The notes under the pieces: model-generated
The model's database searches: none
What the model was told of the DNA's origin: nothing
The model's input: the letters and a program-made list of their open reading frames with translations, nothing else
Position numbers and translations under genes: made by a program
NCBI RefSeq assembly: GCF_015354405.1
Contig: NZ_JADKYP010000027.1
Location: 1 to 64,000 of the forward strand
Length of the DNA: 64,000 nt
Reading direction: 5' to 3'
Origin: Nocardia sp. BSTN01
GTDB lineage: Bacteria; Actinomycetota; Actinomycetes; Mycobacteriales; Mycobacteriaceae
In this document: one piece after another, positions 1 through 64,000 of the stretch
Numbering within the stretch: position 1 is the stretch's first letter
Layout of the letters: the number at the start of each line of letters is the position of its first letter

Positions 1-19819
<19,819 letters not shown>

Positions 19820-20026
19820 CCGAGGCCGGTGCACGGGGTGCGGCTGCCCGAACGGGGTGCGGCTGATCTCCGGCACGGGCTTTCGGTCCGAGGTTGTCGT
19901 GCGGGCGCCGTTCGACTTTCTCATCGACACCGGCGCCTTGCTGCGGTAGCGAGTCGGGAGGGTGGGGTCGACATATTGTCGGGCGGTTGCAGCGCGGACC
20001 AGGCACAGTGGATGTGGCACATCGAT

Positions 20027-20043
20027 GCGGGTGCGTCACCCGC
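20027..20043 (+). promoter_or_regulatory. Perfect small hairpin just before the ABC ATPase ribosome site
   Basis: GCGGGTG and CACCCGC are perfect complements around a three-base loop, directly followed by the purine-rich ribosome site (gaggagggg) of the ATPase gene. It could affect translation or be chance in GC-rich DNA. The rest of the 236-bp gap from 19820 holds only a 14-bp direct repeat (acggggtgcggctg, twice near 19833-19865) and no convincing gene. Confidence 0.3.
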
Positions 20044-20055
20044 GGAGGAGGGGAT

Positions 20056-20823
20056 ATGCACGCCGACATCACGCCTGCGCTGGAATTGAGCGGGCTGTAC
20101 AAGCGGTTCGGTGGGCCGTGGGTGGTCGACGGGGTGAGTGTGGTGGTGCCGCCCGGGTCGTTCTTCGGGCTGGTGGGGCCCAACGGCGCCGGTAAGACCA
20201 CCACGTTGTCGATGGCGGTCGGGTTGTTGCGGCCCGACGCGGGGCAGGCGCGGATCTTCGGCGCCGATGTGTGGGCGGATCCGGTGCGGGCCAAGACGAT
20301 CGTCGGTGTGCTGCCGGACGGGCTCGCGCTCCCGGAGCGGCTCACCGGACGTGAGTTGCTCACCTACACCGGCCTGCTGCGCGGTCTGGCGCCGGCGACG
20401 GTGGCCGAGCGGGCGCAGGAACTGCTCGCGGTCCTCGAGCTGATCGAGGCGGAAAACACTCTGGTCGTGGACTATTCGGCCGGTATGCGCAAGAAGATCG
20501 GGCTTGCCACCGCATTGCTGCACGCGCCCAAGCTGCTGGTGCTCGACGAACCGTTCGAGGCGGTGGATCCGGTGTCGGCCAGCACCATTCGCACGATTCT
20601 GCAGCGGTTCGTCACCGCCGGCGGATCGGTGGTGCTGTCCAGTCATGTGATGGCGCTGGTGGAGAATATGTGCGATCACCTCGCCGTCATCGACAAGGGA
20701 CGGGTGGTCGCCGCCGGATCGGTCGCCGAGGTGCGCGGCGAGGGCAGCCTCGAGGAGGCGTTCGTCCGGCTGGTCGGCGGTCGCATCGGGGGAGACGAGG
20801 GCCTGTCGTGGTTGGCGTCCTGA
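20056..20823 (+). CDS. ABC transporter ATP-binding protein
   Basis: This 255-residue protein is a complete ABC ATPase. It has Walker A GPNGAGKTT, a variant signature YSAGMRKKIG, Walker B LLVLDEP and the switch histidine in SSHV. The ATG at 20056 was chosen over longer in-frame starts because gaggagggg sits just upstream and the ABC fold begins a few residues later. It overlaps the permease gene by 16 bp, so the two are translationally coupled. Together they would form a membrane exporter. The position after the synthetase makes export of its peptide a possibility, but the sequence does not prove it. The C-terminus is short and has no extra domain. Confidence 0.95.
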   Translation: MHADITPALELSGLYKRFGGPWVVDGVSVVVPPGSFFGLVGPNGAGKTTTLSMAVGLLRPDAGQARIFGADVWADPVRAKTIVGVLPDGLALPERLTGRELLTYTGLLRGLAPATVAERAQELLAVLELIEAENTLVVDYSAGMRKKIGLATALLHAPKLLVLDEPFEAVDPVSASTIRTILQRFVTAGGSVVLSSHVMALVENMCDHLAVIDKGRVVAAGSVAEVRGEGSLEEAFVRLVGGRIGGDEGLSWLAS

Positions 20824-22385
20824 TCCGGATGCGCTGGCGGTTGATCGTCCGCGCGATGAACAACGGACGGGCGGCGGTCGGCTTCTGGATCGGTCTGGTC
20901 TTCGGGATACTCGCCGCTGTCGCCACCGCGGTGGTGATGGCATCGGCCGGCCACGCGTGGGATACGCGTGCGGCGATCAATGTGGCCGCGACGCTGTACG
21001 CCGTGTGGACGCTCGGCTGGCTGGCCGGCCCGATCATCACCGGCAGCAGCGACGAAACGCTGCAGCCCGAACATTTCCGGCTGCTGCCGCTGAGCTATCG
21101 CCAACTATCCATCGGTCTCGCGGCGGTGGCCTTCACCGGGCCGGCCGGTGCGGTCAATCTGATCGCCTTCGCCGGGCTGGTCGCGCTCGCAGCTCAATGG
21201 GGCGTGGTACCGACTCTGTTCGCTGTCGCCGGGATGTGCCTGCAGCTGATCTTCGTGGTGCTGCTCTCCCGGGCCGTACTCGCGTGGATCGGCGCCGCTA
21301 TGCGTTCACGCCGCGGTCGCGATCTCGGTGTCGTGCTGGCGGGCCTGACCGGCCTGGCCTACTACCCGCTGCAACTGCTGGTGTCCTATCTCGGACCGCG
21401 CTTGGAGCACGTGTCGCCAGGCCTGGGCGCGACATTGCGGATCCTGCCCTCGGGATGGGCGCCCTACGCCGTCCAGGCCGCCGAGGAAGGTCACTGGTGG
21501 TTCGGCGTCGGGGCCCTGGCGGGACTCGCCGCTCTGTCGGCGCTGCTGTGGCAGGCGTGGGCGGTACTGCTGCGACGGCGTCTCACCACCACCGCCGCAC
21601 CCGCCGGTCCCGTTCGCGCACAGGCGGGTTCGGGACGTCTCGACCGGATGGTCCGCCCGACACCGGTCGGCGCGGTGGTACTCAAGGAGCTGCGCACCTG
21701 GTCGCGCGACGGCCGGCGGCGGGCGGCGTTGCTGCCGCTGATGCTCATCGGCGTGGTCCTGCCGATCTTCCTCGGACTGCAGAACGGCGGGGCCAGTCTG
21801 CCGTTCGCGGGGGTGTTCGTGGTGTGGATGGCCGCGATGGCCAGCGCCAACGTGTACGCCTTCGACGGGACCGCCCTCTGGCACACCCTGGTGATTCCGG
21901 GGGCCGTGCGTGCCGATGTACGCGGTCGCATGATTGCCTGGCTCCTGGTGGTCGGCCCCCTCGCCGTGGTTCTCACCCTCGTCCTCCCGGGCGCGGCCGG
22001 GCGTCCGCAGATGTATCCGTGGGCGGTGTCGACGCTGCCGGTGGTTGTGGGCGTCGGCGTGGCGGCGTCGATGTTCCTGTCGGTCTACGCCGCGTATCCG
22101 CTTCCGCAGCAACGCGGTAACCCCTTCGCCGGCAATTCCGGGAATCCCGGATGCGCGCGGGCGCTGGTCCAGTTGGTGGTCGGCTTCGGTCAGCTCGTGG
22201 TCAACCTGCCGGTGCTCGGCCTGCTCGCACTGGGCGCCTATCTCCACAACGCGCTCGTGCAGTGGTCGGCACTGCCGGTCGGAATCGTCCTCGGCGCCGG
22301 CGCCGCACTGCTCGGCGCACAGGTGGTCACCCGCCGCGTCGAAGCCCGCGGGCCCGAACTGCTGGCCGAGGTGAAACCGCGCTGA
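20808..22385 (+). CDS. ABC transporter permease, about 12 membrane segments
   Basis: The 525-residue protein is dominated by about twelve hydrophobic stretches (for example GFWIGLVFGILAAVATAVV and VVVGVGVAASMFLSVYAAYP), with a charged central loop around residues 265-310. I chose the GTG at 20808, overlapping the ATPase gene. An ATG at 20829 is the alternative. It is a large ABC-2-like permease without a periplasmic binding partner nearby, so export is more likely than import. The substrate is unknown. Confidence 0.85.
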   Translation: MVGVLIRMRWRLIVRAMNNGRAAVGFWIGLVFGILAAVATAVVMASAGHAWDTRAAINVAATLYAVWTLGWLAGPIITGSSDETLQPEHFRLLPLSYRQLSIGLAAVAFTGPAGAVNLIAFAGLVALAAQWGVVPTLFAVAGMCLQLIFVVLLSRAVLAWIGAAMRSRRGRDLGVVLAGLTGLAYYPLQLLVSYLGPRLEHVSPGLGATLRILPSGWAPYAVQAAEEGHWWFGVGALAGLAALSALLWQAWAVLLRRRLTTTAAPAGPVRAQAGSGRLDRMVRPTPVGAVVLKELRTWSRDGRRRAALLPLMLIGVVLPIFLGLQNGGASLPFAGVFVVWMAAMASANVYAFDGTALWHTLVIPGAVRADVRGRMIAWLLVVGPLAVVLTLVLPGAAGRPQMYPWAVSTLPVVVGVGVAASMFLSVYAAYPLPQQRGNPFAGNSGNPGCARALVQLVVGFGQLVVNLPVLGLLALGAYLHNALVQWSALPVGIVLGAGAALLGAQVVTRRVEARGPELLAEVKPR

Positions 22386-22482
22386 ACTACTCCGGGAGTC
22401 CTCCGAACTCACCGTGACCGCCATCGCCGCGCGGTCTCACCGACCACGCCGGTGTGCGGCGCGGTCGATCGCCCGATTCGCG

Positions 22483-23598
22483 TCAGCGCAGCGCGGGGAT
22501 CCGCATCGTCTCCGCCATGATGCGGGCGCCCTCGTCGTTGAGGTGCAGTCCGTCGCCGCTGTCGAGATCCGGGCGGATGAAGTCCGGCCGCTCCGGATCC
22601 GCCACGGCGGCCGCCACATCGAAGACGGCGTCGAAAACCGTTGTGGTCCGCAGCCATTCGTTGACGACCGCACGCACCGGCAGTGCGGGATCCACATTCA
22701 CCTCCGGATAGATCACCCCGGCGAAGGGCCCGATCGTATTGGCATAGACGGGCAGTCCGGCGGCGTGTGCCCGCGCGGCGAGTTCGGTGTAGCCGGCGAT
22801 CAGATCGTCGGCCGCGGCCACCGCGCCCAGCCCGAGGTCGTTGATACCGAGATTGACCACCACGTGGGTGACGCCCGGCACCGCGAGCACATCGCGGTCG
22901 AACCGGGCCAGCGCGTGTTCGCCGACCTCGTCGGTGAGCAACTGGTTGCCGCCGATGCCCTGATTGACCACCCAGCCGCGGGTCAGCAGCGAATTCAACG
23001 CGTCGACCGAGCGGCGATTCGCGCCGACCGTGGTGCCGGCGCCGTCGAACCACGAGTCACCGAACGCCACCACCACCGGGGTATCCGCGTCAGCGAGTAC
23101 GTCGACGCCCGTCACATAGAAGCGCGAGGCAACCTCCTCGACCTCGGACAGGTCCGGATCGGCGGTGTGATCACCGGCGACCACGGCGGCGATCTCCATC
23201 GGCTGATGGGAGAAGGTCGCGAGTCCGGTCGGCCCCGGCAGATACAGGCTCAGCAGGAGATCGTCGCCGCCGTCCACGGCGAGATCGACCGCGTCGCTGA
23301 TTATTTCGCCACCTACCGGGATGTGAACCCGGTCGGCTCCGTCGAAACGCAGCACGGTACCGGTTTCGGCGACAGCCGCGAACCCGCTCTTGCGCAAGGC
23401 GATCCGAGCCGCGCTGATCTCCAACGCGTCACGTCCGTACCGATTGCTCAATCGCACCCGGAGCCGGCGCCCGCCACCGGCCATGTGCAGCACCTGGCGC
23501 ACGGTCCGATCGGTGAACCCCCGGGGTTCGGACAACTGGAACTGCTCGTAGGGGCTGATGATCGCGGAGCGGAATCCGGCGAGCCAGGTGCTGGTCAT
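22483..23598 (-). CDS. SGNH/GDSL-type hydrolase
   Basis: This 371-residue protein has an N-terminal beta-rich region of about 150 residues followed by an SGNH hydrolase domain. The blocks are visible: catalytic serine in FGDSWFDGAG, glycine in GIGGN, asparagine in LGINDLG (GxND), and the C-terminal Asp/His pair in DGLHLNDEG. Such enzymes hydrolyse esters of lipids or acylated sugars. The start at 23598 (MTSTW) is preceded by a GGAG ribosome site; an upstream in-frame start lies inside the operator. There is no obvious signal peptide. It is transcribed divergently from a MarR regulator that probably controls it. Confidence 0.92.
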   Translation of the reverse strand: MTSTWLAGFRSAIISPYEQFQLSEPRGFTDRTVRQVLHMAGGGRRLRVRLSNRYGRDALEISAARIALRKSGFAAVAETGTVLRFDGADRVHIPVGGEIISDAVDLAVDGGDDLLLSLYLPGPTGLATFSHQPMEIAAVVAGDHTADPDLSEVEEVASRFYVTGVDVLADADTPVVVAFGDSWFDGAGTTVGANRRSVDALNSLLTRGWVVNQGIGGNQLLTDEVGEHALARFDRDVLAVPGVTHVVVNLGINDLGLGAVAAADDLIAGYTELAARAHAAGLPVYANTIGPFAGVIYPEVNVDPALPVRAVVNEWLRTTTVFDAVFDVAAAVADPERPDFIRPDLDSGDGLHLNDEGARIMAETMRIPALR

Positions 23599-23610
23599 GA
23601 CATCTCCATT

Positions 23611-23670
23611 TAGTTGCCGTGAGGAATATCCCCGCAGCAATAATATGGAAGATATTCCTCATGTCAACTA
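23611..23670. promoter_or_regulatory. Operator: 20-bp inverted repeat between hydrolase and marR genes
   Basis: The left arm (23611-23630, tagttgccgtgaggaatatc) and the right arm (23651-23670, gatattcctcatgtcaacta) are inverted copies with 18 of 20 matching bases and a 20-bp spacer. A smaller dyad AATAT-N5-ATATT lies at 23642-23656. The arms flank and overlap the predicted hydrolase promoter. This is what a MarR dimer site pair would look like. Confidence 0.7.
23640..23667 (-). promoter_or_regulatory. Promoter for the SGNH hydrolase gene
   Basis: On the minus strand TTGACA (23667-23662) and TATTAT (23645-23640) are separated by 16 bp, close to the sigma-70/SigA consensus and unusually AT-rich for this DNA. 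The right arm of the inverted repeat covers the -35 box and most of the spacer, so a bound regulator would block it. Confidence 0.6.
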
Positions 23671-23690
23671 TCCGCACAACAACTGTGCGT

Positions 23691-23696
23691 TAGGCT
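23691..23696 (+). promoter_or_regulatory. -10 box (TAGGCT) of probable leaderless marR transcript
   Basis: TAGGCT ends 6 bp before the ATG of the MarR gene, and there is no Shine-Dalgarno sequence. This spacing fits a transcript that begins at the start codon, which is common in mycolic-acid actinomycetes. Confidence 0.45.
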
Positions 23697-23702
23697 GACC
23701 GC

Positions 23703-24185
23703 ATGGAGCACCCGCACGACGCCGACCTCTTCGACGACCCGCGCCTCTCCGACATCGGCATGCTGTTCGAGGCGACGAGCGGAATCCGCCGCAAACTCGA
23801 ACCGACCTGGTCGGCGAACGGGCTGTCGGTGCTGGACTTCACGGCGCTCATGCGTCTGAGCCGCTCGCCCGGACGCCGGCTGCGGATGACCGATCTGGCC
23901 GATCAGGCCCAGCTGTCGACCAGTGGTGTCACCCGCCTGGTGGATCGGCTCGAACGCAACGGATTCGCCCGTCGCCAGTCCGATCCGAACGATCGCCGCA
24001 GCTCCTACGCCGCACTCACCGCGGCCGGTGCGACGCGGCTGGCGAAGGTGCTGCCGGAGTATCTGAAGATCCTCGACACCTGGTTCTACGGTCAACTCAC
24101 CCCGGCGCAGTGCGAGGCGCTGATCAGCGGCCTCCGGATCATCCGCGACGCCACCTTCCCCGAGGCGGGCCGGCTCTCCGACTGA
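23703..24185 (+). CDS. MarR-family transcriptional regulator
   Basis: The 160-residue protein has the MarR winged-helix layout. The recognition region reads MTDLADQAQLSTSGVTRLVDRL, shown here in two parts: MTDLADQAQLST and SGVTRLVDRL. It is followed by the wing motif RRQSDPNDRRSSY with its conserved Asp-Arg-Arg. The ATG at 23703 is the only sensible start and lies 6 bp after a TAGGCT box. It is divergent from the SGNH hydrolase gene across a strong inverted repeat, so it likely represses that gene and perhaps itself. The MFS exporter gene 145 bp downstream is on the same strand and could also be under its control. The ligand is unknown. Confidence 0.93.
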   Translation: MEHPHDADLFDDPRLSDIGMLFEATSGIRRKLEPTWSANGLSVLDFTALMRLSRSPGRRLRMTDLADQAQLSTSGVTRLVDRLERNGFARRQSDPNDRRSSYAALTAAGATRLAKVLPEYLKILDTWFYGQLTPAQCEALISGLRIIRDATFPEAGRLSD

Positions 24186-24330
24186 TCCGGTGCGGGTAGC
24201 CGAATGCTCGCGTTCACCGCACGGTCCGGTATCGCCCGGTCCCTATTGCCGAGATTCGCCCGGTTCGGCTCGTAGACTCGACCGATACGAGTTACTTCCC
24301 AGCGACATCGGTCGACGACGGGAGCGGCGC

Positions 24331-26109
24331 ATGGCTGATCACGTTCGAACAGACGCTGAGCTCGGTTCGCCACCCACCGGTGCCAGACGGTGGTACGCCC
24401 TCGCGGTCCTCGCGCTGGGGCTCGGGATGGTGACGCTGGACGGCACCGTCGTCGGTGTCTCGCTGCCGGCGATCATCGGTGATCTGGGACTCGATTTCAC
24501 CCAGGCGCAGTGGGTTTTCTGCGTGTACTCGGTGGTGCTCGCGGTCCTGCTGATCATGGTCGCCCGGATCGGCGACCGCTTCGGCCGCCGTGCCCTCTTC
24601 GCGCTCGGAGTGCTGATCTTCGTCGGTGGCAGCCTGTTGGCCGCCTCCGCCGATTCGGCGAGCCCGCTCATCTGGGGGCGGCTGCTGCAGGGCATCGGTG
24701 GTGCGGCGGTCGTGGCGGGATCCCTGGGCACGGTAGCCGCGATGTTCCACGGTCGCGCACGCGTGATCGCCTTCACGACGTGGGTGGTCGCCCCGGCCGC
24801 CGCGGCGGTCGTCGGCGCCGCACTCGGCGGGTGGTTCGTCGACTCCTTCACCTGGCCGTGGATCTTCCTGATCAACGTGCCGATCGCGGTGGTCGTCCTG
24901 ATCGGCACCGTGCTCGTGCCCGAAACCCGCATCGGCGCCGCGGCCACCGGACCGGACGTGGACGGATGGCTGCTCAGTGCCGCCGGGTTCGCGCTGGTGA
25001 TCTTCGCCCTGATCGAGGGGCAGCGCTACGGCTGGGTGCGGCCTCGGCGGGAGTTCACCGTGTTCGGCGTGACCTGGTCGACCCAGTCGGCGAGTTCGCC
25101 CATACCCTTCGTCCTCGGCGTGGGGGTGCTGCTGCTGGTGCTGTTCGTCTTCTGGGAGCGACACCGGGTGAAGGTGGAACATGCTGCGCTGGTGGACTTC
25201 TCGCATCTGCGCGATCCCCGGCACTGGGGTGACGGCGCCGCCCTGCTGCTCGCGGCGGCACAGTTCGGACTGCTCTTCGTGCTGCCGCTGTACCTGGTGA
25301 ACTGTCTCGGGTTGTCCACGCTGCGAACGGGTTCGATTCTCGTGGTGCTGACCGGATGCGCGCTCATCTCGGCGGTGCTGACCGCCGGACCGCTGCGAAC
25401 GGTACCTCCACAGTGGTTGATACGGATCGGCCTGGCGATCGCGTTGCTCGCGATGGCGGTGACCGCGCTGGCGTTGACCTCGACGATTCCGGCGTGGGTG
25501 CCGACCGTGCTACTGGCCTGCTACGGCGTCGGTCTGGGACTGGCCGCCGCCCCGCTGACGGCGAGTATGCGCACGGGTGCGGGCGCCATGGCATCGGATC
25601 CGGGCTCGATCACCGCGGCCACGGCCCGGCCCGCCGGTGCCGCGCTGGGTGTGGCGGTGCTCGGCAGCACCCTCTCGATCGGTCTCGGCCACTTCCTGCC
25701 CGACCGGCTGAGCTACGTTCCGGGCCTGGCCACCCGCGCCGCCGGGGAGGTGGGTGCGGCCACCCGCGATTCGGCGGGCGGTGCGATCGCCGGACTGCGC
25801 GCCCAGCACGCACCGGCCGCGGTCACCGATGCGCTGGCCAACGGATTCGCCGACGCGACCCGCGTGGCGCTGCTCGGCGTCGCGGTCGTGCTGCTCCTCG
25901 CGTTCGTGGTGGCCACGCAAATTCCGCAGATCGACACCGAGCAGATCGACACCGAGCAGACCGACGCGCGGCAGACCGAGGCCGGGCGGATCGATGGCGA
26001 ACCGCCCGGTGCGGTAGCCCGCGACCGAGACCTCGAGCGACCGGACCAGCCGCGCCCGACCATCGACGGCAAGGGCGCCGCGCCGGTCGAACGTGGCGAC
26101 GCGACGTAG
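24331..26109 (+). CDS. MFS drug transporter, DHA2-type (14 membrane segments)
   Basis: The 592-residue protein shows about 14 hydrophobic helices. It has the motif A loop GDRFGRR after the second helix and the helix-1 sequence LDGTVVGVSLPAI typical of EmrB/QacA-like proton-coupled exporters. The ATG at 24331 has GGAG 7 bp upstream; longer in-frame starts lack one. A cytoplasmic tail of about 60 residues contains the short tandem repeat IDTEQ-IDTEQ-TDARQ and is hydrophilic. The substrate is not predictable. It ends convergently, 37 bp from the NUDIX gene. Confidence 0.93.
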   Translation: MADHVRTDAELGSPPTGARRWYALAVLALGLGMVTLDGTVVGVSLPAIIGDLGLDFTQAQWVFCVYSVVLAVLLIMVARIGDRFGRRALFALGVLIFVGGSLLAASADSASPLIWGRLLQGIGGAAVVAGSLGTVAAMFHGRARVIAFTTWVVAPAAAAVVGAALGGWFVDSFTWPWIFLINVPIAVVVLIGTVLVPETRIGAAATGPDVDGWLLSAAGFALVIFALIEGQRYGWVRPRREFTVFGVTWSTQSASSPIPFVLGVGVLLLVLFVFWERHRVKVEHAALVDFSHLRDPRHWGDGAALLLAAAQFGLLFVLPLYLVNCLGLSTLRTGSILVVLTGCALISAVLTAGPLRTVPPQWLIRIGLAIALLAMAVTALALTSTIPAWVPTVLLACYGVGLGLAAAPLTASMRTGAGAMASDPGSITAATARPAGAALGVAVLGSTLSIGLGHFLPDRLSYVPGLATRAAGEVGAATRDSAGGAIAGLRAQHAPAAVTDALANGFADATRVALLGVAVVLLLAFVVATQIPQIDTEQIDTEQTDARQTEAGRIDGEPPGAVARDRDLERPDQPRPTIDGKGAAPVERGDAT

Positions 26110-26110
26110 C

Positions 26111-26135
26111 GATCCCGCAGTCACCGCACGGGATC
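26111..26135. terminator. Possible bidirectional terminator
   Basis: GATCCCG and CGGGATC form a perfect 7-bp stem with an 11-base loop in the 37-bp gap between the convergent MFS and NUDIX genes. There is no T-tract, as is usual in this group. Confidence 0.4.
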
Positions 26136-26146
26136 ACGCGTCGCCG

Positions 26147-26554
26147 TCACCAGTCGATCAGGTCGAGTTCGTGCAGACGCCGGAACACCAGCATCGAGCC
26201 GGGCGCGACATGCGGCATGGCCGCGTACTCGCCGACGGTGAAATAGCGCAGTTCCGCGATCTCGCTCGTCGGCGTCGGTTCGCCGGTGAGCTCCGCGGTG
26301 AAACAGGTCATGTGCAGTGCGGTGCCCGGCGTGTGCCCGTACGCCTCACATTCGAAGACGCCCAGCTCGTCGTGGGCCGTCACGTCGACACCCAGTTCCT
26401 CCCGCACCTCGCGGTACAACGCCTGCACCGGTGATTCGCCGGGGTCGATCTTCCCGCCCGCCATGTAGAACACCTCTTTGCCGGTCGACCGTGTCTGCAG
26501 CAGACGGCGATTCCGGATGTGGGCGAGCGCGGCGGTGCGAATCAAGGAGTTCAC
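26147..26554 (-). CDS. NUDIX hydrolase
   Basis: This 135-residue protein has a full NUDIX box, G-x5-E-x7-REVREELGV, around residues 34-56, preceded by FYMAGGK. Such enzymes cleave nucleoside diphosphates linked to another group; the actual substrate is unknown. The GTG start at 26554 overlaps the stop codon of the PH-like gene by four bases (GTGA), so it was preferred to a distant upstream start in the same frame. It is the last gene of the encapsulin operon by position. Confidence 0.93.
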   Translation of the reverse strand: MNSLIRTAALAHIRNRRLLQTRSTGKEVFYMAGGKIDPGESPVQALYREVREELGVDVTAHDELGVFECEAYGHTPGTALHMTCFTAELTGEPTPTSEIAELRYFTVGEYAAMPHVAPGSMLVFRRLHELDLIDW

Positions 26555-27141
26555 TGGGCGGCCGGTGCGAGCTTCCAGTGGTCGTGCAGGGCCGAGGCGA
26601 TCTCGGGCAGCAGGGTGACCGGTATCCGCTTCTCGCGCAGGATCCGGCGAATCTCGGCGACCTGTTCGCGCTTGCGATGTTCGTAGGCGTTGGACACCGG
26701 ATGCCGCACCGGCGGAATGCTGAGCAGGACCAGCTCGTCGTGCGGTTCGTCGCCGCCGGTCAGATCCAGCGCGAGCGACCAGCGGGCCCGCTCGTCGAGG
26801 GCGAACCGGCCCGCCACCACCCGATCCCACTCCAGCCGCGATTCGGCCCACGGGGTGCGCCGATAGATCGCGCGGTCGGTGAGAACGACGACATCGCGAC
26901 CGAACAGCGCCACCAGTAGCGCGATACCCGCCACCGCCCCGGCCAGCAGCCCGGTGAAGATCCGGTTCACCCCGAACAGGACCACCACCGCACCACAGAT
27001 CACCAGCACCGACAGCACGGCGAGCGCACTGTAGGTGAGGGTGCGGCGGCCGGTGACGACACCGGCCCGCACCGCACGCATCGGCCCGCGGGACCGGCGG
27101 GAGATATCGGGTCCGGAAACCGGTGGGACGTCGTCGCTCAT
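26551..27141 (-). CDS. PH-like domain membrane protein
   Basis: The 196-residue protein has a basic N-terminus, two adjacent membrane helices (about residues 37-80: LSVLVICGAVVVLFGV and GLLAGAVAGIALLVALFG), then a beta-rich segment beginning VVVLTDRAIYRR and ending in a helical tail. This is the layout of actinobacterial bacterial-PH or YdbT-like membrane proteins, whose role is unclear. It begins 31 bp after encapsulin with GAGG as ribosome site, and its stop overlaps the NUDIX start. It probably belongs to the encapsulin operon, perhaps only by read-through. Confidence 0.75.
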   Translation of the reverse strand: MSDDVPPVSGPDISRRSRGPMRAVRAGVVTGRRTLTYSALAVLSVLVICGAVVVLFGVNRIFTGLLAGAVAGIALLVALFGRDVVVLTDRAIYRRTPWAESRLEWDRVVAGRFALDERARWSLALDLTGGDEPHDELVLLSIPPVRHPVSNAYEHRKREQVAEIRRILREKRIPVTLLPEIASALHDHWKLAPAAQ

Positions 27142-27172
27142 GGTGATACCTCGGAGATCGCCGGCGCCGGGC

Positions 27173-27973
27173 TCAGCCGCGCAGCGGGACCGCGGCCTCG
27201 GCGGTGTAGACCAGGAAGGTCAGGCTCTCCTGGAAGTACAGCTGCACGCTCTCCGCGTCGTGGGACAGGTAGCCGATCGACAGATCCTGCCCGAGTTGCA
27301 GATCGAAGTCGCCGCCGCGGGTGGTCAGCACGAAGGCGCCGTCGATGGCGGGCGCCCAGATGATCTCGCCTTCGGGGATCAGCCGCTCGATATGCGTGCG
27401 GATCGGGTGGCCGTGGTCGGAGGTCTCACTCACGGCGGTGTACAGATCGGCGCTCAGCAGCACCGAATACGGCCCGTCGACACCGGCGAGGCGCAACTTG
27501 CTCAGTGCCTGGGCGATGGCCTCGGGGATGAGGCGCGGATCGCTCGGCGCGGTGACGGGAGTGTTCGATACGGCCGCCCGGATGCCGGTGATCCCGGCGG
27601 CGGGGTAGCCCTCGAAGACGGCACGGTCCTCGGCGAACGCGATCTTGCGGGCGGCATCCTTCACCGGATCCAGATCGGCGTCCTCGGCGCCGCGCTCGAC
27701 GTTGTCGAGCTCTTCCCGCGAGAGCGTGAACGGCACCCGCAGCTCGACCAGCGGCGCCACCAGGCGCTGGCGGGCCTGCACGCCCTGATCCGGCGCGTCG
27801 ATGACGGTGGTGCGTCCCAATCCGACCGCGGAGTAGTCGGTGCCGTGCGGACCGGACAGGTCCACCACCCGGCGACCGGCGATATGACGCCGGAAGGTGC
27901 GCGTCGCCTCCTCCTCGATGGCCGACCACGCCTCGGAGGTGATCGGCGCGAGTTCACGGTGCAGATTGTTCAT
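27173..27973 (-). CDS. Encapsulin nanocompartment shell protein (family 1)
   Basis: This 266-residue protein matches family 1 encapsulins (Cfp29/linocin M18 type), which use the HK97 phage capsid fold. It begins MNNLHRELAPIT, has RVVDLSGPHG, the E-loop/P-domain region with EDRAVFEGYPAAGI and the C-terminal FLVYTAEAAVPLRG. The length is typical. The subunits self-assemble into a cytosolic protein cage. The ATG at 27973 overlaps the DyP peroxidase stop by four bases, so shell and cargo are made together. In Mycobacterium tuberculosis the same two genes (Rv0799c and Rv0798c) are adjacent in this order. Confidence 0.97.
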   Translation of the reverse strand: MNNLHRELAPITSEAWSAIEEEATRTFRRHIAGRRVVDLSGPHGTDYSAVGLGRTTVIDAPDQGVQARQRLVAPLVELRVPFTLSREELDNVERGAEDADLDPVKDAARKIAFAEDRAVFEGYPAAGITGIRAAVSNTPVTAPSDPRLIPEAIAQALSKLRLAGVDGPYSVLLSADLYTAVSETSDHGHPIRTHIERLIPEGEIIWAPAIDGAFVLTTRGGDFDLQLGQDLSIGYLSHDAESVQLYFQESLTFLVYTAEAAVPLRG

Positions 27974-29022
27974 TGCGGAATCCTTTTCAACGTGCCGATA
28001 CCGAGAGAGCCGTCGCCGGAAGGCGCGGCCACGGGCAGCTCGGCGATACCGGCTGCCCCGAGTTCCAGGTCCTGTTCCGCATCCGCCTCCTGCTCGGGGG
28101 CGTCGGGAAGGTCGTCGAAGAAATCGTTGGCCGGGGTGAAGAACAGCGTGCCGGTGATCGCGGTGGAGAAGTCGAGAATACGGTCGTACGGTGCTTCGTC
28201 GGTGCCGAGGAACATGCGCACCAGCATCCGCTCGGTGACATCCGGGGTGGCCGCGTAAGCGATGTAGTACGTGCCGAATTCGCCCTCGCGGACACTGCCG
28301 AAGGGCATGTTGGCGCGCAGTATCTGGCGTTCGGTCCCGTCCGGATCGATCAGGGTGTTGACCGCCACATGGGAATCCGCCGGCTTGTCCTCGTCGGACA
28401 GTTCCAGATCCTCGAGTTTGGTACGGCCGATGACGAGCTGCTGCTCCTCGACGGTCAGCGAACTCCACGCCTCCAGATCGTGCAGATATTTCTGCACGAC
28501 GACATAACTTCCGCCGGCGAAGTCGGGATCCTCGTCACCGATCAGTGCCGCGGCGACCGCGGCGGGACCCTCGGGATTCTCGGTGCCATCGACGAAGCCG
28601 AGCAGATCGCGCTGTTCGAAATAGCGGAATCCGACCGTCTCGTCGATGATCGTGGCGGCGCCCTTCAACCGGGAACCGATCAGCATCGCCAATTCGAAAC
28701 AGGCGTCCGGCAATTCGCCCTTGATGTGGAACAGCAGATCGCCCGGCGTGGCCGGAGCCTGATGCTTCGCCCCGGCGTAGCCCGGAAATTCGTGCAGCTC
28801 AGCGGGTTTCGGGCCGGCGAACAGCCGATCCCAGGCGGCGGAACCGATACTCGTCACGCAGGACAGCTGCGTCTGCGGCACCCGGAATCCGATCGAGCGC
28901 CGCAGGCCCGCCAGATCGGCGAGAAGGTCACGCACCACCGGCTCACCGCCCTCGTCGATGGTCGCGACGAGGAAGATCGCGGCGCGCGAGAGCGGATCGA
29001 GGATCGGCTGCGGCTCACCCAT
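27970..29022 (-). CDS. DyP-type heme peroxidase, encapsulin cargo
   Basis: The 350-residue protein has the DyP signature GFVDGTENP with the catalytic Asp of the GxxDG motif and a downstream HVAVN proximal-side region. It would oxidise aromatic substrates with peroxide. The C-terminus is a proline/acid-rich linker and then DGSLGIGTLKRIPQ, which fits the cargo-loading peptide consensus (GSLGIGSLKR) used to dock into family 1 encapsulins. The ATG at 29022 was chosen; a TTG two codons upstream is possible. No strong ribosome site is seen. The cupin gene lies 64 bp upstream on the same strand. Confidence 0.95.
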   Translation of the reverse strand: MGEPQPILDPLSRAAIFLVATIDEGGEPVVRDLLADLAGLRRSIGFRVPQTQLSCVTSIGSAAWDRLFAGPKPAELHEFPGYAGAKHQAPATPGDLLFHIKGELPDACFELAMLIGSRLKGAATIIDETVGFRYFEQRDLLGFVDGTENPEGPAAVAAALIGDEDPDFAGGSYVVVQKYLHDLEAWSSLTVEEQQLVIGRTKLEDLELSDEDKPADSHVAVNTLIDPDGTERQILRANMPFGSVREGEFGTYYIAYAATPDVTERMLVRMFLGTDEAPYDRILDFSTAITGTLFFTPANDFFDDLPDAPEQEADAEQDLELGAAGIAELPVAAPSGDGSLGIGTLKRIPQ

Positions 29023-29086
29023 GATCAACAGGGTACGGTGCCCACCCGACAGCGGGTGCGGACGGCCCGGCCCGGCGAGACCGGCG

Positions 29087-29413
29087 TCACTTCGCGACGG
29101 TCAGCAGGAATACCGCGTCGTCGATCGCTTTCACACTGTGCCGGGCCGACGGAATGACCAGCAGATCGCCGGGCGATCCCTTCCACTCGTTGGTGCCGCA
29201 GATCAGAATCAGGGTTCCGGTCAGAACCTGCAGGGTGGCTTCACCGTGAGTTTCGTGCTCGGCCAGGCTCTGGCCGGCGGTCAGCGCGATCAGGGTCTGG
29301 CGCAGGCTGTGGGTATGGCCGCCGTAGAGGGTTTGCGAACTGCGTCCACTCGTGGCGGATGCGGCCAGTTTCAGCTGCTGGCGAGCCGCCGCCGTCAGCG
29401 ATTTCTTGTCCAT
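29087..29413 (-). CDS. Small cupin-domain protein
   Basis: A 108-residue single-cupin protein. The core runs from about residue 35 (SLRQTLIALTAGQSLAEHE) through GEATLQVLTGTLIL to GDLLVIPSARHSV. The pattern with H, E and a distal H suggests a metal site. GAGAGG lies at the right distance before the ATG. Function is unknown. It sits upstream of the peroxidase and encapsulin genes on the same strand and may open that operon. The 132 bp between it and folA could hold its promoter, but I see no clear consensus. Confidence 0.85.
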   Translation of the reverse strand: MDKKSLTAAARQQLKLAASATSGRSSQTLYGGHTHSLRQTLIALTAGQSLAEHETHGEATLQVLTGTLILICGTNEWKGSPGDLLVIPSARHSVKAIDDAVFLLTVAK

Positions 29414-29545
29414 GATCTGCCTCTCGCGGTTCAGCCGGGATCGGGGCTGTGGTCACAGGCTGGATATCGCTGAGTATGCCGGACCCACCTCGCCCGGTCG
29501 GGCGTTTCGCCGATGCGATTCGGGTTCGAGACCTGCCGGGCCCGG

Positions 29546-30052
29546 TCAGCCGACCGTCGCGGGGGCGGTGTCGCGGGCGAAGCACCGGATCCGGTAACGC
29601 AGACCCGACCGAGACTGCGACCAGGGCGCGTCCTCCACCTGCCAATCGCCCTCGATCGCGGGTGCGTAGGCGTCACCGGGGATATCGGTGTCGACTTCGG
29701 TGACTATCAGGTCGGTCGCGTAATCCATTGCCTGCCGGTAGATTTCGCCGCCGCCGATGATCCACACGGTCTCCGCGGCGGCCAGTGCGATGGCGCCGGC
29801 CACCGAGTCGGCGCGTTCGGCGCCCGGCGCCGACCACTGCGATTGCCGCGTGATGACGATATTGCGCCGCCCGGGCAGCGGCCGGAAGCGCGCGGGCAGC
29901 GAATCCCAGGTGCGCCGGCCCATCAGCACCGGATGATCGGCGGTGACCGTTTTGAAATGCGCCATATCCTCGGGCACTCGCCACGGGATGGCGTTGTCGG
30001 CACCGATCACGCCGGCCGGGGTCTGCGCCCAGATCAGCCCGATGCGGCTCAT
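29546..30052 (-). CDS. folA: Dihydrofolate reductase
   Basis: A 168-residue FolA of mycobacterial type: [14 protein letters not shown], the substrate-binding [13 protein letters not shown] with Asp, GRRTWDSLP, the cofactor segment [12 protein letters not shown] and [10 protein letters not shown]. It reduces dihydrofolate with NADPH. The start overlaps the thyA stop by four bases (ATGA), so it is made from the thyA transcript, which fits the shared pathway because ThyA yields dihydrofolate. Confidence 0.97.
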
Positions 30053-30861
30053 ACCGCCACCGGCGCCTTGATCGCCGGATGATGGCGGTAGTCGAGCACT
30101 TCCACATCCTCGAAGCCATAGTCGAACAGGCTCGGCGCGGGCCGCAGATGCAACCGGGGGAACGGATACGGTTCGCGGCTGAGCTGTTCGCGGACCTGGC
30201 TCAGATGGTTGTCGTAGATGTGGCAGTCGCCGCCGGTCCAGATGAAATCGCCGGGCTCCAATTCCGTCTGCTGCGCGACCATATGGGTGAGCAGCGCGTA
30301 GCTCGCGATATTGAACGGCACCCCGAGGAACAGGTCGGCGCTGCGCTGGTACAGCTGACAGGACAGTTTTCCGTCCGCCACATGGAATTGGAAGAACGCG
30401 TGGCAGGGCGCCAGCGCCATCTTGTCCAGCTCTGCCACATTCCAGGCCGAGACGATGATCCGGCGGGAATCCGGGTCGGTGCGCAGGGTTTGCAAAACCT
30501 GCGCTATCTGGTCGATATGGGTGCCGTCCGGCGTGGGCCAGCTGCGCCACTGGACCCCGTAGACCGGGCCCAGTTCACCGTGCGCGTCGGCCCATTCGTC
30601 CCAGATCGTGACGCCGTGCTCGTGTAGCCAGCGGATGTTGGAATCGCCGCGCAGGAACCACAGCAATTCGTAGACGATCGATTTCAGATGCACCTTTTTC
30701 GTGGTGATCAGCGGGAATCCGGCGGAGAGGTCGTAGCGCAGCTGATGTCCGAAAATCGAACGCGTACCCGTCCCGGTGCGGTCGGATTTCGGCGTACCGC
30801 GCTCGAGTACCAGCCGCAGCAGATCCTCGTACTGAGTGTCGTTTCCGGGCGCGCCGTCCAT
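30049..30861 (-). CDS. thyA: Thymidylate synthase
   Basis: A 270-residue Thy[19 protein letters not shown], the catalytic cysteine in [10 protein letters not shown], the phosphate-binding DSRRI and the substrate asparagine in FNIASYALL. It methylates dUMP to dTMP using methylene-tetrahydrofolate. It is the first gene of thyA-folA, and its transcript is probably leaderless. It is divergent from cobF across 71 bp. Confidence 0.98.
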
Positions 30862-30868
30862 ATCCGCA

Positions 30869-30874
30869 AGCCTA
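30869..30874 (-). promoter_or_regulatory. -10 box (TAGGCT) of thyA
   Basis: On the minus strand TAGGCT ends 7 bp before the thyA ATG and no ribosome site exists, which fits a leaderless transcript. No good -35 is visible. Confidence 0.4.
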
Positions 30875-30918
30875 GCCTTCGGGCGACCACCGCCCTCATC
30901 GCCCGGTGGTCCGCTGGC

Positions 30919-30924
30919 TAGCCT
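30919..30924 (+). promoter_or_regulatory. -10 box (TAGCCT) of cobF
   Basis: TAGCCT ends 8 bp before the chosen GTG start of cobF, with no ribosome site between. This supports both the GTG start and a leaderless transcript. Confidence 0.35.
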
Positions 30925-30932
30925 GGGGCACC

Positions 30933-31685
30933 GTGCGCATGCTCTATGTGATCGGAATCGGCGCCGGTGATCCCCGGCAGGTGACCGTGCAGGCGGTCGA
31001 GGCGATTCGGCAGGTCGACACGTTCTTCGTCATCGGCAAGGGCGAGACCAAGCGGGAGCTGACCGAGGTCCGCGCCGCGATCCTCGCCGGACACGCCGAT
31101 CCGGAGCATCGCGTGGTGTCCATCGCCGATCCACCGCGGGAACGCACGGTCTCCGGCGCCGCCGATTACCGCGAGGTGGTCGAGGACTGGCATCGCCGCC
31201 GCGCCGAACTGCTGGCCGAGGCATTCGATGCCACCGAGGGGGTCGGCGGCATCCTGGTCTGGGGTGATCCCTCGCTCTACGACAGCACCCTGCGGATGGT
31301 GCAGCGAGTGCTGGACGCGGGAACGCGATTCGAGTACGCGGTGATCCCGGGGGTCACCAGCGCGCAGGCCCTGGCGGCGGCCCATCGCATCGTGCTGCAC
31401 GAGATCGGCGAACCGGTGCACATCACCACCGGTCGCCGCCTGCGTACCGAGGGCGTGGCGGCCGACGGGTCGACGCTGGTGATGCTCGACGGCGAGTGTT
31501 CGTTCACGCAGGTGCCCGGCGACGATCTGCACATCTGGTGGGGCGCCTACCTGGGCATGCCGGACGAGACGTTGATCGAGGGTCCGCTGCGGGCGGTCGA
31601 GGATCGAATCGTCCGGCGCCGCAACGAACTTCGGGAGGCCAAAGGATGGGTGATGGACATATATCTCTTGCGCAGAGCCGATTAG
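30933..31685 (+). CDS. cobF: Precorrin-6A synthase (deacetylating), CobF
   Basis: The 250-residue protein begins with the tetrapyrrole methylase signature [17 protein letters not shown] and has the acceptor/SAM loop [12 protein letters not shown] and [15 protein letters not shown]. Length and sequence match CobF of the aerobic cobalamin pathway, which methylates precorrin-5 at C1 and removes the acetyl group. The GTG at 30933 was chosen because the family starts two or three residues before the IHVIGIGAG strand; an ATG lies two codons further in. No other cobalamin genes are nearby. Confidence 0.93.
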
Positions 31686-31815
31686 CGGGCGTTCGTCCCC
31701 CGGATATGTCCGAAATAGCCCCAAAATTGCTGTGGAATAAATCGATACGAATGTGATCCAGACCACCGGCCGGTTCGAATCACTGTCATCGATCGAAATC
31801 CGACTGGAGGTTTTC

Positions 31816-32769
31816 ATGGCAGGGCAGCATTCGGCGGCATCGGGACAGTGGTGCCGGCGCGTTGGTTCCTCACTCGTCATCGGCGCGTTGCCACTGACCG
31901 TGGCGCTGTGGCAGACGGGTGTGGCGGGGGCGGCCGCGCCGACCGCCGAATCGGGTGTGGCGGGGGCGCTGCCGGACGCCGGAACCGTCGCCGCCGGTGT
32001 CTCGAACGCGGCGGATGCCGTGGCACGCGTGGTGGCGCAGGCCAATCCGTGGCAGTTCCAGCCGAGTGCCGCGACCGATCCGGCCGTACCGCCGTTCGCC
32101 GCGCCGGTCGCCGATGCCGAACCGAATGCCTCCGCCGATGCCGCAGCGCCGGCCGCCGCACCCGCCCCGGGCGCCGTCTCGTCGAACCGCAACGCCGCCA
32201 ACAGCACTCGGGCGGTCCCCGATCTGACCGCGCCGGCCATGGTGAATCCAGGCGCACTGCATCTGCCCGACCTCGCCCATCCGGCGGCGCCGGTGGCGCC
32301 GATCAAGGCGCCCGACGGCACCATCCGGATCGGTTCGGTCGTCACGCCCCGGCCCGATTTCATCGATCCGCAGTTGAGCGCGCAGATCAACGATTCGGCC
32401 GCGCAGACCGAGGCGGGGTTGGCGCAGACACTGGACTCGGCCGGATTCGAGCCGTCGCGCTCGGACCGCATCGCCGCGGACACCCTCGCCGGCGCGGTGA
32501 TCGGGTCCAGCGTGGGCAATATCGTCAGCAGCCCCATCGCGAGCACCAGCGCGGTCGTCGGCGCGGTCGCCGGTTTCATCGCCGGGATCCCGTTCCTGCC
32601 CGCGGGCCTGGTCGTCATGCCGGTCGTCGGGGCCGCCATCGGATACGCGGTGATCGCGGCGCCGGCCGCTGCCGCGGGTGCCGCGATCGGCGCCGGAGTG
32701 GGCGCGATCGAGGGTGCGGTCGCCCCCGGTGCGGCCACACCGCCGCAGGCGGCTCCCGCTCAGATGTGA
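31816..32769 (+). CDS. Secreted Ala/Pro-rich protein with C-terminal glycine-zipper segments
   Basis: The 317-residue protein starts at 31816 after a good ctggagg ribosome site. A signal peptide is visible: a basic stretch (WCRRVG), a hydrophobic core (SSLVIGALPLTVALW) and a likely cut after AGAAA. The middle is disordered and rich in Ala and Pro. The final 100 residues hold small-residue helices (for example VVGAVAGFIAGIPFLPAGLV, then PAAAAGAAIGAGVGAIEGAV) that could insert into a membrane. I do not recognise a family with known function; similar exported proteins are common in Nocardia. Confidence 0.8.
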   Translation: MAGQHSAASGQWCRRVGSSLVIGALPLTVALWQTGVAGAAAPTAESGVAGALPDAGTVAAGVSNAADAVARVVAQANPWQFQPSAATDPAVPPFAAPVADAEPNASADAAAPAAAPAPGAVSSNRNAANSTRAVPDLTAPAMVNPGALHLPDLAHPAAPVAPIKAPDGTIRIGSVVTPRPDFIDPQLSAQINDSAAQTEAGLAQTLDSAGFEPSRSDRIAADTLAGAVIGSSVGNIVSSPIASTSAVVGAVAGFIAGIPFLPAGLVVMPVVGAAIGYAVIAAPAAAAGAAIGAGVGAIEGAVAPGAATPPQAAPAQM

Positions 32770-32778
32770 TCCGGGCCG

Positions 32779-32801
32779 CGGCCGTCGCGCGAATGCGGCC
32801 G
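32779..32801. terminator. Weak possible terminator hairpin
   Basis: CGGCCG repeated as an inverted pair with an 11-base loop lies just after the secreted-protein gene. It may be chance in this GC-rich DNA. Confidence 0.25.
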
Positions 32802-32819
32802 GTTGTCGGTGGGCGCCGG

Positions 32820-32825
32820 TAGGCT
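32820..32825 (+). promoter_or_regulatory. -10 box (TAGGCT) of the Fpg/Nei glycosylase gene
   Basis: TAGGCT ends 6 bp before the ATG at 32832 and there is no ribosome site, the same arrangement as at marR and thyA. Confidence 0.45.
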
Positions 32826-32831
32826 GCGTGA

Positions 32832-33698
32832 ATGCCCGAGTTGCCGGAGATCATGGCGCTCGAACAGTTTCTGGTCGAGCATGCCGTCGGCGCGGTTGTC
32901 GGGCGGGTCGACGTCGCGGCGCTGAGTGTGCTCAAGACGTTCGACCCGCCGGTGACCGCGCTGTCCGGGCGTGACGTCACGGGCGCCGGGCATTGGGGCA
33001 AGCATCTGGGCCTCGACTGCGACGGCCTGTGGCTGATCACGCATCTGTCCCGCGGTGGCTGGCTGCGCTGGATCGACGAACCCGGCGCCGCGCCGCCGAA
33101 ACCGGGGAAAGGCCCACTGGCACTGCGGGTCCACTTCTTCACCCCGGAGGGCGCGACGCCCGCCTTCGATCTCACCGAGGCCGGTACCAAGAAGCGGCTC
33201 GCGGTCTGGATCACCGAGGATCCGCGGTCGGTGCCCGGCATCGCTCGCCTGGGCCCCGACGCGCTCGAGATCTCCGAGGACCACTTCGCCGAACTCCTCG
33301 CCGGCACCTCGCAGCGACTGAAAACCGTCTTGGCCGATCAGAGCGTACTGGCCGGCATCGGCAACGCCTACTCCGACGAGATCCTGCACGCCGCCCGGCT
33401 CTCACCCTTCGCCACCGCGTCCACACTCGGCGCGGACAAGGTCGCCGAGCTGTACCGGGCGATGCGCGGCATCCTCACCGACGCGATCACCCGCTCCGTC
33501 GGTCAGGACGCGGCGCGGCTCAAGGGGGAGAAGCGGTCGGGCATGCAAGTGCACGCGCGGACCGGACTGCCGTGCCCGGTCTGCGGCGACACCGTGCGCG
33601 AGGTCGCCTACGCCGACAAATCGTTCCAGTACTGCCCGACCTGCCAGACCGGCGGCAAGATCCTCGCCGATCGGCGGATGTCCCGGCTGCTCAAGTAG
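32832..33698 (+). CDS. Fpg/Nei-family DNA glycosylase
   Basis: The 288-residue protein has the N-terminal MPELPE with catalytic Pro and Glu, the lysine loop HWGKHLGL, the helix-two-turn-helix LADQSVLAGIGNAYSDEIL, and a zinc finger CPVC to CPTC. It would excise oxidised bases and cut the strand. The usual GRST just before the second cysteine pair is DKSF here, so the base-intercalating arginine is a lysine, and a basic tail ADRRMSRLLK follows. This places it in the actinobacterial side branch rather than classic MutM. It ends 1 bp from the convergent esterase stop. Confidence 0.92.
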   Translation: MPELPEIMALEQFLVEHAVGAVVGRVDVAALSVLKTFDPPVTALSGRDVTGAGHWGKHLGLDCDGLWLITHLSRGGWLRWIDEPGAAPPKPGKGPLALRVHFFTPEGATPAFDLTEAGTKKRLAVWITEDPRSVPGIARLGPDALEISEDHFAELLAGTSQRLKTVLADQSVLAGIGNAYSDEILHAARLSPFATASTLGADKVAELYRAMRGILTDAITRSVGQDAARLKGEKRSGMQVHARTGLPCPVCGDTVREVAYADKSFQYCPTCQTGGKILADRRMSRLLK

Positions 33699-33699
33699 T

Positions 33700-35205
33700 T
33701 CAGACCAGCGCCGGAACCCGGACTCCGTGCCACGCGAGTCGTTTCGCGCGATCCGGATCGACCTCCACCCGCGCCGGGCTGTCGATGATGCGCGTGCTGC
33801 GGCGCTGCTCGGTGTACTGCGGCCAGGACGGCAGCGGCTCGCCCTTGCGGGCGAACGACAGCCAGTTGTCCTGGAATTCGCGCTGCACCGCGAGGAAGTC
33901 CCGGTAGCCGCCGGCCGCGGTGAGGCCACGTCCGATCGCACTGTCCACACCGCCGAAAACCGGAATCAGATCGAACGCGTGGGTGGCGCCGAATCCGGCC
34001 AGCTGGACCACGCGCGGCGCGTAGTCGAGCCGATAGGCGTAGGTCGGGGCGTGGCGGCTGTGGCCCTCGAGCACCTCCACGGTGGGGCGCCAGAAGACGA
34101 AGTCACCGCCCATGCGCACGGCGGCCCGCCGCGACGGATAACCGGGATAGGCTGCCACGACCCGCTTTTCGAGATCGGCGTCGCCGCATCGCGACAGCGC
34201 CACATGCAGCTGTTCGGCGGTGGTGGGCAGGGTGCGGTCGAAGCGTTTGAACAGGGTCGCCTCATCGCGGTTGGTGCCGATGATCAGCGGGACGGCGTGG
34301 GCGCGCCCGGCGGCGATGGCATCGATCGGATCCATCGGCAGGAAGTCGCCGTCGACGACCGGGGCGGCGGGGAAGCTGCCCGGCTGCCGCCACAACACAT
34401 CGCCGATCGCGCGGTCGGCGGCCTTGCGGATGTCGTTCGCACCGGCGCTGCTCAGCGCCTCGGCCGCCTCGTCCGGCGTGGCGCCGAGATTGTCGACGCA
34501 GCGCCGGGCGAAGATCCGCGCCTCCTCGGCGGTCAGCGACCAGTCCGCCGGCGCGCTCTGCGCGATGCCCCGATGGAACAGCCCGGCCGCGGCCGGGGTG
34601 GCGAGCAGGCTGACCACCGCGTGCGCGCCGGCCGATTCGCCGAAGATGGTCACATTGTTCGGGTCACCGCCGAAGGCCGCGATATTGCGCTGCACCCACC
34701 GCAGGGCCGCCACCTGGTCGCGTAGACCCAGATTGGATTCGAAGGGCCGTGTCGCCGTGGAGAATTCACTGAAGTCGACATAGCCGAAGGCGCCCAGCCG
34801 ATAGTTGAACGACACGACGACCACATCGCCGCGCAATGCCAGCCGGGCGCCGGAGTACAGCCGCAGCGCCGAGGTGCCGAGCACATAACCGCCACCGTGG
34901 ATGAACACCATGACCGGCCGGGGCGCGGTGGCCGGTTCCAGCGGCGCGGTGACGTTCAGGGTCAGGCAGTCCTCGCTCGTCGGCTGCGGACCCCGCGGAC
35001 CGATGCGGGCGCCGTCGCGCTGCTGCATCGCGGCGAATCCGTATTCGGTGGCCAGCCGTACACCGGACCAGCTCTCGACGGGCTGCGGCGCGCGGAAACG
35101 AAGATCGCCGACGGGCGGTGCGGCGAAGGGAATCGAACGCCACTGCGCGATGCGACGCCGCCGGAGACCGCGGACAACGCCGTCGGCGGTCGTGATGTCA
35201 ACCAT
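33700..35205 (-). CDS. Type-B carboxylesterase
   Basis: The 501-residue protein has the COesterase pattern: SIPFAAPPVGDLRF, EDCLTLNV, oxyanion loop HGGGYVLG, nucleophile serine in FGESAGAHAV, and the catalytic histidine in GATHAFDLIPVF. It hydrolyses carboxylic esters; the substrate is unknown. There is no signal peptide. It starts 16 bp after the DUF2630 gene on the same strand. The short dyad TTACC-CGAT-GGTAA (35205-35218) lies at the junction and may be regulatory or chance. Confidence 0.94.
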   Translation of the reverse strand: MVDITTADGVVRGLRRRRIAQWRSIPFAAPPVGDLRFRAPQPVESWSGVRLATEYGFAAMQQRDGARIGPRGPQPTSEDCLTLNVTAPLEPATAPRPVMVFIHGGGYVLGTSALRLYSGARLALRGDVVVVSFNYRLGAFGYVDFSEFSTATRPFESNLGLRDQVAALRWVQRNIAAFGGDPNNVTIFGESAGAHAVVSLLATPAAAGLFHRGIAQSAPADWSLTAEEARIFARRCVDNLGATPDEAAEALSSAGANDIRKAADRAIGDVLWRQPGSFPAAPVVDGDFLPMDPIDAIAAGRAHAVPLIIGTNRDEATLFKRFDRTLPTTAEQLHVALSRCGDADLEKRVVAAYPGYPSRRAAVRMGGDFVFWRPTVEVLEGHSRHAPTYAYRLDYAPRVVQLAGFGATHAFDLIPVFGGVDSAIGRGLTAAGGYRDFLAVQREFQDNWLSFARKGEPLPSWPQYTEQRRSTRIIDSPARVEVDPDRAKRLAWHGVRVPALV

Positions 35206-35221
35206 TACCCGATGGTAACCG

Positions 35222-35467
35222 TTACTGCAGGTACCCTTCGACCTGCTTCACGGGGTTGGCTTGGGCTTCGTCGGGGTTGCCGCCCTGCTGGATGCGGGCC
35301 CGCCGCTGCCGCAGCAGATCCCAGCACTGATCGAGCATCACCTCGAGATCGGCCAGCTTCGCCCGTTCGGTCTCGGGATCGAGCTCCCCGCTGGTGGCCT
35401 TGGACCGCAGCTGATGCTCCTGCTTCACCAGGTCCTGGATATGGGCAAGGATGTCCTGTTCGGTCAT
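35222..35467 (-). CDS. DUF2630 family small helical protein
   Basis: The 81-residue protein (MTEQDILAHIQDLVKQEH, then DLEVMLDQCWDLLRQRRARI) is a charged two-helix protein that I recognise as the actinobacterial DUF2630 family, of unknown function. The ATG at 35467 fits the family; a longer frame upstream is unlikely. It probably forms an operon with the esterase. It is also the first gene after the giant ORF (114-bp gap, nothing seen in it), so an immunity-type role cannot be excluded but has no support. Confidence 0.8.
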   Translation of the reverse strand: MTEQDILAHIQDLVKQEHQLRSKATSGELDPETERAKLADLEVMLDQCWDLLRQRRARIQQGGNPDEAQANPVKQVEGYLQ

Positions 35468-35581
35468 GAGGCCATGGTACGGCGCGGTGCGGTGCGCCAC
35501 GGGTGACGCGGCCTGTTCGGTCGCCTCCCGCCGAGAGCGGGTACCGGTCCAGTCGTTTCGTCAGGTCCGGCAGGCTCGCGC

Positions 35582-36780
35582 TCACCTGCGGATCGGCCGT
35601 GGCGACGACTCCCGCACCGGGCCACCGTGGCGCTCTCCGGTCGGGGCGGTGGGGCCGGCGCTTCCGTTCGGGGTTCGGAGCGCCGTGCCGGTACCGGTCG
35701 CATCAATGATGTTGGCGAGGAACGGGACTCGGGCGACCGCTGCGGCCGGATGGCGGCGCAGGACGGTTTCGCGCACGGTCCGGATGTACCCTTCGGTTTC
35801 CGGATGATCGCGGCGCCGCAGGTAGTGGCCGAAGTCGTAGTCACCACCCAGCAACTCGTGTGTCGTCTCCGCGAGCAGCCGTAGCCTTTCGTTCGCGGGT
35901 GTGGACGGGCGGGTTCGGCGCAGTTGTGTGCGCAGGGCGTCGTCGAGTATCTCGGGAGCGGCATCCGGTCCGGCGGCCAGCACTTCCGCGACGGTGGAGG
36001 TGAACCACTGGGCGATTCGCCCCTCCACCGATGTCGTGCCCTGGAATCCGTCGCGCAACCGCATGGCGTGACGCAGCTGATACGGCTCGATCCAGTGGTT
36101 GAGGAAGCGGTCGTATACGGGGCGGCAGGCGATCATCGGAAGCAAGCTGTCGCCCGCGTAACGTGCTCGGAAGTATGCCGGTGTCTGCCGGTCCAGGGCT
36201 CGGCAACCCGGATAGTTCAATCCGTAGACACCGTCGCGGGGGATGGGATCGAAATGCCGGAACTCCTCCGGCCGCAAGAGTTTCCGGGTCAGGTCACGAT
36301 CGACTTGGAGGATCGGTCGTGCCGCGACCATCGCGAGGTAGGGGTACTGCGGAAGTTCGTCGAGCGACAGGTCGCGCTGCACGCGGCCGATGGCGCTGGC
36401 ATGTGCCGCGGTGTCGGGTCCGCTGGGCTGCTCCAGCTCACCTCCCCACATCGTCCCGTATTTGTAGACGGGCAGCAGCTCACCGGGCGTCCGGGGTCGC
36501 GGCTGTTCGAGCAGCAACCTGCGGCCGCTCGTATTGGGAAGGCCGAGAGCCGCTTCCGCCTCCAGCGCGGCGGCCGAGAATGCCGCGAGCACACTCAGCC
36601 GGGGCCCGCGTTCGCCCAGCCAGTTGAGCTGCCAGTCCCAGTAGTCGGGACTGTCGATCCAGGCCGGGCCGTGCTGTTCACCCGCCGCGATGCGCAGCAG
36701 ATCATCGATGTAGTCGAAGCTCGGACCGAATCCGAGTAGTTCCGCGGCGAGCCGGTCGGGTTCGGGTGCGTATGCGGTCG
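35582..36780 (-). other. Giant protein: C-terminal unknown domain
   Basis: The last 400 or so residues start after a RIGSRPSATAYAPEP linker. They include DYIDDLLRIAAGEQHGPAWI, PVYKYGTMWGGELEQPSG and DGVYGLNYPGCRALDRQTPA. No known toxin signature was identified. In polymorphic toxins the C-terminus often carries the final toxin, so this is a candidate. Confidence 0.4.
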
Positions 36781-39700
36781 CGGACGGCCGACTTCCGATC
36801 CGGGGTTCGGGCGGGGTCGAGTCGCGTCGTTCGGCCTCGGCTGCGGCCAGCTCGCTGAGCTTGTTGTGGAGTACCGCTTCACCCTCGGTCGGTGTCAGGG
36901 TGTCGACCTCGGCAGCCACTACCGATTCCGCCTCGGCCTCCTGAGTATCGAGGGCGCCATCCTCCTGGCGGATGCCGTACGAGCTGAATTGCTCTGCCAT
37001 CCAAGCCCGCAAAGCTGGAATGTCGTTGGAACCGTACCTGTCTCGAAAGTACTGTCTGACCACCTCGTACGGACCCGGCGCGTCGTCGGGCAGGTGCCTG
37101 CGCAGCAGATGCGCCAATTCGTGAACAGCCAGGCAGAAGTAGACCCGATCGAGATCGACGCGCAGCCGTCCGGCAGCCAACTGCGCTATCGCATCGTCGT
37201 GCATTCGCGCCGGTGCGGCCATCCACCATTCGTTGAATTCGACGGCGTCGACGGAAGCGTGGCCGAATTCGCCGATGTCCCCGGGAGCGATCCTGATCTT
37301 CGACACCTCGTCGAGGATCGGGAATCGGGCGATCATGTGCCGTATGCCCGCGATGAGATCACCGGCGGTGGCCGCAGTAATGCCAGGGTTGTCGAGCCCG
37401 ATGATTTCGATTCCGTGGTCGGCCAGTAGCGCCGCGGCCATGGCCGACTTGGCCTGTTGTTCCGCCGGCGTCGCAGGGCGGTACTCGGCCGCCAGTTGCT
37501 GTCGGAGCTGGTCCCTCCCGACCTGGCGCTGCGGCGCGAGCGTGGTCAGCAGGTTGTGAAGCACCTGCTCTCCGACCGACGTGTCCTCGGGATCGTGTTC
37601 CATCGCCGAAAAGGCTCCCGCCAGCGCGGCGGCACCGTCCAACCTTCCGTCGGCGCCCGGTCCGTAATGGCGGAATTGGCTTTTCGACCAGGCGTATGCG
37701 TCACTCGGAAGCCACGCCGTCGCCCCCTGGTGACTGCCCTCATGGTGGTCGATGAGGGTCGTCTTGGCATCTCGTTGTGCGGTCCGCCGCGTCGCTGCAT
37801 TGAGGGCGTAGCCGAACTCACGTCGGACCAGCCCGAGCATCGGCTTCTCGGCGGCCCCCACAGCTCGTCCGCTGTCTATCATCGCGGCCCATTCCGCAGC
37901 GAAGCGCGCTCGATCGGCTGCGACGATGTCGGACACCGTGATCGACCGGGTGATGGGGTAACCGGCGCCGCTTCCGGCGACGTGATCGCTCACGGCGAGC
38001 GGGCGTGTCTCCGGGATGGGGCCGAACCCGATCCGGAGTAGTTGGACGTGCGGATATTTCGTCAACAGGTGGTGTATCGCCCGGGCTAGGTCACGAACGA
38101 GTTCCACTGTTACGCCGGGTATGTCGATTCCGAACATGTCGACGGCGTGTCTGTCCCACAACTCGGCGGCGACCGCGGCGCCCGTCGTACAGGCTGCGAA
38201 CGGGTCGGCCACGGCCCGATCGACAGCACCGGCCGCGACCACCGAATCGCGTGCCGCACGCGCCAGACGCCGATGCTGCTCACGCAATTCCTCCGGGTAA
38301 CCCGGATCATCGAACGGCAGTCGCTGTTCCGGGGTGGCGATGCGCCAATGGCGTTGGAGGCGGCCGTTGTGAATCCGGCTGCCCAGGTCCTCGAGGAAGT
38401 CGTCGGTCGAGATATCTGTCCCGGAATCCAGCGCGGCGTGCACGAATCGCACTGCGATTTCGGCCAATCGCAGATGTTCGGACAGCACGTCGTTCGGAAG
38501 GTCGTAAAATTTCGTGGTGTCCGGCGAGATTCGGTTGCTGCTGTTGTGCGCGTCGATCCAGGCCTGCTCGGTCGTCGTGTCGAGTGTGGCGCCGTATCCC
38601 GTGGGTTCGTCGGGTAGTTGAGCGGTCGCAACCGCGTACATGCGAGCCGCAGATCCGACGACCAGCGAACGCGGAGGGGGTGCGGGAACGTCGCTGCTCG
38701 TCTCCTTGGATCGAGGCGCTGAGCCGATTTCGCCGTCCTCGGCCACCCGGTCCGTCGCTTCCCCGGCTTGGAGCGGCATCGGGTTTTCGTGAGACGCGCC
38801 GGAACGCTCGGTGTGGGGCTGCTTCGGGTTACGAGGTCGACCGGGTTCGAAACGTGTGACGCTCCATGGCGTTACGCCGCCGGGCACCGTTCCGATCGCC
38901 GGGTCCGCGTCGACTCTGCGCGGAGCGGCGTCCAGGGCGTCGGCGATCTCGTTGCGGGTGGGCGGCACGGCGCCGCGGGCGGGCTGCCGTCGGCCCGTAT
39001 TCGGCCGGAGCGCCGGCGCGGCCCCGAGTGGTGGGCGTCCGCGATCATCGGTGGGGAAGGTCACCGTGTAGGTGCCGTCCGGGATGGCGGGTCGGCCTGC
39101 CGGATCCACCACCCATCTGCCGTCGACGGACCGGACGTGCGCTCGGGCGAGTTGTTCTCGTGTGCTTCGTTCTGCGAGTTCGGTCGGGACTTGGTGGTGG
39201 ATCGGTGTAGCCGGTGTCTCGTAGGTGCCTCCCAGCGATGCGGCGAGGTACCTCGCCCTGCCCAGTACATCGAATCGACGTATCACCGATCCGGCGGTGA
39301 TGGTGCCCATGGCCGCCGTCATTCCGATCGCGGTGGGTGTGGCTCCTTGGTTGGCGATGAGCGTGCCGCCCGCGAGACCGGCCAGGGAGTAGGCGGCGAT
39401 TCGGCTGACGTTGAGGAAGGAACTCGCGCGCCCCAGCCGGTCCTCGGGCACGTTCTGGCTGAAGTAGGCGTTGGTCCGCACGCCGGTGGCTCCCAGGGCC
39501 ACCCAGCCCGCCGCGTAACCGGCCCCGCCGATGTACGGGTCGTTCGTGACCGCGGTGATCAAGGCGCTGGCCGCCATCCCGGTCAAACCGACGTATTTGG
39601 CGGCCAGCAGTTTGTGGATGTCGACCTTGCTCAACCATCGTTTGGGGAAGAAATTGCCGATGATGCCGCCGATCGACGGCAGGATGAACGCCGCGGAGGT

Positions 39701-42700
39701 CTGGCCGCCGGAAAGTCCGGCCGCGGTCAGCGAGTGGATGAAGAAGAAATGTTGTGCGCCCAGGTATCCGTTGGTGACGACGAGATTCCAGGTGTAGTTG
39801 CGCAGGATCTTGTCTTGGTTCAGCGCTTCGAAGCCGGGTATGAACACCTGGCGCAGTCGGTCTCGAAACGATTGCGGCTCAGTCTGTTTCGGTGGGGGCG
39901 GCAGCTCGCGAATCCTACGCAACCCCGCCACGTTGACGCCCGAGGCCGCCGAGTCGAATCCGAAGAGCAACCACGGTTCCAACGCCCCCGCGAAACTGTT
40001 GCCGATCGTCCGGGACAGGTTGGTCACGAAGGCGTTGTATTGGCTCAATCCCTGCTGCAACCGTTCGCCGGACCCGATGATTGCGCGGTTCACCCGGAAT
40101 GCGGCCGGCCCGTACAGCGTGTCGGCGGCGGTGTTCACAAGATTCGCGCCGATCAGGGTCGGAACCAGGTACGGCGTCTGGAATCCGGATGTGGCAGCGG
40201 CTACGGCGGAGGCGCCGAACATGACCCACTTGGCCCTGTTCATCATCCTGGTGGGTTCTATGGTGTCGGCGAGGTAGCCCATGTAGGGGGCCAGAACGAG
40301 CCTCGGCACATCCGACAGCCCTGCGACGATGGCCGCGGTTTGCGGATCGATGCCCATCATCAGCAGAGTCAGGGCGTTCTGGGACGCCGAGGTTCCTATC
40401 TCGGCTACCAGTTGGCCGGAGAAGAGGGTTCGCGCCTCGGCACTGTTGCGGACCAGGCGGAGCAGCGATCCGTTCGCTTCGGCGCCGGCTGCCGCTCGCT
40501 CGGCGGCGGTGGTGTCGGGGTTCGACTGCTCACCCTTCCGGCGTGCGGGGTTGGCGTGGCCATCGTCGCCGACCCGCGGATCGTCGGCGAAGACGATGGT
40601 GGGGTCTTTGCTCAGGTGTGCGACGAGTCCGGTGCGGTCGGCGCGTGCGGTCGTACCGCGGGGCAGGTCGAGGGCATCCCCGATCTCGGGGATCTGACCG
40701 GCATTCGGCGCTCCCGCCGCGGACCTGCGCGGAATCTGTGCTTCCGCCGCGGTGGGAGTTGTCTCGGAATCGGGTGTGGGAACGGGTGAACCCACGCGGT
40801 CGCGCGCCGCTCGCAGCTCGCCACCGGCGGCGCGCCGGGCTCGCTGCTCTTCCAGCAAGGCCGCGGCCCGGCGTCCCGAGGAATCCCCGACCTTCCTGCG
40901 AGCCCGGGCCAACGCGCGCCGTACCTCGCGTACGACCATCCCCGTCTCGGTCGCGATGTCGGAATAGGTCAACCCGCGGCCGACCAGTCGCAGCACTGTC
41001 GCTTCCTCGGCGGACAGCCGGGTTCCCGCGGTCTGGCCACCGCCCGGTAGGGCTGCCGGGCCGGACGCGGATTCGGCGAGCCTGGTCAGTTCGTCCTCGT
41101 CGAATGCGTCGAGCGCGCCGACGATCCGCGGCATGGCCGTGACCAGACTGGGTGATTCGACGCGGGGCAGTGATCGCTCGACGTGTTCGTCGACGGTACG
41201 AATCGAGACGGACAGCTTGTCCGCGATCTCCCGTCTGCTGAGTCCCCGAGACAGGTGCGCGAGCACGACGATCTGGCGCGGGGTCAGTACCTCCCGGAGA
41301 TCGGTCAGTGGCGCGTGCACGGAAACGAGCCCGCGGCGTGCGCCTTCGGCGGCGATCAGATAGCGCTTGGTGGGAATTCCGAACGCCGACGCCAACTCCC
41401 GGATGTAGGTCGACGCGTTGCCCTTGTCCGGAAGCGCTTCGGTGATCTCCGGAACGGTCCGCCCCTGGCAGATCCACAGCAGCACCTTCAGGTGATCGGA
41501 ACTTACCGGCACATGTGCGATGCCGGCCCGAGATTCGAGCGAACCGGCACCGGGCAGCTCCGCCGTGCGCTCCGATCGCCCGGCTGCCGGTTTGGCGCCG
41601 ATCGAGGCCCACGGGGTCGCGCTGCCCGCCTGCGCGCCGGCAGCAGGCCGGGATTCGGTCGATTCTTCGTTCCGGCGCCCGAAGGCGCGAGCCTCGTCGC
41701 CGAGGTTCGGGTCGGCCGCGAACACCATCCCCGGGTCGTTCTTTCGGCCCGGTGCGTCCGCCAGATTCTCATCGACCCAGATGCCCGGTGTGCGGCCCCG
41801 CGGGCTGGTAACCGGGACTGTCGGCCGGGTAGGCGCCGAACGGGGGTTCCACGGTGTTTTCGGGTCGTGTTCGCCGCGGGCCTCAGGTGTGTGCCGGCCC
41901 GGTGCGCCCGGCACTACAAAGCGCTTCGGGTCCAGATGGTGCGCATTCCGCCGATCGACGAATCCCACCCGACGATGAACGTGCACTGTTTCGCCGATCC
42001 GGCTACCGCGCTCGTCCTGGTGGTAGGTGACGGCCACCGAGAAAACCGTGGGATCGTCTGTGCGCAACCTGGATTCGAGTGCCTCGACATCGATCATCCC
42101 GCGCTGGTCACGGGGGATTTCCGAACCGGTTTCGAGCTCGTCGATCCGGAGCACCGGAAGAAACGTATCCGGAACGTTGTCGCGGCGGTCCCACCAGCTA
42201 CTGACCTCCGGTGACTCGCTCGAATCTGTCGAGCCCTCGCCGGGGCGGTCGAGATCGGTCGCAGTGGAGCTCCGCCCGGTGCGCTCCGACGGCCCGAATC
42301 TCCTCAGCGCGGCGTCGAAGAACGCATCGAGATCACCATCGCGCAGTGGAACCGTCGGGTCTCCCGCCAGGGAGGCGCCCTCGATGCGCAGGCCCTGCTC
42401 GAATTCGAAGACCGAATGATGATGCGGCAGAATGAAAGCCGCCATGGCCCGGATGAATTCGTCTTCCGCCACGCCGAGAACTCCCAGCCATCGGAACCGC
42501 GCGAGCATACGGGTCGCGGACCCCGAGATACCAGCGGTGAACGGGCTTTCACTCTCCGCGAGGGTGCTGCGAAAATAGTCGCTGTCGGGATCGAGTTCGA
42601 CGAGTGCGCTACCTTGCCGCCAGGGCAACTCGATGGTGTAGCGGGCGGGGTCGAGACGTCCGGCGTTGATCGGGTCGATGTATCCGTCGTGGTGATGGAC

Positions 42701-45700
42701 CTGGACCGACGCTACGAGGCAGTGGCCCTGGCTGTCGCGGACGTGCTTGCCTCGGTCGTCGTAAACATAAGTGGGAACGACATATTCGACGTCGGCGTCG
42801 TCCGACTTCAGCTGGGACTCCAGCCATTCCGTATCGACTCGGCCGTTCTCGTTGTATCGCAGTTCGACAGACTCGAGGTCGAGTGGCTCGATACGCAAGA
42901 CCCGCGGACGTTCGATGAGTCCGGCGAACTCGCGGGGGGACAACTCCATTCCGAGCGCGGCGAGATCGCCCGAGGTGAGGTGTCGGCGGCGCTGCTCGGC
43001 TTCACTCCGTGGGCGGCTGATTTCCTTGCGTTGCTCGTACTCTTCGAAGGCGGCGTCGGCACCAGGATTGCGCATCCGCGTGAACCGCACCTCCCGCAGG
43101 TCCGCGGCGGTGATCGTCCATCCCTGGGGAAATGCGTTACGGACCCGCTCCAACGCCGCCTGGTCGAGCCGCAGTCTGCTGGCCGTATCGCGCCAGTCCG
43201 GTCGATTCAGCAGCCGGGCGATGCCCTCGTCCAGAGTGAAGCCGGTGGAGCCGTGCCGGAGCTCGGCATTCCGGATCATCACGTTGAGCAATGCGCACAT
43301 CAGCTCGCGAAGATTGCCTCTGTCACGTAGCTCGTCCCATGAGACCCACGACGGAACCATTCCGCCCCACAGCTGGTTCTCCCGCGCATTACGGGTCTCC
43401 AGGATTTGCGCGAGGGATGCCTCGGGAAACAGACCCTGCAGCACCTCGAACGTCCGCTCCAGCACTGCCACGACCGCTGCCCGCGTCTGCGGCCGGTGGT
43501 AGTTGTGACGCGCGATCTCCACATCGTCGGAAACCCGGCGCTGCCGCCAGCCGATGCGGTGTCCCGCCTGCCCTTCCCCGGTTGTGGTCGGTGCCGGCTT
43601 TGCGCCGATCGCGCCCGGGTCCGGTTGCTCGGTATGAATGCTTGCGTGCGCTGCTGCCGCGGCCGGCGAATCCGTGGCAGGCGGTGTCGGCCGGGCCAGG
43701 CCGAGGAAGCGTGCGGCGGCATCGACGAGATCTGCGATCTCCTGTGGAGCGTTTGCTCGCGTGGCCAGTAGCCGAAGTTCGTGTAGCTTGTCGTCGCTGT
43801 CGGCGGCGCGCCAACCGGGGGCCAATTGATCTTGTCCGAGAATCGTGGGGAGATCTGCGTCGAGTTGGCGGGTATCCGCATCCAACCGGGCGAGTTCTTC
43901 CGCGGTGGCGCCATCGCTCATCGCGCGCTGGGCGCGGTACTCACGGTCGAGAGCTCGTCCCAGCCAGCCGGGAAGGTTCTCGGCGCGGATCCGAGACCAG
44001 GCCTCGTCGTCGAGGAGGCGCAACTCTGTTTGTACCTGATCGAGGACCTGTAGCAGCGCCCCTCGCTTTCTCAGTACGCGCGGGTCGACGCCGAGTGCCC
44101 TCGCGAGATCCACACGCGCACGCTCGGTTTCGCCCCGTTCGTGTGCTATTTCGATCTCGCTGCCGGTCAGACGGTGTGGATTCGGTTCCGCCGGAACATC
44201 GTCCGAGCCCACACCGGCCTGGGGCTCATCGGGTTGGTTGTGGAAGAAGACGCCGCCGTGTTGGAAGGGGGCGAGGCGTTGTTGCCGGGGTGCGGGCTGG
44301 TCGCCGACAACGTCGTCGAGTTGTGCCATGGCGGAGCGGTGTTCGGCGATGATGGTGTCGGCGATGTGGAGCAGGTGTTCCGCGGCGGCGTCGGGGTCGG
44401 TGGGTGGTTGTTCTCGCTCGGCGCGGGCGTGGGCTCTGGCGGCGAGGTCGCGGGCTGTGCGGGGGTCGCCGAGCTGGGCCAGCAGGCGGTGGTAGACCCG
44501 GCTGTCCTCGGCCGGGTGCGCGGGTTCGTCCGAAGTCTCGGTGGGGCGGGTGGCGTTCGTTGCAGCGCGCTCCGCCTCGGCAGGCTCGGCCTGACGCGCG
44601 CGTGACAATCGCCCGAGCCACCCGCGACCTCGTGTGATGACTCGGAGGGAAACGCGGCCCCGCCTCACGAGAAGAAGAGCGCTGTAACCCGTGGCGGTGA
44701 GCGCGGTAGCGGCCGCGGCGATACCGGCCATGGCGTCACTGCCCTGGCCTCCGTGCGCGTTCGCCACGGCCGCAGCCCCCAAGAAGCCGAGGGCCGGTCC
44801 GCTTTTCAGGAACAGCCGGCGCGCTGACATCGCTCGGCCTTGAAGGTCGTCGGGGAAGGCGTCTTGTGCATATTTCGTGACCCGGTTGCCCGCCGCCGCC
44901 ATCACCGTCGCGTCCACGAGCGACGCGGACGCGATCACAGCGGGATCGGTCGTCGATGCCATCAGCGTGAAGAACCCGGCCATACTGGCGAGTGCAGCCG
45001 GATAGAAGGTGGTGGCGTTGATCCGGTCGAGCGCTTTCGGCAGGAAGCCGCTGAGTATCCCGCCGACAGCAGGCGCGGTAGCCGCCGCGCTCAGTGCCCA
45101 ACCCGGCAGGCCCGCGTCGGTCAGAACGGTGGCGGTGCGGAGCCCCATCATGGCAAACGCGGCATTGTTGATCGTGGCGAAAGCGGTGTGTTGGGTGAGG
45201 AATTTCTCCCGCCGCAGAGCGCGTACTCCGTCGCCGATCTCCCGGAAGAGGTTGCGTGGCTGCCTTCGGGCCCGAGGGGGGAAAACGAAGCCCCGAACGT
45301 TCGCCAGGTTCCCCCAGTAGCTGAGAGCGTTCAGGCCGAACGGGGCTGCGGGCGCGACGCCGGCCAGCCCCGCGCCCAGTGCTGAGCCGGTGATCCCCGC
45401 GGCAGATCCGGTGCTGGTTATCAGGCGGTTTCCGGAATCGAGCTGTGATTTGGTGAGCAGATTCCGCATTTCGTTGAGGAAGGTGCCCGTATAGAAAGTG
45501 CCCGCGGTGGCTTCGACCAGTGTGGCCGCAGTCAAAGCGGCGCCGAGATGGGAGGCATCGGCCAGCACCAGCCCGGCAGCAGTGGTCGCGGCTGCCGAGC
45601 CGACCCACAGTGCGGAATTCACCACCTTTTCCGGTTTCCAGAAGTCGGCTGCGTAGCCGGCCAGCAGTTCGAATGCGCCCGGGACCCATAGCGCGGCAGC

Positions 45701-48700
45701 CGCCATGGCGGTCGTCGTCGTCGATTCCCCCCGGCCCAGCAGGACATACGTGAGTCCCGAGGACGCTGCGGCGGTACCGATTTGGTTCACGAACTCGCCC
45801 GGCAAGAATTTCTCGCCGAACAACAACTTCGTGAACGGTTTGTTGACCACGAGCAGTTCGCGCTTCGAAACCGTCGCGTCCGGCCGGCCATCCCCGGTTG
45901 TGTTTGTTGACGGCTTTGCGCCGATCGCGCCCGGGTCCTGGGTAGCAACGACATTCGAATTCGCCAACCACGGATCGATCAGTTCCGACCGTAGTTGCGT
46001 CCAGGCCGCGGCGGCCTCGGTGGCGACGGGCGAGAGGGTGGGCTCGGTGAAGGAGGCGGTGATGGTGTCGCCGTGGCGGGTCAGCGTAATCGTGTGTTCG
46101 ACACGGGTGCCGTTCAGCAGGGTGACGGGCAACGACACCGACAGTCGCGCCGGCGTCGACTCGACCACGGTAGGGTAGACCCAGAATTGCGTTGTGGCAC
46201 AAGCGAAGACCGACTCCGGATGCGCGTAGTCCTGTGAGATCAGCTCCGCTGCCGAATGCAGGGGTGCGGGTAGGCGGAAAATGGTGCCGTGAAATGTGCC
46301 ACTGAGATTCAGCGCGGCGAGGTCCATTCCGTGCTCGGATAGCCAATGGAGCGTCTGCATCACGAATTTCACTCGTTCTTCGAGTGTGTCCGGGAACGCA
46401 CGGCAGGTGAGGAGGGTCTCCCGCGGAATACCGTTGACCATCCTGCGCCAGTAGCCGGCCCCGATCGGCCCATCGCCAGGATCGGCATAGGAACAGAAGA
46501 CGATGTCGTGCGGGTGCACGAAATCGTACGAATCGTCGTCCACTTCGTCGTCCGGAAAGTCTCCCGGGCCGACGACTCGGAAGTCGTCCGGTTGGACGCC
46601 GATCAAAAAGTACTCGAAATCATCGCTGTTGTGCGGCGTCCCATCCGAATCGCAGAACAGTCCGTCGCGGACGATCAGCTTCCGGACCCGCACGTCCTCG
46701 GCCATGTGGGGCTGGTATGCGTCCGGCCGGACCGGGGTCGCCACAGCGTATTCCGTCGGTGCCGCGCCTATGGGCGGCCCCTTGCGCGAGGGCGTTGAGG
46801 TGCTCGGCCTCGGTCTACTGCCGATATCGGCGCCCTCATCCGGATGGGTGGGCGATTGCGGTGGCCCGGGCGACTTTTCGCTGCGATCGCTCGATCCAGG
46901 ACGGCCGGTGCTCCGTGCTCGCAGCCATCCGCGGCGATCGGCTGCATGGGGTTGCCTGACCTCGGCGAGGTCGCCACGCCCGACGGCGACCCAGCCGATG
47001 TTGTCCAGGGCACGAGCGGGGATCCGGCGTGGCCAATCGTGCCAGAGGTAGTACGAGGCATGCGGCTTGAATACGCTGCGGTCGAGCCGATCCGATCGGC
47101 TCACCGCGAACTTCGGTCCTGCCGGGACCTCGGTCGTCAGCACCGTGGCGCCGAACTCGGCCGACGTCGGCGCCAGCCCCAAACCGATGTCGATGCCGGC
47201 CCGATGCTCCTGCAGCGCAGTGCTTCCCAGCTGAGCGACGGGGTCTGCCGGCTCGCCCAATACCCACACCGGTACACCGAAATCATCGGCGTGGCGGACG
47301 GCCCAGCCGATACCCGGGGATCCGGTGAGGATCACATGATCGATCACACCGGCCAGGCGCCCGCCCCGTCCCGCGTAGCAGGTGGTGGTCGACCCGTAAC
47401 TGTGCCCGACAGCGTTGAACAACCGCGGCATCGGTGCGCCACCGTCACGCCCGGCGTAATGCGCGCGCGTGGCATGGACGGCGGTGATATCACAGGCCAG
47501 CATGTCACCGCCGTCCGCGGCCTTGCGTGGGACAGCGACCGAGGCATCGGTGGGGCAGTGGTAGCCGATGTACCCGATCGTCGCGACCGCGGCGCCGTCC
47601 GCGCGCAGTGTGGCCATCTCGTTGAGGCTCATCGCATACCCCGAACGGTGATACAGCATCTCCGTGGTCGAGCCGAAACCGTTGGCCATCATGTTGATGA
47701 TTTCGGCGTTGTCGAGGTCGCCGATGGAGACGATCACGCGGCCGTTCTCGCCGTGCGCGGCGGGGTCGAACGCCACCACCTGAACTCGCGGTCCGCCGGT
47801 CAGTCCCGCTGCTGTCTTCTCGATCAGCGGCAGCTGGTCCCGAAGGTGGAGCAGGTTCCTCAGCTCGGCCCGCTCGGCCGCAGTGAGGGTGGTGCGGAAG
47901 CGTCGGAGCCGGTCGGGCCGTCGTTCCAGGAACTGGTCGATGCGCTCTTCGATCGCCAGCCGATTCGCTCGGTCACGCACCGAATATGGGATGCCGTCGG
48001 CATTACCGATCAACCACGAACAGGCTCGAAGCATGTCGTACTGCTCGTCCGAAAGGTCGAGCTCTTTTTGCACCTGCGGCAGTCCGGACCGATTCGGAGC
48101 CCCGGTGCCCAGCGACTCCCACCATTGCGCAACCTTTTCGGTGTGCGCTGTGGACGCGCCGGTCACGTCGTCGGGGTCTACCGTCTGGACCAAGGTCCGC
48201 TCGGTGGCATTCGCGCCGAAGTACTCCGTCAGTGTGGCGATGGCTCGCTGGGCGAGGGGATTTTCCGTCGAGGGAGCGGCGGGGGATTCCGTCGGTCGGT
48301 GGGTAGCCGTGCTCTGTGCGTTCTTCCCTCGCCCCCGCGTCCTGCGCGACCAGGGTGCGCCGTCGGGTTGGCGACGGAAAGCTTCCGTGCCGTCGGGCGC
48401 TGCACCGTTGGACGGTCTGGCGCCGATGGCTGGGAATGATCCACCGGGGCGTTGCTGCCACGGGGTGGGAGCCGATGCCACGGTGTCGTCGCGATTGCCG
48501 CTCGCCTGGTCCGGTCTCGCCCCGATCACATCGGTGGGGCCCTCGATCGGGGCGGTGATGGCGATCCCGGATGCGCCGAGCCATTGGGTGAGTGTCTCGT
48601 GCACGACGCGAAATGCGGGGACCGTTCGTTCGGGTTCGGGTCCGGGATCGAAATGACGGTAGCGGGCGATCTCCGGTGTGTCGCCCCGGCCGATGTCGAT

Positions 48701-51700
48701 CGTCACTGCCGCTGGTTCGCCGAGAACGGGATGGACGATCGCATCGATCGACAGCCCGCCGTCGTGCGGAAAGCCGACGTTTTCGACCTCGAACCAGAAT
48801 TCCTCGTTACCGCCGCGGAGATGCTCCGCTACCTTTTTCGAGAGTGCTGGCCGGTCTTGGAAAGAATTCGAACTTCGAATAAATTTTTCTGCAGAGTTGT
48901 CTTCGTTCTCGGGTGGATTCTGCCACGCCCCTCCGACGTGAAGATTATCGTACTCGATGAATATAGTCGACAAATCGAAATTCTGGCTCAGTCGGTGCCG
49001 AGCTTGGGCCCAGAATTTTGGAGACCTTGTTGCATGTTCGATGAACAGGCCGCTGAAGAACATGATGATCTCCGGCCTTCCGTCTGCGAGGCGCCAGATG
49101 CCACCACCTGCGACGATGCTCGGTCCATCGATCTTATTGTATATTCGCCGCTCGTTTTCATCGGCATGGGTTTCTATATAGGAGTATAAAAGGTTCGGGT
49201 GTTCACCACTGCCGTCTTTAGTGGTGACAATCTTGCCGCTGCGTAGTATGAGGAAACAATTCTGGCCGCGTCCGGTTGTGAATGGCTCTCCGTCGGGTCC
49301 GATGAAGGAACCCTCCTCGTTCTCGTCGAGAACGACGACCTCGACCAGCCTCTTCCAGAATTCGTCGACCTCGGGATGGAACTTTCTGACAAGTTCTGCA
49401 CCGTCGTACTCCGTTCGGCTCGGCCGAGCACCGATCGGCTCGCTGCCCGGCCTCCCGCCAGGTGAATCGGCAGAGCTCAGAAGCCGATCGAGACCCACGA
49501 CGGCGGCCACGGCGGCTCGGTGTCTTTGTTCGGAGACTGCGGCCCGCTGTCCCAGTTCGGTCGATCTGTCGGCGCTCCGGATCGCCTCACGCATCAGCCA
49601 GGATTGCAGCGGCGAAGCGTCCGGAGCATGCGGGTCGACGTGGTGGGGAATAGTGGAAATCAGCGAGTCATATTGCTGAGAGCGACTTTTCGGCGAGACG
49701 CGCTCGAGGACGGCGATCAGGGCATCGAGCCAGTCGGTCAGCTTCAGCATCGATTCGTACTGCCGGGCCGACCGATCGAATTCTCTTTCGTCGGCCGCGT
49801 CGACGTCGTCCGCATATCGAGCCGCGTCGCTCATGTGCTCGAACAACGCGGCATAGACCAGGTGCGCCTGTGGGACGGCCGAGGCGTCGAGACCAGCGAG
49901 CAGCCGGACGGCGTCATCGCGCCGTGTCGCGTCGCGCGCCGCAGCTTCCACCGCGGTCGCAATCGAACTGACCGTGGCAAGCGCCGATTGCCGCTGGGTT
50001 TCGGTGACGGTCTCGGCTCGAGTGCGCGCCATCGTGGCTGCGGCATCCGACATTTCTTCGACGGCATTCGCGAATTCCGTCAACTGCCGGATTCGCTCGG
50101 TCGCCGGTGCATTTTTCTGCTCGGCCGCCTGCAGTTCCGCGAGGCGAGTTCGTATCCGGGCGACCGGAACCACGGTGGCCGGCGGATTGTTCGGCACGCG
50201 GTAGGGGTTGTCCTCCGGCTGGTCCTGTCCGAGGCGGGTGTTCGGGCCGGGTTCCCGTTCCCATTCCGCGTTGGACCAGTTGTCACTGCGGCGGAGGGGA
50301 AGTTCGGGTTGTCCGTCCTTCTTGTAGGTGATGGCGTGGAAGATGCGCCCTTCCCCTTGCCCGTCCGGTTCCTGCAGCTCGGCGAGGCGGGCGTGAGCGT
50401 CCGCGCCGAGGTGGATGTGATCTGCGACGTTGCCATCGGGGTCGAAAGCGAGGGTGTCGTCCGCGTTGCGGCGGACCTCGTGGACCCAGAGTTCACCGTT
50501 CTCGTCTACACCGAGGGTGAGGACGTGGCCATCGAGACGATCGCGGCGGGAGCGGTGTGGTTCGACGGTGAGTAAAGCGAGAGTGGTTGGCTTGCCGCGA
50601 TTTTCGAGCGCCTCGAGTAGCGGTGCCAGTGGGGCGGTATCCGCATCGGCAGCTGTGTATTCGCGATATCGTCCACCGGCGTACTCGGCGAACTCACGCC
50701 CTCCGATTCCGAACAGTTCTATGATCCGCGCCGCTTCGGCATCGGGAACGCGAACCGGTGATCGACGGTCATCCGCGGTCAGCTTCTCGAGGCGCCCGGC
50801 GGTATAGGTCAGTTCGGCGATCGCACACCGAGGCGTGGTGGTTGTCTGTCCCCGCATCGGTGCGGTGCGGGCCGCCCGCCGCACCTCGGCATCTACTGTA
50901 TCGGCGGCCGACGCAAGCAGCACGTCGTCCGGCACCTGACCGACCGGCTGCCACTGCACCGGTGTCGACGGGCTGTCGAGGATCCATTGCAACACCTGAT
51001 CGACGTCGAGCGGAGCCGGGGCGGCGTCGGACGGCCGGTGTCCGATCGGACCATCGGCCGCATTCGTCCCGGTATCGGTCGGCACCTCTCGTTGCGCCTG
51101 CCCGGCAAGGGGTTTGAATCCCACCGCCGGCTCCGTTCGGCCGATGGTCTGGAGATGCGACACCGTCCGGTCGAGAATCCGGCGGGTGGGGCGGTCGTCC
51201 TCCAGTTCGGCGGATGTGGTTGCGGTGGCGCTCGGATCCTCGATGAGCCGGCGCCGCAGCCGGTGCAGGGGCGCAAGCATGTCCCTGATCTCGGTGACGG
51301 CGGGAAACCGATTGAGCAGAGCGATTCCCGCGTCGAAAGCGGCAGACAGATGGGCGCGTGCGATCGCGCCTCGGTCGAGAGAAAGTTCGTATGCCGCCAC
51401 TTCGATCAGAGTGCGCAGATAATCCGCACCGGCAGCGGCGAATTCACCACGTGGGTCCGCCAGACCGGCACGAGTGAATTCTCGTTCCAGACCGGGCAGT
51501 GCGCTCAGCGCCGCGGCGATATGCGGGGGGTTGACGACGTATACCGGATCGGCCTGGCCTGCGGCCGCGGCTGCCGACGTCGGTATGCGATCAAGCACGC
51601 CGAGGGTCATCGCGACGGCCTCGGCGTCGCTGCGAGCGCCGAGCTTGCGCACGGTTCTCTGCACGGCGGTATTGACGAAACTACGCGTGACTCCGAGTAA

Positions 51701-54700
51701 TTCGGCTATTTCCAGCCGAGACAGGCGTTCCGTGAGAAGTTTGAGGATCTGTTGTTCACGACCCGAGAGCGCCGAGATATCGGAGGTCGCGCTCGGGTGG
51801 GGAGGCACCTCTCCGCTACGTATGGCGGCTGTGAGCGCAAAGATCGCTTCGTGTCGCGGACCTCCCTTTGTACGGGTGTATTCGCGGTATACGTCGGTGT
51901 CGTGCCCGATCGGCGCCGATCGCGGAATGTCCGTGTCGGCCGACTCTGTCTTCTCCGGATCATGCGGCCTACTGCCGATGACGTCGTCGGCCCCCGACTG
52001 GTCCGCCGTCGTGGCGGTTCCCGATTTCGTCTCGCCAGCAAGAAGATTCACTACCAGGTCCGGCGAGATCTCCGGCGGCCGCAGGATGGTGACGAACTGG
52101 TGGATCACCCATTGCGGACTGCCGACTACCGGGCCGTCGATCTCCACCGCGGCGAACCCGACCGCGATGGCCTCCGGCGGCCTGAGCGTAGTTTTCGTTT
52201 CGTCGGTGAAGGCCGCCTCCGGGAGGCGCTCGAGCCATTCCTCGTACGGTTCGGCGACGAGGGCGGCGATTCGCAGTGCCGCCCATGCGCGCCGCAGCAC
52301 GCCGTCGACCTCCCGGCTGAGCCGGTTGCCCGTGGCGTGGTCGATCGCGTGGCCGAACTCATGGATGACATCGTCGTGATAGGACCGTCCGCTGGCCGGG
52401 TGGAACCCGGTCGAGCGGTCGTACAGATCGTCCTCGAGTGCCTGAGCTCGGTCGGCCACCCGGGACAGGTTCAGCGTCATCCACTTGCTCCGGGTGCCCC
52501 GTTTGAGGGTCTCGGCGTTGACCCCGGGATCCGCCAGGAAATCGATGCGCAGTTCGCGGATATTGCTCATGTGCGCAACCAGATCCGGGGCGTGCCGGTA
52601 TCGGGTGAGCAAGTCGTCCAGCGTCTCGAGAATTTCCCGCACCGCGTCGACGGGGACGCGGGGATGGTTGAATCCGGTGATGACGAAGTACGGATGGTTG
52701 AGGTTGAACTCCTCGACCAACCGGGCTTTGGCCTGTGCGTCGGCGCTCAAACCGCCGACGTGCACGGTCTCTTCCGGCGTGTGCACCGCATACCGTTCGG
52801 CCCGGCCGAGCTCGGTCATCACCCGGGAGTGCGTGTCGAGCAACATGGCTTCCTGCGCACTCGAGAAGTCCCGCAGCCGGTCCTGGAGATAGGACACCTG
52901 TTCCCGCATCCCGGTGATGTCGGTGCGGGGGAAGCCGTGACCCTGCCATACCGGGCGACCATCGACATACCGGGTGAACTTGGTGGCAAACGGGCTCGGC
53001 CCGGCCTGCTCGGAGTCGAGTGCGGTCCGCCCGCCGGTCACCTCGCCGTCCGGGCCGATATTCCAATGCCGGGTGCTGCGCCGAGTCCCGGTGACAGCGT
53101 CCAGCAGGCCGAGCAGCTCACCGGAAGCCGAATCCAGATAGCTGCGGTCCACCGAACCGAACGCCGCGAATCCTTCGCTCGCCGGATCATCGTTCACCAA
53201 TCCCAGGTCGTATGCCCGTGACATCCCTTGTGGCAGAACGGTATTTGCTGCTCGACCGGGAACGATTTCCCGGTACAGCACCGTGGGGTCGTCGTTTGCG
53301 GGGTGGGTGGCGGCGACCGGCGCGCCCATCGCACCACCGATCAGCGATGTCAGCCACTGTTTCGCGGCATCGTCGGCCTTGTCGTACACCTCCCGGTCGC
53401 TCTGATAGCCATTACCGAAGGTGACCCGTTCGACCATGACCCCCTGAACTTTCGGCAGCGCTTCCCGGCGCACCACACCGGAGTTCAGACCCTCGGTGAG
53501 AAGCGCCGGAAACCCGGTTGCGCGCGGGCTGTGGGGCGCGCTCCCGATTCGGCCTTCCGGGCCGCCGGACGGTGGGGCCGTCGAATCGTCGCCGAGGTCG
53601 GGGAACAGGGTGCTCAGACGGTCCAGGTCGTCGTCGCCGGCTCGATCGTCGCCCGGCCGCTCACCACGGAGCTCGAACCACACGGTCTTGCCGTCGACAT
53701 GCTCGACAACGCCGTAATCGGTCGCGAGCATCGTCAACAACCGGCCACCCCGACCCGACTCGACATTGCCGTCCGGGTTGCGCCACGCCGGAAGCGTGCG
53801 GCTGTAGTCGCGAACTCCCACCCGGATGACCGGACCACCAGGGCCTTCGGTCACCGCCGCGATGACGAACCCGTGAGTTCCGGCGTGACGCGCTATGTTG
53901 CCCGCCAACTCCGACACCAGCAACTCGGCCGAATCGACCTGATCGGTGTCCGGCCATCCCACCTCACCGGCGTGTGCCCAGTTCTCCATGATCCGGCGCA
54001 CCAGCCGCCGGGTTCGCCAGCTGTCCGAACCGTCCGGGGCGCTGACCCGCACCAGATAGTCATCCACGTCGGGCACTGCGGACGGTGCCGCGCTCGGGAT
54101 CGCTCCCTGCCTCTGGATCCGAGTAAACCGCGCCACAACGCCTTCGACGTCCGAGCGCGCCGCACCGAGATCGACAAGCATGGCTTCGAGGTCCGCCGGG
54201 TCGAGCCCTCGAATCGCCTCGACCACCGACGCTTCCAGACCCTCGCTCACTGCGGAGGCGACGAAGCCGGACGTTGCCCCGGCAACGTAATCGAGGACCG
54301 CCAGCACGCTGCGCTCTCGCGGTGAATGATTCCTCGATTCCGTATCGGGCGCCGCTGCATCGGCGGATTCGATCGACGATTGCGGCCCCCACAATGCCCT
54401 CGACAGCGCAGGACGAAAACCGTCGGGCACGGTTGTCGCGGAAAGGAACTCGCTCGGGCCGGCTGCGTCCGCCCCCTCCGTATCGTGCGGTCGACTGCCG
54501 ATCGGGCGATGTCCGATATTTTCCCCGGATGCGGGGTCATCGGGTGTAGACCGGGCTTCGAGCGGCTCACCCGTCAAATCGATGCCGCGGTTCTCCGCCT
54601 CCTCCACCGCAGCCGCTCGGCCGCTCGTGCGTAGCTTGAGGCCGATACGGATCAGGTAGGCATTGACGGTTGTGGGTGAGATCCCTTGCGCCGCCGCGAT

Positions 54701-57700
54701 CTGCCTGTTCGTCTTGCCCTGTTTGACGAGTCCGAGAATTCTGGCCTCGGTCTCGGACAACGAATCTCTGCCCTGGAACACCCCGGAACCGGTATCCGCT
54801 GCATCGGACGGAAGCACGAGGCCACCGGTGCGCAACGCCTTGCCTACCATTCCCGCCCGGTCCCGGATGCCGAGCTTGACGCCGATCCGGTTCAGCCGAA
54901 CCTTCACCTGGTCGGGCGAGAGGCCGAGAAGGACGGCGATCTCTTTGTTGCTCATCCCTTCGGCGACCAGCCCCAGTACCTCACGCTCCGCATCGGACCA
55001 GTCGACACCCGGGCCGCTGTCGATGACGGGGATCAGGCCGGCGTGAAAGGCCCGTGCCACCATCCCGGCGCGATCACCGATGCCGAGTTTGCCGCCGACG
55101 CGGGCGAGATGGGCCTTCACCGTGAGCGGTGACAACCCGAGTTGCGTCGCGACCGCCTCGTTCGACATGCCGTCGGCGACCCTCGCGAGGATCAACACTT
55201 CTTGTGTGGTCGGTTCGAGGTTCGATGGTTTTCCGAGCGACGCCGCGATGTCGTCGTCCGAGAGCAGCCCCAGCTCTCGTGCCGCCGAAACGATGCCGAC
55301 CCGGCCGTGGTCCCCGAGCTTGTCGCCGACCTGCTTCAGGTAGAACTTGACTCGGCTCTCCGAGCGGTCCAGCCGACGTGCGATGACGTCGTTCGACAAC
55401 CCGGCGGCAACCATGCGGATCAGTCGGAGTTCGTGCTCGGTCAGACCGTGCGCTGGTGCGTCAGGGACCGCCTCGTAATGCTCGTCGATTTCCGGCGCGA
55501 CGTCCCTCGGTACCAGCGCCTGGGCGGCCCGAGCGAACGCCCCGAAGGCACCTTGCTGAAGCGGCGTGCGGTCTCGGCTCGGGGAGGTGACCGCCTCGGT
55601 GATGATCCGACGCTGCCTGGAGGACAGGCCGGACCATGCCCTCGCGGCAAGCCGCGCAACGTCGAGAATCCACGGTTCGGTGTCTTCCTCCGCCGCGACC
55701 GGCCAGCGCCGAGTCTCCGCGATTCGAAAAACGACTGCGTTGATGTATTGAGCCACGGTCCGCCGTCGTACTGCCTCAGGGTCCGCCGCAGGTTGTGTGT
55801 CCGGCGTCAGCGCATCGAGCAGGCGTCGGAATGTCTTCTCGCCGTACCGTTCACGCAGTTCGCGGAACGCCGCGGCATCACCCTCCTGGGCGCGCTGCAG
55901 CGTTGACGATTCCGGGCCATTCGACCGTCCACGGACCGGTGCGTTCGTGCCGGCGAGTACTGCGCCCGCCTTGTGCGGGCGAGGCGTGAGACGACCTGCG
56001 GTGCTTTCGAAGTGGGCGAAGAAGGCTCGGTCCACCCGGGGGAACGACTGTCGGAAGAATTGTTGCCAGGTGTCGCGGTCGCGGATTCGGGAGATGGTTC
56101 TGCCGCCCAGGTCGGGGTCTGCGATGCGAGGGACGTTGGTGTCGTAGACGAAGAGGACGCCATCGAGTTGGGTGACATAGAAGGCGTGCGCGATTCCGTC
56201 GCGCTCGACCACGAAGACCGAACTTTGCCGCGAGTCTTCGGAATTGAGCAGACTGTCGATTTCTCGATCCAGGCGCTCCACAAGCGCCCCATCGACGTCG
56301 GCGATTTCGGCGAGACCGGTGGTGAGGCCGGTGACGAGTTCGCCCCAGCTCTCCGCATCCTGATGCGCGATGAGCGCAGCGTCCAATCCGTCGGCCCACG
56401 CGGCCTGGATGGTGGAGCCGGCGCATGCGACGACATGATCGGGCACGGCATCGGCCGGTTCCTGAGTGGAGCGGCGCAGGAACCTGCCCGTCGTTGCGTA
56501 GCGCGTGGTAGCGGGCCGGCGCGTTGCACTGCGGCTGTGCGTGGTGGCGATAGCACCGGTAGGAGGTGTCGCGTGGAATTCGACCGAATGCTCGATCGTG
56601 TTCTTGCCGTTGGCGAAGGTGATGCGGCGGACCGCGACCGTACTTTCGGCGATGACGAGTTGTGTGCCGCGGCCGCCTTCCCGGTCCACAGCTTGTTCGT
56701 CGGCTGTCCACTTCGGCAGTTTCGCGGCGATGCCCGGGACGATGTCGTTGGCGACCGCCAGGTGCACTTGGTAATCGTCCCCGGCACCCCGAATCGCCAG
56801 ATCGAGAACTTCCTCCGGCGCCAGGCCCGCCGACGAGGCATTGCTGTACAGGTGTTTCTTCGCGTTGGTGACCAGTTCGCTCACCGCTCGCATGATGCTG
56901 TCGACCAGGTCGGCGGAGATATCCGCTTCGTATTCCAGTAGCCGTCCCTCGACGGCATTGCGAATTCGGCGAACCTCCCGTTGGTACGGCGGTATTTCCT
57001 CCGGCTCGGATTCGCCGAACATCTCCATCAAACGGTCGAGATCGATTTCTCCCGAGGACCTTTCGACCGGTGGCTCGGCGGCCCGCTCCACCGAATCCGG
57101 AGTGCGTCCCAGCCGCCACTCGACCCGCACATAGGAGTTGTCTCCCGTGATGTCGATGAGATCCACGTTCACCGCATCGGCATCGAGCTCGACCCGGAGA
57201 GATATCGGCCCCTGTCCCCACCGAATCGACGCACCGACGGCCGCGGCGATATCCCGCACGTACGCCGGATCCGACCAACCGTCCAGCAACTCGACGATCT
57301 GTCGTTCCACCAGCTCGGCCTGCGCCTCGTCACCGGCCGCGATATCGTCGAACCGCAGGCCCGGTTGATCCGCCGGCGCCGAAGCGAAGAAGTGATCCTC
57401 GGCCGCATCCAGGTCGATCGGGCTGATTCCCAGTTCACTGCCCAGGAGCCGGAAAATGCGTCGGCTCGGTACACGTTCCCCGCGTTCGATCTGGCCGATA
57501 TATTTCTCGGACAGGCCCGTATCGGCTGCTACGTCGGACCGTTGCAGCAGATAGTGATATCTCAGCGCCCTGAACCACAGTCCCTGTTCCGTCGGAGCGT
57601 AGGCAGCCCAACCGAGATCGAGCCTCGCATCCGGGAAGAACCGTCCGGCGGCCCGGTGGGTCGCCTCGGCCTCGATGTTCAATGCGTCGCACAGCGACAG

Positions 57701-60700
57701 GAACACGACGACACCGGGGTCGCGATCGCCTGCTTCGATGGAACGCAGGTGGATCGTGCTGATCCCTGCCGCCTGTGCCAGCTCCTCCTGTGATACCCGT
57801 CGGTCGTTGCGGTGCGCTCGGAGCCACAGTCCGTGCTCGCCGAGAGCGTACGCGGTGGGGTCGAGATCGGTTGTCGCTGCGGGAAAGAAGTGGCCGGTGG
57901 CGGTATCGATCGCTTCGCGCCCGAGGTCCAACGCCTGACACAGTGACCGGAAATCAGCAGCCCCGAGGTTCTGCTCTGCCCGTTCGATCGATCGGAGATG
58001 TTCGGTGCGGATTCCTGCGGCCCCTGCCAGGTCCTCCCGTGACATGCCGCGTTCGCCGCGGTGCGCTCGGAGCCACAGTCCCTGCTCCCCGGGCGCGTAC
58101 GCGGTGGGGTCGAGATCGGTTGTCGCTGCGGGAAAGAAGTGGCCGGTGGCGGTATCGATCGCTTCGCGCCCGAGGTCCAACGCCTGACACAGTGACCGGA
58201 AAACGGCGGCCCCTGGAACGACCTCGCCCTTGCCGATCGAGCTCAGATACTTCGCGTTGATCGCGCCGGCCTCCGCCAACCTCTCCCACGACATGTCCCT
58301 GTCATTGAGCATCGCCGAGATCCAACGGCCTGGCGCGTCGAGAGGGTATGCGGCCGGATGCAGATCGAAATCGGCGTCCGGATAGAAATTGCCTGCCGCA
58401 TCCACGAAATCGGATCTCGGCACACCCAGCGCTCGGCCGATCTTCACGAAGAGTCCAGGCCGCGGACGCGTGCTTCCCTGTTCGATCCGGCTCATGGTGC
58501 TGCGATTGACGCCGATAGCTCTGGCCAGGTCTGCCGCAGTCATATTCGCGCCGTCACGCCGGCCCTTGTCGTGACGCCGCGCCGTGATCCACTCACCCCG
58601 CGCACGGTTCAACGCATTCGCGGTGTGCTGAGCCGGCTGATTCGCCGCGTTCTCCGACGGCCTGCTGCCGATGCTCCCCAGTGCGGCACCGGTCTGGTCT
58701 TCGGCAGCTATGGGGGCCGGGCCCTCATAGGGTCGACGACCGACCTCTATGCGTTCGTCGCGGCGCGGATCGTTCGATACGGTCTCTGCGGCATCCAGTC
58801 GGATCGGCATCGCCGTGCCCAGGTCCGATAACCCAGCGACTATCGCATCGAATTCGTCCATCGTGGGGTCGGGAGCGACGACTTGCCGGGATGGCTGTCG
58901 GGCCTCGGCGGCGGGGGCGCCCCGGCGCGAATCAGTGACGAGGTTGCCGTCGCGGTCGAACTCGATGGTCTCGAACAGCCGCTTCTCCACCGGCATCCGA
59001 TCGATGAACCTGTGTTGCTCGCGGCGCCATTCATCGAATCCGACAGCTTTGTTCAGCATCGCGCGGCGGTTTCGCAGGTCCCGGGGACCGTAGTCGTTCG
59101 TAGTGTCACCGTCCCGCGAGGCCGCCAGGTCGACGACGACCAAGTTCGGTTCGTCGATCGAGTCGCTGTCGTTGATCAGCAGGACCATATGGTCGTCGGC
59201 GTCGGCGCTGCCGCTCGCTCGGGTGTCCTTCCATTTGTAGACCAGGACGCTGATCCCGCCCGGCCGGGACTTCAACGATTCGGCGGCCTGCTCCAGCGAA
59301 TCCCTTTTCTGGAGCGTGGCGCCGAACACCTTTCGCACCACATCGCGTCCGTGGCCCCCCAGGCTGGCGGCGGGCATCTCGAAACGGCGGGGGTTGTCGG
59401 GGCACAACACTCGCATGCCGGTCACCGCATTGTTGACACAACTGTTGGGGCTGCGGCGGTGGATCTGCACGACCAGATCGAGCAGGGTCGAAGTGGCCAG
59501 ATACTGCGACGCGGCGGCGACGATGTCGGCGTCCGCCCCTGCGGCGACGTCTCTGCTGTCCGCGTTCTCGGCGTTTGCATCTCGGTCGGCTGCCGCTTGG
59601 ACGTCCGGATTGTGGGATTCCGCGCTCTGAATGTCCGAAATATCGGCGTCCCGGCTCACCGGTCCGGGAACTACTGCCGCGGAATCGATATCGTTTCCCA
59701 CGGCGTGGCCGGTGTTCATGGCGGTCAAGTGATCGCCGACCGCTTCGCCCAGGATGTCGCGGGCGATGACGGGGGTGATGCCGGCGGCCGGATAACCCAG
59801 CGCTGCCGCGAGGGCGCCTCTCGCCTCGGTCAGCAGCGGATCGAGCATGCGCATGCCTTCGGCGCCTTCGATATCCGCGCTCGGCATACCGAGTTCGTCG
59901 GCGAGCTGGTTCCGCCACTTCATTATCTCGATCAGTGCGTCCACATCGCTGAGCCCCGCTCGCTCGCGCGCCTTCGCGGGGGCGGTGGCCTCGACTTGTT
60001 GCCGCAGCGCCTCCGCCGTGGCGGGTGCGAGACCGGCCCGATTCAGCAGTTCGCGCACCGGATCGGTGGCACCGTTGCGTTCGAGTTCGGCAATCTGGTT
60101 CGCGACGGCCGGAGCCGGGATTCCCAGCAAACCGGCCAGCCTTCTCGCCTGGTCCGCCGGCTCATCCGGGCGGGTGAAGTCTGGTTCGCCGTACAACCCG
60201 GTCTCGGCTTCGGCGAGGGTGAGGGGGACGTTGCCGGTCGAGAAGGCATGATGGCGGATGAACTCCGCGGTGGAATGCCGCAGCGCGCGCTGCTGCAGTT
60301 CCGGTGCCATCTCCCGCACGGCATGGCTCGCCGCGACGACCGCATCGTGGGTCTGGGCGGTGGGATCGGCCTGGTGGGCGGCCACGGCCTGTTCGTAATG
60401 AACGACCGCCTCACGGACTCCGCGCAGGTGCATGGCATTGCGGATCAGGGCGTCCTGCGTCGACATCACCACTTGCGCGCTGCCACGCTGACCGTTACGT
60501 GCGGTGCGGTTCTTGGCCTGTTCGTGGATATAGGACTGCTCAGGAGCCTCGGTCATCCAGACATGCATGCCGCCCTTGACCTTGACCGCTTCCGATACCG
60601 AGATATCGACACCGCGCTGGCCCTGCTTGTTGATCACCAGGATCTTGCCCTGCTCACCGGCCTCGTCGAAGACCTTCTGCAACTGGGCTTCCCAGTCCGC

Positions 60701-63700
60701 GCCCCAGCCGATGATCCGCTTGGCGTCCACCGCTTCGATCGCCTCTCGGGGCACTCCCGCGCGCACCAGTGCCTCGACCTGCCGGGCGACCAGATCGTTG
60801 CGGTGACAGAGGATCTCCTGGAACCGGCCCTCGCCTCCGGCCCGCATCTCGTTCGCGTATTCGGCAATCGCGCGCAGTTTGGCATGCGTGCTCTCGACCA
60901 CATCATGCTGACCCTCCACCAGCCGATGCGTCTGCGACCGTCCGACCTCGTGGGCCTCCTGCAGACCGTAGATCTTGTTCAGTACGGGGTTCAGGTCGGT
61001 GAGGGTGCCGGATGCGCCGGTCACTTCATCGAAGAAGGATTCGCCACCGACACGGTAGATTTCGACCGAATCGATGCGTTTGGCGGACTCCGCATCCGCG
61101 CGCACCACGATCCGATGCGCGTCGGCCTTCTCCCCTCGAGCCTCGGCCGCCCGGAACTCCTTGGCTTCGATGGCTTGGGCGAGACTCGCCTTGCCCGGCT
61201 CCGCGCTCCACCGTGATTCACTCGAGGTCTTCGGGTTTCGTTGCAGGCCGTGTTCGGCTTGGTCGATGATGACGATCTTGCCCGCGTCCATCTCGTAGTG
61301 GACGCCTTCACGGACGAGAAATTCGGCGTGGGCCGCGGTCTCCAGCCGGGAGGCGCCCATTCCGTCCAGCCAGTCTTTTCCGCCGGGCAGTGCCTCGACC
61401 TTCGCCCGGCCCTCGGGCGTGAGTTCGGGTTGACCGTCGTACCAGTACATGACCTCCGGTGACCCATCGGCATGCTCTCCTATTTCCTCCGAAATGCGCC
61501 GGAGGCCGAAATCCTCGTGTGACAGAGCCCCTTTCGCCAATGCCTCGGTGAGGAAATCGTGGGCATCGAATACCTGCTTGGCGGTTGCCTCCGGCGCCGC
61601 CTGCTCGACACCTTCCGACCGGAGGAACTGCCGTTCACCCCGGTCGATGATGCCGTCCATCTCGTCGATCAGCGCATGGCGCGGTGGCTTGATACCGGCG
61701 TTGCACAGATGCCCGACTGTCTCGCCGGTCGCGACCACGATCGCAGGCCGCCCTGTCGTGATCGGCCCGAAACCGTGCTGCTGATCGGCGCGGAACACGT
61801 CGATCCCGAATTTGCCCAGCACGTTCTGCATGTCGGCGAATTCCTCATCGCCGGTCAACAGCTTCCGATACGTGCTGACTTCGCGGTTGGCCAGTCCATC
61901 GGTGGTGGTCACGAGCAGAACCGAATCGTGCTGCACCGCACGTTGGATTGCGCCGGCCATGAATACCAGCGATTTGCCCTCGCCGGGTTTCATCTCTACC
62001 GGACGCGATTTCATCGCGTAGACGGCTTCGGCCTGTTCGACCCGCAGCACCATGCCGCCGGGCACCTTCTCGCTGATCGTGCCGCGCCGGATGATCTCCA
62101 TCGTCGCCAGCAACGACTGGTGCTCGTCGCCGCTGTGCAGGCCGGCCATCAGCACGTCGTCCGGAAGGTTGGACAGGCGTTGACTCTCCGGAACATGCTC
62201 GGCGGAGGCCTGGTGGAAGTCGATCAGCAGATCGACCGCCTTGTCGCGGTCGCTGCGCGGCAGACCGGCGGCATCGGCGAGACTGTCGTGATCGGCGGTC
62301 GGAACGCTCTGCTCATCGTGCACCGATGACGGATGTTTTTCCGCAACGGGCGTTTCGGCACCGTCGGTCTCGGTCCGGCCCGAGTGCTCGGGACTTTCCG
62401 GGCCGGACTTTTCGGCGGTCGCATCCCGCTGCGGGGCCGAACGCTCTCCGCCACCCGAGGATTCGTGCTCGTCGCGAGCGCCCGGCGGCGAACCGGCTTC
62501 GCCCTCGGCGACCGGATGGGGTCGTGCCGATGTCTCGTTGCCGGCGCCGTCCGCGACCGCAGTGTGTTCTCGGGCCGGGCTCGGCCCGGCTTTCGCCTGC
62601 GCACTGTTTTCTCCCGGGGCGGCGGCCCTTTCGTGAACCTCGCCTACTCCGCGTGGCGGGCTCGCCGGGAGCTTGGGCGGCGGCGAGGTTTCGCCCACCG
62701 CCTCGACCGATAGGGGCGCGGTCGCCTTCCCGGCGGCGACCGTTTTCTCGGCCGGTGGCCGCTCGCCCGGAGTGGCCGTCTCGGAATGCGTGCCCGACCG
62801 TGCCGCGGCGGCGTCGGAGGATGCGGGACGGACCTGTTGCCCGGACTGGCGGCCACCGGCTCCGTCCGCTGCCGTCGATGCACCCTGTTCGCTACGCGGG
62901 CGTGGTTGCGCCGCCGCGGTCTGCCCTTCGACCTCGACGCGAGCCCCGCCGCGCTCACCTGCGGTCTTCGTTGTCTCCGCGGTCGGGCCCCATGCGTTTT
63001 GCGCGTCTTCCCACGCCCGTTTCGATTCCGCCGACACCTCGACCGGGCGCCGAGGCGTCGCGGCTTTCCCGTCGTGCCCTGCCGAGAACGCGTCGGGTGG
63101 TGTGAAGGTTCCGCCGCCGTCGACGGTCCTCGCGGGGGCGCCGCCGCGGGAATACACGCCCCCGGCGAATGCACCGTTGAGCAGCGGCGCGAGCACCTGG
63201 TCGTAATGCTGCGGCCAACCGGCCACCATCGAAGCCGCACCCAGACCCGATATCGCGCCAGCGGTGCCGTGCACCAAACCCATGGCCAGGCGGCTGCTTG
63301 CGATCTTGGGAAATACCATCGGCGCGAACTTTCCGGCGAGCATGCCGCCCGCCGCCCCACCGATCCCCGCCAAGGCCGCGACTTCGATCGACTTCAGATC
63401 GACACCGGTCGGATTCGAACCGTCCGATCCGATGATGTCAGCGGTGCGATCGCCGGTGGCGACCTGCAGCGCCTGCACACCCGCGTCCACGCCCACGGGC
63501 AGCGCGGCCGCCTTGCCCAGCATGATGGCGAACTGCAACGGTCCCGCCGCGGCCAGCCGAGTAGCCGCCTTCGCCGCACCGGCCTGGATCGCCCGTTCCA
63601 GGCCCGCCCGCATGGCCGTTACTTCGCCGCGCCCCTCGACCAGCATGGCATCCACGGTGGGCGCCGCGGCGGCGGTGCCGGCCGGACCCGCGGCCGCGGC

Positions 63701-64000
63701 GCTGCTCACCACACCGAAGATGCGCCACGCCAAGTGGATACCGAACGTGAACATCACGCACAGCCACTTCTCCGCGTCGTTGGCGGCCGCCTGCGCCTGG
63801 TCGGCCAGGGTGGCGGCGTCGTTACCGAGCTGAGCCGCGCCTTTTCCGTAGGAATGCAATGCCTCGCGCAGTCGGTCGGCCAGCTCGCCTACCGAATCTT
63901 CTTGCGCAAGAACAGCTTTGATTTCCCTGGAGTGCCCGTCCAGCTCCTCGCCACGTGCCCGGAGCTCGGCGGCCATCCGGCGCATCTCGGAGATGTCGGC
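35582..64000 (-). CDS. Giant modular ESX/polymorphic-toxin-like protein, at least 9,467 residues, 5' end outside window
   Basis: A single uninterrupted frame covers 28.4 kb. The first in-window ATG is at 63985, but the frame is open to the edge and the first residues look like the middle of a WXG100-like domain, so the real start is probably some tens of codons upstream. Residue numbers in the entries below count from that ATG. At least twenty modules follow one another and are described separately. They include a secretion-type N-terminus, a SecA-like ATPase, three papain-like domains, thirteen helix-turn-helix units, two GHKL ATPase domains, three zincins, a DUF1023 hydrolase and two MFS-like membrane domains. 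A recurring IG(S/A/H)(R/K/A)P linker separates many of them. No signal peptide, no housekeeping role and no dedicated immunity gene are seen. I infer a contact or ESX-dependent effector assembled by module shuffling; function is unproven. Confidence 0.9.
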   Translation of the reverse strand, partial: ADISEMRRMAAELRARGEELDGHSREIKAVLAQEDSVGELADRLREALHSYGKGAAQLGNDAATLADQAQAAANDAEKWLCVMFTFGIHLAWRIFGVVSSAAAAGPAGTAAAAPTVDAMLVEGRGEVTAMRAGLERAIQAGAAKAATRLAAAGPLQFAIMLGKAAALPVGVDAGVQALQVATGDRTADIIGSDGSNPTGVDLKSIEVAALAGIGGAAGGMLAGKFAPMVFPKIASSRLAMGLVHGTAGAISGLGAASMVAGWPQHYDQVLAPLLNGAFAGGVYSRGGAPARTVDGGGTFTPPDAFSAGHDGKAATPRRPVEVSAESKRAWEDAQNAWGPTAETTKTAGERGGARVEVEGQTAAAQPRPRSEQGASTAADGAGGRQSGQQVRPASSDAAAARSGTHSETATPGERPPAEKTVAAGKATAPLSVEAVGETSPPPKLPASPPRGVGEVHERAAAPGENSAQAKAGPSPAREHTAVADGAGNETSARPHPVAEGEAGSPPGARDEHESSGGGERSAPQRDATAEKSGPESPEHSGRTETDGAETPVAEKHPSSVHDEQSVPTADHDSLADAAGLPRSDRDKAVDLLIDFHQASAEHVPESQRLSNLPDDVLMAGLHSGDEHQSLLATMEIIRRGTISEKVPGGMVLRVEQAEAVYAMKSRPVEMKPGEGKSLVFMAGAIQRAVQHDSVLLVTTTDGLANREVSTYRKLLTGDEEFADMQNVLGKFGIDVFRADQQHGFGPITTGRPAIVVATGETVGHLCNAGIKPPRHALIDEMDGIIDRGERQFLRSEGVEQAAPEATAKQVFDAHDFLTEALAKGALSHEDFGLRRISEEIGEHADGSPEVMYWYDGQPELTPEGRAKVEALPGGKDWLDGMGASRLETAAHAEFLVREGVHYEMDAGKIVIIDQAEHGLQRNPKTSSESRWSAEPGKASLAQAIEAKEFRAAEARGEKADAHRIVVRADAESAKRIDSVEIYRVGGESFFDEVTGASGTLTDLNPVLNKIYGLQEAHEVGRSQTHRLVEGQHDVVESTHAKLRAIAEYANEMRAGGEGRFQEILCHRNDLVARQVEALVRAGVPREAIEAVDAKRIIGWGADWEAQLQKVFDEAGEQGKILVINKQGQRGVDISVSEAVKVKGGMHVWMTEAPEQSYIHEQAKNRTARNGQRGSAQVVMSTQDALIRNAMHLRGVREAVVHYEQAVAAHQADPTAQTHDAVVAASHAVREMAPELQQRALRHSTAEFIRHHAFSTGNVPLTLAEAETGLYGEPDFTRPDEPADQARRLAGLLGIPAPAVANQIAELERNGATDPVRELLNRAGLAPATAEALRQQVEATAPAKARERAGLSDVDALIEIMKWRNQLADELGMPSADIEGAEGMRMLDPLLTEARGALAAALGYPAAGITPVIARDILGEAVGDHLTAMNTGHAVGNDIDSAAVVPGPVSRDADISDIQSAESHNPDVQAAADRDANAENADSRDVAAGADADIVAAASQYLATSTLLDLVVQIHRRSPNSCVNNAVTGMRVLCPDNPRRFEMPAASLGGHGRDVVRKVFGATLQKRDSLEQAAESLKSRPGGISVLVYKWKDTRASGSADADDHMVLLINDSDSIDEPNLVVVDLAASRDGDTTNDYGPRDLRNRRAMLNKAVGFDEWRREQHRFIDRMPVEKRLFETIEFDRDGNLVTDSRRGAPAAEARQPSRQVVAPDPTMDEFDAIVAGLSDLGTAMPIRLDAAETVSNDPRRDERIEVGRRPYEGPAPIAAEDQTGAALGSIGSRPSENAANQPAQHTANALNRARGEWITARRHDKGRRDGANMTAADLARAIGVNRSTMSRIEQGSTRPRPGLFVKIGRALGVPRSDFVDAAGNFYPDADFDLHPAAYPLDAPGRWISAMLNDRDMSWERLAEAGAINAKYLSSIGKGEVVPGAAVFRSLCQALDLGREAIDTATGHFFPAATTDLDPTAYAPGEQGLWLRAHRGERGMSREDLAGAAGIRTEHLRSIERAEQNLGAADFRSLCQALDLGREAIDTATGHFFPAATTDLDPTAYALGEHGLWLRAHRNDRRVSQEELAQAAGISTIHLRSIEAGDRDPGVVVFLSLCDALNIEAEATHRAAGRFFPDARLDLGWAAYAPTEQGLWFRALRYHYLLQRSDVAADTGLSEKYIGQIERGERVPSRRIFRLLGSELGISPIDLDAAEDHFFASAPADQPGLRFDDIAAGDEAQAELVERQIVELLDGWSDPAYVRDIAAAVGASIRWGQGPISLRVELDADAVNVDLIDITGDNSYVRVEWRLGRTPDSVERAAEPPVERSSGEIDLDRLMEMFGESEPEEIPPYQREVRRIRNAVEGRLLEYEADISADLVDSIMRAVSELVTNAKKHLYSNASSAGLAPEEVLDLAIRGAGDDYQVHLAVANDIVPGIAAKLPKWTADEQAVDREGGRGTQLVIAESTVAVRRITFANGKNTIEHSVEFHATPPTGAIATTHSRSATRRPATTRYATTGRFLRRSTQEPADAVPDHVVACAGSTIQAAWADGLDAALIAHQDAESWGELVTGLTTGLAEIADVDGALVERLDREIDSLLNSEDSRQSSVFVVERDGIAHAFYVTQLDGVLFVYDTNVPRIADPDLGGRTISRIRDRDTWQQFFRQSFPRVDRAFFAHFESTAGRLTPRPHKAGAVLAGTNAPVRGRSNGPESSTLQRAQEGDAAAFRELRERYGEKTFRRLLDALTPDTQPAADPEAVRRRTVAQYINAVVFRIAETRRWPVAAEEDTEPWILDVARLAARAWSGLSSRQRRIITEAVTSPSRDRTPLQQGAFGAFARAAQALVPRDVAPEIDEHYEAVPDAPAHGLTEHELRLIRMVAAGLSNDVIARRLDRSESRVKFYLKQVGDKLGDHGRVGIVSAARELGLLSDDDIAASLGKPSNLEPTTQEVLILARVADGMSNEAVATQLGLSPLTVKAHLARVGGKLGIGDRAGMVARAFHAGLIPVIDSGPGVDWSDAEREVLGLVAEGMSNKEIAVLLGLSPDQVKVRLNRIGVKLGIRDRAGMVGKALRTGGLVLPSDAADTGSGVFQGRDSLSETEARILGLVKQGKTNRQIAAAQGISPTTVNAYLIRIGLKLRTSGRAAAVEEAENRGIDLTGEPLEARSTPDDPASGENIGHRPIGSRPHDTEGADAAGPSEFLSATTVPDGFRPALSRALWGPQSSIESADAAAPDTESRNHSPRERSVLAVLDYVAGATSGFVASAVSEGLEASVVEAIRGLDPADLEAMLVDLGAARSDVEGVVARFTRIQRQGAIPSAAPSAVPDVDDYLVRVSAPDGSDSWRTRRLVRRIMENWAHAGEVGWPDTDQVDSAELLVSELAGNIARHAGTHGFVIAAVTEGPGGPVIRVGVRDYSRTLPAWRNPDGNVESGRGGRLLTMLATDYGVVEHVDGKTVWFELRGERPGDDRAGDDDLDRLSTLFPDLGDDSTAPPSGGPEGRIGSAPHSPRATGFPALLTEGLNSGVVRREALPKVQGVMVERVTFGNGYQSDREVYDKADDAAKQWLTSLIGGAMGAPVAATHPANDDPTVLYREIVPGRAANTVLPQGMSRAYDLGLVNDDPASEGFAAFGSVDRSYLDSASGELLGLLDAVTGTRRSTRHWNIGPDGEVTGGRTALDSEQAGPSPFATKFTRYVDGRPVWQGHGFPRTDITGMREQVSYLQDRLRDFSSAQEAMLLDTHSRVMTELGRAERYAVHTPEETVHVGGLSADAQAKARLVEEFNLNHPYFVITGFNHPRVPVDAVREILETLDDLLTRYRHAPDLVAHMSNIRELRIDFLADPGVNAETLKRGTRSKWMTLNLSRVADRAQALEDDLYDRSTGFHPASGRSYHDDVIHEFGHAIDHATGNRLSREVDGVLRRAWAALRIAALVAEPYEEWLERLPEAAFTDETKTTLRPPEAIAVGFAAVEIDGPVVGSPQWVIHQFVTILRPPEISPDLVVNLLAGETKSGTATTADQSGADDVIGSRPHDPEKTESADTDIPRSAPIGHDTDVYREYTRTKGGPRHEAIFALTAAIRSGEVPPHPSATSDISALSGREQQILKLLTERLSRLEIAELLGVTRSFVNTAVQRTVRKLGARSDAEAVAMTLGVLDRIPTSAAAAAGQADPVYVVNPPHIAAALSALPGLEREFTRAGLADPRGEFAAAGADYLRTLIEVAAYELSLDRGAIARAHLSAAFDAGIALLNRFPAVTEIRDMLAPLHRLRRRLIEDPSATATTSAELEDDRPTRRILDRTVSHLQTIGRTEPAVGFKPLAGQAQREVPTDTGTNAADGPIGHRPSDAAPAPLDVDQVLQWILDSPSTPVQWQPVGQVPDDVLLASAADTVDAEVRRAARTAPMRGQTTTTPRCAIAELTYTAGRLEKLTADDRRSPVRVPDAEAARIIELFGIGGREFAEYAGGRYREYTAADADTAPLAPLLEALENRGKPTTLALLTVEPHRSRRDRLDGHVLTLGVDENGELWVHEVRRNADDTLAFDPDGNVADHIHLGADAHARLAELQEPDGQGEGRIFHAITYKKDGQPELPLRRSDNWSNAEWEREPGPNTRLGQDQPEDNPYRVPNNPPATVVPVARIRTRLAELQAAEQKNAPATERIRQLTEFANAVEEMSDAAATMARTRAETVTETQRQSALATVSSIATAVEAAARDATRRDDAVRLLAGLDASAVPQAHLVYAALFEHMSDAARYADDVDAADEREFDRSARQYESMLKLTDWLDALIAVLERVSPKSRSQQYDSLISTIPHHVDPHAPDASPLQSWLMREAIRSADRSTELGQRAAVSEQRHRAAVAAVVGLDRLLSSADSPGGRPGSEPIGARPSRTEYDGAELVRKFHPEVDEFWKRLVEVVVLDENEEGSFIGPDGEPFTTGRGQNCFLILRSGKIVTTKDGSGEHPNLLYSYIETHADENERRIYNKIDGPSIVAGGGIWRLADGRPEIIMFFSGLFIEHATRSPKFWAQARHRLSQNFDLSTIFIEYDNLHVGGAWQNPPENEDNSAEKFIRSSNSFQDRPALSKKVAEHLRGGNEEFWFEVENVGFPHDGGLSIDAIVHPVLGEPAAVTIDIGRGDTPEIARYRHFDPGPEPERTVPAFRVVHETLTQWLGASGIAITAPIEGPTDVIGARPDQASGNRDDTVASAPTPWQQRPGGSFPAIGARPSNGAAPDGTEAFRRQPDGAPWSRRTRGRGKNAQSTATHRPTESPAAPSTENPLAQRAIATLTEYFGANATERTLVQTVDPDDVTGASTAHTEKVAQWWESLGTGAPNRSGLPQVQKELDLSDEQYDMLRACSWLIGNADGIPYSVRDRANRLAIEERIDQFLERRPDRLRRFRTTLTAAERAELRNLLHLRDQLPLIEKTAAGLTGGPRVQVVAFDPAAHGENGRVIVSIGDLDNAEIINMMANGFGSTTEMLYHRSGYAMSLNEMATLRADGAAVATIGYIGYHCPTDASVAVPRKAADGGDMLACDITAVHATRAHYAGRDGGAPMPRLFNAVGHSYGSTTTCYAGRGGRLAGVIDHVILTGSPGIGWAVRHADDFGVPVWVLGEPADPVAQLGSTALQEHRAGIDIGLGLAPTSAEFGATVLTTEVPAGPKFAVSRSDRLDRSVFKPHASYYLWHDWPRRIPARALDNIGWVAVGRGDLAEVRQPHAADRRGWLRARSTGRPGSSDRSEKSPGPPQSPTHPDEGADIGSRPRPSTSTPSRKGPPIGAAPTEYAVATPVRPDAYQPHMAEDVRVRKLIVRDGLFCDSDGTPHNSDDFEYFLIGVQPDDFRVVGPGDFPDDEVDDDSYDFVHPHDIVFCSYADPGDGPIGAGYWRRMVNGIPRETLLTCRAFPDTLEERVKFVMQTLHWLSEHGMDLAALNLSGTFHGTIFRLPAPLHSAAELISQDYAHPESVFACATTQFWVYPTVVESTPARLSVSLPVTLLNGTRVEHTITLTRHGDTITASFTEPTLSPVATEAAAAWTQLRSELIDPWLANSNVVATQDPGAIGAKPSTNTTGDGRPDATVSKRELLVVNKPFTKLLFGEKFLPGEFVNQIGTAAASSGLTYVLLGRGESTTTTAMAAAALWVPGAFELLAGYAADFWKPEKVVNSALWVGSAAATTAAGLVLADASHLGAALTAATLVEATAGTFYTGTFLNEMRNLLTKSQLDSGNRLITSTGSAAGITGSALGAGLAGVAPAAPFGLNALSYWGNLANVRGFVFPPRARRQPRNLFREIGDGVRALRREKFLTQHTAFATINNAAFAMMGLRTATVLTDAGLPGWALSAAATAPAVGGILSGFLPKALDRINATTFYPAALASMAGFFTLMASTTDPAVIASASLVDATVMAAAGNRVTKYAQDAFPDDLQGRAMSARRLFLKSGPALGFLGAAAVANAHGGQGSDAMAGIAAAATALTATGYSALLLVRRGRVSLRVITRGRGWLGRLSRARQAEPAEAERAATNATRPTETSDEPAHPAEDSRVYHRLLAQLGDPRTARDLAARAHARAEREQPPTDPDAAAEHLLHIADTIIAEHRSAMAQLDDVVGDQPAPRQQRLAPFQHGGVFFHNQPDEPQAGVGSDDVPAEPNPHRLTGSEIEIAHERGETERARVDLARALGVDPRVLRKRGALLQVLDQVQTELRLLDDEAWSRIRAENLPGWLGRALDREYRAQRAMSDGATAEELARLDADTRQLDADLPTILGQDQLAPGWRAADSDDKLHELRLLATRANAPQEIADLVDAAARFLGLARPTPPATDSPAAAAAHASIHTEQPDPGAIGAKPAPTTTGEGQAGHRIGWRQRRVSDDVEIARHNYHRPQTRAAVVAVLERTFEVLQGLFPEASLAQILETRNARENQLWGGMVPSWVSWDELRDRGNLRELMCALLNVMIRNAELRHGSTGFTLDEGIARLLNRPDWRDTASRLRLDQAALERVRNAFPQGWTITAADLREVRFTRMRNPGADAAFEEYEQRKEISRPRSEAEQRRRHLTSGDLAALGMELSPREFAGLIERPRVLRIEPLDLESVELRYNENGRVDTEWLESQLKSDDADVEYVVPTYVYDDRGKHVRDSQGHCLVASVQVHHHDGYIDPINAGRLDPARYTIELPWRQGSALVELDPDSDYFRSTLAESESPFTAGISGSATRMLARFRWLGVLGVAEDEFIRAMAAFILPHHHSVFEFEQGLRIEGASLAGDPTVPLRDGDLDAFFDAALRRFGPSERTGRSSTATDLDRPGEGSTDSSESPEVSSWWDRRDNVPDTFLPVLRIDELETGSEIPRDQRGMIDVEALESRLRTDDPTVFSVAVTYHQDERGSRIGETVHVHRRVGFVDRRNAHHLDPKRFVVPGAPGRHTPEARGEHDPKTPWNPRSAPTRPTVPVTSPRGRTPGIWVDENLADAPGRKNDPGMVFAADPNLGDEARAFGRRNEESTESRPAAGAQAGSATPWASIGAKPAAGRSERTAELPGAGSLESRAGIAHVPVSSDHLKVLLWICQGRTVPEITEALPDKGNASTYIRELASAFGIPTKRYLIAAEGARRGLVSVHAPLTDLREVLTPRQIVVLAHLSRGLSRREIADKLSVSIRTVDEHVERSLPRVESPSLVTAMPRIVGALDAFDEDELTRLAESASGPAALPGGGQTAGTRLSAEEATVLRLVGRGLTYSDIATETGMVVREVRRALARARRKVGDSSGRRAAALLEEQRARRAAGGELRAARDRVGSPVPTPDSETTPTAAEAQIPRRSAAGAPNAGQIPEIGDALDLPRGTTARADRTGLVAHLSKDPTIVFADDPRVGDDGHANPARRKGEQSNPDTTAAERAAAGAEANGSLLRLVRNSAEARTLFSGQLVAEIGTSASQNALTLLMMGIDPQTAAIVAGLSDVPRLVLAPYMGYLADTIEPTRMMNRAKWVMFGASAVAAATSGFQTPYLVPTLIGANLVNTAADTLYGPAAFRVNRAIIGSGERLQQGLSQYNAFVTNLSRTIGNSFAGALEPWLLFGFDSAASGVNVAGLRRIRELPPPPKQTEPQSFRDRLRQVFIPGFEALNQDKILRNYTWNLVVTNGYLGAQHFFFIHSLTAAGLSGGQTSAAFILPSIGGIIGNFFPKRWLSKVDIHKLLAAKYVGLTGMAASALITAVTNDPYIGGAGYAAGWVALGATGVRTNAYFSQNVPEDRLGRASSFLNVSRIAAYSLAGLAGGTLIANQGATPTAIGMTAAMGTITAGSVIRRFDVLGRARYLAASLGGTYETPATPIHHQVPTELAERSTREQLARAHVRSVDGRWVVDPAGRPAIPDGTYTVTFPTDDRGRPPLGAAPALRPNTGRRQPARGAVPPTRNEIADALDAAPRRVDADPAIGTVPGGVTPWSVTRFEPGRPRNPKQPHTERSGASHENPMPLQAGEATDRVAEDGEIGSAPRSKETSSDVPAPPPRSLVVGSAARMYAVATAQLPDEPTGYGATLDTTTEQAWIDAHNSSNRISPDTTKFYDLPNDVLSEHLRLAEIAVRFVHAALDSGTDISTDDFLEDLGSRIHNGRLQRHWRIATPEQRLPFDDPGYPEELREQHRRLARAARDSVVAAGAVDRAVADPFAACTTGAAVAAELWDRHAVDMFGIDIPGVTVELVRDLARAIHHLLTKYPHVQLLRIGFGPIPETRPLAVSDHVAGSGAGYPITRSITVSDIVAADRARFAAEWAAMIDSGRAVGAAEKPMLGLVRREFGYALNAATRRTAQRDAKTTLIDHHEGSHQGATAWLPSDAYAWSKSQFRHYGPGADGRLDGAAALAGAFSAMEHDPEDTSVGEQVLHNLLTTLAPQRQVGRDQLRQQLAAEYRPATPAEQQAKSAMAAALLADHGIEIIGLDNPGITAATAGDLIAGIRHMIARFPILDEVSKIRIAPGDIGEFGHASVDAVEFNEWWMAAPARMHDDAIAQLAAGRLRVDLDRVYFCLAVHELAHLLRRHLPDDAPGPYEVVRQYFRDRYGSNDIPALRAWMAEQFSSYGIRQEDGALDTQEAEAESVVAAEVDTLTPTEGEAVLHNKLSELAAAEAERRDSTPPEPRIGSRPSATAYAPEPDRLAAELLGFGPSFDYIDDLLRIAAGEQHGPAWIDSPDYWDWQLNWLGERGPRLSVLAAFSAAALEAEAALGLPNTSGRRLLLEQPRPRTPGELLPVYKYGTMWGGELEQPSGPDTAAHASAIGRVQRDLSLDELPQYPYLAMVAARPILQVDRDLTRKLLRPEEFRHFDPIPRDGVYGLNYPGCRALDRQTPAYFRARYAGDSLLPMIACRPVYDRFLNHWIEPYQLRHAMRLRDGFQGTTSVEGRIAQWFTSTVAEVLAAGPDAAPEILDDALRTQLRRTRPSTPANERLRLLAETTHELLGGDYDFGHYLRRRDHPETEGYIRTVRETVLRRHPAAAVARVPFLANIIDATGTGTALRTPNGSAGPTAPTGERHGGPVRESSPRPIRR
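36850..38640 (-). other. Giant protein: two zincin-like modules, first with lost metal site
   Basis: Both repeat the layout of zincin module 1: a G(I/L)D(I/N)PG(V/I)T helix, a strand, then the metal helix. In the first, the HExxH position reads VRREFGYAL (Arg8722, Tyr8726), so zinc binding should be lost. In the second it reads AVHELAHLLRR (His8955, Glu8956, His8959) and is intact. Confidence 0.65.
39220..40500 (-). other. Giant protein: MFS-transporter-like membrane module 2
   Basis: Residues about 7829-8256. The layout matches module 1: SGQLVAEIGTSASQNALTLL at the start, FRDRLRQVFIPGFEALNQDK in the middle and VPEDRLGRASSFLNVSRIAA near the end, with about 10-12 hydrophobic helices. The two are homologous but diverged. 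Confidence 0.75.
40840..41500 (-). other. Giant protein: three further LuxR-type HTH units
   Basis: A degenerate unit (SSDHLKVLLWICQGRTVPEI) is followed by two better ones (LTPRQIVVLAHLSRGLSRRE and LSAEEATVLRLVGRGLTYSD). The second has SIRTVDEHVER as recognition helix. This raises the LuxR-type count in the chain to eight. Confidence 0.75.
41890..43560 (-). other. Giant protein: unknown domain with internal duplication
   Basis: Residues about 6809-7366. Two copies of a unit are visible: VLRIEPLDLESVELRYNENG to RLDPARYTIEL (about 42640-42910) and VLRIDELETGSEIPRDQRG to HLDPKRFVV (about 41910-42160). Both contain LESxLxxDDxxV and a YxDxRG turn. The rest is helical. No family is recognised. Confidence 0.5.
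43595..43622 (-). repeat. 28-bp linker repeat, copy 1
   Basis: Identical to 45911-45938, with further similarity upstream. It encodes the DPGAIGAKP linker. Confidence 0.95.
43640..44600 (-). other. Giant protein: helical hydrophilic stretch after MFS-like module 1
   Basis: Residues about 6463-6782 are charged and helical (AAEHLLHIADTIIAEHRSAM and ELRLLDDEAWSRIRAENL). No motif of known function is seen. Confidence 0.4.
44640..45880 (-). other. Giant protein: MFS-transporter-like membrane module 1
   Basis: Residues about 6036-6449. About 10-12 hydrophobic helices are seen with MFS features: GEFVNQIGTAAASSGLTYVL at the start, the central loop RNLFREIGDGVRALRREKFL, and FPDDLQGRAMSARRLFLKSG in the second half. 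Classic motif A is absent. It sits inside the giant chain with no stop or clear internal start. Confidence 0.75.
45911..45938 (-). repeat. 28-bp linker repeat, copy 2
   Basis: Same sequence as 43595-43622. The two copies bracket MFS-like module 1 and its helical tail, so recombination between them would delete or exchange that block in frame. Confidence 0.95.
45980..46780 (-). other. Giant protein: unknown module between hydrolase and MFS-like domain
   Basis: Residues about 5736-6003. An acidic N-terminal part (VGPGDFPDDEVDDDSYDF) is followed by FVMQTLHWLSEHGMDLAALN and a beta-rich end that looks like a small immunity-type or SMI1-like fold. No family is recognised. Confidence 0.4.
47000..48260 (-). 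other. Giant protein: DUF1023-type alpha/beta hydrolase module
   Basis: Residues about 5243-5663. Nucleophile Ser5529 lies in NAVGHSYGSTTTCYA, preceded by PRVQVVAFDP and VIVSIGDLDNA. An Asp follows in GEPADPVAQLG and a His in KPHASYYLWHDW. This matches DUF1023 hydrolases, which are common in actinobacterial secreted and ESX-linked proteins. Confidence 0.8.
48540..49430 (-). other. Giant protein: unknown domain with locally low GC
   Basis: Residues about 4853-5149. A hand count of 48841-49260 gives about 50% GC, far below the flanking DNA. The protein has an alpha/beta look (EGSFIGPDGEPFTTGRGQNC, EIIMFFSGLFIEHATR, STIFIEYDN). No family is recognised. The composition suggests a recently acquired module. 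Confidence 0.6.
49440..50200 (-). other. Giant protein: charged coiled-coil region
   Basis: Residues about 4596-4849 are helical and rich in Ala, Glu, Arg and Asp with heptad-like spacing (RTRLAELQAAEQKNAP and AVEEMSDAAATMARTRAE). No enzyme motif is seen; it is probably a spacer or oligomerisation region. Confidence 0.5.
50310..51790 (-). other. Giant protein: LuxR HTH, helical segment and papain-like domain 3
   Basis: A fifth LuxR HTH (SALSGREQQILKLLTERL, near 51630-51775) is followed by a helical stretch. Then comes a domain with Cys4387 in TTPRCAIAELTY and His4487 in LDGHVLTLGVDENGELWVHE. The third catalytic residue is not clear, so the papain-like call is weaker than for the first two. 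Confidence 0.5.
52040..53520 (-). other. Giant protein: zincin metallopeptidase-like module 1
   Basis: Residues about 3490-3983. The motif VIHEFGHAIDHATG gives HExxH with His3875, Glu3876 and His3879 and a further His three residues after the Asp. It is preceded by a strand ELRIDFL and a helical segment repeated in modules 2 and 3. A peptidase acting on host proteins or on this polyprotein is possible. Confidence 0.7.
53640..54100 (-). other. Giant protein: GHKL ATPase domain 2
   Basis: Residues about 3296-3449. The N-box reads ELLVSELAGNIARHAG, with a G-box NVESGRGGRLLTML and an RsbW-like ending KTVWFELRG. It is a second anti-sigma-kinase-like module, only distantly similar to the first. 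Confidence 0.7.
54570..55920 (-). other. Giant protein: sigma-like segment plus four tandem LuxR-type HTH units
   Basis: Residues about 2690-3139. A segment like RAQEGDAAAFRELRERYGEK and SSRQRRIITEA recalls sigma factor regions. It is followed by four LuxR HTH units: GLTEHELRLIRMVAAGLSN, TQEVLILARVADGMSNEAV, DAEREVLGLVAEGMSNKEI and TEARILGLVKQGKTNRQIA. Each ends in a VxxxLxRIGxKLG-like recognition helix. Confidence 0.85.
55960..56470 (-). other. Giant protein: papain-like cysteine domain 2
   Basis: Residues about 2506-2676. Cys2521 lies in VVACAGSTIQAAW, His2600 in DGIAHAFYVTQLDG and Asp2615 in FVYDTN. This C/H/D order and the HAFxV-DG-xxVYDTN ending are typical of papain-fold toxin or deamidase domains. 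Confidence 0.6.
56560..57010 (-). other. Giant protein: GHKL (histidine-kinase-like) ATPase domain 1
   Basis: Residues about 2326-2476. The N-box reads RAVSELVTNAKKH and a G-box-like loop reads REGGRGTQLVIAE. This resembles anti-sigma factor/RsbW-type kinases without a phosphorylated histidine domain. Confidence 0.65.
57846..57953 (-). repeat. 108-bp perfect direct repeat, copy A
   Basis: Identical to 58095-58202 and offset by 249 bp, exactly 83 codons, so it preserves the HTH frame. It encodes FRSLCQALDLGREAIDTATG and the following 16 residues, ending DLDPTAYA. Confidence 0.97.
58095..58202 (-). repeat. 108-bp perfect direct repeat, copy B
   Basis: Second copy of the repeat at 57846-57953. 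Perfect identity suggests a recent unit duplication or ongoing gene conversion within the XRE array. Confidence 0.97.
58900..60180 (-). other. Giant protein: helical spacer and papain-fold (Tox-PL-like) domain
   Basis: After an alpha-helical spacer (about 59500-60180), residues about 1496-1696 resemble the papain-fold glutamine deamidase/peptidase toxins. Candidate residues are Cys1516 in NSCVNNAVTG, His1599 in DDHMVLLIND and Asp1619 in VVVDLAAS. The order and the NxCVNxA context fit that family. Confidence 0.65.
60230..62290 (-). other. Giant protein: SecA-like ATPase module
   Basis: Residues about 566-1252. Motifs line up with the SecA motor: Walker A MKPGEGKSL (665-673; SecA MKTGEGKTL), Walker B LIDEMDGII with DEMD at 774-777, a motif-V-like stretch KQGQRGVDIS from 1120 (SecA GRGTDI), and a motif-VI-like NRTARNGQRGSA at 1159-1170 (SecA GRSGRQGDPGSS). 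The expected SecA C-terminal zinc tail is not seen. It may power unfolding or transport of other parts of the same protein. Confidence 0.75.
62290..63130 (-). other. Giant protein: disordered Ala/Pro/Glu-rich linker
   Basis: Residues about 286-566 are low complexity and rich in Ala, Gly, Glu, Pro, Ser and Arg with no hydrophobic core. This is a typical flexible spacer between a secretion domain and its payload. Confidence 0.7.
63130..64000 (-). other. Giant protein: N-terminal WXG100/CpnT-like helical domain
   Basis: Residues 1-285. Heptad-like helices (AAELRARGEELDGHSREIKA and AQLGNDAATLADQAQAAAND) lead into a hydrophobic helix (EKWLCVMFTFGIHLAWRIFG) and then small-residue segments (GIGGAAGGMLAGKF and GTAGAISGLGAASMVAGW). 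This layout resembles the N-terminal domain of CpnT-like and other ESX-associated actinobacterial toxins. It suggests type VII export. Confidence 0.65.

Follow-up and report, generated by a model that had tools for sequence, protein, structure and literature searches.

A megadalton Nocardia gene with exchangeable modules, a recurring junction motif and a WXG100-like N-terminus

Actinobacteria encode giant multi-toxins of up to 13,652 amino acids, the length of SACTE_5178 from Streptomyces (Zhang et al. 2012, PMC3482391). Polymorphic toxins of the CpnT type, linked to type VII (ESX) secretion, have a WXG100 or LXG N-terminus and a variable C-terminal part. MARTX toxins, as outlined in PMC3153235, hold effector modules in one chain from which a built-in cysteine peptidase releases them. 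Polyvalent proteins of phages and plasmids join 2–15 disparate domains, which peptidase domains are proposed to free (PMC5512222). The giant open reading frames of Omnitrophota (39,678 amino acids) combine extreme length with predicted membrane segments and, as reported, mostly have few annotated domains (PMC10066038). Nocardia includes opportunistic human pathogens (PMC9952739). For this genus, Rawlings 2015 (PMC4631099) gives a single-sentence mention of a 15,203-residue calpain homologue in Nocardia brasiliensis.

Here, we analyse a 9,513-residue protein of Nocardia sp. BSTN01. Like the giants of Zhang et al., it is actinobacterial, in the order of 10,000 amino acids long and has several peptidase- or toxin-like modules per chain (zincin, papain-like and hydrolase), and its relatives reach 21,183 residues. 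Unlike those of SACTE_5178, as described there, its modules are largely regulators (XRE, LuxR, GHKL), with two MFS transporters, a SecA-like ATPase and a PglC-like module. Furthermore, where PMC3482391 treats these giants, it makes no mention of a motif at junctions that goes with one papain-like domain. This motif is the main feature of the Nocardia protein and was overlooked in a preliminary description of the locus. CpnT-type toxins are probably similar in their WXG100-like N-terminus and partner gene, and also in having a variable C-terminal part; the difference is that about twenty modules, not one C-terminal toxin, follow here.

For domain assignment, the chain was split into ten pieces and compared with Pfam and NCBIfam; for the HTH-rich piece, this covers the best 25 of 35 Pfam and of 64 NCBIfam families. 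Neither an ART nor a caspase of the SACTE_5178 type, nor RTX repeats or a MARTX-type CPD, was among the Pfam families of the ten pieces (one being covered by its best 25 of 35). Hence, the protein is not a MARTX. The MCF1-SHE domain of SACTE_5178 may have no Pfam model. The logic that we propose does resemble MARTX as presented in PMC3153235, but the peptidase is Tox-PL-like rather than a CPD, precedes the string of modules and is a putative, not an established, processing enzyme. Polyvalent proteins share the many disparate domains; as described, they belong to phages and plasmids, whereas this giant has a WXG100-like N-terminus (PMC5512222). Compared with the Omnitrophota giants of PMC10066038, those of Nocardia have many annotated domains and exchange modules.

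Our best explanation, with a probability of roughly 0.6, is a type VII (ESX)-linked multi-effector polyprotein that is probably cut at the junction motif by its own papain-like domain. The sequence supports this with a constrained frame, an abutting WXG100-like partner, exchange of modules, the link between motif and domain and transporter modules of low hydrophobicity. The scale and mixture of the protein had been described as apparently new. This is only partly right, since giants of 13,652 amino acids (Zhang et al. 2012) and 15,203 residues (Rawlings 2015) were already known. In its main text, a survey of huge proteins contains neither the word Nocardia nor the word toxin. We found no account of these Nocardia giants, the junction motif or detuned transporters among the open-access titles and abstract openings covered by our searches; one may exist elsewhere.

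The reading frame and its modules

The window, 64,000 bases in length, comprises bases 1–64000 of an 86,615-base contig in a 7.8 Mb draft genome of 206 contigs. The stop-free frame continues 123 bases past the window to a GTG at contig base 64123, directly after the stop of the upstream gene. Hence, the protein has 9,513 residues (about 1,024 kDa, or ~1.02 MDa), and the single open frame already noted, given as more than 9,467 codons, is confirmed and slightly longer than was visible in the window. No stops interrupt the frame, while ~149 are expected from its own position-specific base frequencies. The other five frames of the region contain 53–222 each. GC content at codon positions 1, 2 and 3 is 0.705, 0.515 and 0.767.

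Comparison with relatives gave dN/dS below 1 in 35 of 35 block comparisons (range 0.08–0.65). These were made for parts with close relatives, which the modules F4400–4650 and F6845–7480 lack. Values were lowest in the N-terminal domain (0.08–0.12) and highest in the second MFS module (0.53–0.65). Close relatives keep the frame: the giants of G035 and G002 are collinear with this one over the first 1,800 residues, at 83–84% identity. Synonymous divergence between modules ranged from 0.11 to 0.73 in the genome pair G000–G002, and this spread points to separate module histories. Internal genes with their own starts received no support from the sequence. A strong Shine-Dalgarno-like site was found at 5 of 345 in-frame ATG or GTG codons and at none near junctions, a weak test because only 0.7 such sites were expected there.

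The features are as follows. F numbers are residues counted from the GTG at contig base 64123.

35582..64000 (-), giant gene, stop-free frame with its start beyond the window
63104..64000 (-), WXG100-like N-terminal domain, then a hydrophobic/glycine-rich stretch (F1–340); homologous to PF25547 WXG100_2 regions of sister giants
62204..63106 (-), low-complexity linker (F340–640), probably disordered from its sequence; aligns poorly
60134..62206 (-), SecA-like ATPase (F640–1330); Walker A motif GEGKS and DEMD in the sequence, matches above cut-off to two Pfam models
58919..59542 (-), papain-like domain, Tox-PL/Gln_amidase-like (F1528–1735); C1562, H1645, D1665; proposed processing peptidase
58730..58744 (-), variant motif VGRRP (F1794–1798), just downstream of the papain-like domain
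58658..58672 (-), junction motif IGSRP (F1818)
57344..58576 (-), four XRE-type HTH units (F1850–2260, approximate), by Pfam
55904..57361 (-), motifs of a GHKL-like ATPase (F2255–2740); also a second segment with weak similarity to Gln_amidase, E 0.03
54539..55906 (-), sigma-like segment and four LuxR-type HTH (F2740–3195), by Pfam/NCBIfam
54488..54517 (-), double motif IGHRP-IGSRP (F3203 and F3208)
53675..54007 (-), HATPase_c_2-like (F3373–3483), below the Pfam cut-off
53534..53548 (-), variant motif IGSAP (F3526)
52034..53446 (-), zincin module (F3560–4030), HEFGH at F3921
51965..51979 (-), motif IGSRP (F4049)
51608..51772 (-), LuxR-type HTH (F4118–4172), by Pfam
51032..51046 (-), variant motif IGHRP (F4360)
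50174..50926 (-), Cys/His module (F4400–4650), papain-like by eye only, no Pfam match
49421..49435 (-), motif IGARP (F4897)
48539..49411 (-), module without known family (F4905–5195); homologues in common with the F5790–6060 module
48413..48526 (-), motifs IGARP at both ends (F5200 and F5233)
46889..48361 (-), Abhydrolase_8 (F5255–5745), by Pfam; GHSYG
46757..46825 (-), motif IGSRP (F5767) and variant IGAAP (F5785), one at each end
45944..46756 (-), module without known family (F5790–6060)
45911..45925 (-), motif IGAKP (F6067)
44624..45871 (-), first MFS module (F6085–6500); GRAVY 0.36 (lowered), dN/dS 0.20–0.29
43634..44536 (-), conserved module, no family match (F6530–6830)
43595..43609 (-), motif IGAKP (F6839)
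41684..43591 (-), module without known family (F6845–7480), 46% identical to a module of a motif-less giant
41588..41602 (-), motif IGAKP (F7508)
40892..41290 (-), two LuxR/sigma-4-type HTH (F7612–7744), by Pfam
39194..40546 (-), second MFS module (F7860–8310); GRAVY 0.15, dN/dS 0.53–0.65
38714..38728 (-), variant motif IGSAP (F8466)
36854..38656 (-), second zincin module (F8490–9090); HELAH at F9001, further HEGSH at F8794
36785..36799 (-), motif IGSRP (F9109)
35684..36790 (-), C-terminal phosphoglycosyl-transferase-like module, PglC/Bac_transf (F9112–9480); LDELPQ at F9254

The module list of the preliminary description was mostly right: the SecA-like motor, the HTH units (XRE, LuxR/sigma-4), Abhydrolase_8, two MFS modules and two zincins were recovered. 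Pfam recognises eleven HTH units, four XRE-type and seven LuxR/sigma-4-type, rather than the thirteen counted. Where GHKL ATPases had been listed, one match falls below the Pfam cut-off and the other is identified by motifs, in the piece covered by the best 25 of 35 families. The C-terminal phosphoglycosyl-transferase-like module had not been named. It matches PglC in a PDB profile search (E 3.6e-8), and Bac_transf was found in 11 of 11 members. PDB profile searches with alignments of the papain-like domain, zincin 1 and zincin 2 gave no significant match (for zincin 1, a lethal-factor chain at E 0.33), and several modules matched no Pfam or NCBIfam family. Blocks homologous to F2255–2740 terminate near the motif in three giants (G031a, G030 and G004).

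Module exchange among Nocardia giants

Using the SecA-like part as query, 22 of 60 genomes (own included, 36 from Nocardia) gave matches, all of them Nocardia, in frames that reach 18,823 codons. A profile built from 13 N-termini matched 148 of 149 Nocardia genomes at E 1e-5, with many matches in giant frames, the longest among those listed having 21,183 codons. Giants also occur in single-contig genomes (for example 13,748, 14,143 and 15,216 codons). Across the phylum, PF25547 was found at E 1e-8 or better in 12 of 296 genomes, three of them Nocardia; in another genus, the frames reach 12,384 codons. One further frame (G005:C135:2-82144) has 27,381 codons and is still open at the contig start, so its true length is greater; it has modules in common with other giants.

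A shared N-terminus with different module orders had been proposed as a check, and this is what other Nocardia species contain. Beyond residue 1,800, module order and content diverge, and the position of a given module varies from one giant to another. Modules are also common to giants of another N-terminal clade; for example, the 21,183-codon giant has a counterpart of the second zincin with 67% identity. The earlier term 'unrelated modules' suits their functions, yet modules recur and several giants have them in common. Sister giants bear calpains and repeated zincin motifs, with several calpain domains each in G017 and G034. By description, and given these calpain domains, the 15,203-residue N. 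brasiliensis protein is probably a sister of these giants.

Recent capture of ordinary genes is disfavoured for the two modules examined. For the second MFS module, each of the 16 matches (E 1e-10, 59 genomes) lay in a frame no shorter than 2,098 codons. For the C-terminal module, the figure was 27 of 28 in frames of at least 1,831 codons, and one match was in a 357-codon frame.

Two loci have unusual arrangements. In G003, a giant is split into two overlapping frames of 2,938 and 4,990 codons (G003:C69:122900-131713 and 131376-146345). The break sits where the first frame leaves homology and is either a sequencing error or real. In G031, a separate 1,773-codon frame with junction motifs lies downstream of the giant (G031:C7:114681-119999); its first 150 residues are unlike the secretion domain.

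The junction motif and the papain-like domain

The motif IG[SA][RK]P has 11 copies in this giant, where composition predicts 0.05, and 128 copies across 18 orthologues. It recurs in linkers, with 188 copies in the 28 giants that bear the papain-like domain (250,636 residues). Shuffling of 30-residue blocks gave 1.05 copies on average and at most 5 in 200 shuffles. Among patterns of this form, IGnnP shows the strongest over-representation in these giants. The counts leave out the 27,381-codon frame of G005, in which the N-terminus is cut off and which holds 1 strict motif.

Motifs coincide with changes in homology. A homology breakpoint lies within 30 amino acids of 101 of the 128 motifs, and the remaining 27 have none nearby. 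In 2,000 trials, rotated motifs gave 18 (highest 38) and linker-matched positions 48 (highest 65). Viewed from the breakpoints, 98 of 402 clustered breakpoints lie within 30 residues of a motif and 304 do not. Hence, the motif marks many, but not all, module boundaries.

Putative catalytic residues of the papain-like domain are well kept across the 28 giants: C and H in 28/28 and D in 27/28. Among 200 genomes drawn from the order, 2 match the domain, both Nocardia. Pfam Gln_amidase matches 5 of the 28 members, with a best E of 6e-5 and two matches narrowly over the cut-off. Since this is a family of glutamine deamidase toxins, the domain may be a deamidase rather than a protease.

Motif and domain occur together. 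Of the 28 giants with the domain, 27 have the motif; of 16 without it, none does. This zero indicates no enrichment rather than avoidance, because 0.65 copies were expected by chance. We predicted the association ahead for 19 giants and found 18 as predicted (9/10 with the domain, 9/9 without). Nine of these ten further papain-bearing giants have 4–10 motifs each; the exception, G160, has no strict motif and three looser variants. A sparse case is G029, with 3 strict motifs in 18,823 amino acids. The Fisher test of motif against domain ignores relatedness at the level of giants, which are not independent events. The contrast is also evident inside single genomes (G023/G023b, G031b/G031a and G103a/G103b).

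Position provides a further link. No strict motif lies upstream of the papain-like domain (0/188, 32.4 expected), and the looser [IVL]G.[RK]P does so once (1/267, 46.3 expected). If A is also allowed at the first place, 18/300 are upstream. After the domain, a G.RP site is evident in a fitted alignment, with G and P in 28/28 and R in 27/28. By pattern, the same site reads [IV]G.RP in 20/28, or 22 including AGSRP, with 3 having none in the stretch searched. The loose motif flanks 119 of 173 module homologues in papain-bearing giants (54/173 are without it) versus 1 of 27 in others; this comparison began from motif-flanked modules, a choice that favours the papain-bearing count. We searched six giants without the domain for a different repeated linker motif, and none was convincing. 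Around residues 16,160–16,550 of a giant frame without the domain (G010:C11), VGARP, the single flank of this kind in giants lacking it, stands before a module that shares 56% identity with the C-terminal module of this protein. This module was possibly acquired from a motif-bearing giant.

On the N-terminal tree, papain-bearing giants form one clade (support 99/97), which also has a closely abutting partner gene. Hence, the association amounts to one origin, and domain, motif and partner gene may be co-inherited. This single origin fits a second explanation, in which a type VII-linked multi-effector acts as one chain and the motif is not a cut site but an inherited linker or docking element, spread by duplication of module ends. 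Over-use of AGR and AGY codons within the motif also points to common descent, and MARTX-like cutting is an inference. We nevertheless consider the one-chain explanation unlikely, if worth serious attention. The motif has persisted through module turnover and alongside papain-like domains just 44–50% identical to the one here, its wobble positions are free while its residues are kept, it does not occur upstream of the domain and the same modules exist elsewhere without it.

Partner gene, transporters and the remaining alternatives

The N-terminal domain of the giant has no direct Pfam or NCBIfam match, yet it aligns clearly with sister giants. Among six sister N-termini tested, four pass the PF25547 WXG100_2 cut-off (G017, G034, G010 and G023), G031b matches weakly and G019 not at all. 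The partner gene adjoins the giant upstream, outside the window (contig 64124-65731, 535 residues). Its product has SWGDDYMGRQFA close to its N-terminal end; the middle is of low complexity, and another part bears weak similarity to the zincin modules. With no Pfam match, it is labelled WXG100-like by motif. A partner homologue, whole or as the part within the fetched DNA, is found at 26/26 papain-bearing giants with enough DNA, a count that does not include G160 and G005. Seven other giants were compared. Four have a significant but more distant homologue, which in 3 does not abut. At the WGDD-like site of the partner, seen at ten loci, five have W and five F or Y. Among the 8 papain-bearing loci with that end seen, F or Y replaces the WXG tryptophan in 5. 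These sister matches and the partner gene, together with the reshuffling of modules, fit the earlier view of a 'modular effector or polyprotein' with a WXG100-like N-terminus. In another clade (G031:C1, G010 and G019), a frame of 127–143 codons separates partner and giant; it may encode a YbaB-type protein.

A search for EccB identified three ESX loci in this genome. Ten neighbouring frames of the giant (six upstream, four downstream) were scanned and contain no ESX core genes. No phage or plasmid families were found in these flanking frames, several of which are doubtful gene calls, and this general scan recognised no immunity genes among them. Elsewhere in this genome, a 6,359-codon frame encodes another WXG100_2 protein (G000:C1:227839-228243), and a further WXG100_2 frame lies 8 kb off. 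This pair lies some 30 kb from an EccB locus.

The transporter modules differ from ordinary transporters. GRAVY ranges from -0.03 to 0.47 for 16 MFS modules in 44 giants, several of which are orthologous to each other. For 40 ordinary MFS proteins of the same genome, taken as long single-piece matches from the strong and weak parts of 101 Pfam matches, values span 0.63–1.12, and the two ranges do not meet. When only the Pfam-matched segment is scored, the two modules of this giant give 0.24 and 0.34. Krampen et al. 2018 report that the membrane segments of type III and IV effectors are, for the most part, slightly less hydrophobic than would be required to target them to the producer's own membrane. 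Hence, the lowered values would be the pattern expected of an exported membrane effector. Alternatively, the transporters could be useless and decaying. For the first MFS module, its constraint (dN/dS 0.20–0.29) makes this less likely. For the second, low hydrophobicity could partly be decay, as its dN/dS is the highest.

We propose the following mechanism for the self-cut polyprotein. A constant cassette comprises the WXG100-like domain with its hydrophobic stretch, the SecA-like ATPase and the papain-like domain; changeable, effector-like modules follow. Together with the partner, the cassette would bring the chain to an ESX system for export. In or after delivery, the papain-like domain would cut at the motif and release the modules, following the logic of the MARTX cysteine protease domain. 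Less hydrophobic helices may keep the transporters out of the membrane of the producer. Candidate targets are competing bacteria, amoebae and other hosts; the regulators of bacterial type, together with the MFS and glycosyl-transferase modules, lean towards bacteria. More tentatively, at slightly less than even odds, exported megadalton polyproteins may be genus-wide, with the papain-like domain cutting IG[SA][RK]P, any module behind this code releasable and the cargo (whole transporters, transcription regulators, a glycosyl transferase) re-tuned for the target cell.

If correct, the proposal describes a chain that delivers several effectors, processes itself and bears a readable code at its junctions. 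This code would allow giants to be divided into modules, yielding many new effector domains, and the MFS modules would exemplify whole multi-pass transporters adapted for export. It also raises the issue of how an ESX system would move a megadalton chain; we know of no precedent for export of a 1-MDa chain via an ESX pore. Even without processing, these are genus-wide, very long single genes that the literature we searched hardly describes.

Alternatively, the chain could be a cytoplasmic polyprotein or scaffold whose regulators, ATPases, transporters and enzymes serve the producer itself. The bacterial type of the HTH, anti-sigma-like, MFS, SecA-like and PglC-like modules would fit such a role, as would the lack of ESX core genes in the ten frames scanned. 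We regard this as improbable, because it leaves unexplained the WXG100-type N-terminus and its partner gene, MFS helices less hydrophobic than in any of the 40 ordinary transporters, and the calpains and repeated zincin motifs of sister giants.

Codon use bears on whether the motif could instead be a DNA-level recombination site for swapping module cassettes. Clustering of homology breakpoints at the motif is consistent with this, as is over-use of the rare codons AGG and AGA. However, the 128 copies comprise 76 different 15-mers, and the Gly wobble carries 0.45 bit. Across 93 distinct motif contexts (<70% alike), all six Arg and all six Ser codons are used, with the Gly wobble free. Outside the five motif codons, only a D/G preference two residues before stands out. 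Restriction to giants with one protein domain would also be unexpected for a DNA site. A recombination site is hence disfavoured, and we think it very improbable. Judged by its codons, the motif is conserved at the protein level, and the AGR/AGY excess suggests common descent.

An assembly chimera or a neutral open frame in GC-rich DNA, which the draft assembly and spurious long frames in the window could suggest, is refuted by the stop count, the dN/dS values, giants in single-contig genomes and the collinear orthologues. One such spurious frame, of 4,414 codons (6776-20020 (-)), is antisense to an NRPS-type frame and lacks Pfam matches over the 2,000 residues compared. Hence, frame length by itself is little proof in such DNA. 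The first 2,000 residues of the NRPS-type frame (2-19819 (+), 6,605 codons) include condensation and adenylation domains. An encapsulin-like shell protein (Linocin_M18) is encoded at 27173-28468 (-), inside a longer frame.
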